DNA of 64,000 nt from assembly GCF_000003815.2 (NCBI RefSeq), contig NC_049997.1, forward strand, positions 7,186,695 to 7,250,694, given 5' to 3'. The translations under genes were made by a program, and so were the position numbers. Shown in pieces: positions 1 through 64,000 of the stretch. The notes below the pieces were generated by a model. It saw only the letters and a list, made by a program, of their open reading frames with translations. It made no database searches and was not told where the DNA came from. The DNA comes from Branchiostoma floridae. Taxonomy: Eukaryota; Chordata; Leptocardii; Amphioxiformes; Branchiostomatidae. Each line of letters begins with the position of its first letter. Position 1 is the first letter of the stretch.

Positions 1-1040
1 TTACTGTCTTATGCCACGGAGGAATCTGCTTGGAGATTATGTCACCCTCACAATGTGCGCTGTACATAAGCTATGTAATTTATGTACATGTATGACGATA
101 TCAACATGGCACCTGGAAAAGTAGAAAAAAGACAGGTGCAAAAAATACCATAGACCAATTTTTACACATACTACATGTACAGTGAAACCTGTCCAAGCAA
201 ACACCTGGCGCAGGCAGCCACATGCCGTCAGAGGACACATTGAAACAGTCCCGTCCATTTTTACATAGTTAAGACCCCCTCCCAAGCAACCACCTGTCTT
301 CCCCAACCAGCAACCACTTTTTTACAGTCCCAAAGGGGCATTCAACTTTCCTTCACCAACCAAAATTGATTGACAGCAGCTAGCTAGTACATATCTAGTA
401 GATATGAAGTAGATATCTATCAACAGCAATACAGTTCCAAACAAGGCTGTTAGGCAGCGAGATTCTTCTGTTTGGCAAACCCATCCCAAAAACAAAATGA
501 CAAAAAATAATCGTCATAATCCTTAGACTTATTCTTTTGGCAAATCCATGAATGGAAGGGTAAAGTCATACGTGAAAGTGAAACATAAATATGTGATGAC
601 TCAAATGGGGAAATGAAAGTGAAACCTACTTAGAGGTGAAACCTGTATTCCAAGAAAGAGGAAGTTTCTGAGCTCTCCACCAGGAAGACAACAAAATATT
701 TGAAATTGTAAAAATTTTACAAAAAAAAGTGTTAACTTCAGTAACGTATATAAAAAATATATCATACTAAAAAAAGTAGTTTAATATAGATGCAGTTACT
801 TGGTTCTTTACAGGCCTTGAAGCTTGATTCATAAACAAAACAAAAATGAAAGAAGTCCTGACAAAATTCTTGGGGGCTTTTCATGAGCTACCCTGTTTAC
901 AGATGAACAAACAAACACAGGTGAAAACATTGCGTTTTACTTCTGCCCAGACAACTCAACAATACCCAGGGGGAACAAGAACTTTTTCTCTTCCATTTCA
1001 ACTGTGCCCCGCCCCCATGTCGACTAAAAACTCGTAAAAT
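1..1040. other. Non-coding stretch, probably thymidine phosphorylase intron 1
   Basis: AT-rich sequence downstream (in the gene's direction) of the splice donor of the thymidine phosphorylase first exon. I looked for the next expected exon on the minus strand, which in this family carries an A-M-L-M-A-I-like continuation, and did not find it, so the remaining exons probably lie to the left of the window. Short open frames here resemble no protein family I know. Confidence 0.5.
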
Positions 1041-1054
1041 CTGTTAACACCTAC

Positions 1055-1382
1055 CGATCTGGCTGTCTTGAAACTCTTTCTCCACCACTCCTTTTACAAA
1101 GTACTGGATTTCTCCTGTAGTGAGAACTTGCCCGTCTCGTTTCTTCGCTATGACATCTGGAGCACGAAACTTTGACATGTCCACTTCTTCCCTCTGTCCC
1201 GAATCTGTAGCCATGTTCCGCTTGACTTTAAACGCAGCTCCCGTCGTTGTAACATCGAAGTTACTGGGACTATTGCACGTAGTCGCGAACTTTGTACGTT
1301 TAGCTGACCGAGACATGGTACTGGTCAAAGTCCGGGTGACCAATCTGGTAAACAACTGGCTAAACAGTGACATGTCGGCCAC
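1055..1382 (-). CDS. TYMP: Thymidine phosphorylase, first coding exon (partial gene)
   Basis: First exon of a nucleoside phosphorylase that converts thymidine and phosphate to thymine and deoxyribose-1-phosphate in pyrimidine salvage. The ATG at 1382 opens 109 codons. The last third reads P-D-V-I-A-K-K-R-D-G-Q-V-L-T-T-G-E-I, then F-V-K-G-V-V and D-S-Q-I-G. This is the start of the family's N-terminal helical domain, where the human enzyme has M-K-R-D-G and A-Q-I-G. The frame ends in phase 1 at a donor (ATCG|GTAGGT) exactly where the family continues into A-M-L-M-A-I. The first ~65 residues are a basic, Ser/Thr-rich extension; methionines at residues 23, 57 and 69 are alternative starts. Only this exon is in the window. 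Upstream on its strand lies the 349-bp arm shared with the promoter side of the UFSP1-like gene. Family assignment is strong; the start is uncertain. Confidence 0.82.
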
Positions 1383-1697
1383 TTCCGCATTTCGCCTTTC
1401 ACAAACTTGTAGGGACTGTTCTTTGCTATGAATAACGGAATGCCTGCAAAATTTCCTACGTTAAAAGTTATGGAACGTAAAATAACTTTTCAAACAGTCT
1501 ATTTAAGTATATTGTCATGTATTTAATGATATTGTGTACTGTTTATGTGGATATCTTGCAAAACGGTTGGAAATATAGTACTCCAAGTTCAAAGGCAGTA
1601 AAATATTTAGTAAGAACGACTTATCCTTCCCATCATGCAGCATGGAAAATTAGGCCCCATTTTGAAAGGAAAAGGCACAAAATGTCGAGCTATAGGT

Positions 1698-2046
1698 GCC
1701 TCCGTTTAACGGCGGCGCGCACACAATAAGCGCCACGCTACTATTGGTCAATCCCATCGGTGAGGATAGTTTCGTCGACGGCAGTACAGCAGTTCCGCCA
1801 TGCTGTTGGCTTACAATATCATAATTCAACATTTGAGCGCATAAAACACGGCCTTTTAGAGCATATTCATGCTATGTAAGCCTTTAAACAGATAGGTCCT
1901 TTTCTATATGATACTAAGAAACATACGTAATCGGAATTGACCCGAGTTTATGGTTCAAAACAGTAACTTTGTTACGCATATTTATCCCGGAAGCGACTGT
2001 CGCTTCCTTGCCCCTAGTTAGTCCCTCATTCATCGGTTAAATTTTA
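1698..2046. repeat. Left arm of large inverted repeat (copy of the UFSP1 upstream region)
   Basis: This segment is a near-perfect reverse complement of 11983-12329, with only scattered substitutions and small indels (for example in the GGAAGCGACTGTCGCTTCC stretch). It contains an ATTGGT (inverted CCAAT) box beside a GC-rich GGCGGCGCGC run, so it looks promoter-like. Read toward the thymidine phosphorylase start (1382) it shows the same sequence that the right arm shows toward the UFSP1-like start (12343). Confidence 0.93.
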
Positions 2047-2049
2047 CGT

Positions 2050-4195
2050 ATAACACACCATACAGGTAATATTTGCGTGGCTCTTAGCTCTGGGGACCAG
2101 GTAACACACCTTACAGGTAATATTTGCGTGGCTCTTAGCTCTCGGGACCAGGTAACACGCCGTACAGGTAATATTTGCGTGGCGCTTAGCTCTGGGGACC
2201 AGGTAACACACCCTACAGGTAATATTTGTGTGGCGCTTAGCTCTGGGGACCAGGTAACACACCGTACAGGTAATATTTGCGTGGCTCTTAGCTCTGGGGA
2301 CCAGGTAACACACCATACAGGGAATATTTGCGTGGCGCTTAGCTCTGGGGACCAGGTAACACACCCTACAGGTAATATTTACAGGTAATATTTGCGTGGC
2401 GCTTAGCTCTGGGGACCAGGTAACACACCGTACAGGTAATATTTGCGTGGCTCTTAGCTCTGAGGACCAGGTAACATACCTTACAGGTAATATTTGCGTG
2501 GCTCTTAGCTCTGGGGACCTGGTAACGCACCTTACAGGTTATATTTGTGTGGCTCTTAGCTCTGGGGACCAGGTAACACACCTTACAGGTAATATTTGCG
2601 TGGCTCTTAGCTCTCGGGACCAGGTAACACGCCGTACAGGTAATATTTGCGTGGCGCTTAGCTCTGGGGACCAGGTAACACACCCTACAGGTAATATTTG
2701 TGTGGCGCTTAGCTCTGGGGACCAGGTAACACACCGTACAGGTAATATTTGCGTGGCTCTTAGCTCTGGGGACCAGGTAACACACCATACAGGGAATATT
2801 TGCGTGGCGCTTAGCTCTGGGGACCAGGTAACACACCCTACAGGTAATATTTGCGTGGCGCTTAGCTCTGGGGACCAGGTAACAAACCGTACAGGTAATA
2901 TTTGCGTGGCTCTTAGCTCTGGGGACCAGGTAACACACCGTACAGGTAATATTTGCGTGGCGCTTAGCTCTGGGGATCCACGGTACAGGCTACACCGTAC
3001 AGGTAATATTTGCGTGGCGCTTAGCTCTGGGGACCAGGTAACACACCGTACAGGTAATATTTGCGTGGCTCTTAGCTCTGGGGACCAGGTAACACACCCT
3101 ACAGGCAATATTTGCGTGGCGCTTAGCTCTGGGGACCAGGTAACACACCCTACAGGTAATATGTGCGTGGCGCTTAGCTCTGGGGACCAGGTAACACACC
3201 CTACAGGCAATATTTGCGTGGCGCTTAGCTCTGGGGACCAGGTAACACACCCTACAGGCAATATTTGCGTGGCGCTTAGCTCTGGGGACCAGGTAACACA
3301 CCCTACAGGCAATATTTGCGTGGCGCTTAGCTCTGGGGACCAGGTAACACACCATACAGGTAATATTTGCGTGGCGCTTAGCTCTGGGGACCAGGTAACA
3401 CACCCTACATGTAATATTTGCGTGGCGCGTAGCTCTGGGGACCAGGTAACACACCCTACAGGCAATATTTGCGTGGCGCGTAGCTCTGGGGACCAGGTAA
3501 CACACCCTACAGGTAATATTTGCGTGGCTCTTAGCTCTGGGGACCAGGTAACACACCGTACAGGTAATATTTGCGTGGCGCTTAGCTCTGGGGACCAGGT
3601 AACACACCGTACAGGTAATATTTGCGTGGCGCTTAGCTCTGGGGACCAGGTAACACACCCTACAGGCAATATTTGCGTGGCGCGTAGCTCTGGGGACCAG
3701 GTAACACACCCTACAGGTAATATTTGCGTGGCTCTTAGCTCTGGGGACCAGGTAACACACCGTACAGGTATTATTTGCGTGGCGCTTAGGTCTGGGGACC
3801 AGGTAACACACCCTACAGGTAATATTTGCGTGGCGCTTAGCTCTGGGGACCAGGTAACACACCCTACAGGTAATATTTGCGTGGCTCTTAGCTCTGGGGA
3901 CCAGGTAACACACCGTACAGGTAATATTTGTGTGGCGCTTAGCTCTGGGGACCAGGTAACACACCGTACAGGTAATATTTGCGTGGCTCTTATCTCTGGG
4001 GACCAGGTAACACACCCTACAGGTAATATTTGCGTGGCTCTTAGCTCTGGGGACCAGGTAACACACCCTACAGGTAATATTTGCGTGGCTCTTAGCTCTG
4101 GGGACCAGGTAACACACCGTACAGGTAATATTTGTGTGGCGCTTAGCTCTGGGGACCAGGTAACACACCATACAAGTAATATTGCGTGGCGCTTA
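2050..4195 (+). repeat. 51-bp minisatellite, about 42 copies
   Basis: Tandem array with a 51-bp unit (AATATTTGCGTGGC, CTTAGCTCTGGGGACC, AGGTAACACACC, TACAGG). As 51 is a multiple of three, the array stays open for hundreds of codons on both strands (a 17-residue period containing A-L-S-S-G-D-Q-V-T on the plus strand). Those frames are a consequence of the period, not evidence of a gene. Variants of the unit recur in blocks, showing higher-order duplication; one unit at about 2975-2995 carries an insertion. The array runs into the assembly gap at 4211, so its true length is unknown. The same unit, reversed, forms the array at 11396-11982. Confidence 0.95.
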
Positions 4196-4210
4196 GCTCG
4201 AGAGCAGAGG

Positions 4211-4310
4211 NNNNNNNNNNNNNNNNNNNNNNNNNNNNNNNNNNNNNNNNNNNNNNNNNNNNNNNNNNNNNNNNNNNNNNNNNNNNNNNNNNNNNNNNNN
4301 NNNNNNNNNN
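4211..4310. other. Assembly gap (100 N)
   Basis: Exactly 100 N directly after the minisatellite, probably a placeholder for an unresolved length of repeat. Confidence 0.99.
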
Positions 4311-4394
4311 ATTAAGTTATTTTATGCATGTTTACTATATTTTCTGTATGTTTCATGTTTCAATTAGCCCTCGGGCAAGAACTTGCAAATAACT

Positions 4395-4442
4395 TTCATC
4401 ATTATTTCTGGGTGAGGCCAAGGACTTATTGATCACTCCTCG
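4395..4442. mobile_element. Right end of a mariner-like element
   Basis: The sequence ending GACTTATTGATCACTCCTCG followed by TA matches the right terminal inverted repeat of the complete mariner-like MITE at 16318-16859 with a few substitutions. The left end is not seen and may lie in the adjacent gap. Confidence 0.75.
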
Positions 4443-4739
4443 TACAGATCCCAAAGGATCGCCCACGTTTTGTACGTAGACAGCACGCAGTTGCACGTAC
4501 GACGAAGCGATATCCACCCCAAGTGTAGTAGTAGTATCCAGCATAATGTGGAGGTGTATGAATAAAGTGTACGCGTTTATGTGTGTGGATTATGTACCCA
4601 AAATAATAGGGCTTAGTAGGCACTCTGTTTTGGAAACCAGCGGAGGTGGGTTTGTGTTTGAGACCACTGATTACAAAGTTACCCAGTAACAAGTAACACG
4701 ATAATGATCCATGATTTCAGCATAGCAATTGGCACAGCG

Positions 4740-6150
4740 ACTTTGCAAGCATTTATAAATATTTCAGCCAAATTTGAAAGAAATCCGATTCTCATAACAT
4801 TAATGAGGCAGATGAAGTTCTAAACGTTCACGTCCGGATCACGGAACTCGCGTTCCAACCCCCATTTGCCGAATAGTCCTATCAAACGAGGTTTTCCTAT
4901 CAAACGAGTGCGAGTGGTATTTTTCACTTAATACTTTGGCAACGGTTGGCTAATATACTGAGCTATCTGTGTTGCTAGAAATGTTACTCTTTCGTTATTT
5001 TGCAATTGTTTAAAGATACCGAGTCCATTTATCCGTCGAAGTCGTCAGTTTTTGTGATCTCACAAAAGTCCAAAGTCCGGAAAGTCCGACATTACAAAAT
5101 GATGTCGGGTTAGGGATTTCCAACCTGAAATAGGCACAAATTTTTATATAACTCTGCTAAGGGTATTTCGGCGATATCAGCACTTTCCTTTGTGAGTGGT
5201 TACACTCGGTATACCCGTGAGTTGTGCTACAAAGTCCACTTTGGACTTTTATTTTCCAAACGTCAACAGCTCAAAACTCAATAACCAATCAAAATGATTA
5301 AATGAGAATTCATACAGCGACTAAGTAGGTTTTCATGTATATGCCGACCAAATTTGGTAGAAATCTGTCGTTCCCTAAGAGAGGTATGAAAACCACTGAC
5401 GTGTCGGCAAAAACGTGAGAGTGCACTCCGACCGCTATGTTCCACTTAGGCAATTTTAGTCCGATTTGAACCCCGCATGACGGGAGTGCGATTTACTTCA
5501 TGAAACGAGGAAAAATCGGTGTCTGTCAATGAAATTTTCACCACGGTAGGCTAATATACTGATCTATATGTACTTTAAGCGGTTTTGCTCTGTCGTCTAT
5601 CTAATTGCAGATATAGGCGATTCATCTTTCTTCATTATCCAGCTCATGCGATATCTGTACAGCAGGTGGCGCTTATCGGTGTCATTTGTCGACGTTTAAA
5701 AACCCACTATTCATGAATTGTTATCTGCACAATTGGCAAAAATACGTATCTTGATATTCCATTTGTCAGATAGCCTTCATAGTGCGCATTGATGAATACA
5801 CATACAAGTTATATATAATGGCGACATTCTATATCCTGGCGGAACTACAGGATTTGCCCTGCCGCGGTGTGTCATTGTATTTTGACGAGTTCTAAAACCG
5901 CCTGTTAACGTTCAATGATGATGATCGTGATCAGCAGAACGAGTGCCAAATTTAATCGTGATATTCCATTTGGTCAAGTCTTTCGTTTCCACTTCCTTCC
6001 TGGGCGCTTGCTGTCGATGTGCTTGGAGATACTTTATATCAATAAGTAAATATTACCCCCAATTAAATTCATCTATGTAACAATAATGATAATATACATC
6101 GATATGCCAGCCAAACTTGAGAGAAACCGTTTTTGTTTTGTAGAAGAGAC
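4740..6150. repeat. Diverged ~600-700 bp tandem duplication, no gene seen
   Basis: Several phrases recur in the same order at roughly 600-700 bp spacing: GGCTAATATACTGA followed by CTAT near 4940 and 5545; CCAAATTTG..AGAAATC near 4765 and 5345 and a weaker form near 6108; and a pair of ACGAG runs. This suggests two or three old tandem copies of an unknown sequence. I see no convincing coding frame from here to 6.7 kb. Confidence 0.45.
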
Positions 6151-6716
6151 ATAAACGACACTTAATAGTAATTTTCCTTCAAAAGATTCAGTGTCCCGCA
6201 CAAGTATTTTTCGAAAGACCACTATTTATTCATGGTGGCTTGACTGCAGCGAAATAAAGCTTTACAAGAGATGCAATAAGAGCCACACACAACATACCCT
6301 TTTAGTGACATCACTGGCCTTTCAGTGATATCACTGGTTCCTTTTTATGTGGTACCTCTCATATTTGTAGAAATTTCAACATTTACTGTAAAGTTGCGAG
6401 AAATAGGTGATCATAGATGCCAAGTCTCCAAAACTTTAACTGAGAGTTACTTGGAAACGAATGTTTCATGTCGAATTGGGATTTCAAAGAGAGGCTACAT
6501 AAGTCCACATGAATATGTGTGATAAATATGAAGAAAAAAAAAACAAGGTGAAAAACAAACATGTTAAAGTTGCGCGCTCGCCGCGTGGCCGCATCGTGAC
6601 ATCCATGTTTCGCATGGGTAAATCAAGGTCAATTTGAAGCGCATCACGCACAATTGCATTTTTCTTTTAATTTGAAAGTTCATCTGCGTTGGTAGTTCAG
6701 TCATTATTGAACTATT

Positions 6717-7095
6717 CTAACTGTAATATCCAACACAAAAATTGGCCTCATCCAAATTTTCGACTGAACAGCACCAGTCTTTGTCAAGAGATGAACAATC
6801 CACTGCTGTCGTGACGTCATCTTTAGCAAATACTGAATAGAACGCGTGACTCAGCAAGCTCAGATCATAGGTTGCAGGAAGGCTATGTCTCTGTTTTAAA
6901 TAGGGATGGTTGTAAAGCTCTGATGTAGATGGCTTTTTTGATCCCTCTAGCAAAATAGTCAGGCTCTATGTCCAAGATTTTAACTTTGTCCTTTGAGACC
7001 GAATGACCAGGCGATTCTATATGAATATGTTGGGAAACTTCTGAGGTTGTTGAACTTGGGGGTCTGTGCTCAAGGACCCTGGTCTTGAGTGATCG
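6717..7095 (-). pseudogene. Penelope-like retroelement relic, GIY-YIG endonuclease end
   Basis: Two overlapping minus-strand frames together give the end of a Penelope-like element protein. The first reads S-K-D-K-V-K-I-L-D-I-E, then F-A-R-G-I-K-K-A-I-Y-I-R followed by Q-P-S-L-F; the second gives L-P-A-T-Y-D. In intact elements the conserved F-x-R-G-x-K-E-A-I-Y-I-R and P-S-L-N-x-D-G-G motifs mark the GIY-YIG nuclease C-terminal half. The frame change and the loss of N-x-D-G-G show it is dead. No reverse transcriptase domain remains. The last ~75 bp (6717-6790) recurs at 48370-48440, which fits an element 3' end. It abuts the 146-bp satellite. Confidence 0.75.
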
Positions 7096-9474
7096 CTCAG
7101 ATTTGCTCTTCTGAGGCAAAAAGAGCATTTTTTTGCAGAAAAAAAGATATCGCGAAACGATATCCAATTTTGTTCAACCAACTTTAGTGGGTGTGGAATG
7201 ATTTTTTGACATCAAATATGCAATTTTTTGGTAAAAAAAATCTCAATTTGCTCGTCTTTGGCAAAAAGAGCATTTTTTCGCATAAAATGATATCGCGAAA
7301 CAATGTCCGATTTTGTTCAAACCAACTTTATTGGGTGCGGAATAATTTTTCACATCCAATATGCAACTTTTGGGTCAAAAAATCTCAATTTGCTCTTCTG
7401 AGGCAAAAAGGGCATTTTTTCGCATAAAAAAATGATATCGCGAAACAATGTCCGATTTTGTTCAAACCAACTTTATTGGGTGCAGAATAATTTTTTGACA
7501 TCCAATATGCATTTTTTTGGTCAAAAAATCTCAATTTGCTCTTCTGAGGCAAAAAGAGCATTTTTTCGCATAAAAAAATGATATCGCGAAACAATGTCCG
7601 ATTTTGTTCAAACCAACTTTATTGGGTGCGGAATAATTTTTTCACATCAAATATGCAACTTTTTGGTCAAAAAATCTCAATTTGCTCTTCTGAGGCAAAA
7701 AGGGCATTTTTTCGCATAAAAAAATGATATCGCGAAACAATGTCCGATTTTGTCCAAACCAACTTTATTGGGTGCAGAATAATTTTTTGACATCCAATAT
7801 GCATTTTTTTGGTCAAAAAATCTCAATTTGCTCTTCTGAGGCAAAAAGAGCATTTTTTCGCATAAAAAAATGATATCGCGAAACAATGTCCGATTTTGTT
7901 CAAACCAACTTTATTGGGTGCGGAATAATTTTTTCACATCAAATATGCAACTTTTTGGTCAAAAAATCTCAATTTGCTCTTCTGAGGCAAAAAGAGCATT
8001 TTTTCGCATAAAAAAATGATATCGCGAAACAATGTCCGATTTTGTTCAAACCAACTTTATTGGGTGCGGAATAATTTTTTCACATCAAATATGCAACTTT
8101 TTGGTCAAAAAATCTCAATTTGCTCTTCTGAGGCAAAAAGGGCATTTTTTCGCATAAAAAAATGATATCGCGAAACAATGTCCGATTTTGTTCAAACCAA
8201 CTTTATTGGGTGTGGAATAATTTTTTGACATCCAATATGCATTTTTTTGGTCAAAAAATCTTAATTTGCTCTTCTGAGGCAAAAAGAGCATTTTTTCGCA
8301 TAAAAAAATGATATCGCGAAACAATGTTCGATTTTGTTCAAACCAACTTTATTGGGTGCGGAATAATTTTTTCACATCAAATATGCAACTTTTTGGTCAC
8401 AAAATCTCAATTTGCTCTTCTGAGGCAAAAAGAGCATTTTTTCGCATAAAAAAATGATATCGCGAAACAATGTCCGATTTTGTTCAAACCAACTTTATTG
8501 GGTGCGGAATAATTTTTTCACATCAAATATGCAACTTTTTGGTCAAAAAATCTCAATTTGCTCTTCTGAGGCAAAAAGGGCATTTTTTCGCATAAAAAAA
8601 TGATATCGCGAAACAATGTCCGATTTTGTTCAAACCAACTTTATTGGGTGTGGAATAATTTTTTGACATCCAATATGCATTTTTTTGGTCAAAAAATCTT
8701 AATTTGCTCTTCTGAGGCAAAAAGAGGCATTTTTTCGCATAAAAAAATGATATCGCGAAACAATGTTCGATTTTGTTCAAACCAACTTTATTGGGCGCGG
8801 AATAATTTTTTGACATCAAATATGCAATTTTTTGGTCAAAAAATCTCAATTTGCCCTTCTGAGGCAAAAAGTGCATTTTTTCGCACAAAAAATTGATATC
8901 GCGAAACAATGTCCGATTTTGTTCAAACCAACTTTATTAGGTGCGGAATAATTTTTTTTTACATCAAATATGCAACAATTTGGTCAAAAAATCTTAATTT
9001 GCCCTTCTGAGGCCACACCATCTTAATTTCTTGGTTCACGGATTTTTTCTTAAAAAATATGGAGCGAGAGGGCGAAATAAAAATAAAAATTGTAAAATGG
9101 TTGGGGTAAAGGTAAGGGCTAATCCAAAACATAAAGAATAAAAAGTTTTCAGCTTGAAAAAAGTACAAAAGACTATTACTGTACAGTAACAGCACCTGTT
9201 TGTTATAAATTACAAAAGTAGTGTCAGTTTTTATGTTTGCTACACTAGAAAGTTGGTGAATGGTTTCATTAATGGTGAAAATTTGCTGAGTGGTAATTTT
9301 TATTTTTATCTTTTTTCCCAAAAAATAGGAGCGAGCGAATCCGTGAACCAAGAAATTAAATTGGTGTGGCCTGAGGCAAAAAGAGCATTTTTTCGCATAA
9401 AAAAATGCTTTCGCGAAACGATGTCTGATTTTCTTCAAACTAACTTTATTGGGTGCGGAATAATTTTTTAGACG
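7096..9474. repeat. 146-bp satellite array, about 14 copies, interrupted by a MITE
   Basis: Tandem array built of TTTGCTCTTCTGAGGCAAAA, GCATTTTTTCGCATAAAAAA, TGATATCGCGAAACAATGTC, CGATTTTGTTCAAACCAACT and TTATTGGGTGCGGAATAATT blocks, with a period of about 146 bp. Alternating variants (AAAAAGAGCA versus AAAAAGGGCA; TTTTTCACATCAAA versus TTTTTTGACATCCAA) give a 292-bp and in places a 438-bp higher-order period. Copies at the left and right edges are more diverged than the core, as expected for an array homogenised from the middle. A Harbinger-type MITE (9011-9371) splits the last unit, which resumes at 9372. Confidence 0.93.
9011..9371. mobile_element. Harbinger-type MITE, copy 1 (361 bp, TGA target duplication)
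   Basis: Terminal inverted repeats start GGCCACACCATCTTAATTTC and end in GAAATTAAATTGGTGTGGCC, about 33 bp each. The element sits inside a satellite unit and is flanked by TGA (9008-9010 and 9372-9374). Two relatives in this window have TAA and TTA duplications, so the family makes 3-bp target duplications, as PIF/Harbinger elements do. There is no transposase. Confidence 0.88.
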
Positions 9475-10974
9475 AGACGCTGAAATCTTGATTACTAACC
9501 TTGCTTTTTTGTGTAATATATTAAAGCCTCATATGTTCACCCAACACTTTTTGCAAAATTTTATTTTCCTTTTTTTTTCGACCGCCCACCCCAATATTTT
9601 TCTGAAAAAATCCGAGAAGCATCAAATAAAATTACTTTACACAAAAGAAACTTGAAGCAATAGTCTAATGAATCGGTATAGGTTCACATTTTAATAAGAA
9701 CTTCATTGTGCACCAGTAGGTAATGTAAACATACTTAATTCACTATCTCCTTCGCTCTGTGACACAATTTGCACAAAAGTACATGTATATAATATAAAAA
9801 ACTTTGGGAGACAAAAGACATTTCGTATCATCTTCTAAGTTCTTTGCAAAAACTTTCGTGTTTTTTTTTTACAAAAACATCATGTAAGAATTGAGCTATT
9901 CAAACTAAATATTGTCACCAAATACCATAACAATGTTGTCATGTTCACTGTTGGAAAATATTAACACCTCTCAACATCAAAGAACCTACTCATTACATGA
10001 TACGTTGGACCCTTCCTTTTCCACTGCTAACAGAAAAGAAGTCAACCTGAACATATTTACATGTACACTTTGGATATTATCATTTCACATAACAGTAGCC
10101 AAATGTCTCACATTGTCATTGTCATGTGCAACAAATTACAAACATACAGAGTACGACCTAGGCTAGGAGAATTGTGCACAAAATAATAAACATATAACAT
10201 GACATAGAAAATCCATCACAAATCTCCAGATACTTCACACAAAATCAATGTCTAAAAACTAAAAGGTGCACATTACAGACTCCTGTGCAGCCAAGAAGTT
10301 GTAAAAATTGTGATCTAAATAAGAATGAAGATGGATGTCATATTGTTGCAGACGGTATTATACAACAAAGATAAATAGCCTCAATTGCATACAATATATG
10401 TTCCATATCTTCTAATATCAACATAGCACAGGAAAAATTATGTTACTTTAAATACGCAATTAGACAAACAATGTAATATAAGCTCCATCTTTTCCATACA
10501 TTCATACCTGCAAGAAGCGAGAAGTGGAACCTATCCTTGACTTTGTTCCAAGATCTTAGTTCGTGTATCTTTTGTTAAGAATATGTTTTCTGTGTCCTTG
10601 TTACCTCATAAGCAAATGCAACTCAGTTCGCCTGGTTGACTCAAGTCTACATCAGTGTGGGTCTGTGGCAAGCCTTCCCTGATGACTCTTCATTTTCTTA
10701 GTGACAATCTCCATCTGAAACAATGTACAAAAATTCTAATCACTCAGGCAAGACAAGATATAGAACATGTATTGGCCATCAATCTTGTTCCAGTGGTCTG
10801 ACCAGTGGGTCTGTGCTGCTAGAGAAATGTAAAATAGCTTACTCTCCTTAGATTTAATAAGAAGCATCTGGCTACAGAACGTGCCTCCAGCTAAACATGT
10901 ACAGTGAAAACAAGCAACAAAACAATTATTTGAATGTACAAATGTACTGTGAATGCAGAATTGTGTTCCCTCTT
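9475..10974. other. AT-rich stretch without recognisable gene
   Basis: About 1.5 kb of AT-rich unique-looking sequence. I see no exon with good splice sites, no transposon ends and no RNA gene. Confidence 0.4.
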
Positions 10975-11061
10975 ACCCAGAGCTAGAAGCCACAAAGATA
11001 TTACCTGTAAGGTGCCTTATCTAGTCCCTAGAGTTAATAGACACAAAAATATTACATGTAA
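10975..11061 (-). repeat. Degenerate outlying copies of the 51-bp minisatellite
   Basis: About one and a half decayed units (AGAGCTAGAAGCCACAAAG, ATTACCTGTAAGGTGCCTTA) separated from the main reversed array by a MITE inserted between them. They show that this array once extended further left. Confidence 0.75.
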
Positions 11062-11392
11062 GGCCACACCAATTTAATTTCGTGGTTCACGGAGTTTTTC
11101 ATAAAAATATGGAGCGAGAGGGCGAAATAAAAATTTAAAAAAAAAAATTGTAAAATGGTTGGGGTAAAGGTAACGGCTAATCCAAAAAAGTACAAAAACA
11201 CTTATTGTACAGTAACAGCACCTGTATCCACACTTTAAGGAGCTTATAATATAAAGGCCAATTTGCTACACCAGAAAGCTGGTGAATGGTTTCATTAATG
11301 GTGAAAATTTGCTGAGTGGTAATTTTTTATTTTATTTCCCAAAACATAGGAGCGAGCGAATCCGTGAACCAAGAAATTAAATTGGTGTGGCC
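11062..11392. mobile_element. Harbinger-type MITE, copy 2 (331 bp, TAA target duplication)
   Basis: Same family as 9011-9371: it starts GGCCACACCAATTTAATTTC and ends GAAATTAAATTGGTGTGGCC, with TAA at 11059-11061 and 11393-11395. It is inserted into the 51-bp minisatellite and lacks part of the interior of copy 1. Confidence 0.9.
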
Positions 11393-11395
11393 TAA

Positions 11396-11982
11396 GGTGG
11401 GTAACCAGGTTCCCAGAGCTAAGAGCCACACAAATATTACCTGTACGGTGTGTTACCTGGTCCCAAGAGCTAAGAGCCACACAAATATTACCTGTAAGGT
11501 GTGTTACCTGGTCCCCAGAGCTAAGAGCCACACAAATATAACCTGTAAGGTGCGTTACCAGGTCCCCAGAGCTAAGAGCCACGCAAATATTACCTGTAAG
11601 GTATGTTACCTGGTCCTCAGAGCTAAGAGCCAAGCAAATATTACCTGTAAGGTGTGTTACCTGGTCTCAAGAGCTAAGAGCCACACAAATATTACCTGTA
11701 AGGTGTGTTACCTGGTCCCCAGAGCTAAGAGCCACACAAATATTACCTGTACGGTGTGTTACCTGGTCCCCAGAGCTTAGAGCCATGCAAATATTACCTG
11801 TACGGTGTGTTACCTGGTCCCCAGAGCTAAGAGCCACGCAAATATTACCTGTAAGGTGTGTTACCTGGTCCCAAGAGCTAAGAGCCACGCAAATATTACC
11901 TGTAAGGTGTGTTACCTGGTCCCAAGAGCTAAGAGCCACGCAAATATTACCTGTAAGGTGTGTTATCTGGTCTCTAGAGAGC
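11396..11982 (-). repeat. 51-bp minisatellite, reversed array, about 11 copies
   Basis: The unit of the 2050-4195 array in reverse orientation (CTTACCTGTA complement context, GGTCCCCAGAGCTAAGAGCC). It directly abuts the right arm of the inverted repeat, as the forward array abuts the left arm, so arms and arrays form one continuous inverted structure. Confidence 0.95.
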
Positions 11983-12329
11983 TAAAATTTAACCGATGAA
12001 TGAGGGACTAACTAGGGGCAAGGAAGCGACTTGCTTCCGGGATAAATATGCGTAACAAAGTTACTGTTTTGAACCATAAACTCGGGTCAATTCCGATTAC
12101 TTATGTTTCTTAGAATCATATAGAAAAGGACCTACCTGTTTAAGGGCTTACATAGCATGAATATGCTCTAAAAGGCCGTGTTTTATGCGCTCAAATGTTG
12201 AATTATGATATTGTAAGCCAACAGCATGGCGGAACTGCTGTACTGCCGTCGACGAAACTATCCTCACCGATGGGATTGACCAATAGTAGCGTGGCGCTTA
12301 TTGTGTGCGCGCCGCCGTTAAACGGAGGC
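11983..12329. promoter_or_regulatory. Right arm of inverted repeat; putative UFSP1 promoter region
   Basis: Reverse complement of 1698-2046. It ends 13 bp before the UFSP1-like ATG at 12343 and holds GATTGACCAATAGTAGCGTG (a CCAAT box) next to GC-rich GTGCGCGCCGCCGTTAAACG. Position and composition suggest a TATA-less promoter and 5' UTR; that role is inferred. A short frame opening at ATGTTGAATTATG near 12200 runs past the main ATG out of frame and would act as an upstream ORF if transcribed. Confidence 0.6.
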
Positions 12330-12342
12330 CATAATACCTCAA

Positions 12343-12492
12343 ATGTCGTCTGCTGATCACAAAATGCCCAAATCTCTCCTCAAAAACGTCCATGAGGGTT
12401 TGGCACCTCCGGAAGACACTCCTGGAGAAAGCGTAACGGTTAGAGGAGACTATCTGTACTACCATTATGTCTGTGACGGCGTAGATGACCGG
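12343..12492 (+). CDS. UFSP1: UFSP1-type protease exon 1
   Basis: The ATG at 12343 is the first in frame after the inverted-repeat arm. Fifty codons end at donor CGG|GTAAGG in phase 0. The final residues (H-Y-V-C-D-G-V-D-D) match the family segment just before the catalytic cysteine. Residues 1-35 are a weakly conserved charged leader. Confidence 0.85.
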
Positions 12493-15400
12493 GTAAGGAA
12501 GCCAACGCGTTTGCCCCCCTCCCCATGAATTTGGTCGACGGGCAGTCTAGAGATTCCGTATCTATGGGTGGACGTTTCTACTTCTATCTTTTACCTGTCC
12601 ACCTAATCTTACATGTGAAAGCTAGAAGCAGAAACGTTCACCCATATGGAGTCTTATTTTACATTTATTACATTACCTTTATTGTACATGCATGCGTCAA
12701 CAGTTAGGTACAGGTCACTCATAACAGCTAGACATATGCAGAAAAGCAATAAGATATTATTTAAGTATTTAAAGGCATACTACGCAGTTTTTTGCGCTCA
12801 AATTTGAAATATTCTAGAATTAAGAAATATCAGATTTACTACTACTTTTTGTCACTTTTTGACACTTTTGTGTCATTATTTCACGTCTGCAACGTAAAGG
12901 ATTAGCCTACAAACATTCCGCTCTAGGCACCCTGTAACCTTGTGTCCCCCCAACATGCCCAAGTTAGACCCTCCGGGTCTTGCTTGCCACTGGTAGGTCC
13001 CCCGGGGTGGGGTAATCAGTTAGCACATGCATGGCAGACTGCAGATAAAGAACACAATGGAGATCTTCTTTAGAAACACCTATATCTAATCATTCTAAAA
13101 TAGCATATAATCATGAACTTTTCGTAGGATATCAACAAGCTGAGGTCATATTCCCTTCAAAACTGCAAGAAACCTTGTACAGAAAGCTAGTCTACTGTAC
13201 TCAGAGGAACTGTCAACTGGCCCCCCACTGGGAAGCCAGGCTGATAAGCAAGAAACAACAACACACAGAGGCAGTAACCAGCCTGTGCCCATCTGTTTCT
13301 TGGAAGATCACAATTTTTATACATCATGCTTATGTGGTGCATTGATGTCGCAGCACCTCCCCTGAATATTGGTATGCAATGCTATAGGGTTGATTGAACT
13401 AACAATGTAAAGAAAAAGTAGGAAAAGCTACTTTTTGTTTTGTTCAAAAATCCCGTAGTATGTGCTAAGTTGCTAACCTAACAGGGTTTCTGTACTTCCC
13501 AGGGTTGGGGCTGTGCATACAGAACTCTGCAGTCTCAGTGTTCCTGGGTTCACTTCAAGCAGAAACAGACGTCCACCAACCCCAGACATCCTCCTACAAT
13601 ACTGGACATCCAGAGGGCACTTGTGGAAATGCAGGACAAGCCAGCGAGCTTTGCAGGGTCCCGGGACTGGATCGGGTCTGTGGAAGTTGGCCTCTGTATA
13701 GACTATTTTTATGATGTGAGTTTGGTAATGTTACAATGTTTTAACTTGAAATATCATTTTAGAAGTACTCTCTATTTTGGACTTAATATTTGGATTTTTA
13801 ATTGGATTTAAGGACTGCAACCTGCTAGCTGCCATGCTAGACAGAAATGTCTGGAGCAGCATCATTTGTGGCACCTCGTACTACAAGGATAAACTGAACT
13901 GAACTTAATTTTGTATTAGGTAATATTAATATTTTTTTTATGTTTCCAGGTCCAAAAGTAGAGAATACATGTACACGATCTCATTGTTGCTACAAAAGGC
14001 ATGATTAAGCTAAGGTTGCAGGACAAAACCTCCTAAAAGTCCCTTTTACAATACATATGTTTTACTCAAAACTGTTTTCTTCCTATGCTCTTTGTAGGTT
14101 CCTTGTAAAATTGTACATATCAACAGTGGCAGAGACATTCCAGACAAGATTCCAGAGCTGACAGAACATTTCCAGAGCATAGGATCCCCTGTTATGATGG
14201 GTGAGTGTGGCAGAAGATGATAGTGCACTGTTGTATGAGAGCAAGCCTCTTTGCAAAAGTAGCTTGCAGTACTTGCCTCAACTGCTAGGAGCAGGATGAT
14301 GACCATGTTTTTCTGCATCTGTGATGTTATAAGCCAGTTGGACCTATTTTTATCTTTAATATTTCATTCATTCCTTTAATATTCCATGTCATAAGGAAAG
14401 CTGTATTAATTACATAATTTGTAGTGACCAATTTTTGTGTAATTGCCTTCCTTCATTTTAACGTAATACATAGGAAATTCATCTGAGTTTAGTGTATTAA
14501 GCATTATCAGGAACCTTCCATGCAGACGCTCACTAGTGGGTCCCCATACATTGGACCAAAGGCTTAACACCACCTCTGAAGACCCTTAAGTCATCTTAAC
14601 TTTTCCTTGAGACAGGTTGTTAGGGCAACCATATTTTGTAGACAATATGTTGTGTTTTGATTTTCATTTGAAGTAGCACCATATCGTGTCTTTGCTTGAC
14701 AGCTTAAGTGAAGGTATTGTCCAAAGGAATCATGTCAAGAAAGTTGCATGGTAGGAACTCAGGAACTTGACTTGCTCAATGTCAGATAGGTGTCACATTT
14801 AACAAACATACCTGTATCTGCCATCAGTTTTTTTTTTTACATCATGGCAAGGGCACAGACTGATTGAAGACTAGTCTTGATCATCAACTTTTCATCAGCC
14901 AAATGAACTAAATACAAATAGGGCTGTAAGATTTGTAAAAAAAAACATGTACATTGTGTGTAAAGTTTTGCTAATAGTTATTTCTTACAATGTCAGGACA
15001 CATACGCCCAAATTTACGAATTTCTTGTTGGACTAGTCAAAAAGTAGGTTAGGTAAATGTAGTCCCATAGCCTGTTTGAGGCTGTAGGGACAGTGGGCTG
15101 TTAACCCGTTGTGTCTAGAACATCGTATTGGGAGGGCAAAGCCCAACCTCTTTCCTTCCACCACGTTTTACCACCAGTCTCTAACAAGTGTCAGGTACCC
15201 ACATGTACACCTAGATCAAGGAGCTTTTATCAGATAAAAGCTCCTTGCCTAGATGGAGTGAGAAACGTGTCTAGTGCCTTTCTGACAGATACAGCTCTAG
15301 CCAGGCATTCCAGGAATCAATCCCACATGCTTTCAGCCTCACATCTGTTAGCCTAGCCACTTGGACATTCAACACCACAGCAGTATATAGTAAACCCCTG

Positions 15401-18400
15401 CTTAGCCTATTGAGTCAGTGAAGTCAACCTTGCCTAAGCTTGATGTTTCTGACTTAGGGAGAAGAGATGCTGCTACAGTTATCACTATGGGCCGCTCTTC
15501 ATCTTCATAACATCAGGCCCTATGAACCTGATTTTTTTTAAAAAGGAAGAAGAACAAAGTGGAAGAAATGGAAGAATTCAAGGACAAGGGTTTCATACCC
15601 AGGGCTCGAAATACCACCTGCATATGCAGGTTAATGCAGGTATAATTGGTGTCTGCCTGCACCTAACCTGCACTGGTCCATGTACTGAGTTTATACATAA
15701 ATGTCATATGATATAGGTGTATATGTGGATTGTTATTAGCTGCATTGAATGTTGCCACCTATAGAAAGTATAAAAGAAAAAAAATTGGAATGGTTCCTGA
15801 ACAATTTTAGTATGATCCATACTTCCTACATTGAGAAGGTGCAGGTAAAATTTGTCGGGTGCAGGTAATTTTCAATGTTACCTGCAGCAGGTATGCTGAA
15901 AAAGTATTTCGAGCCCTGATACCCCAATACAGCTGGTTTAGGGTCATCACTGTAGCTCAGGTATTTCCATTATCAGGTAGATCCATTATCTAGTGAATGC
16001 AGTCCCAGAACAATTCTAAAGGCCGAATCTCTTACATAAGGTGTTCAATTATTAATCATGCAGTTCCAAAAATCATTTGTGCCCTTTTCTAAAGTGATGA
16101 AGCATCATAAGCTGATGACAAAGGCGCTGGTGTGACACCAGGAATGTCGCTTCATGCATTTTTCATGATTGATGTATCTTAACATCAAATGAAAATATGT
16201 GTGATGTATCATCAATGGCTTAAACCAGCCCACCTGTTTTGTACAGGTACAGGTGTGTTTTACAGGTGTGCACAGGGTACTCAAGTACAGGAGGGTTCCA
16301 GATTATACAGTACTATACGAGGGGTGATCAATAAGTCCTCGGCCTCATTCAGAAATAATAAGCACAACTCATTTCGAAGCATAGATGTCAAGTGTATATT
16401 TAAGTCTTTCATGAATGTGTACCAAAATTCAAATTATTGTGATCATTACTTTGCAGGCGACACTCAGTAGCGTTAGGTAAGGTAGAAGGGGAAAAACTTG
16501 ACAATTGAGTTGCGACCTGAGGTGTGCGGGTCAACTTTCGCTGCTGAAAGTCAGACAGACACTTCTTTCTGCTTGAAATTGGAAGAGAATCATTATCAAA
16601 TATTTTGACAATGTCTTTTGTTAATGACAAAGGATTTACGGCATAGGGAACTCGACCCACACATGTCTGATCACAATTCACCCTTGTTTTTCTCGCCACT
16701 TACCTTCTGATTTGCAAAAACCGAATGCCTGGAAAGTAATGACTGCAATGATTTGAAATTTGGAGGGACAAAAGGCCTCATATTATCAAGCTGTGCCTCA
16801 AAATTTGAGTTGTGCTTATTATTTCTGAGTGAGGCCGAGGACTTATTGATCACCCCTCGTATGTATCTTTTCCCACTTGTTTTGAGTTGGACAATTTGAC
16901 ATCTGTTTTGGCTGCATTCCCTTTCCTAAAATATTTAGCACTCGTTTGTAAGGACGGCTGTGACCCATGACAATATTTCGCACAAAAAGTTGCCTCTTAT
17001 GTAACAGTTATGGTTGTGTAATTCCTTTATTAAACTACTGAGCATAGAGAGGAAAAAAATCCATAAAATGTCCATTAGAAAGAAAAAAAAATCAGTGATA
17101 TTGCAGCTGCTAATGCATTTTTAGTTCCTTACAAAAGGTAATGGCCAAAAATAAGTGTCCAATTCTTTGATTTATTGTGTGTCTCCCCTAACACATAGAA
17201 AAATGGCTCCAGCTGCTTTTTTGTTGTTTTTATCTGGCTATTTTGTTCTGTTTTGTTTTGTTGATGTCTCACAGCCTAACAGTACAAAAAAAGCCCAATA
17301 AAAACACCTTAAAAAACATCAAAAGACAGATGGAGCCTAACCTCTGCTTGGAGAGTAGTGAAGAAAAATAGTCTCAGTACTTTACAAATGGGCTTAAAAT
17401 ACATAAACATGAACAGGATGTCTTGCTATTGTTGTACCTGTAGGCCCAACCCCATAGAAAAAACAGAGATAGGCATTAAAAGAATCCAGGGTTGCCATAT
17501 GGTTGTGCTGCGATGCTTTGCATGTCAATAAGTCTAAATCCAACTATATTCTTACAGCTGTTCAAAAAATAGCTCAGAACTTTTGTTTGTAGACTGCAAA
17601 CGTTTTGCAATTTTCTAAAATGTTTTCATCCCCATGGTACAAAAAGTTCTCAGATTTGGTAATACCATTACCAGTTATCAGGATATAATGCTTGAAGCAG
17701 CATCATGTATTAAATAAAACCATTGAGGTATGAAGCAGACCAATATGTGTGTTGACAAAGTCAGTGACAAGTGCTGTTGTTTTGTTTTTTACAGAAGACA
17801 TGCTTTCTTTTCCTTTCCTAAAATCATAAAGTTTAATGTATCATAGACAGGACTTAACTTCTGCAACTCTCTTATGATAGACGTGATTTGTAATGGAAAG
17901 AACAAGGTGCAGCAACTCTTAAACATGACAGAATTTACATTACGTACGTAGTTTCCTGAAAAACAGTTAACCACGAAAACAAAGTAGAAAAACTCCTTCT
18001 GTAAGACGTGCTTAAGGTCCTTGCCCTGTCTCAGAAAGATATCAAATTACTTGATTGTTTCTTGCATAACGTGACTGGCATGCCCCGAAGCTTTATCTAT
18101 TGTTCCCCATCTCTACAGTCAGAATGATTAATGGACTCTTCTTCACAGCACAGCCTTTTTTGCCCGCAGTCAATTCTTTTCATTGTACCGTCTGAACGAT
18201 GGACTAGTTACAGGACCACAACGCCTGATAACTGTTATTTACAACGAAGACTAAAATTTGGGTCAATTAAGTCAGAAACCTGAAATTTGTAGGTCTTACA
18301 AACTAAGGTGTTGTTATGATATTATAGGTTATAAACGTTTACGTTAAGGATTTGTTGTAAATCTACAATCAGGTGAATTGGGATTGTGACATTGTATCTT

Positions 18401-20446
18401 CACCTGGATTGTTGTGATTGTATCCATACATTTGTTGTAAACAATGTGTACTAGTATCAAATAATTACAGCTACATGTACAAGTCATGTCTTTGTAATCA
18501 ATTATTACCAAAGTGCAGCAATATGTCTCACAACATAATGTTTTCAAGACACTCCAGAAAACCTCAGCCACCCTTAAGGATATATTGGTCTTATGTTAAG
18601 ATGAAAGATTAACAGTCTCTGGGTAAAGTGATTCTTAATTCTAGAGAACCACTCGAGGATGTGATGTGTCATGGTGTGGTGTGATGGTTCACAAAAGATT
18701 CTATTGTGTACTGAACAATTTGTGTCCTTTAAACCCTCAGGGAAGAACAGTGTTTCAAAGGTTCTAAACGACCCACAGGACAAAATGACAGGTAAAAACA
18801 GCTCTGAAAGACAGCTCAGGACTATGGCATGTTTTAGACTGATTGTATGTCTACTATTCACAGTTCCATGACGATGGTCAATCTTAATTACTGGTCTCTT
18901 AGTTAATTTTTCCCACTGACAGTTTATAATATAGTGACCACCTGTCGACATAGACTTGATTGTGTTGATCCTGAGTGGTCTTCTTTGGCAGCTGCAGTTT
19001 CCACAGGACTTATGTTTTTCGACTGATTGTATGTCTACTATTCACAGTTCCATGACGATGGTCAATCTTACTGCTCCCTTTTAATAGATAATTTTCCTCA
19101 CTGACAGTTTATATATAGTGACCACCTGTCGACATAGACTTGATTGTGTTGATCCTGAGTGGTCTTCTTTGGCAGCTGCAGTTTCCACAGGACTTATGTT
19201 TTTAGACTGATTGTATGTCTACTATTCACAGTTCCATGACGATGGTCAATCTTAATACTGGTCCCTTGGATAATTTTTCCCACTACCAGTCTATATTGAC
19301 CACCTGTCGACATAGGCCAAGTGTCAATCCCGAGTGGTCGTCTTTGGCAGCTGCAGTTTTACCTTTACCGTGATCATGACTTTGTTCTTATACACACAGA
19401 TACGGAGTGTCATTCAGTCTATGAATTCTACGCAAGCTAACGGCAAGACTATTACAGTACGTAATAGGTACAATACAGAATACTGCTCAAAAACAGTTGA
19501 CATATAAACATACGTTACAAGTTTATCTAATTTAGAGAAACTACTTTTTTTTTACAGATACGGTAGTTAAGCTGTAATATCTAAAGTTATGATGATTTCG
19601 AATTCACTGTTTCTTTTTCCCAATGCGTGCAGGTGGAGATACAGATAACTCCTCCAAAGGCATATTTGGGGTTTGTGGATCAGGGAAAAATTCATACCTC
19701 CTAATTGTAGTAAGTATTTGTTAACTGTTTGCTAGCAGTTATCATATTCAGATTCAAAAATTCATTGCAAAGTTGCATGTACTCTGGGACAAAAGTTTTT
19801 GAAAACTTTTTTTTTATATCTTTCCATTCCATTTATAGACTTTTCCAAGTACATGTACTTTATATATGTTTTTATGTTTTTGTCAATAGTTTACACCTGT
19901 ATTGTACTTTTATGTCAATACAGTCAAGTATACCTCCATAATGATGTGACATATGATGGCACGATCGAGACACAGTTTTTCCCGATATCTACGAGCCGAC
20001 AACCTCTCGCCGACAGTTTTTTGTTCAGCGTCTAGATGGAACTGCAATATCGCCATAAAGATATCGGCAGAATTTCTCCCGAATTGTCCGGAGCATTCAC
20101 CTGATAGCTTAGCAGGGGTCCCTGACAACTTCTGCCCGAGTGTAGATGCGTCCCAACTTCGGGAGGGCTCAGTAGCATATAGCACGGGCTCATTAGGCTA
20201 GATAGCTGTTTATGACTAGATCCCTCCTGACATATCCACAGATATCAGTAAAAATTGTGTCTAGATTGGGCCTAAGTCATTGTTGTTTTGTAAACAGTCA
20301 CTTGTGTTTTTCAGGACCCTCACTACCATGGTGCGGTCCAAGACCCCCTAGCCTTGCAGCAGAATGGCTGGGTGAAGTGGCAACATGTCGAAGAATTCAA
20401 GTCAGATTCCTTCTATAATTTCTGCCTTCCCCTTTACAAACAATAA
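12343..20446 (+). CDS. UFSP1: UFM1-specific protease, UFSP1-type, complete in five exons
   Basis: Cysteine protease that matures the ubiquitin-like modifier UFM1 and removes it from targets. Exons are 12343-12492, 13503-13715, 14098-14200, 19633-19709 and 20315-20446. They are joined by GT/AG introns in compatible phases (0, 0, 1, 0) to give 224 codons and a stop; human UFSP1 is of similar size. Residues ~38-50 read [13 protein letters not shown], then [10 protein letters not shown] with nucleophile Cys54. Next come [17 protein letters not shown] and G-S-P-V-M-M-G-G-D, then Y-L-L-I-V-D-P-H-Y with Asp182 and His184. Near the end are N-G-W-V-K-W and S-F-Y-N-F-C-L-P. All catalytic elements are present. 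The short length without the long N-terminal domain of UFSP2, and G-G-D after P-V-M-M, favour UFSP1. An AATAAA lies at 20449-20454. Intron 3 (5.4 kb) holds most of the mobile elements. Confidence 0.94.
13503..13715 (+). CDS. UFSP1: UFSP1-type protease exon 2 with catalytic Cys
   Basis: Bounded by TTCCCAG|GGTTGG and TATGAT|GTGAGT, 71 codons. It begins [10 protein letters not shown], the active-site signature, and includes S-R-D-W-I-G-S-V-E, a second family hallmark. Both boundaries are in phase 0, so it is a symmetrical exon. Confidence 0.93.
13815..13910 (+). mobile_element. Short 3' end of a LINE-like element in UFSP1 intron 2
   Basis: Matches the last ~90 bp of the LINE C-terminal fragment at 58660-58910. 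It encodes [10 protein letters not shown] then W-S, and both copies end in GAACTGAACTGAACT. It is severely 5'-truncated, as non-LTR insertions often are. Confidence 0.7.
14098..14200 (+). CDS. UFSP1: UFSP1-type protease exon 3
   Basis: Starts after CTTTGTAG and ends at ATGG|GTGAGT in phase 1. It encodes a V-P-C-K-I-V-H-I strand, [10 protein letters not shown] helix and G-S-P-V-M-M, the family's strand leading to the Gly-Gly turn, completed across the intron. Confidence 0.92.
15217..15247. mobile_element. 31-bp palindrome with 7-bp target duplication (excision-footprint-like)
   Basis: Near-perfect palindrome starting CAAGGAGCTTTTATC and ending in ATAAAAGCTCCTTG. It is flanked by CCTAGAT at 15210-15216 and again at 15248-15254. 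The same palindrome (33 bp) at 35736-35768 has its own, different 7-bp duplication. Confidence 0.85.
15600..15918. mobile_element. hAT-like MITE (about 319 bp)
   Basis: Ends CAGGGCTCGAAATAC and GTATTTCGAGCCCTG form a 15-bp terminal inverted repeat. Flanks share ATACC, a partial target duplication. The interior is rich in CCTGCA/TGCAGG words (ACCTGCATATGCAGGT and similar), giving extra internal palindromes. No coding frame. It lies in intron 3 of the protease gene. Confidence 0.78.
16318..16859. mobile_element. Mariner-like MITE (542 bp) with TA target duplication
   Basis: Terminal inverted repeats of about 55 bp: CGAGGGGTGATCAATAAGTC at the left and GACTTATTGATCACCCCTCG at the right, flanked by TA at 16316-16317 and 16860-16861. 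These ends are typical of Tc1/mariner elements. The interior lacks a transposase frame (no D-D-D motif region), so it is non-autonomous. It lies in intron 3 of the UFSP1-type gene. Confidence 0.92.
18838..19360. repeat. Three tandem copies of a ~183-bp sequence
   Basis: GACTGATTGTATGTCTACTA starts copies near 18838, 19021 and 19204. Each runs through ACCACCTGTCGACATAG and GTGGTCTTCTTTGGCAGC. Copies are over 90% alike except the third, whose end is shorter and more diverged. It is intronic, with no coding frame. Confidence 0.88.
19633..19709 (+). CDS. UFSP1: UFSP1-type protease exon 4
   Basis: Starts after GCGTGCAG and ends at ATTGTA|GTAAGT. It encodes [13 protein letters not shown] and Y-L-L-I-V, the strand preceding the catalytic Asp-Pro-His of exon 5. 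Confidence 0.92.
19960..20200. other. GC-richer island in UFSP1 intron 4, unidentified
   Basis: Within the AT-rich intron, this segment has a different composition and a minus-strand open frame of about 90 codons with hydrophilic residues. I do not recognise a domain. It may be a fragment of a mobile element. Confidence 0.3.
20315..20446 (+). CDS. UFSP1: UFSP1-type protease exon 5 with Asp-Pro-His and stop
   Basis: Starts after TGTTTTTCAG with D-P-H-Y-H-G-A, supplying the catalytic Asp and His, continues with Q-Q-N-G-W-V-K-W and F-Y-N-F-C-L-P-L, and ends at TAA 20444-20446. A polyadenylation signal follows three bases later. Confidence 0.94.
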   Translation, partial: DPHYHGAVQDPLALQQNGWVKWQHVEEFKSDSFYNFCLPLYKQ

Positions 20447-21608
20447 CAAATAAAGTTCTAATTTTACAGTTTTGTTCTTCATTCAGTTTTATAGATATAA
20501 TGTACTAAGTCTTCACTAAGTTAAGCCACAAACAATCCATTATACTGGATTTGTGGGTATTATTAAAACAAAATGGGACCTACCAGCTGTTTTTGAAACA
20601 CACATTTCATGTGCCACACATGATATCGTCTGTAGACGTGCTTACACACAGCGGGGTTATACCGCCCCTTACGGGGCTTTTGCTGGCTAATTACAAGACG
20701 GGGATTTGCCAGGTCTCCCATCATGATGTACAAAAATACTTGAAAAGACCTTGAATTTTTTATAGACCGGCATAATGCTGTAAACCCACATAATGCTACT
20801 CCAATTCTGTATTTTTCAACATGGTTATTTTATTCATTGGTTTGACTGAAATAGTCGACAGCTATTTAGGGCAATTATAGAGTTATAGTGAATGGACACT
20901 CAGTACCATCTACATTTGTAAATCCCAAGTCGAACACCTTAACCACAAAAGCCCACCTTTTCCCCTCTATGGTTAACGTTTTTAACAATCATTAAGAGAG
21001 ACAAGTGACAAGTTGATATCAAAGCATGGTGTAAGAAACTTTATTGACAGACAAAGGTTATTATTGCATAGCCAGTAGCCTCTTCACAACTCTTTATAAT
21101 GGTACAGTCGGTCATTAAGGCACGCGTGAATTGCACAAGAGATAAAATGATAGTCACACCTATTAAACTAAAAAGTACAACATAAAAAAGCATGGACAGT
21201 CTCGGAAGCAAATACTGGTCGATAAAGTCACTGTAGTCTACATTTGTTTTTGTTTTTCATCGAGACGTCATCGCTACTGAACCTGAAAGGTTGAAGTAAC
21301 TCAAACTCGCTGACCAATGGTATGAAAGCCAGGTGTAACAGGATCTAGTGGTGCATTCTGATTGGGTAATCTGTTAGACTTCTGACCAATCACAATGTTC
21401 GCTGTCACAAGTTTAGATGAGTTCTAGTTAGTGAAAGTTTGTGGATGTTTAGTACAGTTCACAGTAAGATTACTCGTTCCAATTATCATAATTCTTAGAT
21501 GTGAAACTAAAGGGGTCCGCTTCCCATGCAGCTACATCTACATCTGCCAATCACAGTGCTGGAATAATTTGACGTGGATTCTGATTGGACGTTGACGTGA
21601 TGATATCA
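20447..21608. other. Intergenic space and 3' UTRs of two convergent genes
   Basis: Holds the UFSP1-type AATAAA (20449-20454). For the minus-strand mini-mucin there is a probable polyadenylation signal read as TTTATT at 21040-21045 and a 3' UTR up to the stop codon at 21609. No other gene seen. Confidence 0.5.
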
Positions 21609-21676
21609 CTAGCGGAAGAAGGCAGCCACGGCAGAAAGCAGCAGCATCACCAACTCAGGTTGCACAAAGCCAGTCC
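21609..21676 (-). CDS. Mini-mucin exon 3: GPI-type C-terminal signal
   Basis: After ACACAG the exon reads T-G-F-V-Q-P-E-L-V-M-L-L-L-S-A-V-A-A-F-F-R and stops at TAG (21611-21609). The other family member ends Y-L-A-A-Y-F-R. The region around its acceptor is duplicated about 100 bp upstream (21765-21850). Confidence 0.82.
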
Positions 21677-24600
21677 CTGTGTCAATGGAAAATAAAAGTG
21701 TCAGCAAAATCATCTACTGTAATACTTCTCTACTTCAATGTATCATCAATAATAACAGGTGTGATGAGGGCACGAAGCCAGTCCTTGTGTCAGACAAAGG
21801 AAAACAACTGTCAGCAAAATCATGATCATCTACTGTAGTGCTTCTCTGATTATTAACTTGAAAGGTATTTTCAATCAAAACGTATGGAATAAGTTCATCT
21901 TCACTACAAAACCCTTAAACAGCTGGTCCAGGAGTAAGGTTTGGTATTACAATTATCTCGATGTAATAGAACCAGCTGCTATCATGTGACAGCAAAAAAA
22001 TGGTTATACTGGCTATACAATACAGATAATTGTAGCTTTTTGATTCGTGAAACTTTCAAATTTCTGCATGGTGTGTCCCCTAATCTCAAGTAGAGCTGCC
22101 AGTTGTTTTTTTCACTTCATTATCAATTTGCCCCTCTCCCCTTCTGATGGTTATATCATATAGGGACATACCGCTTGCTGTAGTTGGTGCTTGGGTTGGT
22201 GCCATGGTGGCGTTATTTGCTGCGGTGGAGTTCTGTGCGAAAGCTACAGCCACGATAGCCAGGAGGAGCACACACACGGTCACGATCTGAAGGAAACATA
22301 CAGGTGGTTAACAATCAATAACTTTCAAAACAACTCAAATGATTGTAAATGATGTAAAATCTGTGGCTAAGCCTAAAGGCTAAAGCATTAAAAACTCTGC
22401 ACATAGAAAAACCCAATAGTAGAGGTAGCCCATTATGCTTGGCCAAAAAGGCTTTAACCTTACTTCGTTGGTACTTCTTTAATTATTCTTCTTTAATTAT
22501 TCAAATGCGTGGTTATGAACACACATTCCATGTTAGGGCATATCTGTACTCATCTGAGAAGTGTGATGGACTCTTTTACATGATTAGAAGTAAGGGCTGT
22601 TATTAATGCTGTTATAAATATTATGCCCTCTGTTTTTTTGTTCTTGGTGCAAAAAAATAGTACAATTTTGCAAAAGAGTCAGCTAGAGACACTGAACTGT
22701 CTTGTGACAGTTTAAATCAGAAAAATGACTTTCATTCTCAAGCCTTGTGAGAAAAGCAGACAATTTACACGATACTTAAAAAAAATATTGCATCACCATT
22801 TCCTCCACTTTTCTCTGTTTTTACCCCCAATCAATGATACGTTGACATTTTGACCAGCCTGACTCATAGACTTCAGACTTTGTATCAACAGAGGCAGTTG
22901 AAAACACCCTAAGTACACGAGGAAGTCACAAAGTCCACAATAGGTGCCAGGGCACTCCAGTTCTCACTGTTATAACTTGTTTACTGATTCCAACGGTAAT
23001 ATTGACCCGGGATAGTTTATTGTCGATGACTTTAGATAGGGCCCTCTATGGAATGTATTGTCGGTTATAGGTGACAAAGAACAGTAATGGACAACTATGC
23101 ACAGTTTTAATCACTTGCTAACTTGACAGTAAGCTTTATGCCTTTTTGACAGCCATTTCTGTCACAAGTTGTTTCAAATATTTGTGCACTGTGTAAAATA
23201 ATTGATTATTGTTTGCAAATCAATGAAGGAGTGCCATTGATGCAAACCTGACGTTGTTTAATAGTATCCCTCATTTGATGACGTAAAATCATTAATTTCT
23301 ACAACTTGAAGTTGAAGTAGGCAAATGTGGACTGGGGCAAGTAATGTACAGTATGTATGGTGTAATATTTTTGAATCGTTGGGGTCAAAGAGTGCTTGCA
23401 GATCACGCATGTTATAAAACATGTAACTTGCCAGCATTGTTAAGAAACTTCAAGAGAATACCACACACAAACACTCAAACAAAAGTCGGATTTCCCTTGT
23501 TTACCTTGCAGCTTTGTCCTCATCTTCATTGTTTTCTCTTTAAGCAAATGCCTTTAAGAAATCTAATGAAACCCGAACCCTCACGACACCCCTGACACTT
23601 GCTTATTCTGTTTTACAGTCATGGTTCATCGCAATTAGAGTGAGGTTTTCTTGTCAAACATGCACACAAATACGCTATCCTACAGAACATGAAACGGTAC
23701 ACTGAAGCCTTTTACTGTCTTTGCTGTTCATACAACACATGCTGACTACACCTGACTCAGATTGTGGGTTCCCACACTGGCCCTGTGAGTAACAGGCTAG
23801 AGATGTGCCACACTGAGTAACAGGCTAGAGATGTGCCACACTGTGAGTAACAGGCTAGCGGATGTGCCACACAGTGAGTAACAGGCTAGAGATGTGCCAC
23901 ACTGCGAGTAACAGGCTCGCAGATGTGCCACACTGCGAGTAACAGGCTAGAGATGTGCCACACTGTGAGTAACAGGCTAGAGATGTGCCACTCTGTGAGT
24001 AACAGGCCCGCGGATGTACCACACGGGGATATCGATCGTGGAGATTCGAGGACGAATCTTGAAAAGAAAAGGGGGAGCAGTGTAACAGTGGGGGGTTTAA
24101 GTAGCGTAAAACTTCAGCGTAAAACTTTGTAATGGACTGATCAGCCTTTTCTAGCACAGTGGTTTTGCTGCTGAGTTGCAGAATTTGCAGACCCGGGTTC
24201 GATCCCGGGTGTCAGCATGTTTCTTTCTCTGTTCCTACTCGTCCCTCTGACTTCTTACATCCCCACTAAAGGTCTCACGTTTCCTTTGACAACTTGTCAC
24301 AAAGCTAACGTTCTACTTTTCATATTCCTGTCTTCAAATACTACCCAATGTTAGTTAAATTCCCTGGAAAGATATTTGTACTTAATGTCATTTGCGAATG
24401 ACGTCATTGAAATTCTCGAGGGAGAATTATCCGTACGTTGTAATATCTGTCAGTATTACGTCGTACAGAAATCAATTCACCTGCGTCGATACAGGTGATT
24501 TTGTCTCCCTCTGGGACATACTGAATGGGGTAGGTGCGTGACTATTGTTCTTGAGGTGGGGAGATGCTTTAGGTGAGGAAACAATCAGCTTTTATACTAA

Positions 24601-27600
24601 TTACCAACAAACCCCAGCGGTACAATAGTAGTTAAGCTATATAGTTAGCAATTCTGAGGTAGAGGATGGTCCAATTTGAGCAATGTCCTTTGATCTTTAA
24701 AAAAGGGATGATTTCTAGATAAAATTATGTCATCTAGACGTTAAACCAAATGTTTCAACCTTGCATAAATTGATACGATTACCCGTCCAATATCATTATA
24801 GTATCACAACTATTCACTTTTGTATTCTGTTGCTGAATATGACAAAGTGACCTTGGTTTAACTTGGAAGATTCCTTCACCGATATTAGCACTTATATAAA
24901 GGTATATAAGTGCAAACTTCACTCTACTTGTGTCATTTAGCCTCTAGCCACTGAAGAAGCTGTACATAGCGAAACTAGTTTGGCTGACAGGTTGAATAAA
25001 AGTTCAGATGGCTCCAGATGTCTTTCTGAGGGACGACTGCAGCGTGCAAGATGTCGGTAGCTTGAGGGATGAATCTACTCTACTATATATTCCTTCACCG
25101 ATATTGTCACAGATGCATGTTGACACCAAACCCGAAGGTAGACTGTACGCCTGTATGCACCGACTTCACCAATGCCTGGTTCCATTTGGAACATTCATGT
25201 CATAGGTCACACGTAGCGCCTTGGGGGACACCTGTCTTTGTTCTGAACACATCACTTATTAATTATTCAGTTCCTTATATCGAGTCATTCTTTCAAATGT
25301 TATCCCCCAAGGGTATGATATTTGTGAGGAAAAGAGAACAAAAAGAGGAACTTTTGAAACTCTTACGTGCATGATTTGGTTGGCTTCAAGAGTGTTTGTG
25401 TCTTAGTTATACATAACGACTGATCTTATCACAATTAGTGCATGACTGCACGACAGCTTCTCGCCAGATATCTTTGGTATTAAGATTAGTGAACTAAGTT
25501 AGTTGATGAGAAAATGGTGCCTTCTTGCTTCAGATTTTACTTGGTTTTAAGATATTTTGAGGCAACCGCCTAACACAGCGGATCCAAATAGGTTTTAGGT
25601 GAAACAGGCCAACCATTGATCACATACCAGTAACCAAGCATTCTACCCTTAGGCAAAATATGCTTTCGCATAGATTACTTGTTTGGGTTGACGTCTCACA
25701 ACAACACTGACTGTATGATCTTTTCAGTTTCAGCCCTTTTTCTGCCGGCCTAGGCTCTAGATATTTTCGTATCACCATTTTTGCTGCATCATTCTTTAAT
25801 GAACAGTCTTCTTTTAACCAGAAAACAATATACAAACGATAGATATTCACAAAAAAAGCAGAAATACGACCAGGAGTTTGCTATGGGTCCGTGATCTTTG
25901 TTTACAGTGGTTACCACCACACTTGGAGGGATCAAGGCTGCTCTGTGGTGGGATGGAGGGAGGATTTCCCGCCATGGGAACGAGGGCTGTCGCCATGGCA
26001 ACACAGCCTCATTGTCCACACATGAACACCTGGGGGATGCCGAGGGCGTGTACATTGGTTCTGGCATCTCGCACCGGTATTGGGGGAAATTTTGTCTGTA
26101 GGGACTATCAAATGCGTTTGCCAACAATTACTCAAAAAGTTTTTTAAAACTAGCAGTTCCATGAATTATGAAATCTTATAAAGATCTGTTCATAAAAATA
26201 ACTATGCTGTGTTCAGTAATCATTTTAAAGATGCGCACTGCTGGCACAAGAACACCCCAAAGCTAGCGTTCCCGTTCGTGTGGATGTGTGCAAGGACATT
26301 ACATACATGATATAACGTTACATACATAATGTGTGCAATTCTAGCCGTTCGACGACTTTCTTTTTTCTTAGCGAGAAAAGCTAATCCCGTGTCGTGTTGT
26401 TTGTGACTTGGCACTGTGTGACAGGTGAAGCGGACAGACGTGCCACTCTCCAGTACAAACACAGCTTCTTTACTGTTTACGTTCCGTCTGAAACCATGTT
26501 ACATGGCGCACTAATCGATCTATACCGTCTAACGCTTAAACACGTAAGGAATAGCCTGTAGCGAAGTGTGCTGGTGTAATTAAGTGGGAGAACAATCGCT
26601 AGGAGAGTTTGGCCACCATATTAAAAAGCCGGTAACCTTTTGTTACAATACCGTCTTGTGGACTTGCTACCCTGACCAATTGTCAATTATTAGTCATACA
26701 TGATTTTTCCAAATTCTACCATCCATAACTCCTTATGAAGGTTTGCTGAAGCGCGCGTGTAGTAAGTGTGCGCTCTAGGTAGTGTTTTCCCGCCAGTGTG
26801 TTAACCCATGCAGAAACGAGTGCACGTGGCATTCAATTTCTACAAGGAGGTTCTTTTTTTAACCTCCCTGATTTCTACAACAGACGAAATGCTGTGGAGA
26901 TCCCTTATTCAGTTCACCACATCACGTCGGGCCGTCCCCAGGGAGAGGGCACGTTGGCGCCAACTGACGCCAGGTAAAACCGCACACACACAGGCGCATC
27001 CAGGTGAGTTAATCCCGCGCCCTACCTGTGGACGGACCGGCCTTTGTTTGCCTCCTAGGGGTATGACTCAGTTCCTGTCTCATAAATATGGCCGGAAAAT
27101 TCCACTTGGTTTAAGGCAAGGAGGTTTCAGTACCCCACGCCAAGCATTTTTTTTTTTTTTGCCTTCTGACAAATCAGAATCTCTCATAAAAATTCTGCGG
27201 TTTGTTTTACGGGTGTAAAATAGTGAAATCATCACCCGAAAAATATGTCGAGATTTAAACTAGCCGTTTTCTTGTTCGAGAGCTGGTTTCTTGAAACAGG
27301 GTGTGGCAGGTGGTTCAAGTGTTCAACCAACAATTGATTACGGAGATAATAATCAAAATTGGACCGTCCAGAGGTTACCAAGTACCCAAACATCGTCGCC
27401 AGGACTGCCTGGTGATGTTTTTCGTTGTTTGGCGAGAAAATTACCTCACCCTTATCGACCTGTCACTCAAATTGGACCGGTATTTACCGTTGGTTTGTCC
27501 ACGCTTCAAATGGCCGCACGCAACCACCAAAACGTGCTCGAACGTACGCTCGTAAAAAAAGCGGGTGAAGAGATGGTATTCAACAGGTCAATTTAACAAA

Positions 27601-28006
27601 ACGAGTCGTGCTGTTGAATCAGAGACGTAAGGGTGATGGTTTCAGAATTTAATTTGCTCACAGTTCCTGAATTTACATTCATTTCCTTAATACGCACCCA
27701 CGTGTGAAACCACTACCGCTTTTCTGGGTTAAACCTTAAAAGTTTAAACGCTGAGGCTTGAGAAAGGATTGTAATTCGATGAAAACGAAGTACAAATATG
27801 ATAAAGCTGTGCTAGTGTTCTGTAGTTAGCGCTGCCACGTATATCCTTGTCGGTGAGAACAAAGCCGCACACTTTTAGCACACCTGGTGCGGGCGCCTCA
27901 CCAGGTGACACAAAAGTACACAATTTCACACACAAAACCTTAACAAACACGACTCCATACAAGTATAATCTACAGAAGGGAGCGTTTTGCTTACCTTGTT
28001 GAACAT
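21609..28006 (-). CDS. Secreted 64-aa mini-mucin with GPI-anchor-type tail
   Basis: Three exons on the minus strand: 27995-28006 (M-F-N-K), 22172-22286 and 21609-21676. They have consensus sites (AAG|GTAAGC; CCTTCAG|ATCGTG; AGCG|GTATGT; CACAG|GGACTG) and phases 0 and 1. Together they encode 64 residues. Residues 1-22 form a signal peptide (I-V-T-V-C-V-L-L-L-A-I-V-A-V-A-F-A) with likely cleavage before Gln22 or Asn23. The core of ~20 residues is rich in Thr, Ala, Pro and Asn, with two N-glycosylation sequons (N-S-T, N-A-T). The end, P-E-L-V-M-L-L-L-S-A-V-A-A-F-F-R, is a hydrophobic tail after small residues (A-S-G-T-G), as in GPI attachment signals. The plan resembles vertebrate CD52 or CD24, but I claim no homology. 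A paralogue lies at 54.6-55.9 kb. The 5.7-kb first intron is large for so small a protein. Confidence 0.8.
21665..21850. repeat. Tandem duplication across the mini-mucin exon 3 acceptor
   Basis: AAGCCAGTCCCTGTGTCA.. GTGTCAGCAAAATCAT..CTACTGTA at 21668-21725 recurs as AAGCCAGTCCTTGTGTCA with ..CTGTCAGCAAAATCAT at 21776-21845. The second copy retains a decayed exon edge and a possible alternative AG. Confidence 0.75.
22172..22286 (-). CDS. Mini-mucin exon 2: signal peptide and glycosylated core
   Basis: A 115-nt exon coding the hydrophobic signal core and the N-S-T-A-A-N-N-A-T-M-A-P-T-Q-A-P-T-T-A-S core. It ends in phase 1 at AGCG|GTATGT. The open frame running on past the donor encodes unrelated residues and should not be used. 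Confidence 0.82.
23770..24020. repeat. ~31-bp minisatellite, about 8 copies
   Basis: Unit GAGTAACAGGCTAGAGATGT plus GCCACACTGT. Variants alternate CTAGAGATG and CTAGCGGATG. A single copy of the unit occurs at 37838-37869 beside a related tRNA-like sequence, so it is a module of a dispersed element that has been amplified here. It lies in intron 1 of the mini-mucin. Confidence 0.85.
24020..28000. other. Mini-mucin intron 1, no further exon recognised
   Basis: Apart from the SINE-like copy, no exon or complete element was recognised. A phrase near 24950 (CACTGAAGAAGCTGTACATA, then GCGAAACTAGTTTG) resembles the tail of Penelope-type elements, but this is weak. Open frames near 25.1 and 26.8 kb show no domain. 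Confidence 0.35.
24075..24290 (+). mobile_element. tRNA-derived SINE-like element, copy 1
   Basis: A perfect T-arm-like hairpin with B-box, CCCGGGTTCGATCCCGGG, at about 24192-24209, preceded by a GTGGTTTTGCTGCTGAG segment resembling a degraded tRNA 5' half. It is followed by CTGTTCCTACTCGTCCCTCT. The same modules occur at 37640-37830. It is not a functional tRNA because the acceptor and D arms do not pair. Confidence 0.55.
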
Positions 28007-29605
28007 TTTGGCGAGTTTTTTGCTGTTTTCTCGGTAGTTTCCGAAGATAAAGCACAGAGAGCTGGTGACGAGTCTTGTTTCACGCAAGCCGCTGGGAGCA
28101 ATGAGCTGGATGTCAGACAGATGAGCTCATCCTTAAGTTGGGCGACTACAATTGCTCGGGGAAGAGGGGAGAATTATTTTATAAATTCTACTATCTTCTT
28201 TCAGTCTGTTTGTCTTTAAAATCATTAGGGTCAAAACTGATTCCTTATGAGCCGAAACATCACACAAATTGACTGATTTTCTAATATTTCTGTATGAATA
28301 TTACATAATTTTGAAGATATCTCCCTATGATTTAATGGTACAGGCTAATACACGTAACGTACAGGTAAGTATTTTTGGCGGACAAAATCCAACCGCCTGA
28401 TATCACGTGGCCCAATCAGTGAGCTCGTTTCAAATATAATCATATCGACGGTCGGTATTGCAACAGAACAAGCAACCTATGACCTTTAAGCTCTCCACAC
28501 GATTTCACCCACGTGTATACCTTAAGTATATAACGTTAGGTACTGTAGTAAGTATACACATGCTAGAACTTGTATGGTCCCTTTTGACCATGGTAAAATC
28601 CTTATTGTATCCATAGATATCAGAAATTCAGTGTGTGGATATTAGAACATTATGTACTGCATACAATCTCACCCGACGTTACTCTTTTTTACCTTAAGAG
28701 ATACCTAACGTTAGATGCCATAGACTTTACACTAGGTATAGCTATCATTTGTTGTTAATCACAGCGTCAAAGGCAGTTGGCCGTTGATATATAGCGTCCT
28801 TGGTCGTGTTAGTAACTCTTATCTAAACCCCGTCCTTCCAGTAGAGCCACACCTTCAGCACGTTTATCTTAAGTTGAACCCACCACACAAGCGCCACTTA
28901 TTGATAGAATAAGAGTTTAGGGTACGCCCCATGTCTTGTAAGAGTTAGAATAAAGCCAGGTGTGTGAGTACTAGGTACGCCCTAGTGTTGGGCCGGCAAC
29001 CAGTGTTAGCCAAACCCAGACCCATCAACACATTATCACTGACCTGGTACCATGGTGCGTTACGCCCTTAGGCGGTTCAACGGTTACACAACTCAACCCC
29101 TCCCAAAAGAGGGCTTAAACCATTTGCACCTTCTAATCACTGCTTTTGCTCCGCAATTGTAAAAAGTGTGGCAATGAAAAAGCATTGCCATGGCGACGGT
29201 AATATTGTTTGACTTTTTTGTAACGTATTGTATTGTATGTTGATAGAGATGATTGAGGAATTGTATGCTTGGTAAGTCATGATGATGTTCCGGGCTGTAT
29301 GTGCTAGTGTCGTAGTGTCGCGATACGTTGGCTTAATGTACTGTGTAGTATGATGTTGTTGATACACAAGTTAAGTATTATCATGAAGAAATATCAATAC
29401 AATTAAACTAAAATTAATATGATTATGTCAAACATGCTACATGTTACATTGATATTTTGCAATAATCTGCGCCTGGCCAGATAAGTGTTTATGGCAGCGG
29501 TTCCAAGGAATCAAGGCATCTGGCCAATGCTGCAATGTTGATGTAGGTATATGAATAAGCCATTCTATAACATCTGCTCGAAGATCAAGAGCTAAACGAC
29601 CTTCT

Positions 29606-29980
29606 GTGGCATACAGGGAGATAGACAGTTACGGTAGGTTGGTACTTGCGGGTAAAAACTTCTCGGTTCAGTTGAAATACGGGTCAAAGTTATGTGCGTT
29701 TCGTGGATCTTTTTCCCTGGGAGACAGCCGGGATCGAGCCTGGTTACCACACCGCAGCCCAATCTCAATATCTATCGTGCAGGGGTCTGGCAGGATGACT
29801 GTAGAAAGGCTCTCCAAGGCCCTTGGTCAGAGAGAGGAGAACCTAGGATTGATAACCACCCCAGGTAGCCAGCTACAACACACCACAGTTGGTCAGCAGG
29901 CTATTGTAGTAGCGAATCAGGGACTAGATATGGCTCAAGGGTGTAATGAGCTATTTTTCAAAATAACAGCAGAACTTTAA
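29606..29980 (+). other. Unassigned 124-codon open frame
   Basis: Open from an ATG at 29606 to TAA at 29980. The second half (G-R-M-T-V-E-R-L-S-K-A-L-G-Q-R-E-E-N-L, then I-V-V-A-N-Q-G-L-D-M-A-Q) looks protein-like and hydrophilic. I recognise no family. The surrounding sequence is GC-richer than average. It could be a fragment of a mobile element or an exon of an unknown gene. Confidence 0.2.
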
Positions 29981-31371
29981 GGCTGGAACTTTGTAAGGTC
30001 CACCTGCCCTTTCCCCCAAAAGGGTAGCGATAACTCCTTCGGGTTAAACTCCCCCGGAGCGCTAATGTGAGATCGGCGGGCTGACTGGCTTGGTTCCCCG
30101 AACTAAACTCGCTAGCTACCCGGTCCTGTCTGGCTCCCAGGGTATGGATCTTGAAACGTGCTAACTGTGATTAAAACGCAAACGGACACTCCTTCGTCGG
30201 GATATTCCTATTTTGAAATACTCCCCGTGGAAGTAGGGCATGATCATGATACAGAAGCCACTCTTCATGCCGATTTAGTTTTGTTCCGTGCTACTCAGTG
30301 TACATGACGACCTGTTCGATGTGTGCCCTGGTGGTTTGTGATCTAGACGAGAGTCCTGTTTACGCCTGCCCTCTAAATGATTTCTTATCCCGAACTTTAT
30401 TCTTTATCCAAAAAAGGACTTCCGGGCCCTTGTCCCAAGAATTTTTCTAGCTTTTTTTTCCATACGTCCACGTTTTCGTGCAGCGACCTAGCGATGAACG
30501 TTTTGGGGGCCCAGAAGGATAGTGAGGTCGGGTTTACGTCAAACTGAAGGGTTTACTTCCTATGCCGGGACACGTGTTCGTCGGGCCCATGCCGGCCACG
30601 GGGTGCCACCTCCCCGCTTGCCGCTTGGTGACGTGGGTGGCCGGGGCCCTTTAATATCGGAAGCTGGGCGCTCCAGGGAGAACATGAGATGGGGCATCTT
30701 AGTTTAAGGTTATGTCAGGAGGAGGAAGAGACATGTCATCCTTTTGGGTAAGCGTGATTATCGTCGCGATGGTTCTGCTCTGTTCTGTGAGTGTGAGTGG
30801 TTCTGTTCTAGTGATCAGTGGCGGTTTGTTTACATCTCCGTGAAGGGGGGGGGGCGATTATGTGGTACTTATTTCCTCGAGGCCCTCCCTCATGGATGCC
30901 TTTGGTTATCACTTATCAGTAACGCATATTTTATTCTGATCTAAACAAACACAGAAACGCTAAACCATGTGTATAACGGTGGGGCACTACATCCTCTAAT
31001 CAAACCTCGTTGTGACTAGGACGTCCTCTCTTACTTGTCTAATATTTCTTCAAAACATTTACATCTTTCCAAATTATGCCTAACAACAGTTATGGGAAGA
31101 CCAGTATAGGATTCTATAAGAAATGAACCGTTAAACGCTGTTATGTGACCTTTGACCTTATAAAATACAACACGGCTGATCTCATTGACCATATTTCACC
31201 TTGAATTAAGTTAAACAATTATAACCGTCCACAATGCCCCATCTGCAAGACCGAGCTGAAGTTAGCAGCCCGTTTACCAGCACCAGTTGTGGCACGTAGA
31301 CACCACGCACTCGCAGTTGCACGTACGTCGGTTTGTACCCTTAGCTTTAAAATGGTCAGACCAGTCCTGCT

Positions 31372-32235
31372 ATGTATCTCAAGAACATCTTGATGTTTGA
31401 GTCTACACGACATGAAGAGTGTATTCATGTTTACTGTACTATACCTTGGACATTTTGTATCAAACACCCTAAGGTGCAACACGGTATCTTTAAGCTATAC
31501 TACGTAATGTTTGGACAATACAGTATGTTTTTGTTGGGTTTCGCCTGCGTGCCTGTCTTGATCAGGCGGTCCAGGGCGCGACTCATCTTTAAGTCGATCA
31601 TACATGAATGTTGTGATCGAGGCACACCTCTCGTAGCTTTCTTAGCCCGGCTTGCACCGAATGGTTCTACAACTTACATAGAAATAAACGTTAAAAGGGG
31701 AAAATTTGTCATAACATGCCGGACTCAGTCCTGCATGGGGCTAATAAGTCGTGTATGTGTAGAGAGTCGTGAGCATGACAGGCCCATTTGTCACACCGAC
31801 TCAAAGGGTGACTACCACATTCCAAACCAAAGATACTGTAAGTCGACAACGCATGATGAGTGTGTTCATGTTTACTGTGCACTTGGGGAAGTTTGTATCA
31901 AACACCTTAAGGTGCAGCAAAGTAACAGTAAAGATCACGGCGCTGCAATCCATGAAGATCGAGCGGGTACAAAAATAACCTGGAATCCAGTCTACCGTGG
32001 ATTGGCCAGGCTAACTTCGGGACAGGAGAGTCTTTCCACCGCCGGGGTCATATACAATGACAGCAGACGAAAAACCAAAATACTAGTAGTGCAATTTGGT
32101 GAAATTTCACCACATTCGCAAGCGTGCCTCTATTGTCTCTCACCGGACATTTGTATCATGTATCTGTCTCGTGATATGTTCTGGTACTTCCCACTTGTGG
32201 CTATGCCTTGTTTGTTCATTCTCAACTTTCTGTGA
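31372..32235 (+). other. Unassigned 287-codon open frame with internal duplication
   Basis: Longest non-repetitive single-exon frame in the region. It contains two related segments ~450 bp apart, H-E-E-C-I-H-V-Y-C and H-D-E-C-V-H-V-Y-C, each followed by C-I-K-H and K-V-Q. At DNA level these are the 31400-31480 and 31850-31930 direct repeats. The frame is cysteine- and histidine-rich but matches no domain I know. It lacks the flanking splice or promoter features of a gene, so it may be a chance frame in a duplicated non-coding sequence. Confidence 0.2.
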
Positions 32236-32736
32236 TGAATGTGAGCACTCATTTGTTAGACATGAAAATGACGTCTAAAATAATAGGTACAACCACACCT
32301 GGAGGCATAATAAGATCTTCACCTTACGGAGACTCATGATCAGCATAGAAAACTTAGTTTCTACGTGTTGTCGGGCGTGTACGGGGGTTGAAGTCTGTAA
32401 TCATTACTGCTTTCGTTGGGTGTTTGGTCAACGCTGCGATATCAAAATTCCCCCGTTGCCTATTTATACAATCAAGGATAAAACCTTACAAATGTGGCCT
32501 TACAAGAGGGTGGTAGAATGCCTCGCGGGAGGTATTCATTCACACCATGTCGTGTAACAGTTCTCTCGAAGGCGATTAATCTATATGCAAAACAAATGGC
32601 TTCTGCTGTTAGGCCGACAAAAGATCTCTCAACGTTATGACACCGGCCTTTTCCTTTGATAGCGATATGTGATGTGTCGAGCGATTGCATACCAAAGGAA
32701 GTTCTCACTGTAGCCGCCCAAGTAATACTAGTAGTT

Positions 32737-32836
32737 AGATCATGGGAGTGGCCTGACAATGTGGGGACCCCAACAAACTCCAAGGGTGGCGGAGCAGTAC
32801 TAAATCCACATAGTCAGACCATTCCCAGGATCTAAC
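32737..32836. mobile_element. 100-bp MITE with ~30-bp inverted repeats
   Basis: Starts GATCATGGGAGTGGCCTGAC and ends as the imperfect complement (GTCAGACCATTCCCAGGATC). A related piece in opposite orientation lies at 38843-38912. No coding capacity. Confidence 0.72.
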
Positions 32837-33246
32837 TGACTTAGAACATGGCCATCTTTCCGAAGCAAAAATACACTTTTTTTAGTCATTGAGAAACATG
32901 CAGTTTTCCTAGCTAGCGGACAGACAGGCTACATTCTTCTCCTATTTCCCATTCATGACCCTGGTGATGGCGCCTCACACCTTTTGCTCATGAGGGTTGT
33001 GTGAAATTCATGTCAGGTTTTACAACACTTTTTTGCACCACAATGCCATTGTTTTTTGGGTGTATGTCAGTTTGATCCCAGTTCCCAACCTGACCTCAAA
33101 TGAAAGGAGTCGGCCCAAAATTAGCACCTTGCCGCGGCCTTTGTTTTGCGATGTTAAACCCTGCTGTGTCCTATTGTTCCGTCGTGCCGGCGGCAGTCCT
33201 TTGTAAGCCATGTTTGACTCCCCATAAAAGCCGCATAATGAGCCAG

Positions 33247-33397
33247 TCATGACCTCATGGCAGCGGCAGGGACCGAGGCCGGCCCTATTAGAAGTCCAGC
33301 ACCGGAAAAGTTAAGCACTGGAAATCCAGTGCTCGCATTGGGTTCAGCACTGGAATTCCAGTGCTGAGGGAGCATGAGCACTGGAACAAGGCCGTTC
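33247..33397. repeat. Left copy of a 150-bp direct duplication with AGCACTGGAA repeats
   Basis: This block (ATGACCTCATGGCAGCGGCA, AGGCCGGCCCTATTAGAAGT, then CAGCACTGG/CCAGTGCTG palindromes) is repeated almost exactly at 34110-34270. A retroelement fragment lies between the two copies. Confidence 0.88.
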
Positions 33398-33399
33398 GT

Positions 33400-34109
33400 T
33401 TCTTTGTGATATTGAAAATGTAAGAACAGATATGCTTTATAAGTAAAGGTTTGTCTAGATTCATAAGGAATATAAATTTGTCTATATTACTTAGTTGTAT
33501 GAAGTGGGGGAACATGGATTCTATTAGTCTGTAGAGTTCAGCTCTCTCTTTCTTGTACAAACTACATTCTACTACAAAATGGTGTTCGTCTTCTAACTTA
33601 TCTAGATTGCAGTATCTACATATTCGTTGTTCTAGAGGAGTGCGGTTATGTCTTCCGGTTTCGATGTGTAATTTGTGGCAACTGACTCGTAGTTTTGTGA
33701 CGGCCGTCCTGTGCCGAATATTGTCAATATCCAGGTATTGTTCCACATTATAAGTGGACTTGAACAGTCTGTAAGACCTCAATTTGTTTTTAGCGGATCC
33801 ACCTTTGTTGTCATTGTGTATCTCTCTTAGAAAAGTTTGAAAATAAATGTCTTTCAGACGCTGATTGATAGAATTGATAATTTGAGACGAATTTGTATTG
33901 TGCTGTAGAGGACAATGCCATACATAACCATAGCCGCATTCCTCCAGTGATTGGCGAACTCCTGACGCCCAACACTTGGCTCCAGCCTTGTCTAAATCTA
34001 TCTGGCAAGAAAGAGCGTCTGACTGGAAACTGTCTGCTGGTACTTTCTGGCGAAGTCTAATTAAGTGTTTAATAGCATTTAGGGAGGCTTCCAAATGAAT
34101 GGGGAACCT
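33400..34109 (-). pseudogene. C-terminal fragment of a retroelement polyprotein
   Basis: A minus-strand open frame of ~235 codons ends a non-LTR-type protein. It has I-R-H-R-T-A-V-T-K-L-R-V-S-C-H-K-L, E-T-G-R-H and P-L-E-Q-R-I-C-R-Y-C-N. These are followed by L-E-D-E-H-H-F-V-V-E-C, the Cys-Cys-His-Cys zinc motif common at the C-terminus of such reverse transcriptase proteins. Upstream of these is a K-L-R-S-Y-R-L-F-K segment. No reverse transcriptase core remains. The original stop is replaced by readthrough into the AGCACTGG repeat. A more decayed relative lies at 37860-38260. Confidence 0.78.
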
Positions 34110-34375
34110 CATGACCTCATGGCAGCGGCAGGGACCGAGGCCGGCCCTATTAGAAGTCCAGCACCGGAAAAGTTAAGCACTGGAAATCCAGTGCTCGCAT
34201 TGGGTTCAGCACTGGAATTCCAGTGCTGAGTTCCAGTGCTGAGGGAGCATGAGCACTGGAACAAGGCCGTTCAGCACTGGAAAACCAGCGCTGACGTTTG
34301 TTCAGCACTGGAAAACCAGTGCTGAGGCCGATTCGACCCATTGATTCAGCACTGGAACACCAGTGCGGAGACCGT
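34110..34375. repeat. AGCACTGGAA/TTCCAGTGCT palindromic minisatellite and right duplication copy
   Basis: Right copy of the 33247-33397 block, continued by further TTCAGCACTGGAAAACCAG, CGCTGA units. Each unit is a small palindrome (CAGCACTGGA..TCCAGTGCTG), so single strands could form a row of hairpins. Confidence 0.85.
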
Positions 34376-35246
34376 TACTTTTGTATACTTGCTTGTCAAT
34401 AAGAGTGAACAATAAAAACAATGCCGATAGTCGGTTGGGTGTATGTAAATCAAGACCAATTTGCACCTTAATGTTAATGTTTTTTTTTTCAAAAGTGAGT
34501 CGAAGATGGTTCAAAAGGGACAAATTATGAGCCGACTCCTTCCCCTCTTTCAACCTCCTTGGTAGGACGTGGCATGTCTGGAAGGCCAATTTCTCGAGTA
34601 TGTTCAGCCGTTTTCACAGTATGTTAGGACGAGTTCCGTACACAGCCCGACACGTCTGAGTTCCAGCTTGAGCTGGCGGACGTTTTGCTGCAGCCTATTG
34701 GCATCTCTGCCGAACTGTTCTGTAGTTTTGATACTGACCAGTTCCTGCCAGACAGACCGGCCAATGTCGCTGCCCCCTCCCCTATTTCATTCACCCAGCT
34801 GGTGCAACCGTTCTGACGAGCTGTCCTGTTCCCAGTTCGACCCCTTCCTGGTAGACCACATCATGCATTATCTTCTGCAATTTTAGTATGTTTCTCGTTT
34901 ATGGAAGTATTAATTGTATGCCTCACGTTTGCCTCGTTTTTATCAATTTAACGCGCATGATTTTATGTAGCATCTCTACTTTTTAAAGTTTTTCTTTACT
35001 ATTTTGGAACTTGTTCCCTAGCTTGATGTAACCAAGGAGGTTATATTTTTCATGTCTTTGTTGTAGCGCTGTTTGTACATTTTCTTGTTACAAGAAACTT
35101 TTTATTATTGTCTTGTTCGTTTTCTGACTTTCTTTCATGACCGTTAGAATTTACTTTGTTTATGTTATGAAGAAAGATGTTCAGTAACATAGGTTGATTT
35201 ACTGTTTCCATTTTTGTTAATTCTTTAATTGCTTTTATTTGCATGA

Positions 35247-35395
35247 GAAAGGTGGGCGTCTCCAACTTAGTCAATTTATTCGTTGGTTGGTACATCCCTA
35301 CGCCTAGGGAGACCAGTCAGTTGAATGGTGGACGTCTCCAACTTAGTCAATTTATTCGTTACTTAGTACACCCCTACCCCTAGGGACACCATACT
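35247..35395. repeat. Two tandem copies of a ~76-bp sequence
   Basis: GTCTCCAACTTAGTCAATTT, ATTCGTT, TAGTACA.CCCTAC, CCTAGGGA occurs at about 35257-35312 and again at 35329-35390 with a few changes. Confidence 0.8.
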
Positions 35396-35735
35396 ATGTG
35401 GATTTAGAATACTGGATGTGAATTAGTTTTCTTCTGATATAACGGCAACTGGGAAATACAGACGGGATCCCGTTCTTGTATACGCGAACGTGTAACACGT
35501 CTGCAGGGACACCACCCAGGGAAGTTTAATACCGGATAGGACATGGGTTAAAATCCCTGCTAATTATCAACACTAATGGTGTCAAAAGGTTTTGAGCGTT
35601 CTGTTTAATTATCTTAAATGTAAAAGTACAAAAACTTTTCAAATCCCCGGGAAATAAGAGAATGTGCATGTTGTCACCCGCAGATTTTCATGCGCAACTT
35701 TTCACGCACACAAAACCCGGGCATCTCTGTTAGCG

Positions 35736-35768
35736 CAAGGAGCTTTTATCAGTGATAAAAGCTCCTTG
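35736..35768. mobile_element. 33-bp palindrome with 7-bp target duplication (second copy)
   Basis: CAAGGAGCTTTTATCA, G, TGATAAAAGCTCCTTG: a 16-bp inverted repeat around one base. It is flanked by GTTAGCG at 35729-35735 and 35769-35775. Same sequence as 15217-15247 but at an unrelated site with an unrelated duplication. Confidence 0.88.
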
Positions 35769-36539
35769 GTTAGCGTAAAAGTTTAGATGTGAAGTCTTGA
35801 ATTTTCGTGAAACATGCATAAAAGTTCCGTTGTCGTGGTTTTCTAGGTGTTTGGTCGACATACTATCTATCTGACACAGTGACTAAATTTGTCACATCGC
35901 CGGATTCTGAGAATCATCACGATAATTTTTGCCATCTGTTCTACTCTTCGTTCCGTACACCTACAGTGCAGTCAAGGCCACTCTGACATTTCATACGTAC
36001 CCCCTGGCCCTAGCCTGTGTTTACACAAGCTCTCTCGCCGGCTGGGCTTAATGACCCCCTCCCCATAGGGTGGCGGCAATTGTAGGGCCGGCCGCTAGGG
36101 GCTTGATTTTAGTCAGGCTACCCCTGGCCCCAGCCCTGGTCGTAACTCATTTTCTGTGACAGCTAATTGCAGCAGATTTGGCCAAACATCCTCCCCTGAT
36201 CTCTGGCATCTTTGAACCACAACCAGATTTTTTGCCTCCATGGTTTCGGCTTTAAAAATCTCCAAACCGTGCTCATGTAGTGTCATGTCCCGTGCCTTTT
36301 CTTTGCCAAATTGTACCAACCCCCTTCCCCACCGACTCACGTTAAACATTCAAGTTGAGAACGGAGTGCCAGAGTGAATCGTGAACCTTAAATCGTTTCT
36401 GCCATGTTTGGGTCAAATCATGAGGTTTTGTTAGATCATTCTACCTATGCACAATGCATTTCTTTCCCGCTATAGTTGCAGCGTGTAACATGGATACCCT
36501 AGTTCTCTCTGTTAAAATGTCAATACATTCGTGTGTGGT

Positions 36540-37230
36540 TGTTACAAGACATGTTGGTATGTGTTTTGATAGAAGATAAATGTGGCGGAGTGGATACAAA
36601 CGTGTTTTATTTTGTATCTAATCAGAGCAGTATATACCTCAGAGTAGCAATCCCCATTTAGACACATTTGGGAACAAGTAAATTGGGGGTCAGTAAAACC
36701 AGGACTGTTAACGGAAGTTTTTAATTTGAAATGACTCAGTATTTGATGCATGATAAACAAAAATCAACTAAACTATTCGATTAATCACTAGACAGTGGAT
36801 AAGATGCCTAGTTTGAGACGGATTATCAGGGCGAGTTGCGAGTTATTTATCGTTTATACATCGCAAGTTCATTTCGCCGATGCCTTAGAAAATATGGATC
36901 GCGACACCATATTCCCATATGTACTGATACATCCCGGATCAATGACAAGCTGAAAGGGAACAGTGTCGCTTATTATTGTTAAAAGATTAGATAATATCAG
37001 TACGGGCGAAAATCATACGGCCGACTGTTGAAGCACACCACAAGAAAGACGGTCCAAGAATTCATTATTTAAATACGCTTCGTCAATTAACAGGAAACAT
37101 TGTAGCCGTTAAAACTTAGCACTAGTTTTTAAGGTAGGCATAAAAGGGTTTAAATGTTTTGATTCGCTATTGTTGTTTTTAGCGTTTTAGGTTGCAATGT
37201 AGCAATCGTAAAGTACCCCCTTTTGATAGG
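36540..37230. repeat. Left copy of a diverged direct duplication
   Basis: Shares with 38390-38840 the phrases ACATGTTGGT, TTTATTTTGTATCTAAT, ACCAGGACTGTTA, GATGCATGAT, AACAGGAAACATTGTAGCCG, TTAAAACTTAG and TTTTTAAGGTAGGCAT, in the same order and orientation. No coding frame. Confidence 0.85.
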
Positions 37231-37639
37231 TACATCTCAATCTCCCGTTTTGATAGTTGGTTGCGTCTGAATCGCCCCCGTTTGGATAGTTACGACAGAA
37301 ACAATGTTTTGAAAGGAATGAATTTGAACGACAAGCTGTGTTGATGTAACTCCTGTAAAAGCAGGAATTCCTTGTATTAAAAGCAGACCGCATGATTTAT
37401 TGCCACCGGACCACCATGGAAATGACAAGTCTGTGTCATCTGTGCCATGTGGTGCTGGCTTTTCGTCACACCCGCAACAAGCGTTGTGCTAATCAGAAAC
37501 GGTCTGTTGAACTGCCTTTTGTTTAGAGCCAGGCCTTCCAGACGGTCCGGACTGCCGGACACTGGCACATGCGGGAACATTTTATTCCTAAAGCGGTCAT
37601 TCTTTCTTAGCACGGCGTGGTGGGAAGAACGAACATTGC

Positions 37640-37870
37640 TATTGTAACAGTGGGTTCTAGCGCTGCCAAACTGACCACGCCAACAGCTCTTGAGCTTTTG
37701 TTGTTGTGGTTAGCACGTGTGATTTGTGATCCGGCTGCCCGGGTTCGGCGCGGGTTCGAATCCCGGGAGTCGGGATGTTGTTTATTTCTGTTCTGACTCG
37801 CCCCTCTAGTTGTTCACTGGTTCCCATGCCGATCCTGTGAGTAACAGGCTAGCGGATGTGCCATACAGGG
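37640..37870 (+). mobile_element. tRNA-derived SINE-like element, copy 2
   Basis: TGTGGTTAGCACGTGTGATT resembles a tRNA A-box region and GGGTTCGAATCCCGGGA a B-box. They are followed by CTGTTCTGACTCGCCCCTCT, TTCCCATGCC and one copy of the 31-bp GAGTAACAGGCTAGCGGATG module. The order agrees with 23770-24290. Not a functional tRNA: the arms do not fold. Confidence 0.6.
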
Positions 37871-38260
37871 ATGTCGGTAAGCGTTTGGAAGTTTTTGTGT
37901 GTTTTGCAAACCTCTTCATATTACTCCTTTCTTTCCTGGTCATTAGAGAAGCAGTTAGAAATAAAATGTATCTCGTCTTCCACCGGTTTTGCAATACAAT
38001 GATTACAGGTTCTTTCGCCCACGGGTAGCTAGTTTGCATATTGCCGATCTGACCTCGATATTATCTAGTGATGTTAAATAAGTTTCCATTGGGTATCCCT
38101 TCTTTAGTTTCTTAAAGAATCTTAACTTACCATTATCTATAGACAGTCTATGAGAAAATGTCTGTATGTACAATTGCTTATTAACACAATTTAATCGGAC
38201 TCAGGTATAGCTTTGAGTGTTTGTTCTTCTAAAGTGGTTAACATTGTCATCAAGTGACAT
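37871..38260 (-). pseudogene. Decayed retroelement C-terminal fragment
   Basis: Minus-strand frames read L-P-V-G-E-R-T-C-N-H-C, then P-V-E-D-E-I-H-F-I-S-N-C. This is the same Cys-His zinc motif as in 33400-34109 but from a different subfamily. Upstream reads K-L-R-F-F-K-K-L-K-K-G-Y and L-D-N-I-E-V-R-S-A. Stops and frame changes interrupt it. It directly adjoins the SINE-like copy. Confidence 0.65.
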
Positions 38261-38389
38261 ACGTCTGTGTATTTAAGTGTGATTCTTCCCTTGTATTTAA
38301 AGAGTGAGATAGAGCCAGCTTAACAAATGGTAGCTTACGAGGTAATAACTCATGTACGCCATACATTGTGGATTACGATTCGTGTGTGA

Positions 38390-38840
38390 TTGATGCAACA
38401 CATGTTGGTGTGTATCTGCATACAAGATGATGGGGCAAAGTCCTTTATTTTGTATCTAATTAGAGTAGTATAAACCTCGGAGATGCAATGTCTAGTCACA
38501 TTTTGGAAAAAGAAAATAAGAGGTCAATATAACCAGGACTGTTACCGGAGATACTGAATTTAACATCGCCCAGTATATGATGCATGATCAAAAATATCAA
38601 CTAAACTACCCGATAAGCGCACCTCAGAGAAGACGGTACAAGATGTATCTATTGTTTTACGCTTCGCCAATAAACAGGAAACATTGTAGCCGTTAAAACT
38701 TAGTACTAATTTTTAAGGTAGGCATGAAAAAGTTCCGGGTTATAATGTTCTGATTCGCTGCTATTGCTTTTAGCGTTGTTAGGTTGCAATATACCCATCG
38801 TAAAATAGATCCTATTTGGTTACATTTCAATCCCCATAGA
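38390..38840. repeat. Right copy of the direct duplication
   Basis: Shorter partner of 36540-37230; a ~200-bp middle portion of the left copy is missing between the GATGCATGAT and AACAGGAAACATT blocks. Identity is about 80% by eye, so the duplication is not recent. Confidence 0.85.
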
Positions 38841-38842
38841 TC

Positions 38843-38912
38843 ATGGGAGTGGCCTGACTATGTGGATTTGGTACTGCTCCGCCCACCCGAGGAGTTTGTT
38901 TGGGTCCCCGAG
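38843..38912. mobile_element. Truncated inverted copy of the 100-bp MITE
   Basis: GATCATGGGAGTGGCCTGAC, TATGTGGATTTGGTACTGCT, CCGCC and GAGGAGTTTGTTTGGGTCCC match the reverse complement of 32737-32836; the other end is lost. It lies ~160 bp upstream of the possible first exon at 39069. Confidence 0.72.
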
Positions 38913-39068
38913 GGGTCGTCTTGGGATTGGTCACCGTGCTGACGTCAGTCTGTAAACATTGACAAATAGGAACTGCACAAGTACATTTTCCAACCAATGG
39001 CAGCCCTCAGAATAGCGTCAGTTTGCTTCCCACTAAAGATCGATCACTGACTATCTAGTCAGGCGGAG

Positions 39069-39148
39069 ATGGCGCGGCGGACAAGGTCGGCCGAGTTAGA
39101 CGCGGCGCTTCAACTGGACAGTGAACATGCACAAGCGACTCAATTTCG
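39069..39148 (+). CDS. Candidate first coding exon (27 residues)
   Basis: The ATG at 39069 in a GC-rich context (GGCGGAGATGGCGCGGCGGA) opens M-A-R-R-T-R-S-A-E-L-D-A-A-L-Q-L-D and ends in phase 2 at TTTCG|GTGAGAG. CCAAT-type boxes lie upstream near 38990. It looks like a real first exon. Its phase does not join directly to the phase-0 exon at 42332, so either an exon between them is unseen or it belongs to another transcript. Confidence 0.45.
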
Positions 39149-39821
39149 GTGAGAGTACCTTGCTAATGATAGCATGTATTATGTGTATAATAGATACGTC
39201 ACAAGTTGTTAAGAGTGACTAGAGCTAAATAAACCGAGAGCGTTACGATGTGAATCGTACCAGGTGGATTTTGGGACTGTGTGCTTGGGTTGAGTAACAC
39301 TGCCAACCTTAATTTCGTGGGCCCAAATCTTACCCCAAACCGCCCGAGACCTTGGTCTTCAAAAAGTCCGCCAACATCACGTTTCGGCAAGATAAAATAT
39401 GAGTCCCATATTAACGGCATTATAGTTTTGGCATTTTTACAGCGTATTGTTGTGTAGGAATTAGTCTTCATCTGTGACCGTGTTTCGCCAGAGTTTTTTG
39501 ATTTTGTTTAGAGAATATCTTTCAACGTGGAAACTTCTTGGCAGTTTGTTACTCATACCACATGTTGTTTACGGCACAACCAGGCACAACCCTTTTGTTT
39601 TTGATCGGCCGAAGATATCAGCGCTCCATGAGGCCCTTCTGTGGAATTCCATTCGCCACCTTGCCGCCGCCGAACAACAAACGCTTCTGTTTCTCGTGGT
39701 CATATTCATCTGTTTCCCGTGGTCTTAAAGTAAAAGATACGATTTGTTACCGGGGTCCCCGTTCTCAATCATCTTTTTCTCTGCGCTTCACTCACCCTTT
39801 ATCGTCTGTGGACTAGTACAG

Positions 39822-40061
39822 TCAAGCACGTATCCACAGTTCTATAGTAATACTGCTGAGCACGAGTCGTCAATTAACCGACGATTGCCGGAACTGCCAT
39901 ACTCCCATCCGTCCTCCGATCGCCCGCCGTCTTATCACTCTGACTGTAGCCAAAACGGTACCGGTAATCTGATCACCCATTGTCCTCCAAGCAGTTTAAT
40001 AGCGGTGAGCGTACATGTGACTTATTTCATTCTGTCTTATTACAGGCTGGTGATGATATAG
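39822..40061 (+). other. Possible exon with P-P-x-Y motif, unassigned
   Basis: An open frame after CTAGTACAG encodes a Ser/Pro/Tyr-rich tail (S-T-Y-P-Q-F-Y-S-N, then S-D-R-P-P-S-Y-H-S-D). P-P-S-Y would be a WW-domain ligand. An upstream frame near 39690-39725 has a short hydrophobic stretch. I could not join them by good splice sites, and the next AG (40045) would leave an intron of only 41 bp. Confidence 0.2.
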
Positions 40062-40489
40062 CCGTTGTATACAGGATGCTTTTCCAATCACCTTTACCAC
40101 CCTTCCACACGTAGAAGTTGGATATCTCTTGCAAATGCAGCCGTTTTACTTGTATGATGGACGAAATATTCTGTATACTGGTTTACGCAACCCGACGTAA
40201 CAGTGTACTGCATTTTAGACCCGATAGCCGTCGCTTGTGGCTTTTAAGCCGACATGTATATTGATATTGTGATGTGCCTTCGATCATGCGAAGCCAAGCC
40301 GAGAAAGAATATTTTGTGTCATTATTTCTTATTCACGGTGGTACATTTTATTTCTGAAACTTCTTTAATGATTCAAAACTCGGGCTACACCAAAAGGTAA
40401 ATGATAATGCACTTTTGTGCCCTTTGGTTATAAGAGAAATAGACCTCATCGGTCAAAGTAACAGCACGTTAGCATCACGAGTATTGTTG

Positions 40490-40790
40490 TCTGGCTGCAC
40501 AAGCGTTATCGCCGGTGCAATGAGACGAGTGGGAAAAGTCTTCGCCATGCATTCGGTACGTCGTAAGTTCGATCCCCGGCCAATATAGTATGACGTGTTA
40601 AATGGTCGTGCTAATTTCTCAGCTTAGCACTCAGCATTCGGGAAAGAGTATGTAATTTGAACACACACCACAGCCAGTGTCCTGGCCCCCTACTGTAGTA
40701 ATTGCATTTGTTTGGCCCAGGGTTACTCCAAGAACATGGGCGCCGCCCTATGCACCATGGAGCGGGAAGGACTTTGACTTGACATGACTA
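40490..40790 (+). mobile_element. tRNA-derived SINE-like element, different family
   Basis: A B-box-like AAGTTCGATCCCCGGCC lies at about 40567-40583 after GTCTGGCTGCACAAGC and GCAATGAGACGAGTGGG. It is followed by CTCAGCTTAGCACTCAGCAT and an unrelated GC-rich body ending GGACTTTGACTTGACATGAC. The order tRNA-like head, body and A-rich end fits a SINE. Confidence 0.5.
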
Positions 40791-41879
40791 TATAAGCGTT
40801 GTAATAAAATATGTATTACTTTTGCTATAAATTATATCTGAATTACTTTGATGCCTTACATCACTACCGACGGCCTGTAACTAACAGAAAACAACACTTT
40901 ACCGATCCAGACATACAAAAGTTGCTAAGTTAGTATCACTATTGCAAAAATACTTCATATCAATCCTTTCTCACAATCTGTCCCCACAGGTGAACGCCGG
41001 CATGACAGCCCCCAGGTTACAGGAAGAATCGACTGACAAGTACACCCCTTTGTCGCGATGGTTTGGTAACCAAATGAACATCACAGCAATAAGAAAAAAA
41101 GGGATTCAAGCGTCACACAACCATACAAAATGAAATAACAGAAAGATATGAAATAAAAACCTTCAAACGAAACAAAACAATCCTCATACATACACGACAT
41201 CATTACGCCGAATGGTCAAGCAAAAAATATAACTGACCCACAATTCTACCCTAACGATACATAATATCGGGTATTTTGTTAAAAAATGTAATGTGCTGTA
41301 TACTTGATGGTGAAACGAGTATTAAAACATGAAATCCTGGTTTATAACATCGGTCACGTCATCTTATTATACGCCATACCCAAAGCAGACTAAAGTCACA
41401 CAAAAACAAATTCCCTAGGGAATACCCGTAGAAAATACCCGTAGAAAAAAAATACCCGTAGAAAAATTCCTCGCATGCCTGCGGAATTCCTAGAATTCCT
41501 GTCAAACGGTCGCACACTATAAACATTAGGCTCGCCCCTGAGGCGTCGCCAAAAACACGGGTGGTTCGACAAAAATGAGCAAGGTTCGACCAACAGTGAA
41601 CACGCCATTTTACCGAGCACATCATCAACAGTTACGAAAAAATATCAGCTAAATGAAGAAAAACGTCATATTTTTTTTGTAGCCATCTGAAAATACATGT
41701 GAAAATTCATAATTCTATCGCAAGAAAACAGACCTCGATCCGCGAAAATAGGCCTAAACTGGCCCATGTTTGTTGTACGGCGAAGAGAAACATATCAAAC
41801 TGTCCGCCATTGTGCCCTCTACCGCAAGATGACGTAGTCACATGCCTGCCGAGTTTTCCAAATAAGGGAATCGTCGGAA

Positions 41880-42090
41880 ACCTGACCCACTTCGCCTCTT
41901 GCCGATCGGGCTTCGGGCTGGCTCGAGGGCTATGACGTAATGGCGTGGCTCATTAGCATAGAAACCGCGCCAACCGGCGCTACGAACATCAGATCAGACG
42001 GGCACCGCGCAGGGCAGTAAACAAAGCCGGCGCTGCGGGATTTAACGGGCCAAACAAAGGCGCACAGCGGGCGGGTAACTCCATACTCTC
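41880..42090 (+). promoter_or_regulatory. GC-rich putative promoter upstream of the winged-helix gene
   Basis: A CpG-rich island in an AT-rich surround, with CTATGACGTAATGGCG (CRE-like TGACGTAA), GCGCCAACCGGCGC (E2F-like) and several GCGC words. It ends ~240 bp before the first well-supported coding exon (42332). No TATA box. Role inferred from composition and position. Confidence 0.4.
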
Positions 42091-42096
42091 TCCTCC

Positions 42097-42112
42097 TGAT
42101 AAAAGCTCCTTG
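42097..42112. mobile_element. Half of the CAAGGAG palindrome
   Basis: TGATAAAAGCTCCTTG is identical to the right half of the 33-bp palindrome at 35736-35768. The left half is absent. It may be a more eroded footprint or the end of a deleted element. Confidence 0.6.
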
Positions 42113-42331
42113 CTAGAATATAATGTATACATGTAGTCATTAGAAACTGCGTACTAGTACAGAATCTGGTAAAATCCATTTTTTTCAACTTGGATTTGTT
42201 CAATTATTCATATATGTTAGTCACAGTAAATGTTGTATACTACAATTTTTTTCGAGTTTCTTACTGTTAGCCTATATGAGCATCATGAGTCTAAAATTCA
42301 GTATGACATTATATCAATATTCCTTGTACAG

Positions 42332-45300
42332 GTTATGCTGCATATCCTGGCAGACAAGTTTGAGTTGTGCCTCGCTAGTTCCAAACTAAAGGAGTTGTTC
42401 CCAAAAGAGGGAGAAAAACTGCCTCCAGCACTGGAACATGACCCTACAGTAAGCACACATTCAGTGTCTTCCAGAGCTGGCTCCACGACCCGTCCCTACA
42501 TCCTGGGATGGACATTTGCTTGTTTGGATGGACAAAAGCTTCACTCTGCCTGTTCACCAAATCTGAATGTCATAAAACTGATAAAAATGTATCTCTGTAA
42601 GCTTAAAATGACAATACAATATAACTGCAAGGGTTCTCAAACAATGAGTGGGACAGACAAGAATTTAAAGCTGGAGACAGCCCTGGTATTTTCATCGTTT
42701 GCCTCCTCACTCCTTAACTCATGATCAGAAGGCTACATGTGATCATCTCATCAGCCTCCAAATCGTTTTATTAAAGTGATGATATGATATAATGGGAGAA
42801 TAAAAATGATACTTGATTCCCTCTTATGACATGGATTTTATAGATAATAATTTTTCACATTGAAACTACATTCTTTTCCACTCACCTTACCTTGGGTGAC
42901 ATCTTAGTTAACTTTTAACGGCTCCCATACTTCCACCACTACTAGTGATCAAGCAGCAGGGAGTATGGAAGTTGTGGAAAACTAACTAATATATAGCACT
43001 CAGGCTTCACTAACTCCACATGTAACTACAGTGTACCATCCTTTCTTTACAGCTAAAAAAAGAACTGACTCAGCTGAATCGCCGGTCCAGTCAGTTCCGT
43101 CAGCTTACCCTTGACCTGATACTGGACCGTGAGAGACGAGAGATGTACCTCCAGAGTGAGATGGAAGAGGAGTATGGAGCTGAGTTCTCTCTCACCTTAA
43201 ATGACCTCGTGGCCAAGTTCGTTCAGACAGTTGAGGACTATCTGCCCATCCCTGTCATTGAAGAGGTTGGAGTCTTAACAAGTTTTACATTATTTTTTTC
43301 TATTGTTACTAAAAGTTAAACTGAATAGAGGAATGTAGGCATAAGAGTACTGAAAAATGTATATGACAATATTGATGACTGTACTTTGAAAGGAAAATCC
43401 TTAAATTGCCAATGAATCATTTAAGTGCTTATGACAATAACATTTCCTAATTACAGTCCACTACATATGTTTTATAGATTTATTAGAACTTCAGCCATAT
43501 AATCTGTATATTTGTTAATTTTGTCTGACCGTTACCTCTTCCCTCATGACCTTAATGAAAAGTGGCCAGCAGACTGGAGTTTTGCTTGACCACAGTTAAA
43601 TAGACACGTAAACATTGAACATGCCCTGTGTTTCAGATCAGCTCAAATGAACAGTACCTAAGCCCTACTGATGATTGCTCTCCTGCTGTGTCTAGTCTTC
43701 TGGCAGTCCTGGAAGTTACGAATGGCAATCCCAGCACTGCAGATCTCATAACATTGGTACATGAACTTGAAACTGTAAGCACAACAAGGACCAGGAAACA
43801 AAACTGTTTACCTAGTAGTAGTAGATATCAGGCAAAACTGCCCTCAACTTTCAAAAGTCCCCAAACAAAGGAGAAGACAATCAAAACAGACAGAAGTTCT
43901 CCAATGATACCACACGGTGATTCTGTAGAAAAAGACAGTGCTGCACAGGAGTCAACTTCCACAGGAAGCTCTGTGTCGCAAACAACAGTATGTTCTGGGG
44001 GAACCCATACTACTTTGTCAGATTCAAGTGATGTGGAAATAGTGGAAGTATCCAGTGAGTCAAATTCTGAATGCTCACTTAGAGGCAAAAAGGCAACAAG
44101 ACTTCTAAAAGAGATGGATACGAGAAATGTTAGAAGAGTAAAAACTTCGCTACGTAACAAGTCAAGTGTATGCACCAGAGCAAAAGGATTGGATGCTGGC
44201 AACAGTACAACAAAAGGAAAAGAGTTAAAGAAAGTGAAAGCTAAATCACCACTGTCATGGAATTCGTGGGAGAACACCTTAAGAAATGATCTTATCGGCA
44301 GCAAGTCAAAAGGAAATAAGAAGATAACTGACTTTAAAAGTTTCTCTGTAGACAAACAGGAGATGAAAGAAATGACAGAAGATACCGATGATGAAACACA
44401 GTGCAGTAAAGAAAGTAGTGCAGGGAGAAACTCAGCACATGATGACAAGATAGGAGCAGAGGAAAGGACAGTCAGAAATGAAGAAGACCCTGGAAGTGAT
44501 CAGGACCATATTTCTTCTCCTTTGGTCATTACATTAGATAGTAGTATTGACTCTGATACGAGTATTACCTCTCCTCTTCTTCTCGAAAACTTGGAGGAAC
44601 AATCTCTCTGGAAGATGAAGAGGCAGAGGGAAGAGGAGCAACTTTCAACGGAACATTCCAGAAAGAAAAGACGGAAGCTGGATTTTCAAGAAAAATCATC
44701 GTCAGACAATCAAGTTCCAGTAGCTGACTTGCAGGAAACATCAAAAGTTGACAAAGTTCAACTTGAGGAAGAAAGTTGTCAGCATCCAGAGAGGGAAAGT
44801 ACCACAGAAGAAGTAGCCAACCAATCAAGTTGTTCTGGGGAACTTGCAACTGATGACAAAGTAGATAAGTCAGAAGATGAAGACACTTATGCAGAAAGTG
44901 GACCATCAAGCCAAGTCAACATCTCTCTAAATGCTGAGGGGTAAGCATATGATCTACATGTATTTTATTTTCTATTTTAGCCCTGGTTTCCATCCTCCAT
45001 AGTAACTGCTGGCTCAATCTTTTCTCTGGCTAACTGTGATCAGGCAGCAAAAATATCGAGCTGTGGTTTTTCTACAGAGAATTGTATCCAGGTTTGATTG
45101 GTAAAGAAAAAAAAATATTTTCAAGTTTGCTTTAAATTAAAATCTGTCTCTATGATAATATATATTTTTTATGAAGGAAGATACCTTGCCCTGCATGTCA
45201 CCTTTGTCTTTCATTCTGCTCAGCTCCATGAAAATGTTATCACATTTTCTGCCTTTTTACCTTTTTCACCTTTCTGCTGTCAGTCTTAAGACAATCTCAA

Positions 45301-48300
45301 GTTACCTTAGCCACATGGACACCACTCTCTCACACGTTGTGTCTTCTCTATTTCTTGAACCTCCTTTCTTTTGTCTCCCATTGTTTTCTTGTCCTGCCAA
45401 AGGATCTTTAGACTTTGGGTGTCCAATTTTGAGCAGATGTACAATTGTACATGCATGTTGACAACTGGTGATTTATACAAACTTTATCAATTTTCAGGCA
45501 CAGCATTGAGGTCCTACAAGAGACGGCTAAAGAATCTACAAGTCCGTGCTCTGTCGTCGGCTCACAAGGTGGCACTCAGCCTTTCTCTCCTATCCGTGCA
45601 AGAAGCTACACAACATGAAGACAATACCATTGCTGAACATACTGATCCTAGTACTACCTCACAGACAAAAGATGAAAGTAGTCTCATCCACAAAGGAAGT
45701 CCCAAAGCTTTAACGGAAGAACCAAGACCATCTCACCATACTGAAAGATTAAGTCCAGCTAGAAGCGCATTAAGTAATAATAGTATAAAGATACAAGATT
45801 CTCCAATGACTACTGTGGAAAGGGCTCCACTTGTAAATGCTGATGAGCATATCAATGCTAGCCCGCACCATAGGAAAGTAAGGGATGATAGTACAGTACC
45901 CTGGGCAGACATGGTGCACCAAGCAATACAGAGCGCTCCAACTGGTGCAGCAAATCTAGCAGACATTTGCCAGTACATATCTGAGAACTTTCCACATCAC
46001 GGCAGTCTTGAGACTGTAGCACAGTCAGTGTGCAGGGTTCTCTCCACTCACAAGTGTTTCCAGGTCGTCAGTAGTCCTCGAGAAATAAGATGGACCCTGA
46101 ATGCCGCTTGTGATCACAAGTTGTCATTACCTGGGCCTTCACTAGCTGCAAAGGACAGAGAATCCAACCTGGAGGACTCAGATGTTACAAGCTCAACACC
46201 TGATGGAGTGGATTCGGCAAGTAAAATGCCAGTGTCAAATCCAAACGGAGATGACAGACAGTCTTTAATGGCAGAAGAGGAAGAGCAAATTGCATCACCA
46301 GCTTCTGAAACCACATGCACAACAATGGAGGCAGACACGGCTGTCCACAAGAATGATACACCAGAGAGTCGTGCGGATGATTGCAGTGATAACACCGTCA
46401 GCAGTTCCCAAGATGAGGCGTCGGCTGTTCACCATGTTGTCAGCTCCGGCAGCGGTACTAGCAGCTGTCACACCTTGAGCATGATCCCTGAAGAAGTGAG
46501 ACAGCAGAATGAAGGAAGTGATGCGATGTTTCCATCAACACCTTACTTTGGGGACTGCACTACTTACAAAAACTCACAGGTGTGTAAAGGGGTAAGTTCT
46601 GTAAGTTTTTTGTTTGTTTATGTTATTCTTTCAGTTTCCTTCATTTTTTCGTTCTAGTTTGGATGGTGGATTCTTAGGGAATAGGTGTACTCACTGTCTG
46701 GTATATGTTATAGGGTTTATGAATGAGTAGAAGTGAATGAAAGGAAGCAAATGAATAAGGGAGATTAATGAAAGTGAATGAATGAATTTTGTATTGACTA
46801 TCTGAAAATGCTACGATCTGCTCCCTCCTTTAGAGTTAGAATGGTACTAGTACATTAGCAATGCCATTGTTTTCATGACAAAAGCTTAGTAATACATTTT
46901 GTATGACAACAACAAATACTTTTGAATCAGTGAATGCCTAAATAAAATGGTTACTTTTCAGGCTATCCAAAGCAGCTCTCAAAACCAAGTGGAAGAAACG
47001 TGCAAACCAGCCTTTGGCGAGCAGGCCCACAAGAAGTCAAAAAGGAAACGTTCACACAGTGGGAACTCTGGGACAGAGAGGGGATCTCATTCCCAGAGCT
47101 CTGATGAGTCCATCATCCCCCCCTCCCCCCAGGAGGAGACAAGGTCAGACTTGGTGACCTTCGCCAGAACTCGGAGAGCACTAGCTATTCCTCACACCTG
47201 CGGAAAAGGTACTGTAGATTACTGAAGTCATTCATTTATTTTCGTGAGAATTTAACTTTGCAGTAGGAGTGGAAAGAATATTTTAGCAGTGTTTTATTCT
47301 ATAAGTTCATGGTAAAAAAAACATTATACTATTGGAAAGGAGGTTTTCAAAGAGTTCAGTATCTTTTAAGAGAAATTACAGATTTATCTTAGGGGTTGAT
47401 GCATGAATTTTTATCTCTAAGGAAGAAATTGAAAGGGTGATGTCATGAATACAGTTTAGATACAGTACGAGGATGTATATGTCACATGAATAAAACATAC
47501 TATTTCAATAGTTGAAAGTTCCTGATTATGTGGCTTAGGGTGAGTTGTATACTATCACTAGTACTAACTCAATACTTCACACAACTTTTCACCCTGTGGC
47601 AGTGGAAGGAGAGGATGGTACCTGCCCTCCAGTACTTTACCATAGATAGTGGATAACAACCCACTGCACTATATGACTTTAGAAAATCTATGGCACTACC
47701 CTTACCTACGGCTACCTTTTCTTTTTCTTTTCACCACAAGAAGTGGACTCTATGTTGGATGGAGGGGAAGATGCGATTGTGAGTGACTCGGACAGCGATA
47801 GTGAGAGCACAGTTCTCTACTACGAGAAAAACGACGAGGATTCAGACACGGAGTCTTATGTCATCCCAAACTCCCACGACAAGGACGATTCCTTCAACAG
47901 TCTCACTGGGCCTAAGGTGTGTTCAAGTCTTCTTGTTTCTCTGAAAGGGGTGTATCAGGGCTAGAATTACTGTGTGCAATGTACTTTTGTGCATCAAAAA
48001 TTGGAGCTATGAATCTAATTTTTTACTCTGGAGTATCAATTGCAAGGTATTTGTGTAGGGTTATGTTAGCTTGAGTACCATTCTCCGTAGTGACCGCTGG
48101 CTCAATAGTTTTGCTTCACTGGTTAGCAAGCCAAAGTATTGAGCCAGCAGTCACTATGGAGGATGGTACTCAGGCTAGGGTTATGTATGTAAAGGTACTA
48201 CTACATGTATTGTACAGCATACAAAGTATTCTTGACATTCAACTTTTGTTTGAAATGTTGTTAATCAAGTTACCTGTAGAATCTCACGCCCTGAATAGAA

Positions 48301-49643
48301 GCAGTAAGGTTTGTAATGAGGTTTTGCTGACATTCTAAGATGTAATTGAAAATTCTTGAACTGGTTTAACTGTAATATCCAACCCAAAAATTGGACTCAC
48401 CCAAATTTTCGACTGAACAGCACCAGTCTTTGTCAAAAATTTGGGTGAGTCCAATTTTGTTTTAAATATTACCGTTAAACTAGTTCAAGAATGACTTCCA
48501 CCAACACAGATGAGCTTTCAAGTAATTGAAAATTGTTAGAACTAGTTGTTAATGACATTGTGTATTGCAGGCTCCAGTAATCGGAGCTTCCATGAGGTCT
48601 GCCCTGTGGACAAAGGACCACACGCTGGTGCCCTCCCTGTCCCAGCACCTCAGCTCCTGCCCTGTCAGGCCTTGTGTGGTACTTCTCCACAGACTCACGG
48701 TAAGGAGCACGGTTTTCTGGTTTAGATTCACACCTATTTAACTTGTTGGTTCACAGATTTAAAAAAAAATGAAAATATAGCAAGCAGACATCATAAAAGT
48801 AGAAGGTAGGGAGGAAACTTGAATATGACTGTATTCATTCCATGAAACTGAGTGCACCAAGGCACAAACCTGGCCCTCTGGCTTTGTTATCATCATGTTT
48901 TTCCAGTTAAGAATATCTTTTTTAAAATCTGTGAACCAACAAATTGAATTGGTGTGGCCTTAGATTGACACATATTACAAAGCACAGTATACGAGGGCAT
49001 CTTCGCTGAATAGTTTTAAAGAACACTTGCAGATAGATGTGCAAAAGTTAGGTATGACGGCCGTTCAGTGTAATATTATAACCAGCTTCTGCCATGCTGC
49101 GTGCCTGTGAAGCTGGTGTGTTACACAGAAAGGTGGTTATATGGGCTATATAGCTACAGATACAGACACAAAATAAAATCAACCCTTAGGCTGAGAACTC
49201 TAAAATTGCCAGTGAAAGAAACAACATTCTTCTCAAGAATGTCTCGAACACCACAGATCTGAAGCGTTCCTGATGCTGCATTGTCAGATCTCTTCAAACT
49301 CACTTTAACTAGACTAAAGGTGATTTAAGGGCACCTGGTAGAACTATGAAAGTCAATGTTATAGGCAATGTTAGAGAATTTTTCTTAAAATTTCTGTTGC
49401 AAGATGATTGAATGTTGACTGGTTGCAGTAAAACTGTTTGATGCACACAAAGTGTTACAATGTCATGTATTTCGGTGTCATACAGTCTTCAAGCATGTAT
49501 AGTTGTTTGGACAATTTGATAAAGAACACTGAATAAGCAAGGCAAATTCAATGATAAAATGATGTTATCAAGTTAACATAAGATATTTGTTAATTTTTTT
49601 TCAGGCAGATGACCTGAAACCTTATCAGCCCCAAAAGCCTTGA
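42332..49643 (+). CDS. Large acidic nuclear protein with forkhead-like winged helix
   Basis: Exons: 42332-42448, 43053-43265, 43637-44940, 45498-46591, 46962-47208, 47741-47916, 48571-48699, 49605-49643 (TGA). Phases agree except for one extra base needed in the 45498 exon. From the Met at 42335 this gives about 1,100 residues. Order: a helical region (residues 1-110: L-A-D-K-F-E-L-C; R-E-M-Y-L-Q-S-E-M-E-E-E-Y; D-Y-L-P-I-P); a long Ser/Glu-rich disordered part with SUMO-interaction-like D-V-E-I-V-E-V-S-S-E and P-L-V-I-T-L-D-S-S, and nuclear signal R-K-K-R-R-K; a winged helix near 680-745; a second basic cluster K-K-S-K-R-K-R; an acidic stretch D-S-D-S-D-S-E; and a conserved-looking C-terminus (S-A-L-W-T-K-D-H-T-L; D-D-L-K-P-Y-Q-P). 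I do not recognise the orthologue; a chromatin or transcription role is inferred. Donor GAG|GTTGGA (43266) is weak. Confidence 0.75.
43637..44940 (+). CDS. Winged-helix protein exon: disordered region with SIMs and NLS
   Basis: A 1,304-nt exon, phase 0 in (GTTTCAG|ATCAGC) and phase 2 out (GAGGG|GTAAGC). It encodes 434 mostly charged residues. Notable motifs: D-V-E-I-V-E-V-S-S-E-S-N-S-E and S-P-L-V-I-T-L-D-S-S-I-D-S-D (hydrophobic core followed by acids and serines, as in SUMO-interaction motifs); N-K-K-I-T-D-F-K (a degenerate PIP-box-like word); and R-K-K-R-R-K-L-D-F (basic nuclear signal). Confidence 0.82.
44978..45085. mobile_element. Diverged MITE half related to 48067-48177
   Basis: TAGCCCTGGTTTCCATCCTC, CATAGTAACTGCTGGCTCAA matches the arm of the palindromic MITE at 48067-48177. 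The other arm is decayed. It lies in the intron after the 1.3-kb exon. Confidence 0.55.
45498..46591 (+). CDS. Winged-helix protein exon with forkhead-like domain and frame anomaly
   Basis: Begins after ATTTTCAG. The incoming phase 2 gives a plausible hydrophilic reading (G-H-S-I-E-V-L-Q-E-T-A-K-E-S-T-S-P) that stops at TGA 45616. The rest of the exon is coded one base later. At 45899-46103 it encodes W-A-D-M-V-H-Q-A-I-Q-S-A-P, L-A-D-I-C-Q-Y-I-S-E-N-F-P, S-V-C-R-V-L-S-T-H-K-C-F and W-T-L-N. Spacing follows the forkhead fold (A-I-Q-x-x-P; L-x-E-I-Y-x-x-I; F-P; S-V-R-x-x-L-S-x-x-x-C-F; W-x-L), though the DNA-contact N-x-x-R-H is replaced by A-Q-S-V-C-R. The exon ends at AAAGGG|GTAAGT, or at CAG|GTGTGT twelve bases earlier; both keep phase. 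Confidence 0.72.
48067..48177. mobile_element. 111-bp palindromic MITE with 9-bp target duplication
   Basis: Arms TAGCTTGAGTACCATTCTCC and GGAGGATGGTACTCAGGCTA plus GTGACCGCTGGCTCAAT / ATTGAGCCAGCAGTCAC form a ~42-bp inverted repeat. It is flanked by GGGTTATGT at 48058-48066 and 48178-48186. A 9-bp duplication (or up to 11 if the terminal TA is shared) suggests the Mutator superfamily. It lies in an intron of the winged-helix gene. Confidence 0.85.
48352..48492. mobile_element. Inverted dimer of a Penelope-like element 3' end
   Basis: AACTGTAATATCCAACCCAA, ATTGGACTCACCCAAATTTT and CGACTGAACAGCACCAGTCT match 6716-6790 next to the Penelope-like relic. The sequence then returns as its complement (AAATTTGGGTGAGTCCAATT, ATTACCGTTAAACTAGTTCA), giving a ~140-bp hairpin. 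Confidence 0.75.
48725..48959. mobile_element. Harbinger-type MITE, copy 3 (235 bp, TTA target duplication)
   Basis: Ends GATTCACACCTATTTAACTT.. and ..AATTGAATTGGTGTGGCC are diverged versions of the 9011-9371 family; both carry TTGGTTCACAGA / TCTGTGAACCAA. It is flanked by TTA at 48722-48724 and 48960-48962, 23 bp after a splice donor of the winged-helix gene. Confidence 0.85.
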
Positions 49644-50140
49644 ATGGTATCACCCGTGCTGAGTCTTTGGGCATTCTGGAAAGAAGAGTTCACTCATAAT
49701 ACTAATAGTTGTTAATTGTTCATAGGGAGGAAACTTGTAGCTTTGTTGCATGTCATGTAGAACATGTTATATCTCAACAAGAAAAGAAGACAATCTTTAG
49801 AATGTAAGTTCAGAATCTGAGATGATCCTTGGAAGCTATATATATAATGTTTGGAAATACACACTCTTGAAATTTATATTTACTCATCTGACTGGACTAA
49901 ACGTGGAGGTTACACATGTCTATAACGGCGTTATATCATATATTTCTAAAACTATGAATTAGCTACTGTAACTGAAATTATTGAACTACCTCTGTTGTTC
50001 TGTGTTATGCATAAATGCTGTTTCGATTATGCATATCAAGCATGAGTAGGACTAGACTCTGTTGCAGTTTTAGGAACGGGCTGGGTTTCGATGGGGGGGG
50101 GGGGGCGTTGGTCCGGGATTTTTAATGTTGGCCATGTTCT
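49644..50140. other. 3' UTR and flank of the winged-helix gene
   Basis: AT-rich sequence after the TGA. No canonical AATAAA is obvious close by. A run of eleven G precedes the gap at 50141. Confidence 0.4.
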
Positions 50141-50240
50141 NNNNNNNNNNNNNNNNNNNNNNNNNNNNNNNNNNNNNNNNNNNNNNNNNNNNNNNNNNNN
50201 NNNNNNNNNNNNNNNNNNNNNNNNNNNNNNNNNNNNNNNN
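50141..50240. other. Assembly gap (100 N)
   Basis: Exactly 100 N. The left flank holds a poly-G run and a GC-rich stretch, a likely cause of the break. Confidence 0.99.
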
Positions 50241-51515
50241 ACAAAAGCTACTATAACCAGCCACAAATCCTTCTACAGTGATGCATTGAAACATTTTATG
50301 TATGATGACAGGAACCATTGTATAGATATATCTTTAACAATGTAGCCGCCACGATACCCATCTAATCCACAACGCTGTAGGTAGTCCGTTCATTTTCAAC
50401 CATCGATAAAAAGACAGGATTACTAAACACAGACTCCTTTCAGCTGAATTGCCGGTTTGAAATACAATGTCTTTAAGCATACATTCGTCTTATTTCGATT
50501 AATAATTCATAAAAGAGGTTGTTGCAATGAAAACTAGGTTAAGCGTGGATCGTGCGTATTGAAGTGATATATGTTTTTAGGGCATATAAACTGAGCGCCC
50601 GTGCACGCGAAATGGCCGACGGTAGGGCATTGGGGTCACGTATAATTTCATACAATTATCCAGCAGGGCAACTGGTATGGAAGAAAATTCACAATACATT
50701 GTATCTTCTTATTTTTGTGTGGAATTTACAAACATTACTTCCTGATGACTAGTGACTATTTGTAGATATCAAGATGTGCGAACGTAGGTTTGTAACTTTG
50801 ATCAGTGTGCACATGGAACAGCTAGCTTCATTGTAGTTGTAAGTTGTAACGTAATGTACCTGTGTCGTATTTTCTCTTCTCTTAAAGAATATTATTAATC
50901 CATACGTAGAATTGTTTCATGCCAAGACATCAATATTCGTCATAACTCCAGTTCTTTTTACTTCATCAGTAGTAAACAATGGAAAGTCAGAATGAATATA
51001 ACCAGAGAGGAAACCTTAAACAAGGGAAAACAAAAAGATGATGGCAGAAATGCGCACACAGTCCCCCATGGTATACCTTCTCCGTCACAATGGGTTAATG
51101 TCTCTCCCTCTCCACTGTCTCCACCTATAATAAGCAGTATACAGTCCCTTAATCCTTCCCTCATCAGTGAATCTATTAGTTCATCCCCAAATCACGTCTC
51201 ATAAACATGGTCTTATCTCTATGGCGTCCCAAACAAACACTGGTATTATCGACATCACCATAGTAAATATAAACAGGTAATTAGCTGGAAGAGCTTTATA
51301 GCAATGCGGCTAATACAGTGCGGTCTTTTTCATTTAAATGCAGGTGAAAATGTATATGGCAGCTCGTTTTTCAGCTATTGCAGCTGTTGACATGGATGTC
51401 AACAATCTTGCAATGGTTTAATTCAAATCCGAATCAGTTGAATCCGATTCAAAGTCCGGGTATTTTCAAGACATAATCGTTTATTTTTTGTTGTAGATTA
51501 AGAACATTCAGAGAA
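50241..51515. other. Unique-looking stretch without recognised gene
   Basis: One ATG context (GAAATGGCCGACGGTAGG near 50610) opens a short frame ending near a CTG|GTATGG donor and might be a first exon, but there is no partner exon to support it. Nothing else seen. Confidence 0.3.
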
Positions 51516-51519
51516 ATTA

Positions 51520-51520
<1 letters not shown>

Positions 51521-51600
<80 letters not shown>

Positions 51601-51700
51601 GCAGACAGACAGAAAGACACTCAACCCCCCCCCCCCACACACACACACACACAAACGCACGCACACAGACATACAAACACACACACACACAGACATACAC
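51521..51700. repeat. (CA)n microsatellite with flanking CA-rich tract
   Basis: About 38 pure CA dinucleotides (51521-51597), then a poly-C run and further interrupted CA repeats to 51700. Confidence 0.98.
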
Positions 51701-52139
51701 AATCTCTAAGCAGATCCTACGGTGGGATGAGCACGCAAGGTCATATTAAGCTGACCAAGGTGTTTCCCACTCCTAGGCAGGTTTATGATACTCTCTCATA
51801 CCACCGTGGATCTGCTTGGAGATTATATTCACAGAATCGCACACAGAAGCACCCGTATAGTCGTGGTGGAAATAGACTGGACAGAAAGTGCCGCATGTTT
51901 TTTTTGTTGTCCCAGGTAAACAAACCATCATGTTGCCAACATCGATCTCCATAACAAACATAAACAGACATTTAACGCCAAACAATGGCCCTCGTGATGA
52001 CTAGGTGTGGCGCCTGAGGCCATATCCTTGGATATGCCATGCACATGTGCACTCTTTGTTTATGGATAGCTTCCACATGCAAAGTAGGCTCTATGTAAAC
52101 ACGTTTAGGTGTTGGTGTGGGTTTTTTTTAATCTTCCCA

Positions 52140-52141
<2 letters not shown>

Positions 52142-52202
<61 letters not shown>

Positions 52203-52220
52203 GGTGTGTGTGTGTGTGTC
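52142..52220. repeat. (TG)n microsatellite
   Basis: About 28 pure GT dinucleotides followed by an interrupted tract. It is the complement of the CA tract 600 bp upstream, so the two could pair. Confidence 0.98.
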
Positions 52221-52633
52221 TAGTTGGCCCGCATAACTCCAGAATGTCTTGATAAATTGTATTGATATTCGGTACGTGGATAGGTCTTGATGAGACCTTG
52301 TTTGTATGTTGTGTTGGCGATTGATTCTAAAGGATTATAAGCTACTGTCTGATTGCTACATTGTTGTGCACAGTCCTATGCTTTTAAAAGGGAGTCATCA
52401 CAATCTTATGTTGCCTTGTGACGTTTTCACAATTAGGTGATTCAACCCAAACGCGCAAACAAAGGGATATTTGTGCGTATGGCGTGCCACGTTACCATAG
52501 CGACGGGACGAGCTGTGTTTAATATGTACGTCACATCACATTACGTCAGATGACCCAATGAAGCTTTATGATGAACTAGCCATGCATAAGTAATTATAGC
52601 GCGTACCGGCTTGTGCTTACCTGCCTAAGTGCT

Positions 52634-52994
52634 GGGGCCAGGGACTGGTAGCCTCCTTCACCGGCGGCTCTAGGGCCTTGGCGAAAAGGGTTTTTTTTTG
52701 GGGGGGGGTCGTCGATTCGAGATTTTTATCCGGGAATACGACGGGAAAGGAAAATATGCCAGGAGAGGAATATATACCGGGGGGCCTGTACCGGCCCTAG
52801 TACTATAAACCGGGGGCTTTTACAAGCCCTCTGGTATATATTCCTCTCCCGGCATTTTTCCTTTCCGGGCATATTTTCCTTTCCCGTCGTATTCCCGGAT
52901 AAAAATCGCGAATCGACGTCCACCCCCACCCCCGCAAAAAAACTTTGGTCAAGGCCCTAGAGACGCCGGTGAAGGAGGCTAAGGGACTGGCCCC
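52634..52994. mobile_element. 361-bp fold-back (full-length palindromic) element
   Basis: GGGGCCAGGGACTGG, GCCTCCTTCACCGGCG and CTAGGGCCTTG at the left return as complements at the right. The inner TTTTTATCCGGGAATACGAC, GGGAAAGGAAAATATGCC and GGAGAGGAATATATACC also pair. Only ~40 bp in the centre is unpaired. No coding frame. Confidence 0.9.
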
Positions 52995-52999
52995 TTGCC

Positions 53000-54640
53000 C
53001 CTCCTTGCATACCGGCTCATACTCTTAAAGAAATATGTTTTGACTGTTGAAAAACATTTTAGTGCTCTTACCAGCTGAAATCATATCTGTATGATTGCTG
53101 ATACCTTGCTGATCTCTGTATTGCCTATCAAAACGTGTGTGTAAGATTATAGTGTTTAAAGTGTCTCTGAAACCCTGAATTCTGGGTTTTGCGATGATCA
53201 CAACGATCTGCATTACACATACACCCCGCTAGGATTCCCCATGCACGCTCTAAAGTCGTCTTACAGGATGAAACAATTAAATCAAAACAACAACAATTTT
53301 GACACAGAAAATGCGTCATTTTATTGGGTTTATGAAACAATAAGACAAAATAACCTCTAGGCTTCAAACAATGGCAACGACAGGAAGTGAATAAAGCATT
53401 CTATAGCTTAAGTAGTACAATATGTCCCAAAGAAGCCTTTTTCTCGAGGTGGACAGGCAACTCAATAAAAAAGTCTCCAACTGAATTTGTAGAATAGGAA
53501 TGACAACTAATTGTTAGCATTGGTTACGTCCACACAACACAGTGTTGATATATTCTTAAAATTCAATTTCAGGTTGATATCTTTCCAAACAGCTTGCAAT
53601 AATCATAATCCTGATGGAAATGTTGAAACTTTATTTGAATATTTGAATACTTGAATCCGGCTATTGGATATGATATTATCTAGACTCTTTCTTCATATAT
53701 TGAAAAATGTCTATGAAAACGAAGAAACCCAGGCAAGAATATCGTGGAATAAGATCCTTGCTTCGTGTTAGATGAGTTTATAGAATGAAACCTTACAAAC
53801 CTATTATGAGCCAGAATGGCATCAATGGTAGAATGTATACAACACACAGTTATAGCCTGGTATAAGTAGATTGAATGCCGTTTATCAGAGGGTAACCCAA
53901 ATCTTTTCTTCATTCTAAAATCCTGCACCACAAAAACATCTAGAAAACAGAGGCACACACACACGCGCGCACACGCACACACACTCACACACAATCTCCA
54001 CCCAAAGCGAAAGAGTATTGTTTAGTTTATGGGCGGCTCCATTCTTAGATTTGGTGATGGCAGAATGAAACATTACCTTTTTTGTTGATTCACAGATATG
54101 CTTACGAATGAAACGTAAGTTATGTGCGCAAGTGTCATTGAAATGTAAGTGGATTGCCTGTGCCCCAATCTTTAAGAATGGAATGACCCGCACACATAGT
54201 ATTCTTTGTCTATAGGAGGAATGAATGATTCGAGCAATCCTACAAAAATGTGGTCCACATTCAATTTTAAGTTGATAAAAACACCGAGTTATTTTGACCT
54301 ACGGTTTTAAAACGGCAAGGGGGTCATCCTTTTTGATATCTGAAAGTACGATTATCAAGATGATAAAAATCAGAGCAATGACTTACTTAAGATCACCTTG
54401 ATCTATTAGAATGATTTTTCGGTGGTCCCTCTCCCTGAAAGAAATATATCACCCCCGTGCCGTTTAAAAAATGGAATGGTCCACTACAAGGTACTGAAGG
54501 TCGCATCCTGACTTCGTCCACGTGGTGTCATGTGACCTTTCCTTCCTCATCAATGATTGGTTGTCGATCACGTGGCCGAAGTCAGTCATAGCGCATGTCA
54601 GAAGTTGAAGAGCGAAAGCTTCAAGGTCGAGGTTGGCGCA
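53000..54640. other. AT-rich stretch, no gene recognised
   Basis: Contains a short CA tract near 53956-53992. There are also two E-box words (CCACGTGG and TCACGTGG) at about 54520 and 54570, close to the 3' end of the second mini-mucin. No exon seen. Confidence 0.35.
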
Positions 54641-54646
54641 GGCGCA

Positions 54647-55918
54647 CTAGCGAAAGTAGGCTGCCAGGTAGGCGGGGATGACCAAGGCAGACAGCACGGG
54701 CAGGAGGCCGTCGACACCAGCTGAGGAAAGAAACAATGAATTATAGTCACGTGACCATGACGTAGAAAAGCGCCCAACATATTGTTTCATGTCCTACAAT
54801 CTACACATTTGATTTTCTCCAACCTCAAAACAACACCCTTTTGTTCTATATCACTTTAAGACGGCATTAGTCGGTAAAAAAAAATACTTCACACATTCCA
54901 AAAGACTGGTCGCCGTCTTGGACCCATGCTCTCCATCAACATGGCATTCTTAGTCAACTCTGTTGTTCATCTCACAAATGTAAGATCATAGCAAATTTAT
55001 CATTTCAAAGACGAATCAGCAATCTTTCAATGGTACAGAAAGTAACAAACTTGATAATAGTTATAGTATTAACGGAAATATACTCATTTTAGACTCTCTT
55101 ACGTGTGGATGGTGTTCAGCACCAAGGACAGGCGTGTTTTACTATGTATGGATGGTGTGTTCAGCACCAAGGACAGGTGTGTTTTACCAGTGTGTTGATG
55201 ATATTCAGCACCAAGGACAGGTGTGTTTGACTGTGTGTGGATGGTGTTCAGCACAAAGAACAGGTGTGTTTGACTGTGTGTGGATGATATTCAGCACAAA
55301 GGACAGGTGTGTTCGACTGTGTGTGGATGGTGTTCAGCACCAAGGACAGGCGTGCTTGGCTGTGTATAGATGGTGTTCAGCACCAAGGACAGGTGTGTTT
55401 GACTGTGTGTTGATAGTGTTCAGCACCAAGGACAGAGACAAACTTCTTTGACTGTGTGTGGATGGTGTTCAGCAACAAGGACAGGCATGTTTGACTGTGT
55501 GTGGATTGTGTTCAGAACCAAGGGCAGGAGTGTTTGACTGTGTGTTGATAGTGTTCAGCACCAAGGACAGACTTCTTTGACTGTGTATGGATGGTGTTTA
55601 GCAACAAGGACAGGCGTATTTCACTGTGTGTGTTGATGTTCAGCACCAAGGACAGGCGTGTTTGACTGTGTGTGGATGGTGTTCAGCACCAAGGACAGAC
55701 ATGTATGACTGTGTGTAGAAGTGCACACGACCCTTCGTTCCAAGTACATTATGTACGAGCTAGATCTCGTCCCCGTGATACTTACAGCTCGGGGTGGTCT
55801 CAGGCTCGGCCGATCCGGATGGCTCCGGTTCCGGTGAAGTTTCGGGCTCGGGTGCGGGCGTGGTCTGCGCGGCAGCCAGCACCAGGAGGGAGAGGAGCAG
55901 TGCTCCTGCCAGGAGAAG
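54647..55918 (-). CDS. Second GPI-type mini-mucin (first exon missing)
   Basis: Two minus-strand exons, 55786-55918 and 54647-54720, joined in phase 1 (GAGCT|GTAAGT; CCTCAG|CTGGTG). The first gives a signal-peptide core (L-L-L-A-G-A-L-L-L-S-L-L-V-L-A-A-A) and a Pro/Glu/Thr/Ser core (Q-T-T-P-A-P-E-P-E-T-S-P-E-P-E-P-S-G). The second gives S-G-V-D-G-L-L-P-V-L-S-A-L-V-I-P-A-Y-L-A-A-Y-F-R and TAG. Exon order, intron phases, the Ala-Gln cleavage site and the A-A-x-F-R ending match the 64-aa gene at 21.6-28.0 kb, so the two are paralogues. The start exon should be a few codons (phase 0) further right; I could not find it. Here the core is acidic and has no N-glycosylation sequon. The intron carries a 43-bp minisatellite. 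Confidence 0.75.
55100..55730. repeat. ~43-bp minisatellite, about 14 copies
   Basis: Unit GTGTGGATGGTGTTCAGCAC, CAAGGACAGG, TGTGTTTGACT. Copies differ by substitutions and small deletions. It is intronic in the second mini-mucin. Short open frames across it are by-products of the repeat. Confidence 0.92.
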
Positions 55919-56549
55919 CTGCAGGGGCGACACACAGCGAGATAGGTCAGAACTGCAGTTACGTTATGTGGTGAAACTGCACTGGAATTGGAAACAACTT
56001 ACACAGTCATACATACTCCAGACCAAACGTTTCCAAATTGATTGATAATTTTCCTTTAAAATCTTGTATGTATATGTATACACTTGCTGGATCCGTCACC
56101 CACTCCTGTACTTATTTGATCACATTGTTTTGTCCTTTGTTTATTTTATTTTTAAATGTCCTAGTGGTTAACATGTTAATATTAGCTCGGCTAGAGTGCA
56201 TTCACCACTATGTCTTGTCTATATGTATACCAATTTAAAAAAACAGCACTATCTTGTTAGATAAAGGGGGTGGTAAAAGACGCCATCCACACTAGGGTAA
56301 AAATAAAACTCGACTACTAATGAAGGCCCAGGAAAGTTTCGCCGGGGCATTTTCATTGAAGCTCATCTGTGTTGGTAACACTCCCGTTAGTAATTATAGT
56401 ACAATGCCAAACTACCTTCCAACACAAAAGTACACACGGATCAAATTTTTAACGACCACTGTCGCCTTCTACAGGATCAATACCGATGACCAAATATTTC
56501 AAAACGCAAACTCGCGAGAGTTATACAGATACGAGACGCCAGCGAGTGG

Positions 56550-56722
56550 CCAATGGACCGATCCCAAAACCCCGCCCCCTGTTCGATCATGGTTCTATTT
56601 CGAACACCTCCGTCAAAAATAGCCATTTCTGTCCCACTGTGGCAGTTTTTGACGGTGGTGTTCGAAATAGAATAGGGGGTTCTATTTGTTCGATATGGCG
56701 TTCGACAGGATCGGTCCATTGG
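56550..56722. mobile_element. 173-bp fold-back element
   Basis: CCAATGGACCGATCC at the left pairs with GGATCGGTCCATTGG at the right, and TTCTATTTCGAACACC, CGTCAAAAA with TTTTTGACG, GGTGTTCGAAATAGAA in the middle. Internal loops are small. Non-coding. Confidence 0.88.
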
Positions 56723-58655
56723 TCGTAGAGGCATGTTAGCCCTGGAGCCGAGGAGCTGCGCTGTTAACGCCTTGCCTACAGCCTGGCTTCCAAAATAATC
56801 AAATCAACAAGTTTCTGTCCTGGCCTTTAACCGAGTTTATCAAGTTCTCGACCATAGCTACCCTATCTGAAATCCTATCAGTCTTGCTCCTCCGAAGTGA
56901 GAAGAACTGATAGGACTCGCACATTCTGCCATCCAATCGGAAAACGAGAAAAGACGATTGCCCGAGAACTTCGGCATGTAATCGCGCTGGATATTCATTT
57001 CACTGCGTCGTTTACACTATGATCACCTCAAAACCATTACAGGTTCGAGTTTCCCCCGATAGCGTAACTGTTACATCTTGTAGGGTAATCTTTAGTGCAA
57101 GTCATAAAGAACGACCTTAGAACTATTTTCAAAAGTAGTGGGAGCTTTACTTTACTTTTACGACCTTGGCGGACACAAAGTTTTGTTGCACAGAGTGAGA
57201 GGATGACGTTATCGTTTTGGCTACAGTACAGTATTAAATCGCTAGATGACGTGCGGGAGACACGAAAAAATAGAGACGTCACTGTAGATCATCAATTTAG
57301 TTTCGTAAACGTACGTTGCATGAAACTGTCATGAACTGTTAAAAAACATATTTATGAGAAAATATTGCTATTTTTGCCATTTTTTTATAATCTATGGGGC
57401 ATGCGCACGTGGTCTCCCTGCAACAATTATGTAATACGTAGTTTGTGTATCCCAATTAGAGAAATTAGAAAGAAGCTAAATCAGAAAAAGTACAAATTAG
57501 AAATACAACATAAATCTTAAAACTCCGCACGAACATAAACATCTAACGTTATACATTTGTACATATTAATCTTTCAAAAAAGATATGTGCCTACAGATAT
57601 ACCTCCCTCCACGCTTAGATATACATCTTTCAAAAAAGAAGAAAATATTTATTGCACGACAATTGTACATGGACAAAGTATGGCAACAGCTATTACATAA
57701 AGTACAAAATAGGTGTATAGACTAAGGCTTAACATCCTAGTTAACATAACAATAAGGGCTAACATAATTCATTCATATAGTATCATAATGAAGTAGGCTA
57801 ATCATTAGCTTCAGTATTCTTTCTAATAGCAAAGCAGTCCTTGATATATTTGCCTATTTTTAAAAAGATGTGTGTCTACAAATATAGCCAGCCCCGCCTC
57901 CACCCCACACTTAAAACATCTATCAGATCGCTTGAAGTGTTGCAGTTTGCGCTGGCGTGAAATGAAAAGCGAGATTCACCGTCTCGGACGGCGCAGGCTA
58001 TTAGCCGGCGGCTTCTTGAGTCAGTGCATCTAGATTAAGAGATAATGTGACGATACCAACAACTCTTCGCCGGGAAGCTCCACATAAGAGCCGGGAGAAA
58101 TGAGTCGTATCTGTCTGTCTTGGGTTAGGCTTACCTAAAAGAGCGCACAAATTAACTCGTAGATTTGGTCCGCTGTATAGCGCATCGCCTTGCATTTAGA
58201 TAAGATCTATTGACTTTGAAATTGGAAGCCCACTGGTCTCTTTATGTGCGAAGGAAAATATAGCAAAGATTAAGATGAGATAACTTAAATGAGACTCTTC
58301 AACTAAACGATAATGCGTACAACATATTTACAACGATATGAGATGTGACAAAGCTACCCCTCCATGTAAAAATCACAAAAAAAGAACCCTAGCTATTATA
58401 CGGCCGGGACGTTTGCGGAAACGAAAAGTAAAACTTATGTTAATAAATATGCACATGTTTTTCCGTTGAATTAATTGTGGTACGTTTTGTGACTTTGTTG
58501 TCTTTAATAATAATCTTTATTGCAATTCATGCAAAAATTGTCTTTAATATCATGCTCTGTACGGTAACTACACCCGTCTGCTTCGTTACGCTCTGAATGT
58601 ACCCTGGCAAAGTCGCATTGGAAACAAAATTGACAATTGACTTCCCCCGATCTCT
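56723..58655. other. Non-coding stretch
   Basis: No exon recognised. A TTTATTGCACGACAATTGTA phrase near 57645, and an AATCTTTATTGCAATTCATG phrase near 58510, resemble 3' ends of amphioxus-type LINEs in reverse, but there is no coding part to confirm this. Confidence 0.3.
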
Positions 58656-58659
58656 AGAA

Positions 58660-58905
58660 CTATTTAGAAAAGAATACTGGCTCTTGCTGGCCATGTAGCA
58701 CGTCATGAGGAGATGGCTGCCAAAGTTCTCCTCTGGGAACCTGACGAAAAGAGAAAAAGGGGACGGCCGAACCTGACACTTAAGAAAGTTTTGGAGGAGG
58801 AGGTTGGTTTAAAGGACTACAACTTGCTAGCCGCCATGCTAGATAGAGATACGTGGTCGGACATTGTTAATTAATGGCACCTCATACGAGGATGAACTGA
58901 ACTGA
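58660..58905 (+). pseudogene. LINE ORF2 C-terminal fragment
   Basis: The frame reads A-G-H-V-A-R-H-E-E, A-K-V-L-L-W-E-P, K-R-K-R-G-R-P-N-L-T-L, then [12 protein letters not shown] and a stop near 58873. G-H-V-x-R, L-L-W-x-P and R-G-R-P are hallmarks of the C-terminus of non-LTR retrotransposon reverse-transcriptase proteins. It is followed by the tail GATGAACTGAACTGAACT that also ends the fragment at 13815-13910. Confidence 0.75.
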
Positions 58906-59456
58906 ACTGACTTCGTTGCCAAATTGGAAATGTGACCCAAGCATAAATGGTTAGCTATCCCCTACGAATGACTACTTTGGGGAATCACTAACACTTAACT
59001 GTGGTATTAAAAATCTCTCACAAAAAAAAATTTCACGGAGGATTTTTTCTTGTCGCTCAACTTTCCATGATTGATTCTACGAATGCCTCCTCTTCCTGCT
59101 GTAACTGCTACATAATTGATGCTGATCCGATTCCATCTAAAACCGGGGACAAGTAAAAAAAAGATGTCCGCCTACAAGGGTCGGGCTCAGGTCACCTGGC
59201 GGCGGTGAAATGTCGTTCGATCCGTTCTGCTGCGTTCCCGCCGTACCTGGCGGGATATATGGTCCGTCCTAATGCGTATTGATGCTGTCCGGCTGGCCGT
59301 GACGTCACACCGTGCACACACGCAGACGACAATCCATTTATTAAAACCCCTGTGACGCCCTACAGGAAGTACTCTATTACCACTCAGGAGAAAATTATTT
59401 CTGTTCTTGTACACGTATTTTATTAGTCCCTGGTGACCCTTGGGCAATGCCGAAGG

Positions 59457-59545
59457 AAAATCAGCTTCCGAAAAAAAAAGAATTAATTTTCTCCTCACAT
59501 CAAGTCGAGGAGAAAATTAATTCCTTTTTTTTGGAAGCTGATTTT
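59457..59545. repeat. 89-bp near-perfect hairpin
   Basis: AAAATCAGCTTCC, the A/T tract and GAATTAATTTTCTCCTC pair with GAGGAGAAAATTAATTC and GGAAGCTGATTTT around an 11-base loop. The stem is about 38 bp. No target duplication was recognised. Confidence 0.9.
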
Positions 59546-60875
59546 AAAAGGCTCTTCCAAGAAAAAAAGAGTATTCTAACGGTAAGAAATTATGTAGCCG
59601 TTTTGCACAGATTTTGTATGCAAGATTTGTGATGGTCCCTCACTATCCTCAAGCATTTTTTTCTCTTGTTGCATATAAAAATCGTTCTTCACAAACCAAA
59701 GTTGTGTTTTTTTTGTTTTCCGTGTCGTCCAGAATTTGCAACGGTCCCTACAGACCGGAGATTCTTACTCCCGTGTTCCTGATCCTGTGAAACCTGCAAT
59801 GGTCCCTACAAATGTATGCTCTCCGTGTTCATACTAGCCAAGCAGAGGTTCAGATCGGTTATTTTTTGACGACGTCGACCGGTGGACATAAAGAAAATGG
59901 TACAAAATAGATAGGCCGATAAAAACGTCTAAAATTTGAAAACACACTAAAAAGCAACCGAAGTCGAACCTCTGCTTGTTTTCCGATGACCCCACGGAAC
60001 CTGTAACGGTCTTGTAAAATCCGAAAGGCGTATTCTTACCGTTTGTCAAATCGTTTATAGATCTTTATTACGTATTCTGTAAGTAACGCCCCCTCCCCCA
60101 TAAACCAAACATTTGCTGTCTGCATCAGCCTGACCCGCTGCCCTATATCTCCCACGATATACCGTCGCGTCACTGGTACGCCGGTGAGTGCTTGGGTCGT
60201 GACCGGAATATGGAATCATTCGCACATGCTTCAGGGTGGCCGAACCGTGTGCTATTGTCAGTGTAATCCCCGTGAGAGTGTCTACCTTTTATTTTCAAGC
60301 ATGCATTGCTCAAGGACGTCAAAGCTACTTTCGGCCTTTTAACCGTAGATTAGATTTTTAGGGTACTTTTGATAGTATTTTGCAAGCAGAGGTTGCTTTC
60401 TGATAGCCCTCCCTCTACAAAGTCTATAGAATATACAGGGCAAAAGATACAACAACCGGAATAGCCAAATATCATCACAATCCGTTTAGAGGTTCAAAAG
60501 ATATTGCTGCGGACACACATTCATAGAAATATTCAAAACAAAACCAGGGGGCCCAAACATACATCATCCTTACATCAAAACCTATCTGCCACCAAATAAT
60601 CAAGAGCATAGCATGGCCAGGTACTAGGTCAAAAGATACAAAAGTTGTTCTGCTGCAGTACCAAGGTCATACACCAGGGGGCTCAAAATCGACATTTACC
60701 TTCGTCTTCCTAACCCAAAAATCATTGTAACACATCCAGAGGTTCTAGAGTTATGCTCAGTCGGACCACAGATATACGGACACGCAGAAACACAAACAGA
60801 CACGCCAAAAACTATACCTGTAGTTTTCATAGAGGTAACTATATACCGCCACCTTTAATCTGATTGGGTAGTGGG

Positions 60876-61281
60876 TAGGGCTGGGTACCGGTACAAAACC
60901 TGTTTTCTTATTGGACCGGTCCAGAAAACCGGACTTGCAAAAATTAGGTGGACCGGATGTTGGACCTATTAGAAAATTAACAGATTATTTCAGCAGGCAT
61001 TCACACGTTTTGGCGCTTGCAGGTGGAAGAAAATAACAAGAGTTAGTAGAATAGAGTTTATAGTCATTTCTACCAAGTTTAACAGCCAACCATACAGGTG
61101 CAGATAGCGTTGTAGGATTTTAAGACGCCAGTGTGAGTCTAATACTACACGAAACAAATTTCTTTGTAGTGAAATGGATCATTGGCATGAGTCATATTGA
61201 ATCAGGTCCAGGTTCAGGTCCTGATCCTCTGGACCTGAACCGGACCTGGACCTGAATTTTTTGTACCGGTACCCAGCCCTA
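60876..61281. mobile_element. hAT-type MITE (406 bp) with exact 8-bp target duplication
   Basis: Ends TAGGGCTGGGTACCGGTACA and TGTACCGGTACCCAGCCCTA form the terminal inverted repeats. It is flanked by GTAGTGGG at 60868-60875 and 61282-61289. Internally rich in ACCGG/GGTCC words, so subterminal inverted motifs are dense, as in hAT elements. No transposase. Confidence 0.93.
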
Positions 61282-61410
61282 GTAGTGGGTAAAAAGGAGG
61301 CAGCCTAGCTAGATGTAAGTCTCTGCAGAGCTGAGTGCCAGACATAACCACACAAACACACCAGACACAGCTCCGCACACAGGGAGTTCTGTAAGTCTGT
61401 ATTTTATCAG

Positions 61411-61743
61411 CTAAGCTGCTAATGGTTTCCCCTGACCCCCGACAGACCATGGCATAAACGGTTTGGGAATTGAACTTGACAAATAGATTGAGACATAATT
61501 TGATTTCAGAAGCATGTAGCTGATTTCTCCTCTAAATTGTTCTCGCTGTTTGTCCAAGTCTTCATTCTTCATTTTATCAACCCAAGGTTCCGGTATATTG
61601 TACAGCGACATCAGACAAACTTTTCGTTCGAACACTGTGTAGGACGCTTGAGTCTCGTTAAAACCTTTACGACCGGAAATTTCAACATTTTCCGCCGTCG
61701 TTCTTCTCTTTGGGGCAGAGCATCGTAACTCAGTGACATGCAC
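61411..61743 (-). CDS. Unidentified 110-residue open frame
   Basis: Minus-strand frame from ATG 61743 to a stop at 61411. Its composition is protein-like and not repeat-derived (V-F-E-R-K-V-C-L-M-S-L-Y-N-I-P-E-P-W-V-D-K-M, then L-D-K-Q-R-E-Q-F-R-G-E-I-S-Y). I recognise no domain. It could be a small single-exon gene or the first exon of a gene extending left. No signal peptide or membrane segment. Confidence 0.35.
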   Translation of the reverse strand: MHVTELRCSAPKRRTTAENVEISGRKGFNETQASYTVFERKVCLMSLYNIPEPWVDKMKNEDLDKQREQFRGEISYMLLKSNYVSIYLSSSIPKPFMPWSVGGQGKPLAA

Positions 61744-61749
61744 GTTACA

Positions 61750-64000
61750 CTCTGCTCATAAAAACTACCATTATTTATTCAATAAAGAGATGTTTTCCGG
61801 CTAATACAACAAGCGCTACTCTAATGGCATACTTCCTGTAACGTTAGAAGTTTCGCTGTCTATCTTCTAACCGAAATTGTGTGCCATGGAAACTTTCTTC
61901 GTGAAATTAAGACCAATGTTGCCATACTCTCTTAAAACTAAAGATGAGGGAGAAGATTCTTATCTTTTAATTGGTACCTGCGGTTTTCTAACAACCAATA
62001 ACTTCAACTGTCGTCATACAAGTTTCCAAACTTCGAATTCCTTGCCGTTGCCGGGGGGCTAACTGCGGGTGATACGAGTAGAAATAGGAGTAAATGTACA
62101 GCCTGATGTACAGATTGTTAGACTGGTACATTAGTACACTAGTGTGGATAGTTTGTGTTATTTGCCATACACTGTACCTGATGCAATCGTTGTGCAATAA
62201 ACTCCATTTGACTTCTGTATGTATGTCTATGTCCATACGAGTGTCAGTGGAAAAATACCTAGGCAGAATAAGCAAAAAATCAAAATAAAGAATTATAAAA
62301 AATACAAAGGGAACAGGGTGATGTGAGATCTTTGATCTGTTAATGAAATACTTGGCCACCCAATACCATAAAGAATAGTTACCTGAGTGTACACCAGGGG
62401 TCTGTTATGGAGGCTATACAGAAAGCGTGGGTTTGCTGATTTCCACCGGTAAGTAAGACGTGGGCGTTGCTATGCCTGTGGGGAGTTGGGGCTATGTTCG
62501 CTATGTGTGCGCAGTTGAGAAAGGAGAAAGGCCAGACTTCTCAGAAACCATTACCAATCTCGCTGCTGGCAATATATGATCAACCGCAGGACTTGCAGCA
62601 TTTGGAAAGGCAATAAAAACTATATTAATCATTCATTATTCTTTCTATTCTTACGCTTCTCGAAATCTGTCCTTTTTCCGGGAGTTAACGTTCTTCTGTA
62701 ATTGTTTATTTTCTGACATGTTCGTCTGTCCATCCCTTAAACTTGTTCCCTACGTCTTTATCGAGCACTTGAATCTTTCACACCTTTCTTGTCTTTCTTT
62801 CGTGTCCTTTAGGCTTTTTATCTTTAAGCAATTTCTCTTTCCATTCCTCCTAGGCTTATCATCTGTATTTCTTGTCTTGTATATCTCCACAAAGTGGCTG
62901 CGCTTGCCGATCCACGATCCACGACCGATCAGCGATATGCAAAAGGACCAGAAACTTCCAGCGTAAGGTCTCATTGATGTTTTACCCAGAGATCCGAGCC
63001 AAAAAATACAAGGCTGCATGGACGCGCGTTTTAGCGGTGAGAAATTCCCTTTTAGCCAGCGGAACTGATATCAAAAGTTAGATTGGTAAAAGATTGTTTG
63101 TAACTGAAGAAATGAGCAGGTAAAGTTTTGCATTCGCGCGCTAGCTCGGAGGTACACCGTCCTGCGTTCTGAGTGGTGCGGTTGTTCACTAACTGCAAAA
63201 AAGTGCCATTTGTGGGACTTGACTAATCGTAGTTTGTAATTGCTATAAAAAATGAACCTACGTATAGTTGACGTTGGCAATTTTTCCCCACAATATAGGG
63301 TAAATGTGCTCAACATAGAATGAAAAATCTGCTAAAATTTCACGTAGCTTCATTATGAACGCGCCCGTGTAAACCACGAATTATAACATAGAAGTCTGTG
63401 GGAAAAAGAAACTCATCAATGAGACCATAAAGGTGACAGCGGCTCTGTGGGAACCTCATTACTTCTTTACCTGGAAATGGTTGATAAGATTAAGAGTTTG
63501 ATCCTTCTGCCATTTCATCTCGGTTTGACGAGATTTTCGATGATTGGCTATCAACCTGTCAACTTCAATCTGAAACCCATCAGTCAGATAAAGAGGAGCG
63601 CTGCAGGTGCTAAGGGGGTAGATACATACCCTATAGCGGGATTATCAAGTACCCCCTTGGCAGTATTATCGAGACTGTGGGGACCAATCAGGATCCTTTT
63701 CTATGATTTAAAGACAGGTATTGTCTCGTCCATCATCTGACGAGCTCGCTCCTCCCATTGCCAAGTATTATCGATTTTGATTAAGCAGTACACAAAATAC
63801 CAAACTCTTTCCTGAACTAAGACAGAACTCCATGATTATTTACACATTCATTTCATTTCATTTATTGGGAATGCAAACGATGCATGACAAGTGACAGTCA
63901 GGCAGCAGCAAGGCTGGTAGCGGCTACCACTGATACATACAACACGATACAAATCATTACAATGTACATTCTTAAATTTGTCCCTGGTACCAGTAGTCTG
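61750..64000. other. Right end of window, no gene recognised
   Basis: AT-rich sequence. An AATAAA at about 62612 (GGCAATAAAAACTATATTA) follows a stretch from 62380 to 62600 without a clear frame and could end an unseen plus-strand transcript. Short frames near 62.7 and 63.5 kb are hydrophobic or low in complexity and match nothing known. Confidence 0.35.

Follow-up and report, generated by a model that had tools for sequence, protein, structure and literature searches.

Palindromes in the Branchiostoma floridae genome as probable excision scars of a P-superfamily transposon with a RAG1-type N-terminal domain

Introduction

Several described systems bear on the short palindromes reported here. 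P transposase, according to an excerpt of one study, cuts 17 nt inside the element and leaves a 17-nt overhang (PMC7776569), and its catalytic residues are named D230, D303 and E531 in an excerpt of another (PMC8230255). The target site duplications (TSDs) of Galileo are given, in the portion of the source available, as mostly 7 bp with the pattern GTANTAC, and rarely 8 bp (PMC4168063). A RAG1 N-terminal-like domain is encoded by the Aplysia transposon N-RAG-TP, as outlined in excerpts of two reports (PMC8355894, PMC2996935). The Chapa domain, a truncated RAG1 N-terminal domain, is present on the transposase of the Chapaev/TransibSU/ProtoRAG group, and the available part of a 2015 analysis states that the Chapa domain and RING finger are not encoded in transposable elements outside the Transib/Chapaev group (PMC4411706). 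Among the matches listed, the titles and abstract openings returned by a literature search mentioned neither a RAG1 N-terminal domain on a P-type transposase nor P scars in lancelets, and a search with the literal element sequences gave no title on these elements among the matches listed.

Results

Palindromes in the window

The window, by which we mean the whole 64,000-nucleotide stretch of DNA analysed (C19:7186695-7250694), belongs to a genome searched over 513 Mb in 431 contigs. A first-pass annotation had noted the same palindrome at 15217-15247 and 35736-35768, lying between 7-bp direct duplications that differ between the two sites, together with a half copy at 42097-42112. Reading of the sequence confirmed both palindromes and their duplications; the half copy is an exact match and forms the end of a longer element at 41551-42112. 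A looser palindrome scan added a third, related site that had been overlooked, 26843-26870 (CAAGGAGGTT...AACCTCCCTG between ATTTCTA copies). The features concerned are as follows:

15210-15254: probable excision scar 1; TSD CCTAGAT at 15210-15216, 31 bp of joined ends at 15217-15247, TSD CCTAGAT at 15248-15254
26836-26877: probable excision scar of a sister family; TSD ATTTCTA, CAAGGAGGTTCTTTTTTTAACCTCCCTG at 26843-26870, TSD ATTTCTA
33102-34561: remnants of a sister (C11-type) element, identified by BLAST to L069; pieces at 33102-33258 and an end at 34523-34561
35729-35775: probable excision scar 2; TSD GTTAGCG at 35729-35735, 33 bp of joined ends at 35736-35768, TSD GTTAGCG at 35769-35775
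41490-42119: possible aberrant excision product; CTAGAAT at 41490-41496, 54 bp unmatched, the cut-short element, CTAGAAT at 42113-42119
41551-42112, minus strand: nonautonomous element, cut short; first 562 bp of a ~1187-bp element, with the end CAAGGAGCTTTTATCAGGAGGAGAGAG at 42086-42112
C19:10308832-10317273 (L067:133-8574), outside the window: source element, 8442 bp, with the same ends and the TSD CTCTAAC on both sides

The first palindrome is arranged as 15+1+15, its right arm departing at the innermost base from the 16-nt end CAAGGAGCTTTTATCA; the left element end contributes 17 nt to it and the right one 15 nt, with one base in common. The second is arranged as 16+1+16. When perfect palindromes with an arm of at least 12, a loop of at most 12 and an exact 7-bp flanking repeat were required, two were found in the window vs none in 60 dinucleotide shuffles, and a chance origin was rejected on this count. 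A tRNA or other known RNA at the palindrome sites was likewise rejected; the known-RNA search yielded only mir-2060, a lancelet microRNA, elsewhere in the window, as three precursor matches in tandem order at 55093-55625.

The cut-short element at 41551-42112 is 97.2-99.1% identical to L009-L012, L068 and L072, 94% to L071 and 82% to the 8.4-kb element, and is found among the listed extended ends of the genome (see below). Together with the CTAGAAT copies beyond it, it may represent an aberrant excision product; the left copy at 41490 could be due to chance, since this 7-mer is present four times on the plus strand of the window. The C11-type remnants match L069 at its positions 7956-8122 (77%) and 8102-8140 (92%), and a TSD looked for around 33102-34561 was not found.

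Three further repeats were observed in the window. The palindrome at 34286-34310 (CAGCGCTGA...TCAGCACTG), flanked by copies of GGAAAACC, was considered as another scar and rejected: it has 736 close relatives of the form CAGTGCTGA..TCAGCACTG in the genome, which among the matches listed often stand in clusters spaced by ~31 bp, and it looks like a separate repeat. A long open repeated frame with units like QVTHPTGNICVALSSGD occupies 2037-4315 and ends in unknown bases, with similar units at 11295-11985, and long inverted repeats at 51515-52225 are apparently of the simple-repeat type.

Ends and scars across the genome

A genome search for the 16-nt end, as had been suggested with the first-pass annotation, returned 1108 exact copies (549 + 559) vs 0 (0 + 0) for the reversed control. 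Two ends of 15 nt each lie at most 60 bp apart at 190 places, the control giving 0. As an unselected sample, all 45 listed 16-mer places in C1:1-13,204,257 were grouped by hand into 39 sites. Scars of 21-51 bp between exact 7-bp duplications account for 21 of these, and scars with a 6/7 match in the repeat for three, two of which are one duplicated site; three are complete elements (1184-1188 bp) flanked by exact 7-bp TSDs, two are short palindromes with no TSD, six carry the end inside another repeat with the constant flank AGCTTCCAC, and four were left unclassified. Copies devoid of flanking duplications had been named in the annotation as evidence against its reading; among the 26 short joins of this stretch, 21 have exact 7-bp repeats and three have repeats matching at 6/7. 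Counted by single ends, 26 of 45 have an exact 7-bp copy of their flank 16-80 nt downstream, vs a permuted mean of 0.378; these 26 reduce to 21 sites, two being spurious and three scars having been counted by both ends.

At L001, L002, L005, L051, L055 and L062, AGCTTCCAC precedes the 17-nt end and related sequence, mostly with GTCCGTCAA-like motifs; this group is another dispersed repeat bearing the end.

Scar anatomy

From the loci fetched and the window, 46 distinct scars were assembled as 16-mer sites with a nearby flank repeat, de-duplicated by TSD plus sequence; chosen for that repeat, 40 have an exact one (one of them spurious) and six have one mismatch. The right boundary was misplaced in two listed cases: at L046 the 61 bp listed is spurious and 27 bp with a 6/7 repeat is better, and L084:101-131 (reverse strand) is a 31-bp scar with the 8-bp repeat ATTTCCGA. 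Scar length ranges from 21 to 51 bp, with fillers and one-sided erosion that differ from site to site, and the TSDs show the preference GTYNRAC. At L050:1501-1545 a scar was seen with two overlapping left ends in tandem and GTCTGAC copies on both sides.

Each end retains at most 17 nt among the 46 scars, except for one at 27 nt and three 32-mers that are equally readable as 17+15; as the 16-mer anchor sets a retention of at least 16 nt at one end, only the other end is freely sampled. With these few exceptions, the limit appears to match the 17-nt stagger of P transposase. The 50 listed of the 190 palindromes include 23 of 31 bp, six of 32 bp and 10 of 33 bp, and in nine of the 50 one end exceeds 17 nt, six of the nine being 32-mers and three possibly retaining 19-27 nt. 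The 31-bp form corresponds to 17 nt from one end plus 15 from the other, overlapping by one base, and the plain 17+17 join occurs at six places in the genome.

Empty sites and scars copied with their host repeat

Empty sites were sought by joining the flanks of each scar, a comparison between paralogous repeat copies within one genome. For 15217, this gave matches to an old repeat at 39 other places (within the best 40 of 313 candidates scored); 24 of them cross the junction by 27 nt or more and differ in length by -10 to +6, vs +38 for the window. For 35736, too, there were matches at 39 other places (within the best 40 of 97 candidates scored), of which 16 have the length of an empty site (295-303 bp), another 13 are longer by 35-37 bp and four by 46-47 bp, and six are partial. 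One empty copy (L093), when read, was without exactly the 33-bp scar and one GTTAGCG, apart from a separate 3-bp difference nearby, and two of the 17 insert-length copies, when read, contain the scar in the same place. Empty paralogues were also found for L012, L035, L045 and L054, in a set of 68 queries, some of which repeat the same site. The window itself has empty-site relatives of the repeats that host the L012 element and the L035 scar, at 15600-15868 and 61034-61145. Duplicate scar loci were seen in L018/L079 and L085/L086. The repeat in which the 35736 scar arose afterwards spread together with it, so that the numbers of scars are in part too high.

Longer elements with the same ends

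The first-pass annotation had expected longer elements with these ends and 7-8 bp duplications, and such elements were found. The extended end CAAGGAGCTTTTATCAGNAGGAGAGAG has 74 genome copies, which form 30 facing pairs. Of these, 26 span 1179-1208 bp, and the other four measure 1371, 1547, 4111 and 8442 bp. The first four ~1.19-kb copies fetched have exact 7-bp duplications, one of them within a CA repeat, as does the 8.4-kb element. The ~1.19-kb elements are internally deleted derivatives of the 8442-bp two-gene element; one copy compared with it matches over the left 563 bp at 81% and the right 115 bp at 92%, and the repeat common to both element ends is short (~31 bp). Seven nonautonomous copies compared with each other are 94.8-99.7% identical, which indicates recent activity. 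Of the otherwise invisible active transposon family that had been postulated, long elements are present, "active" holding only in the sense of recent, with copies up to 99.7% identical.

A P-type transposase

The gene model of the 8442-bp element comprises six exons with GT-AG introns, whose borders were picked by conservation and open frame, and encodes an unbroken 1015 aa from a provisional start. Its Pfam matches are RAG1_imp_bd (1.1e-7), TNP-like_RNaseH_N (1e-21), TNP-like_GBD (4.2e-15) and TNP-like_RNaseH_C (4e-7). The last three outline a DDE core of the RNase H type, interrupted by a GTP-binding insertion, which is characteristic of the P superfamily, as are duplications of 7-8 bp. The catalytic part matches the Drosophila P transposase (PDB 6p5a, E 2.6e-11); this alignment places the aspartate of VSDGAS and the glutamate of QDPLEQHF on the P transposase residues, and the D of WDEMKI was assigned by its position within the RNaseH_N match. 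PF21787 has three matches in the whole genome, that of this element being the best. A search for inverted repeats around the transposase fragment on C6 gave nothing.

A THAP domain was found neither in the 1015-aa model with its provisional start (E <= 0.01), nor in exon 1 (E <= 0.1), nor in nine upstream plus-strand frames of at least 42 aa (E <= 1). The THAP/P-type transposase anticipated in the first-pass annotation was thus borne out in its core and not in its THAP domain, in place of which a RAG1-type N-terminal zinc domain was found. Judged from its sequence, the transposase is P-type by core and not a canonical THAP-bearing P element.

The RAG1-type N-terminal domain

Only in one element, the 8442-bp element of C19, does the RAG1-type N-terminal domain lie in the same open frame as the P core. 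PF12560 is above cut-off at three loci: C19 (E 7e-8), C11 (7e-10) and C17 (2.6e-12). In C11, domain and core occupy separate frames that overlap and meet at a repeated stretch, so that a frame break or splice must be assumed; a P core was not found at the C17 locus. A profile of the C19 and C11 domains matched RAG1 best among solved structures (21wb, E 1.2e-6), followed by two full-length RAG1 entries (E 1.3e-3); the C19 protein alone reached only E 0.22 against RAG1. Identity among the three domains is 55-60%, and to mouse RAG1 it is 28-32%; they are about as distant from RAG1 as from five other lancelet loci bearing the domain. A tree of the N-terminal domains did not separate their branching order.

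The second gene and sister families

The 8442-bp element contains a second gene, convergent to the transposase, whose probable first exon encodes a C2H2 finger and which has a 362-aa frame; no relatives of this frame were found in Pfam, PHROGs or PDB. Between the C19 element and that of C11, the second gene shows 54% identity. The gene has 24 genome matches, of which six are long and open. A P core lies beside two of these six, those of C19 and C11, so its tie to the P core is seen in two families only. The C17 copy has only a RAG1-type exon nearby, ~16 kb away, and no transposase was found near the C1, C3 and C7 copies among the matches listed (best 59 of 136 candidates scored).

The diverged C11 element has the same parts as the C19 element, and its ends, CAAGGAGGTTGAA... 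at L069:183 and 8140, resemble those of the sister scar family; a matching TSD was looked for and not found. Sister-family palindromes (CAAGGAGGTT...AACCTCCTTG) number 1535 in the genome vs 0 for the reversed control, and show several different inner sequences among the 50 listed of 1535; their duplications were checked at one site, window 26843.

Discussion

The first-pass annotation had read the palindromes as P-type excision footprints, and the scar spectrum, the 17-nt limit, the long elements and the P-type transposase all support that reading. We consider it highly probable (about 94%) that they mark places where a P-superfamily cut-and-paste transposon was excised and the ends left behind were joined. 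Read directly were the element ends and their duplications, the empty sites, the spectrum of scars with its retention limit, and the source element with its domain content. Points against this reading are the two short palindromes with no TSD, the four unclassified sites and the six in another repeat among the 39, the three listed palindromes that may retain 19-27 nt, and the single element in which the RAG1-type domain and the P core share a frame. Cleavage by the transposase would free the 3' ends right at the boundary of the element and cut the 5' strands 17 nt further in, which would leave donor DNA with 17-nt single-stranded ends; these would be rejoined between the old 7-bp target duplications, often via pairing of one matching base to give the common 31-bp product, and sometimes with trimming or filler. 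The source would be the 8442-bp two-gene element in the same genome together with its ~1.19-kb internally deleted derivatives. The transposase of the C19 element probably made these scars, to which it is linked by common ends.

The alternative offered in the annotation, a very short mobile palindrome (here taken as a MITE of 31-33 bp) inserting as one unit and creating 7-bp duplications, would also account for palindromes that are numerous, TSD-flanked and absent at empty sites. However, the 46 scars vary from 21 to 51 bp, their fillers differ and their erosion is one-sided, and the 17-nt retention limit together with long elements bearing the same ends explains the length variation at once; we rejected the MITE as highly improbable. 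Equally improbable as a source is another superfamily with 6-8 bp duplications, such as hAT or Dada. CAAGG also fits a general hAT-type end and TSD length alone is not decisive, but the extended ends bracket a P-type transposase that is the best of only three PF21787 matches in the genome, and hAT excision is not known to retain 17 nt at both ends. A hAT-type source was therefore rejected. That some scars are copies carried along in an amplifying scarred repeat is, on the other hand, very likely and compatible with excision: besides the window, the dispersed repeat at 35736 has 17 insert-length copies (13 at +35/+37 and four at +46/+47) vs 16 of empty length, and the L018/L079 and L085/L086 loci are duplicates, although the set of 46 had already been de-duplicated.

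Under the excision reading, the scars constitute a natural record of P-type excision outside insects, from which cleavage offset and repair outcomes can be read in the genome. The RAG1-type domain on a P-type transposase reopens, in a testable way, the origin of the RAG1 N-terminus. The Chapa domain would correspond to the domain found here. One tentative scenario, which we regard as rather unlikely, is a P-type transposon lineage in which a RAG1-type N-terminal domain replaces THAP beside a conserved second gene, the module having moved between P-type and Transib/Chapaev elements; N-RAG-TP may then comprise members or derivatives, and RAG1 may owe its N-terminus to such an element.

Among known systems, the Drosophila P element (6p5a) is alike in its RNase H core with a GTP-binding insertion and in its internally deleted nonautonomous copies, and its ends begin with CA, as do those described here. 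It has an 8-bp duplication and a length of 2.9 kb, whereas the lancelet element has 7 bp and 8.4 kb and differs further in that no THAP was found, in its RAG1-type N-terminal domain and in its second gene. The 17-nt stagger of the P element, as described in the excerpt cited above, is in line with the retention of at most 17 nt in nearly all scars. Galileo and 1360, of the P superfamily in Drosophila, share a 7-bp TSD with a palindromic preference (GTANTAC vs GTYNRAC here), whereas Galileo, in the portion of the source available, encodes a THAP transposase and carries inverted repeats that are long and internally repetitive, the end repeat of the lancelet element being ~31 bp. Zebrafish Pdre2/THAP9 is similar in combining a P-type transposase with many short deleted relatives.

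N-RAG-TP resembles the lancelet element, by its description in the excerpts, as a transposon with a RAG1 N-terminal-like domain; what is described there is a RAG1 N-terminal-like sequence, whereas the lancelet domain lies in one frame with a P-type core. Chapaev, TransibSU and ProtoRAG have another catalytic core, and the lancelet element matched P-type core families only. The RAG1/Transib-type core of the Transib, Chapaev and RAG transposons was not found in it; Transib makes a TSD of 5 bp, and the lancelet element one of 7 bp.
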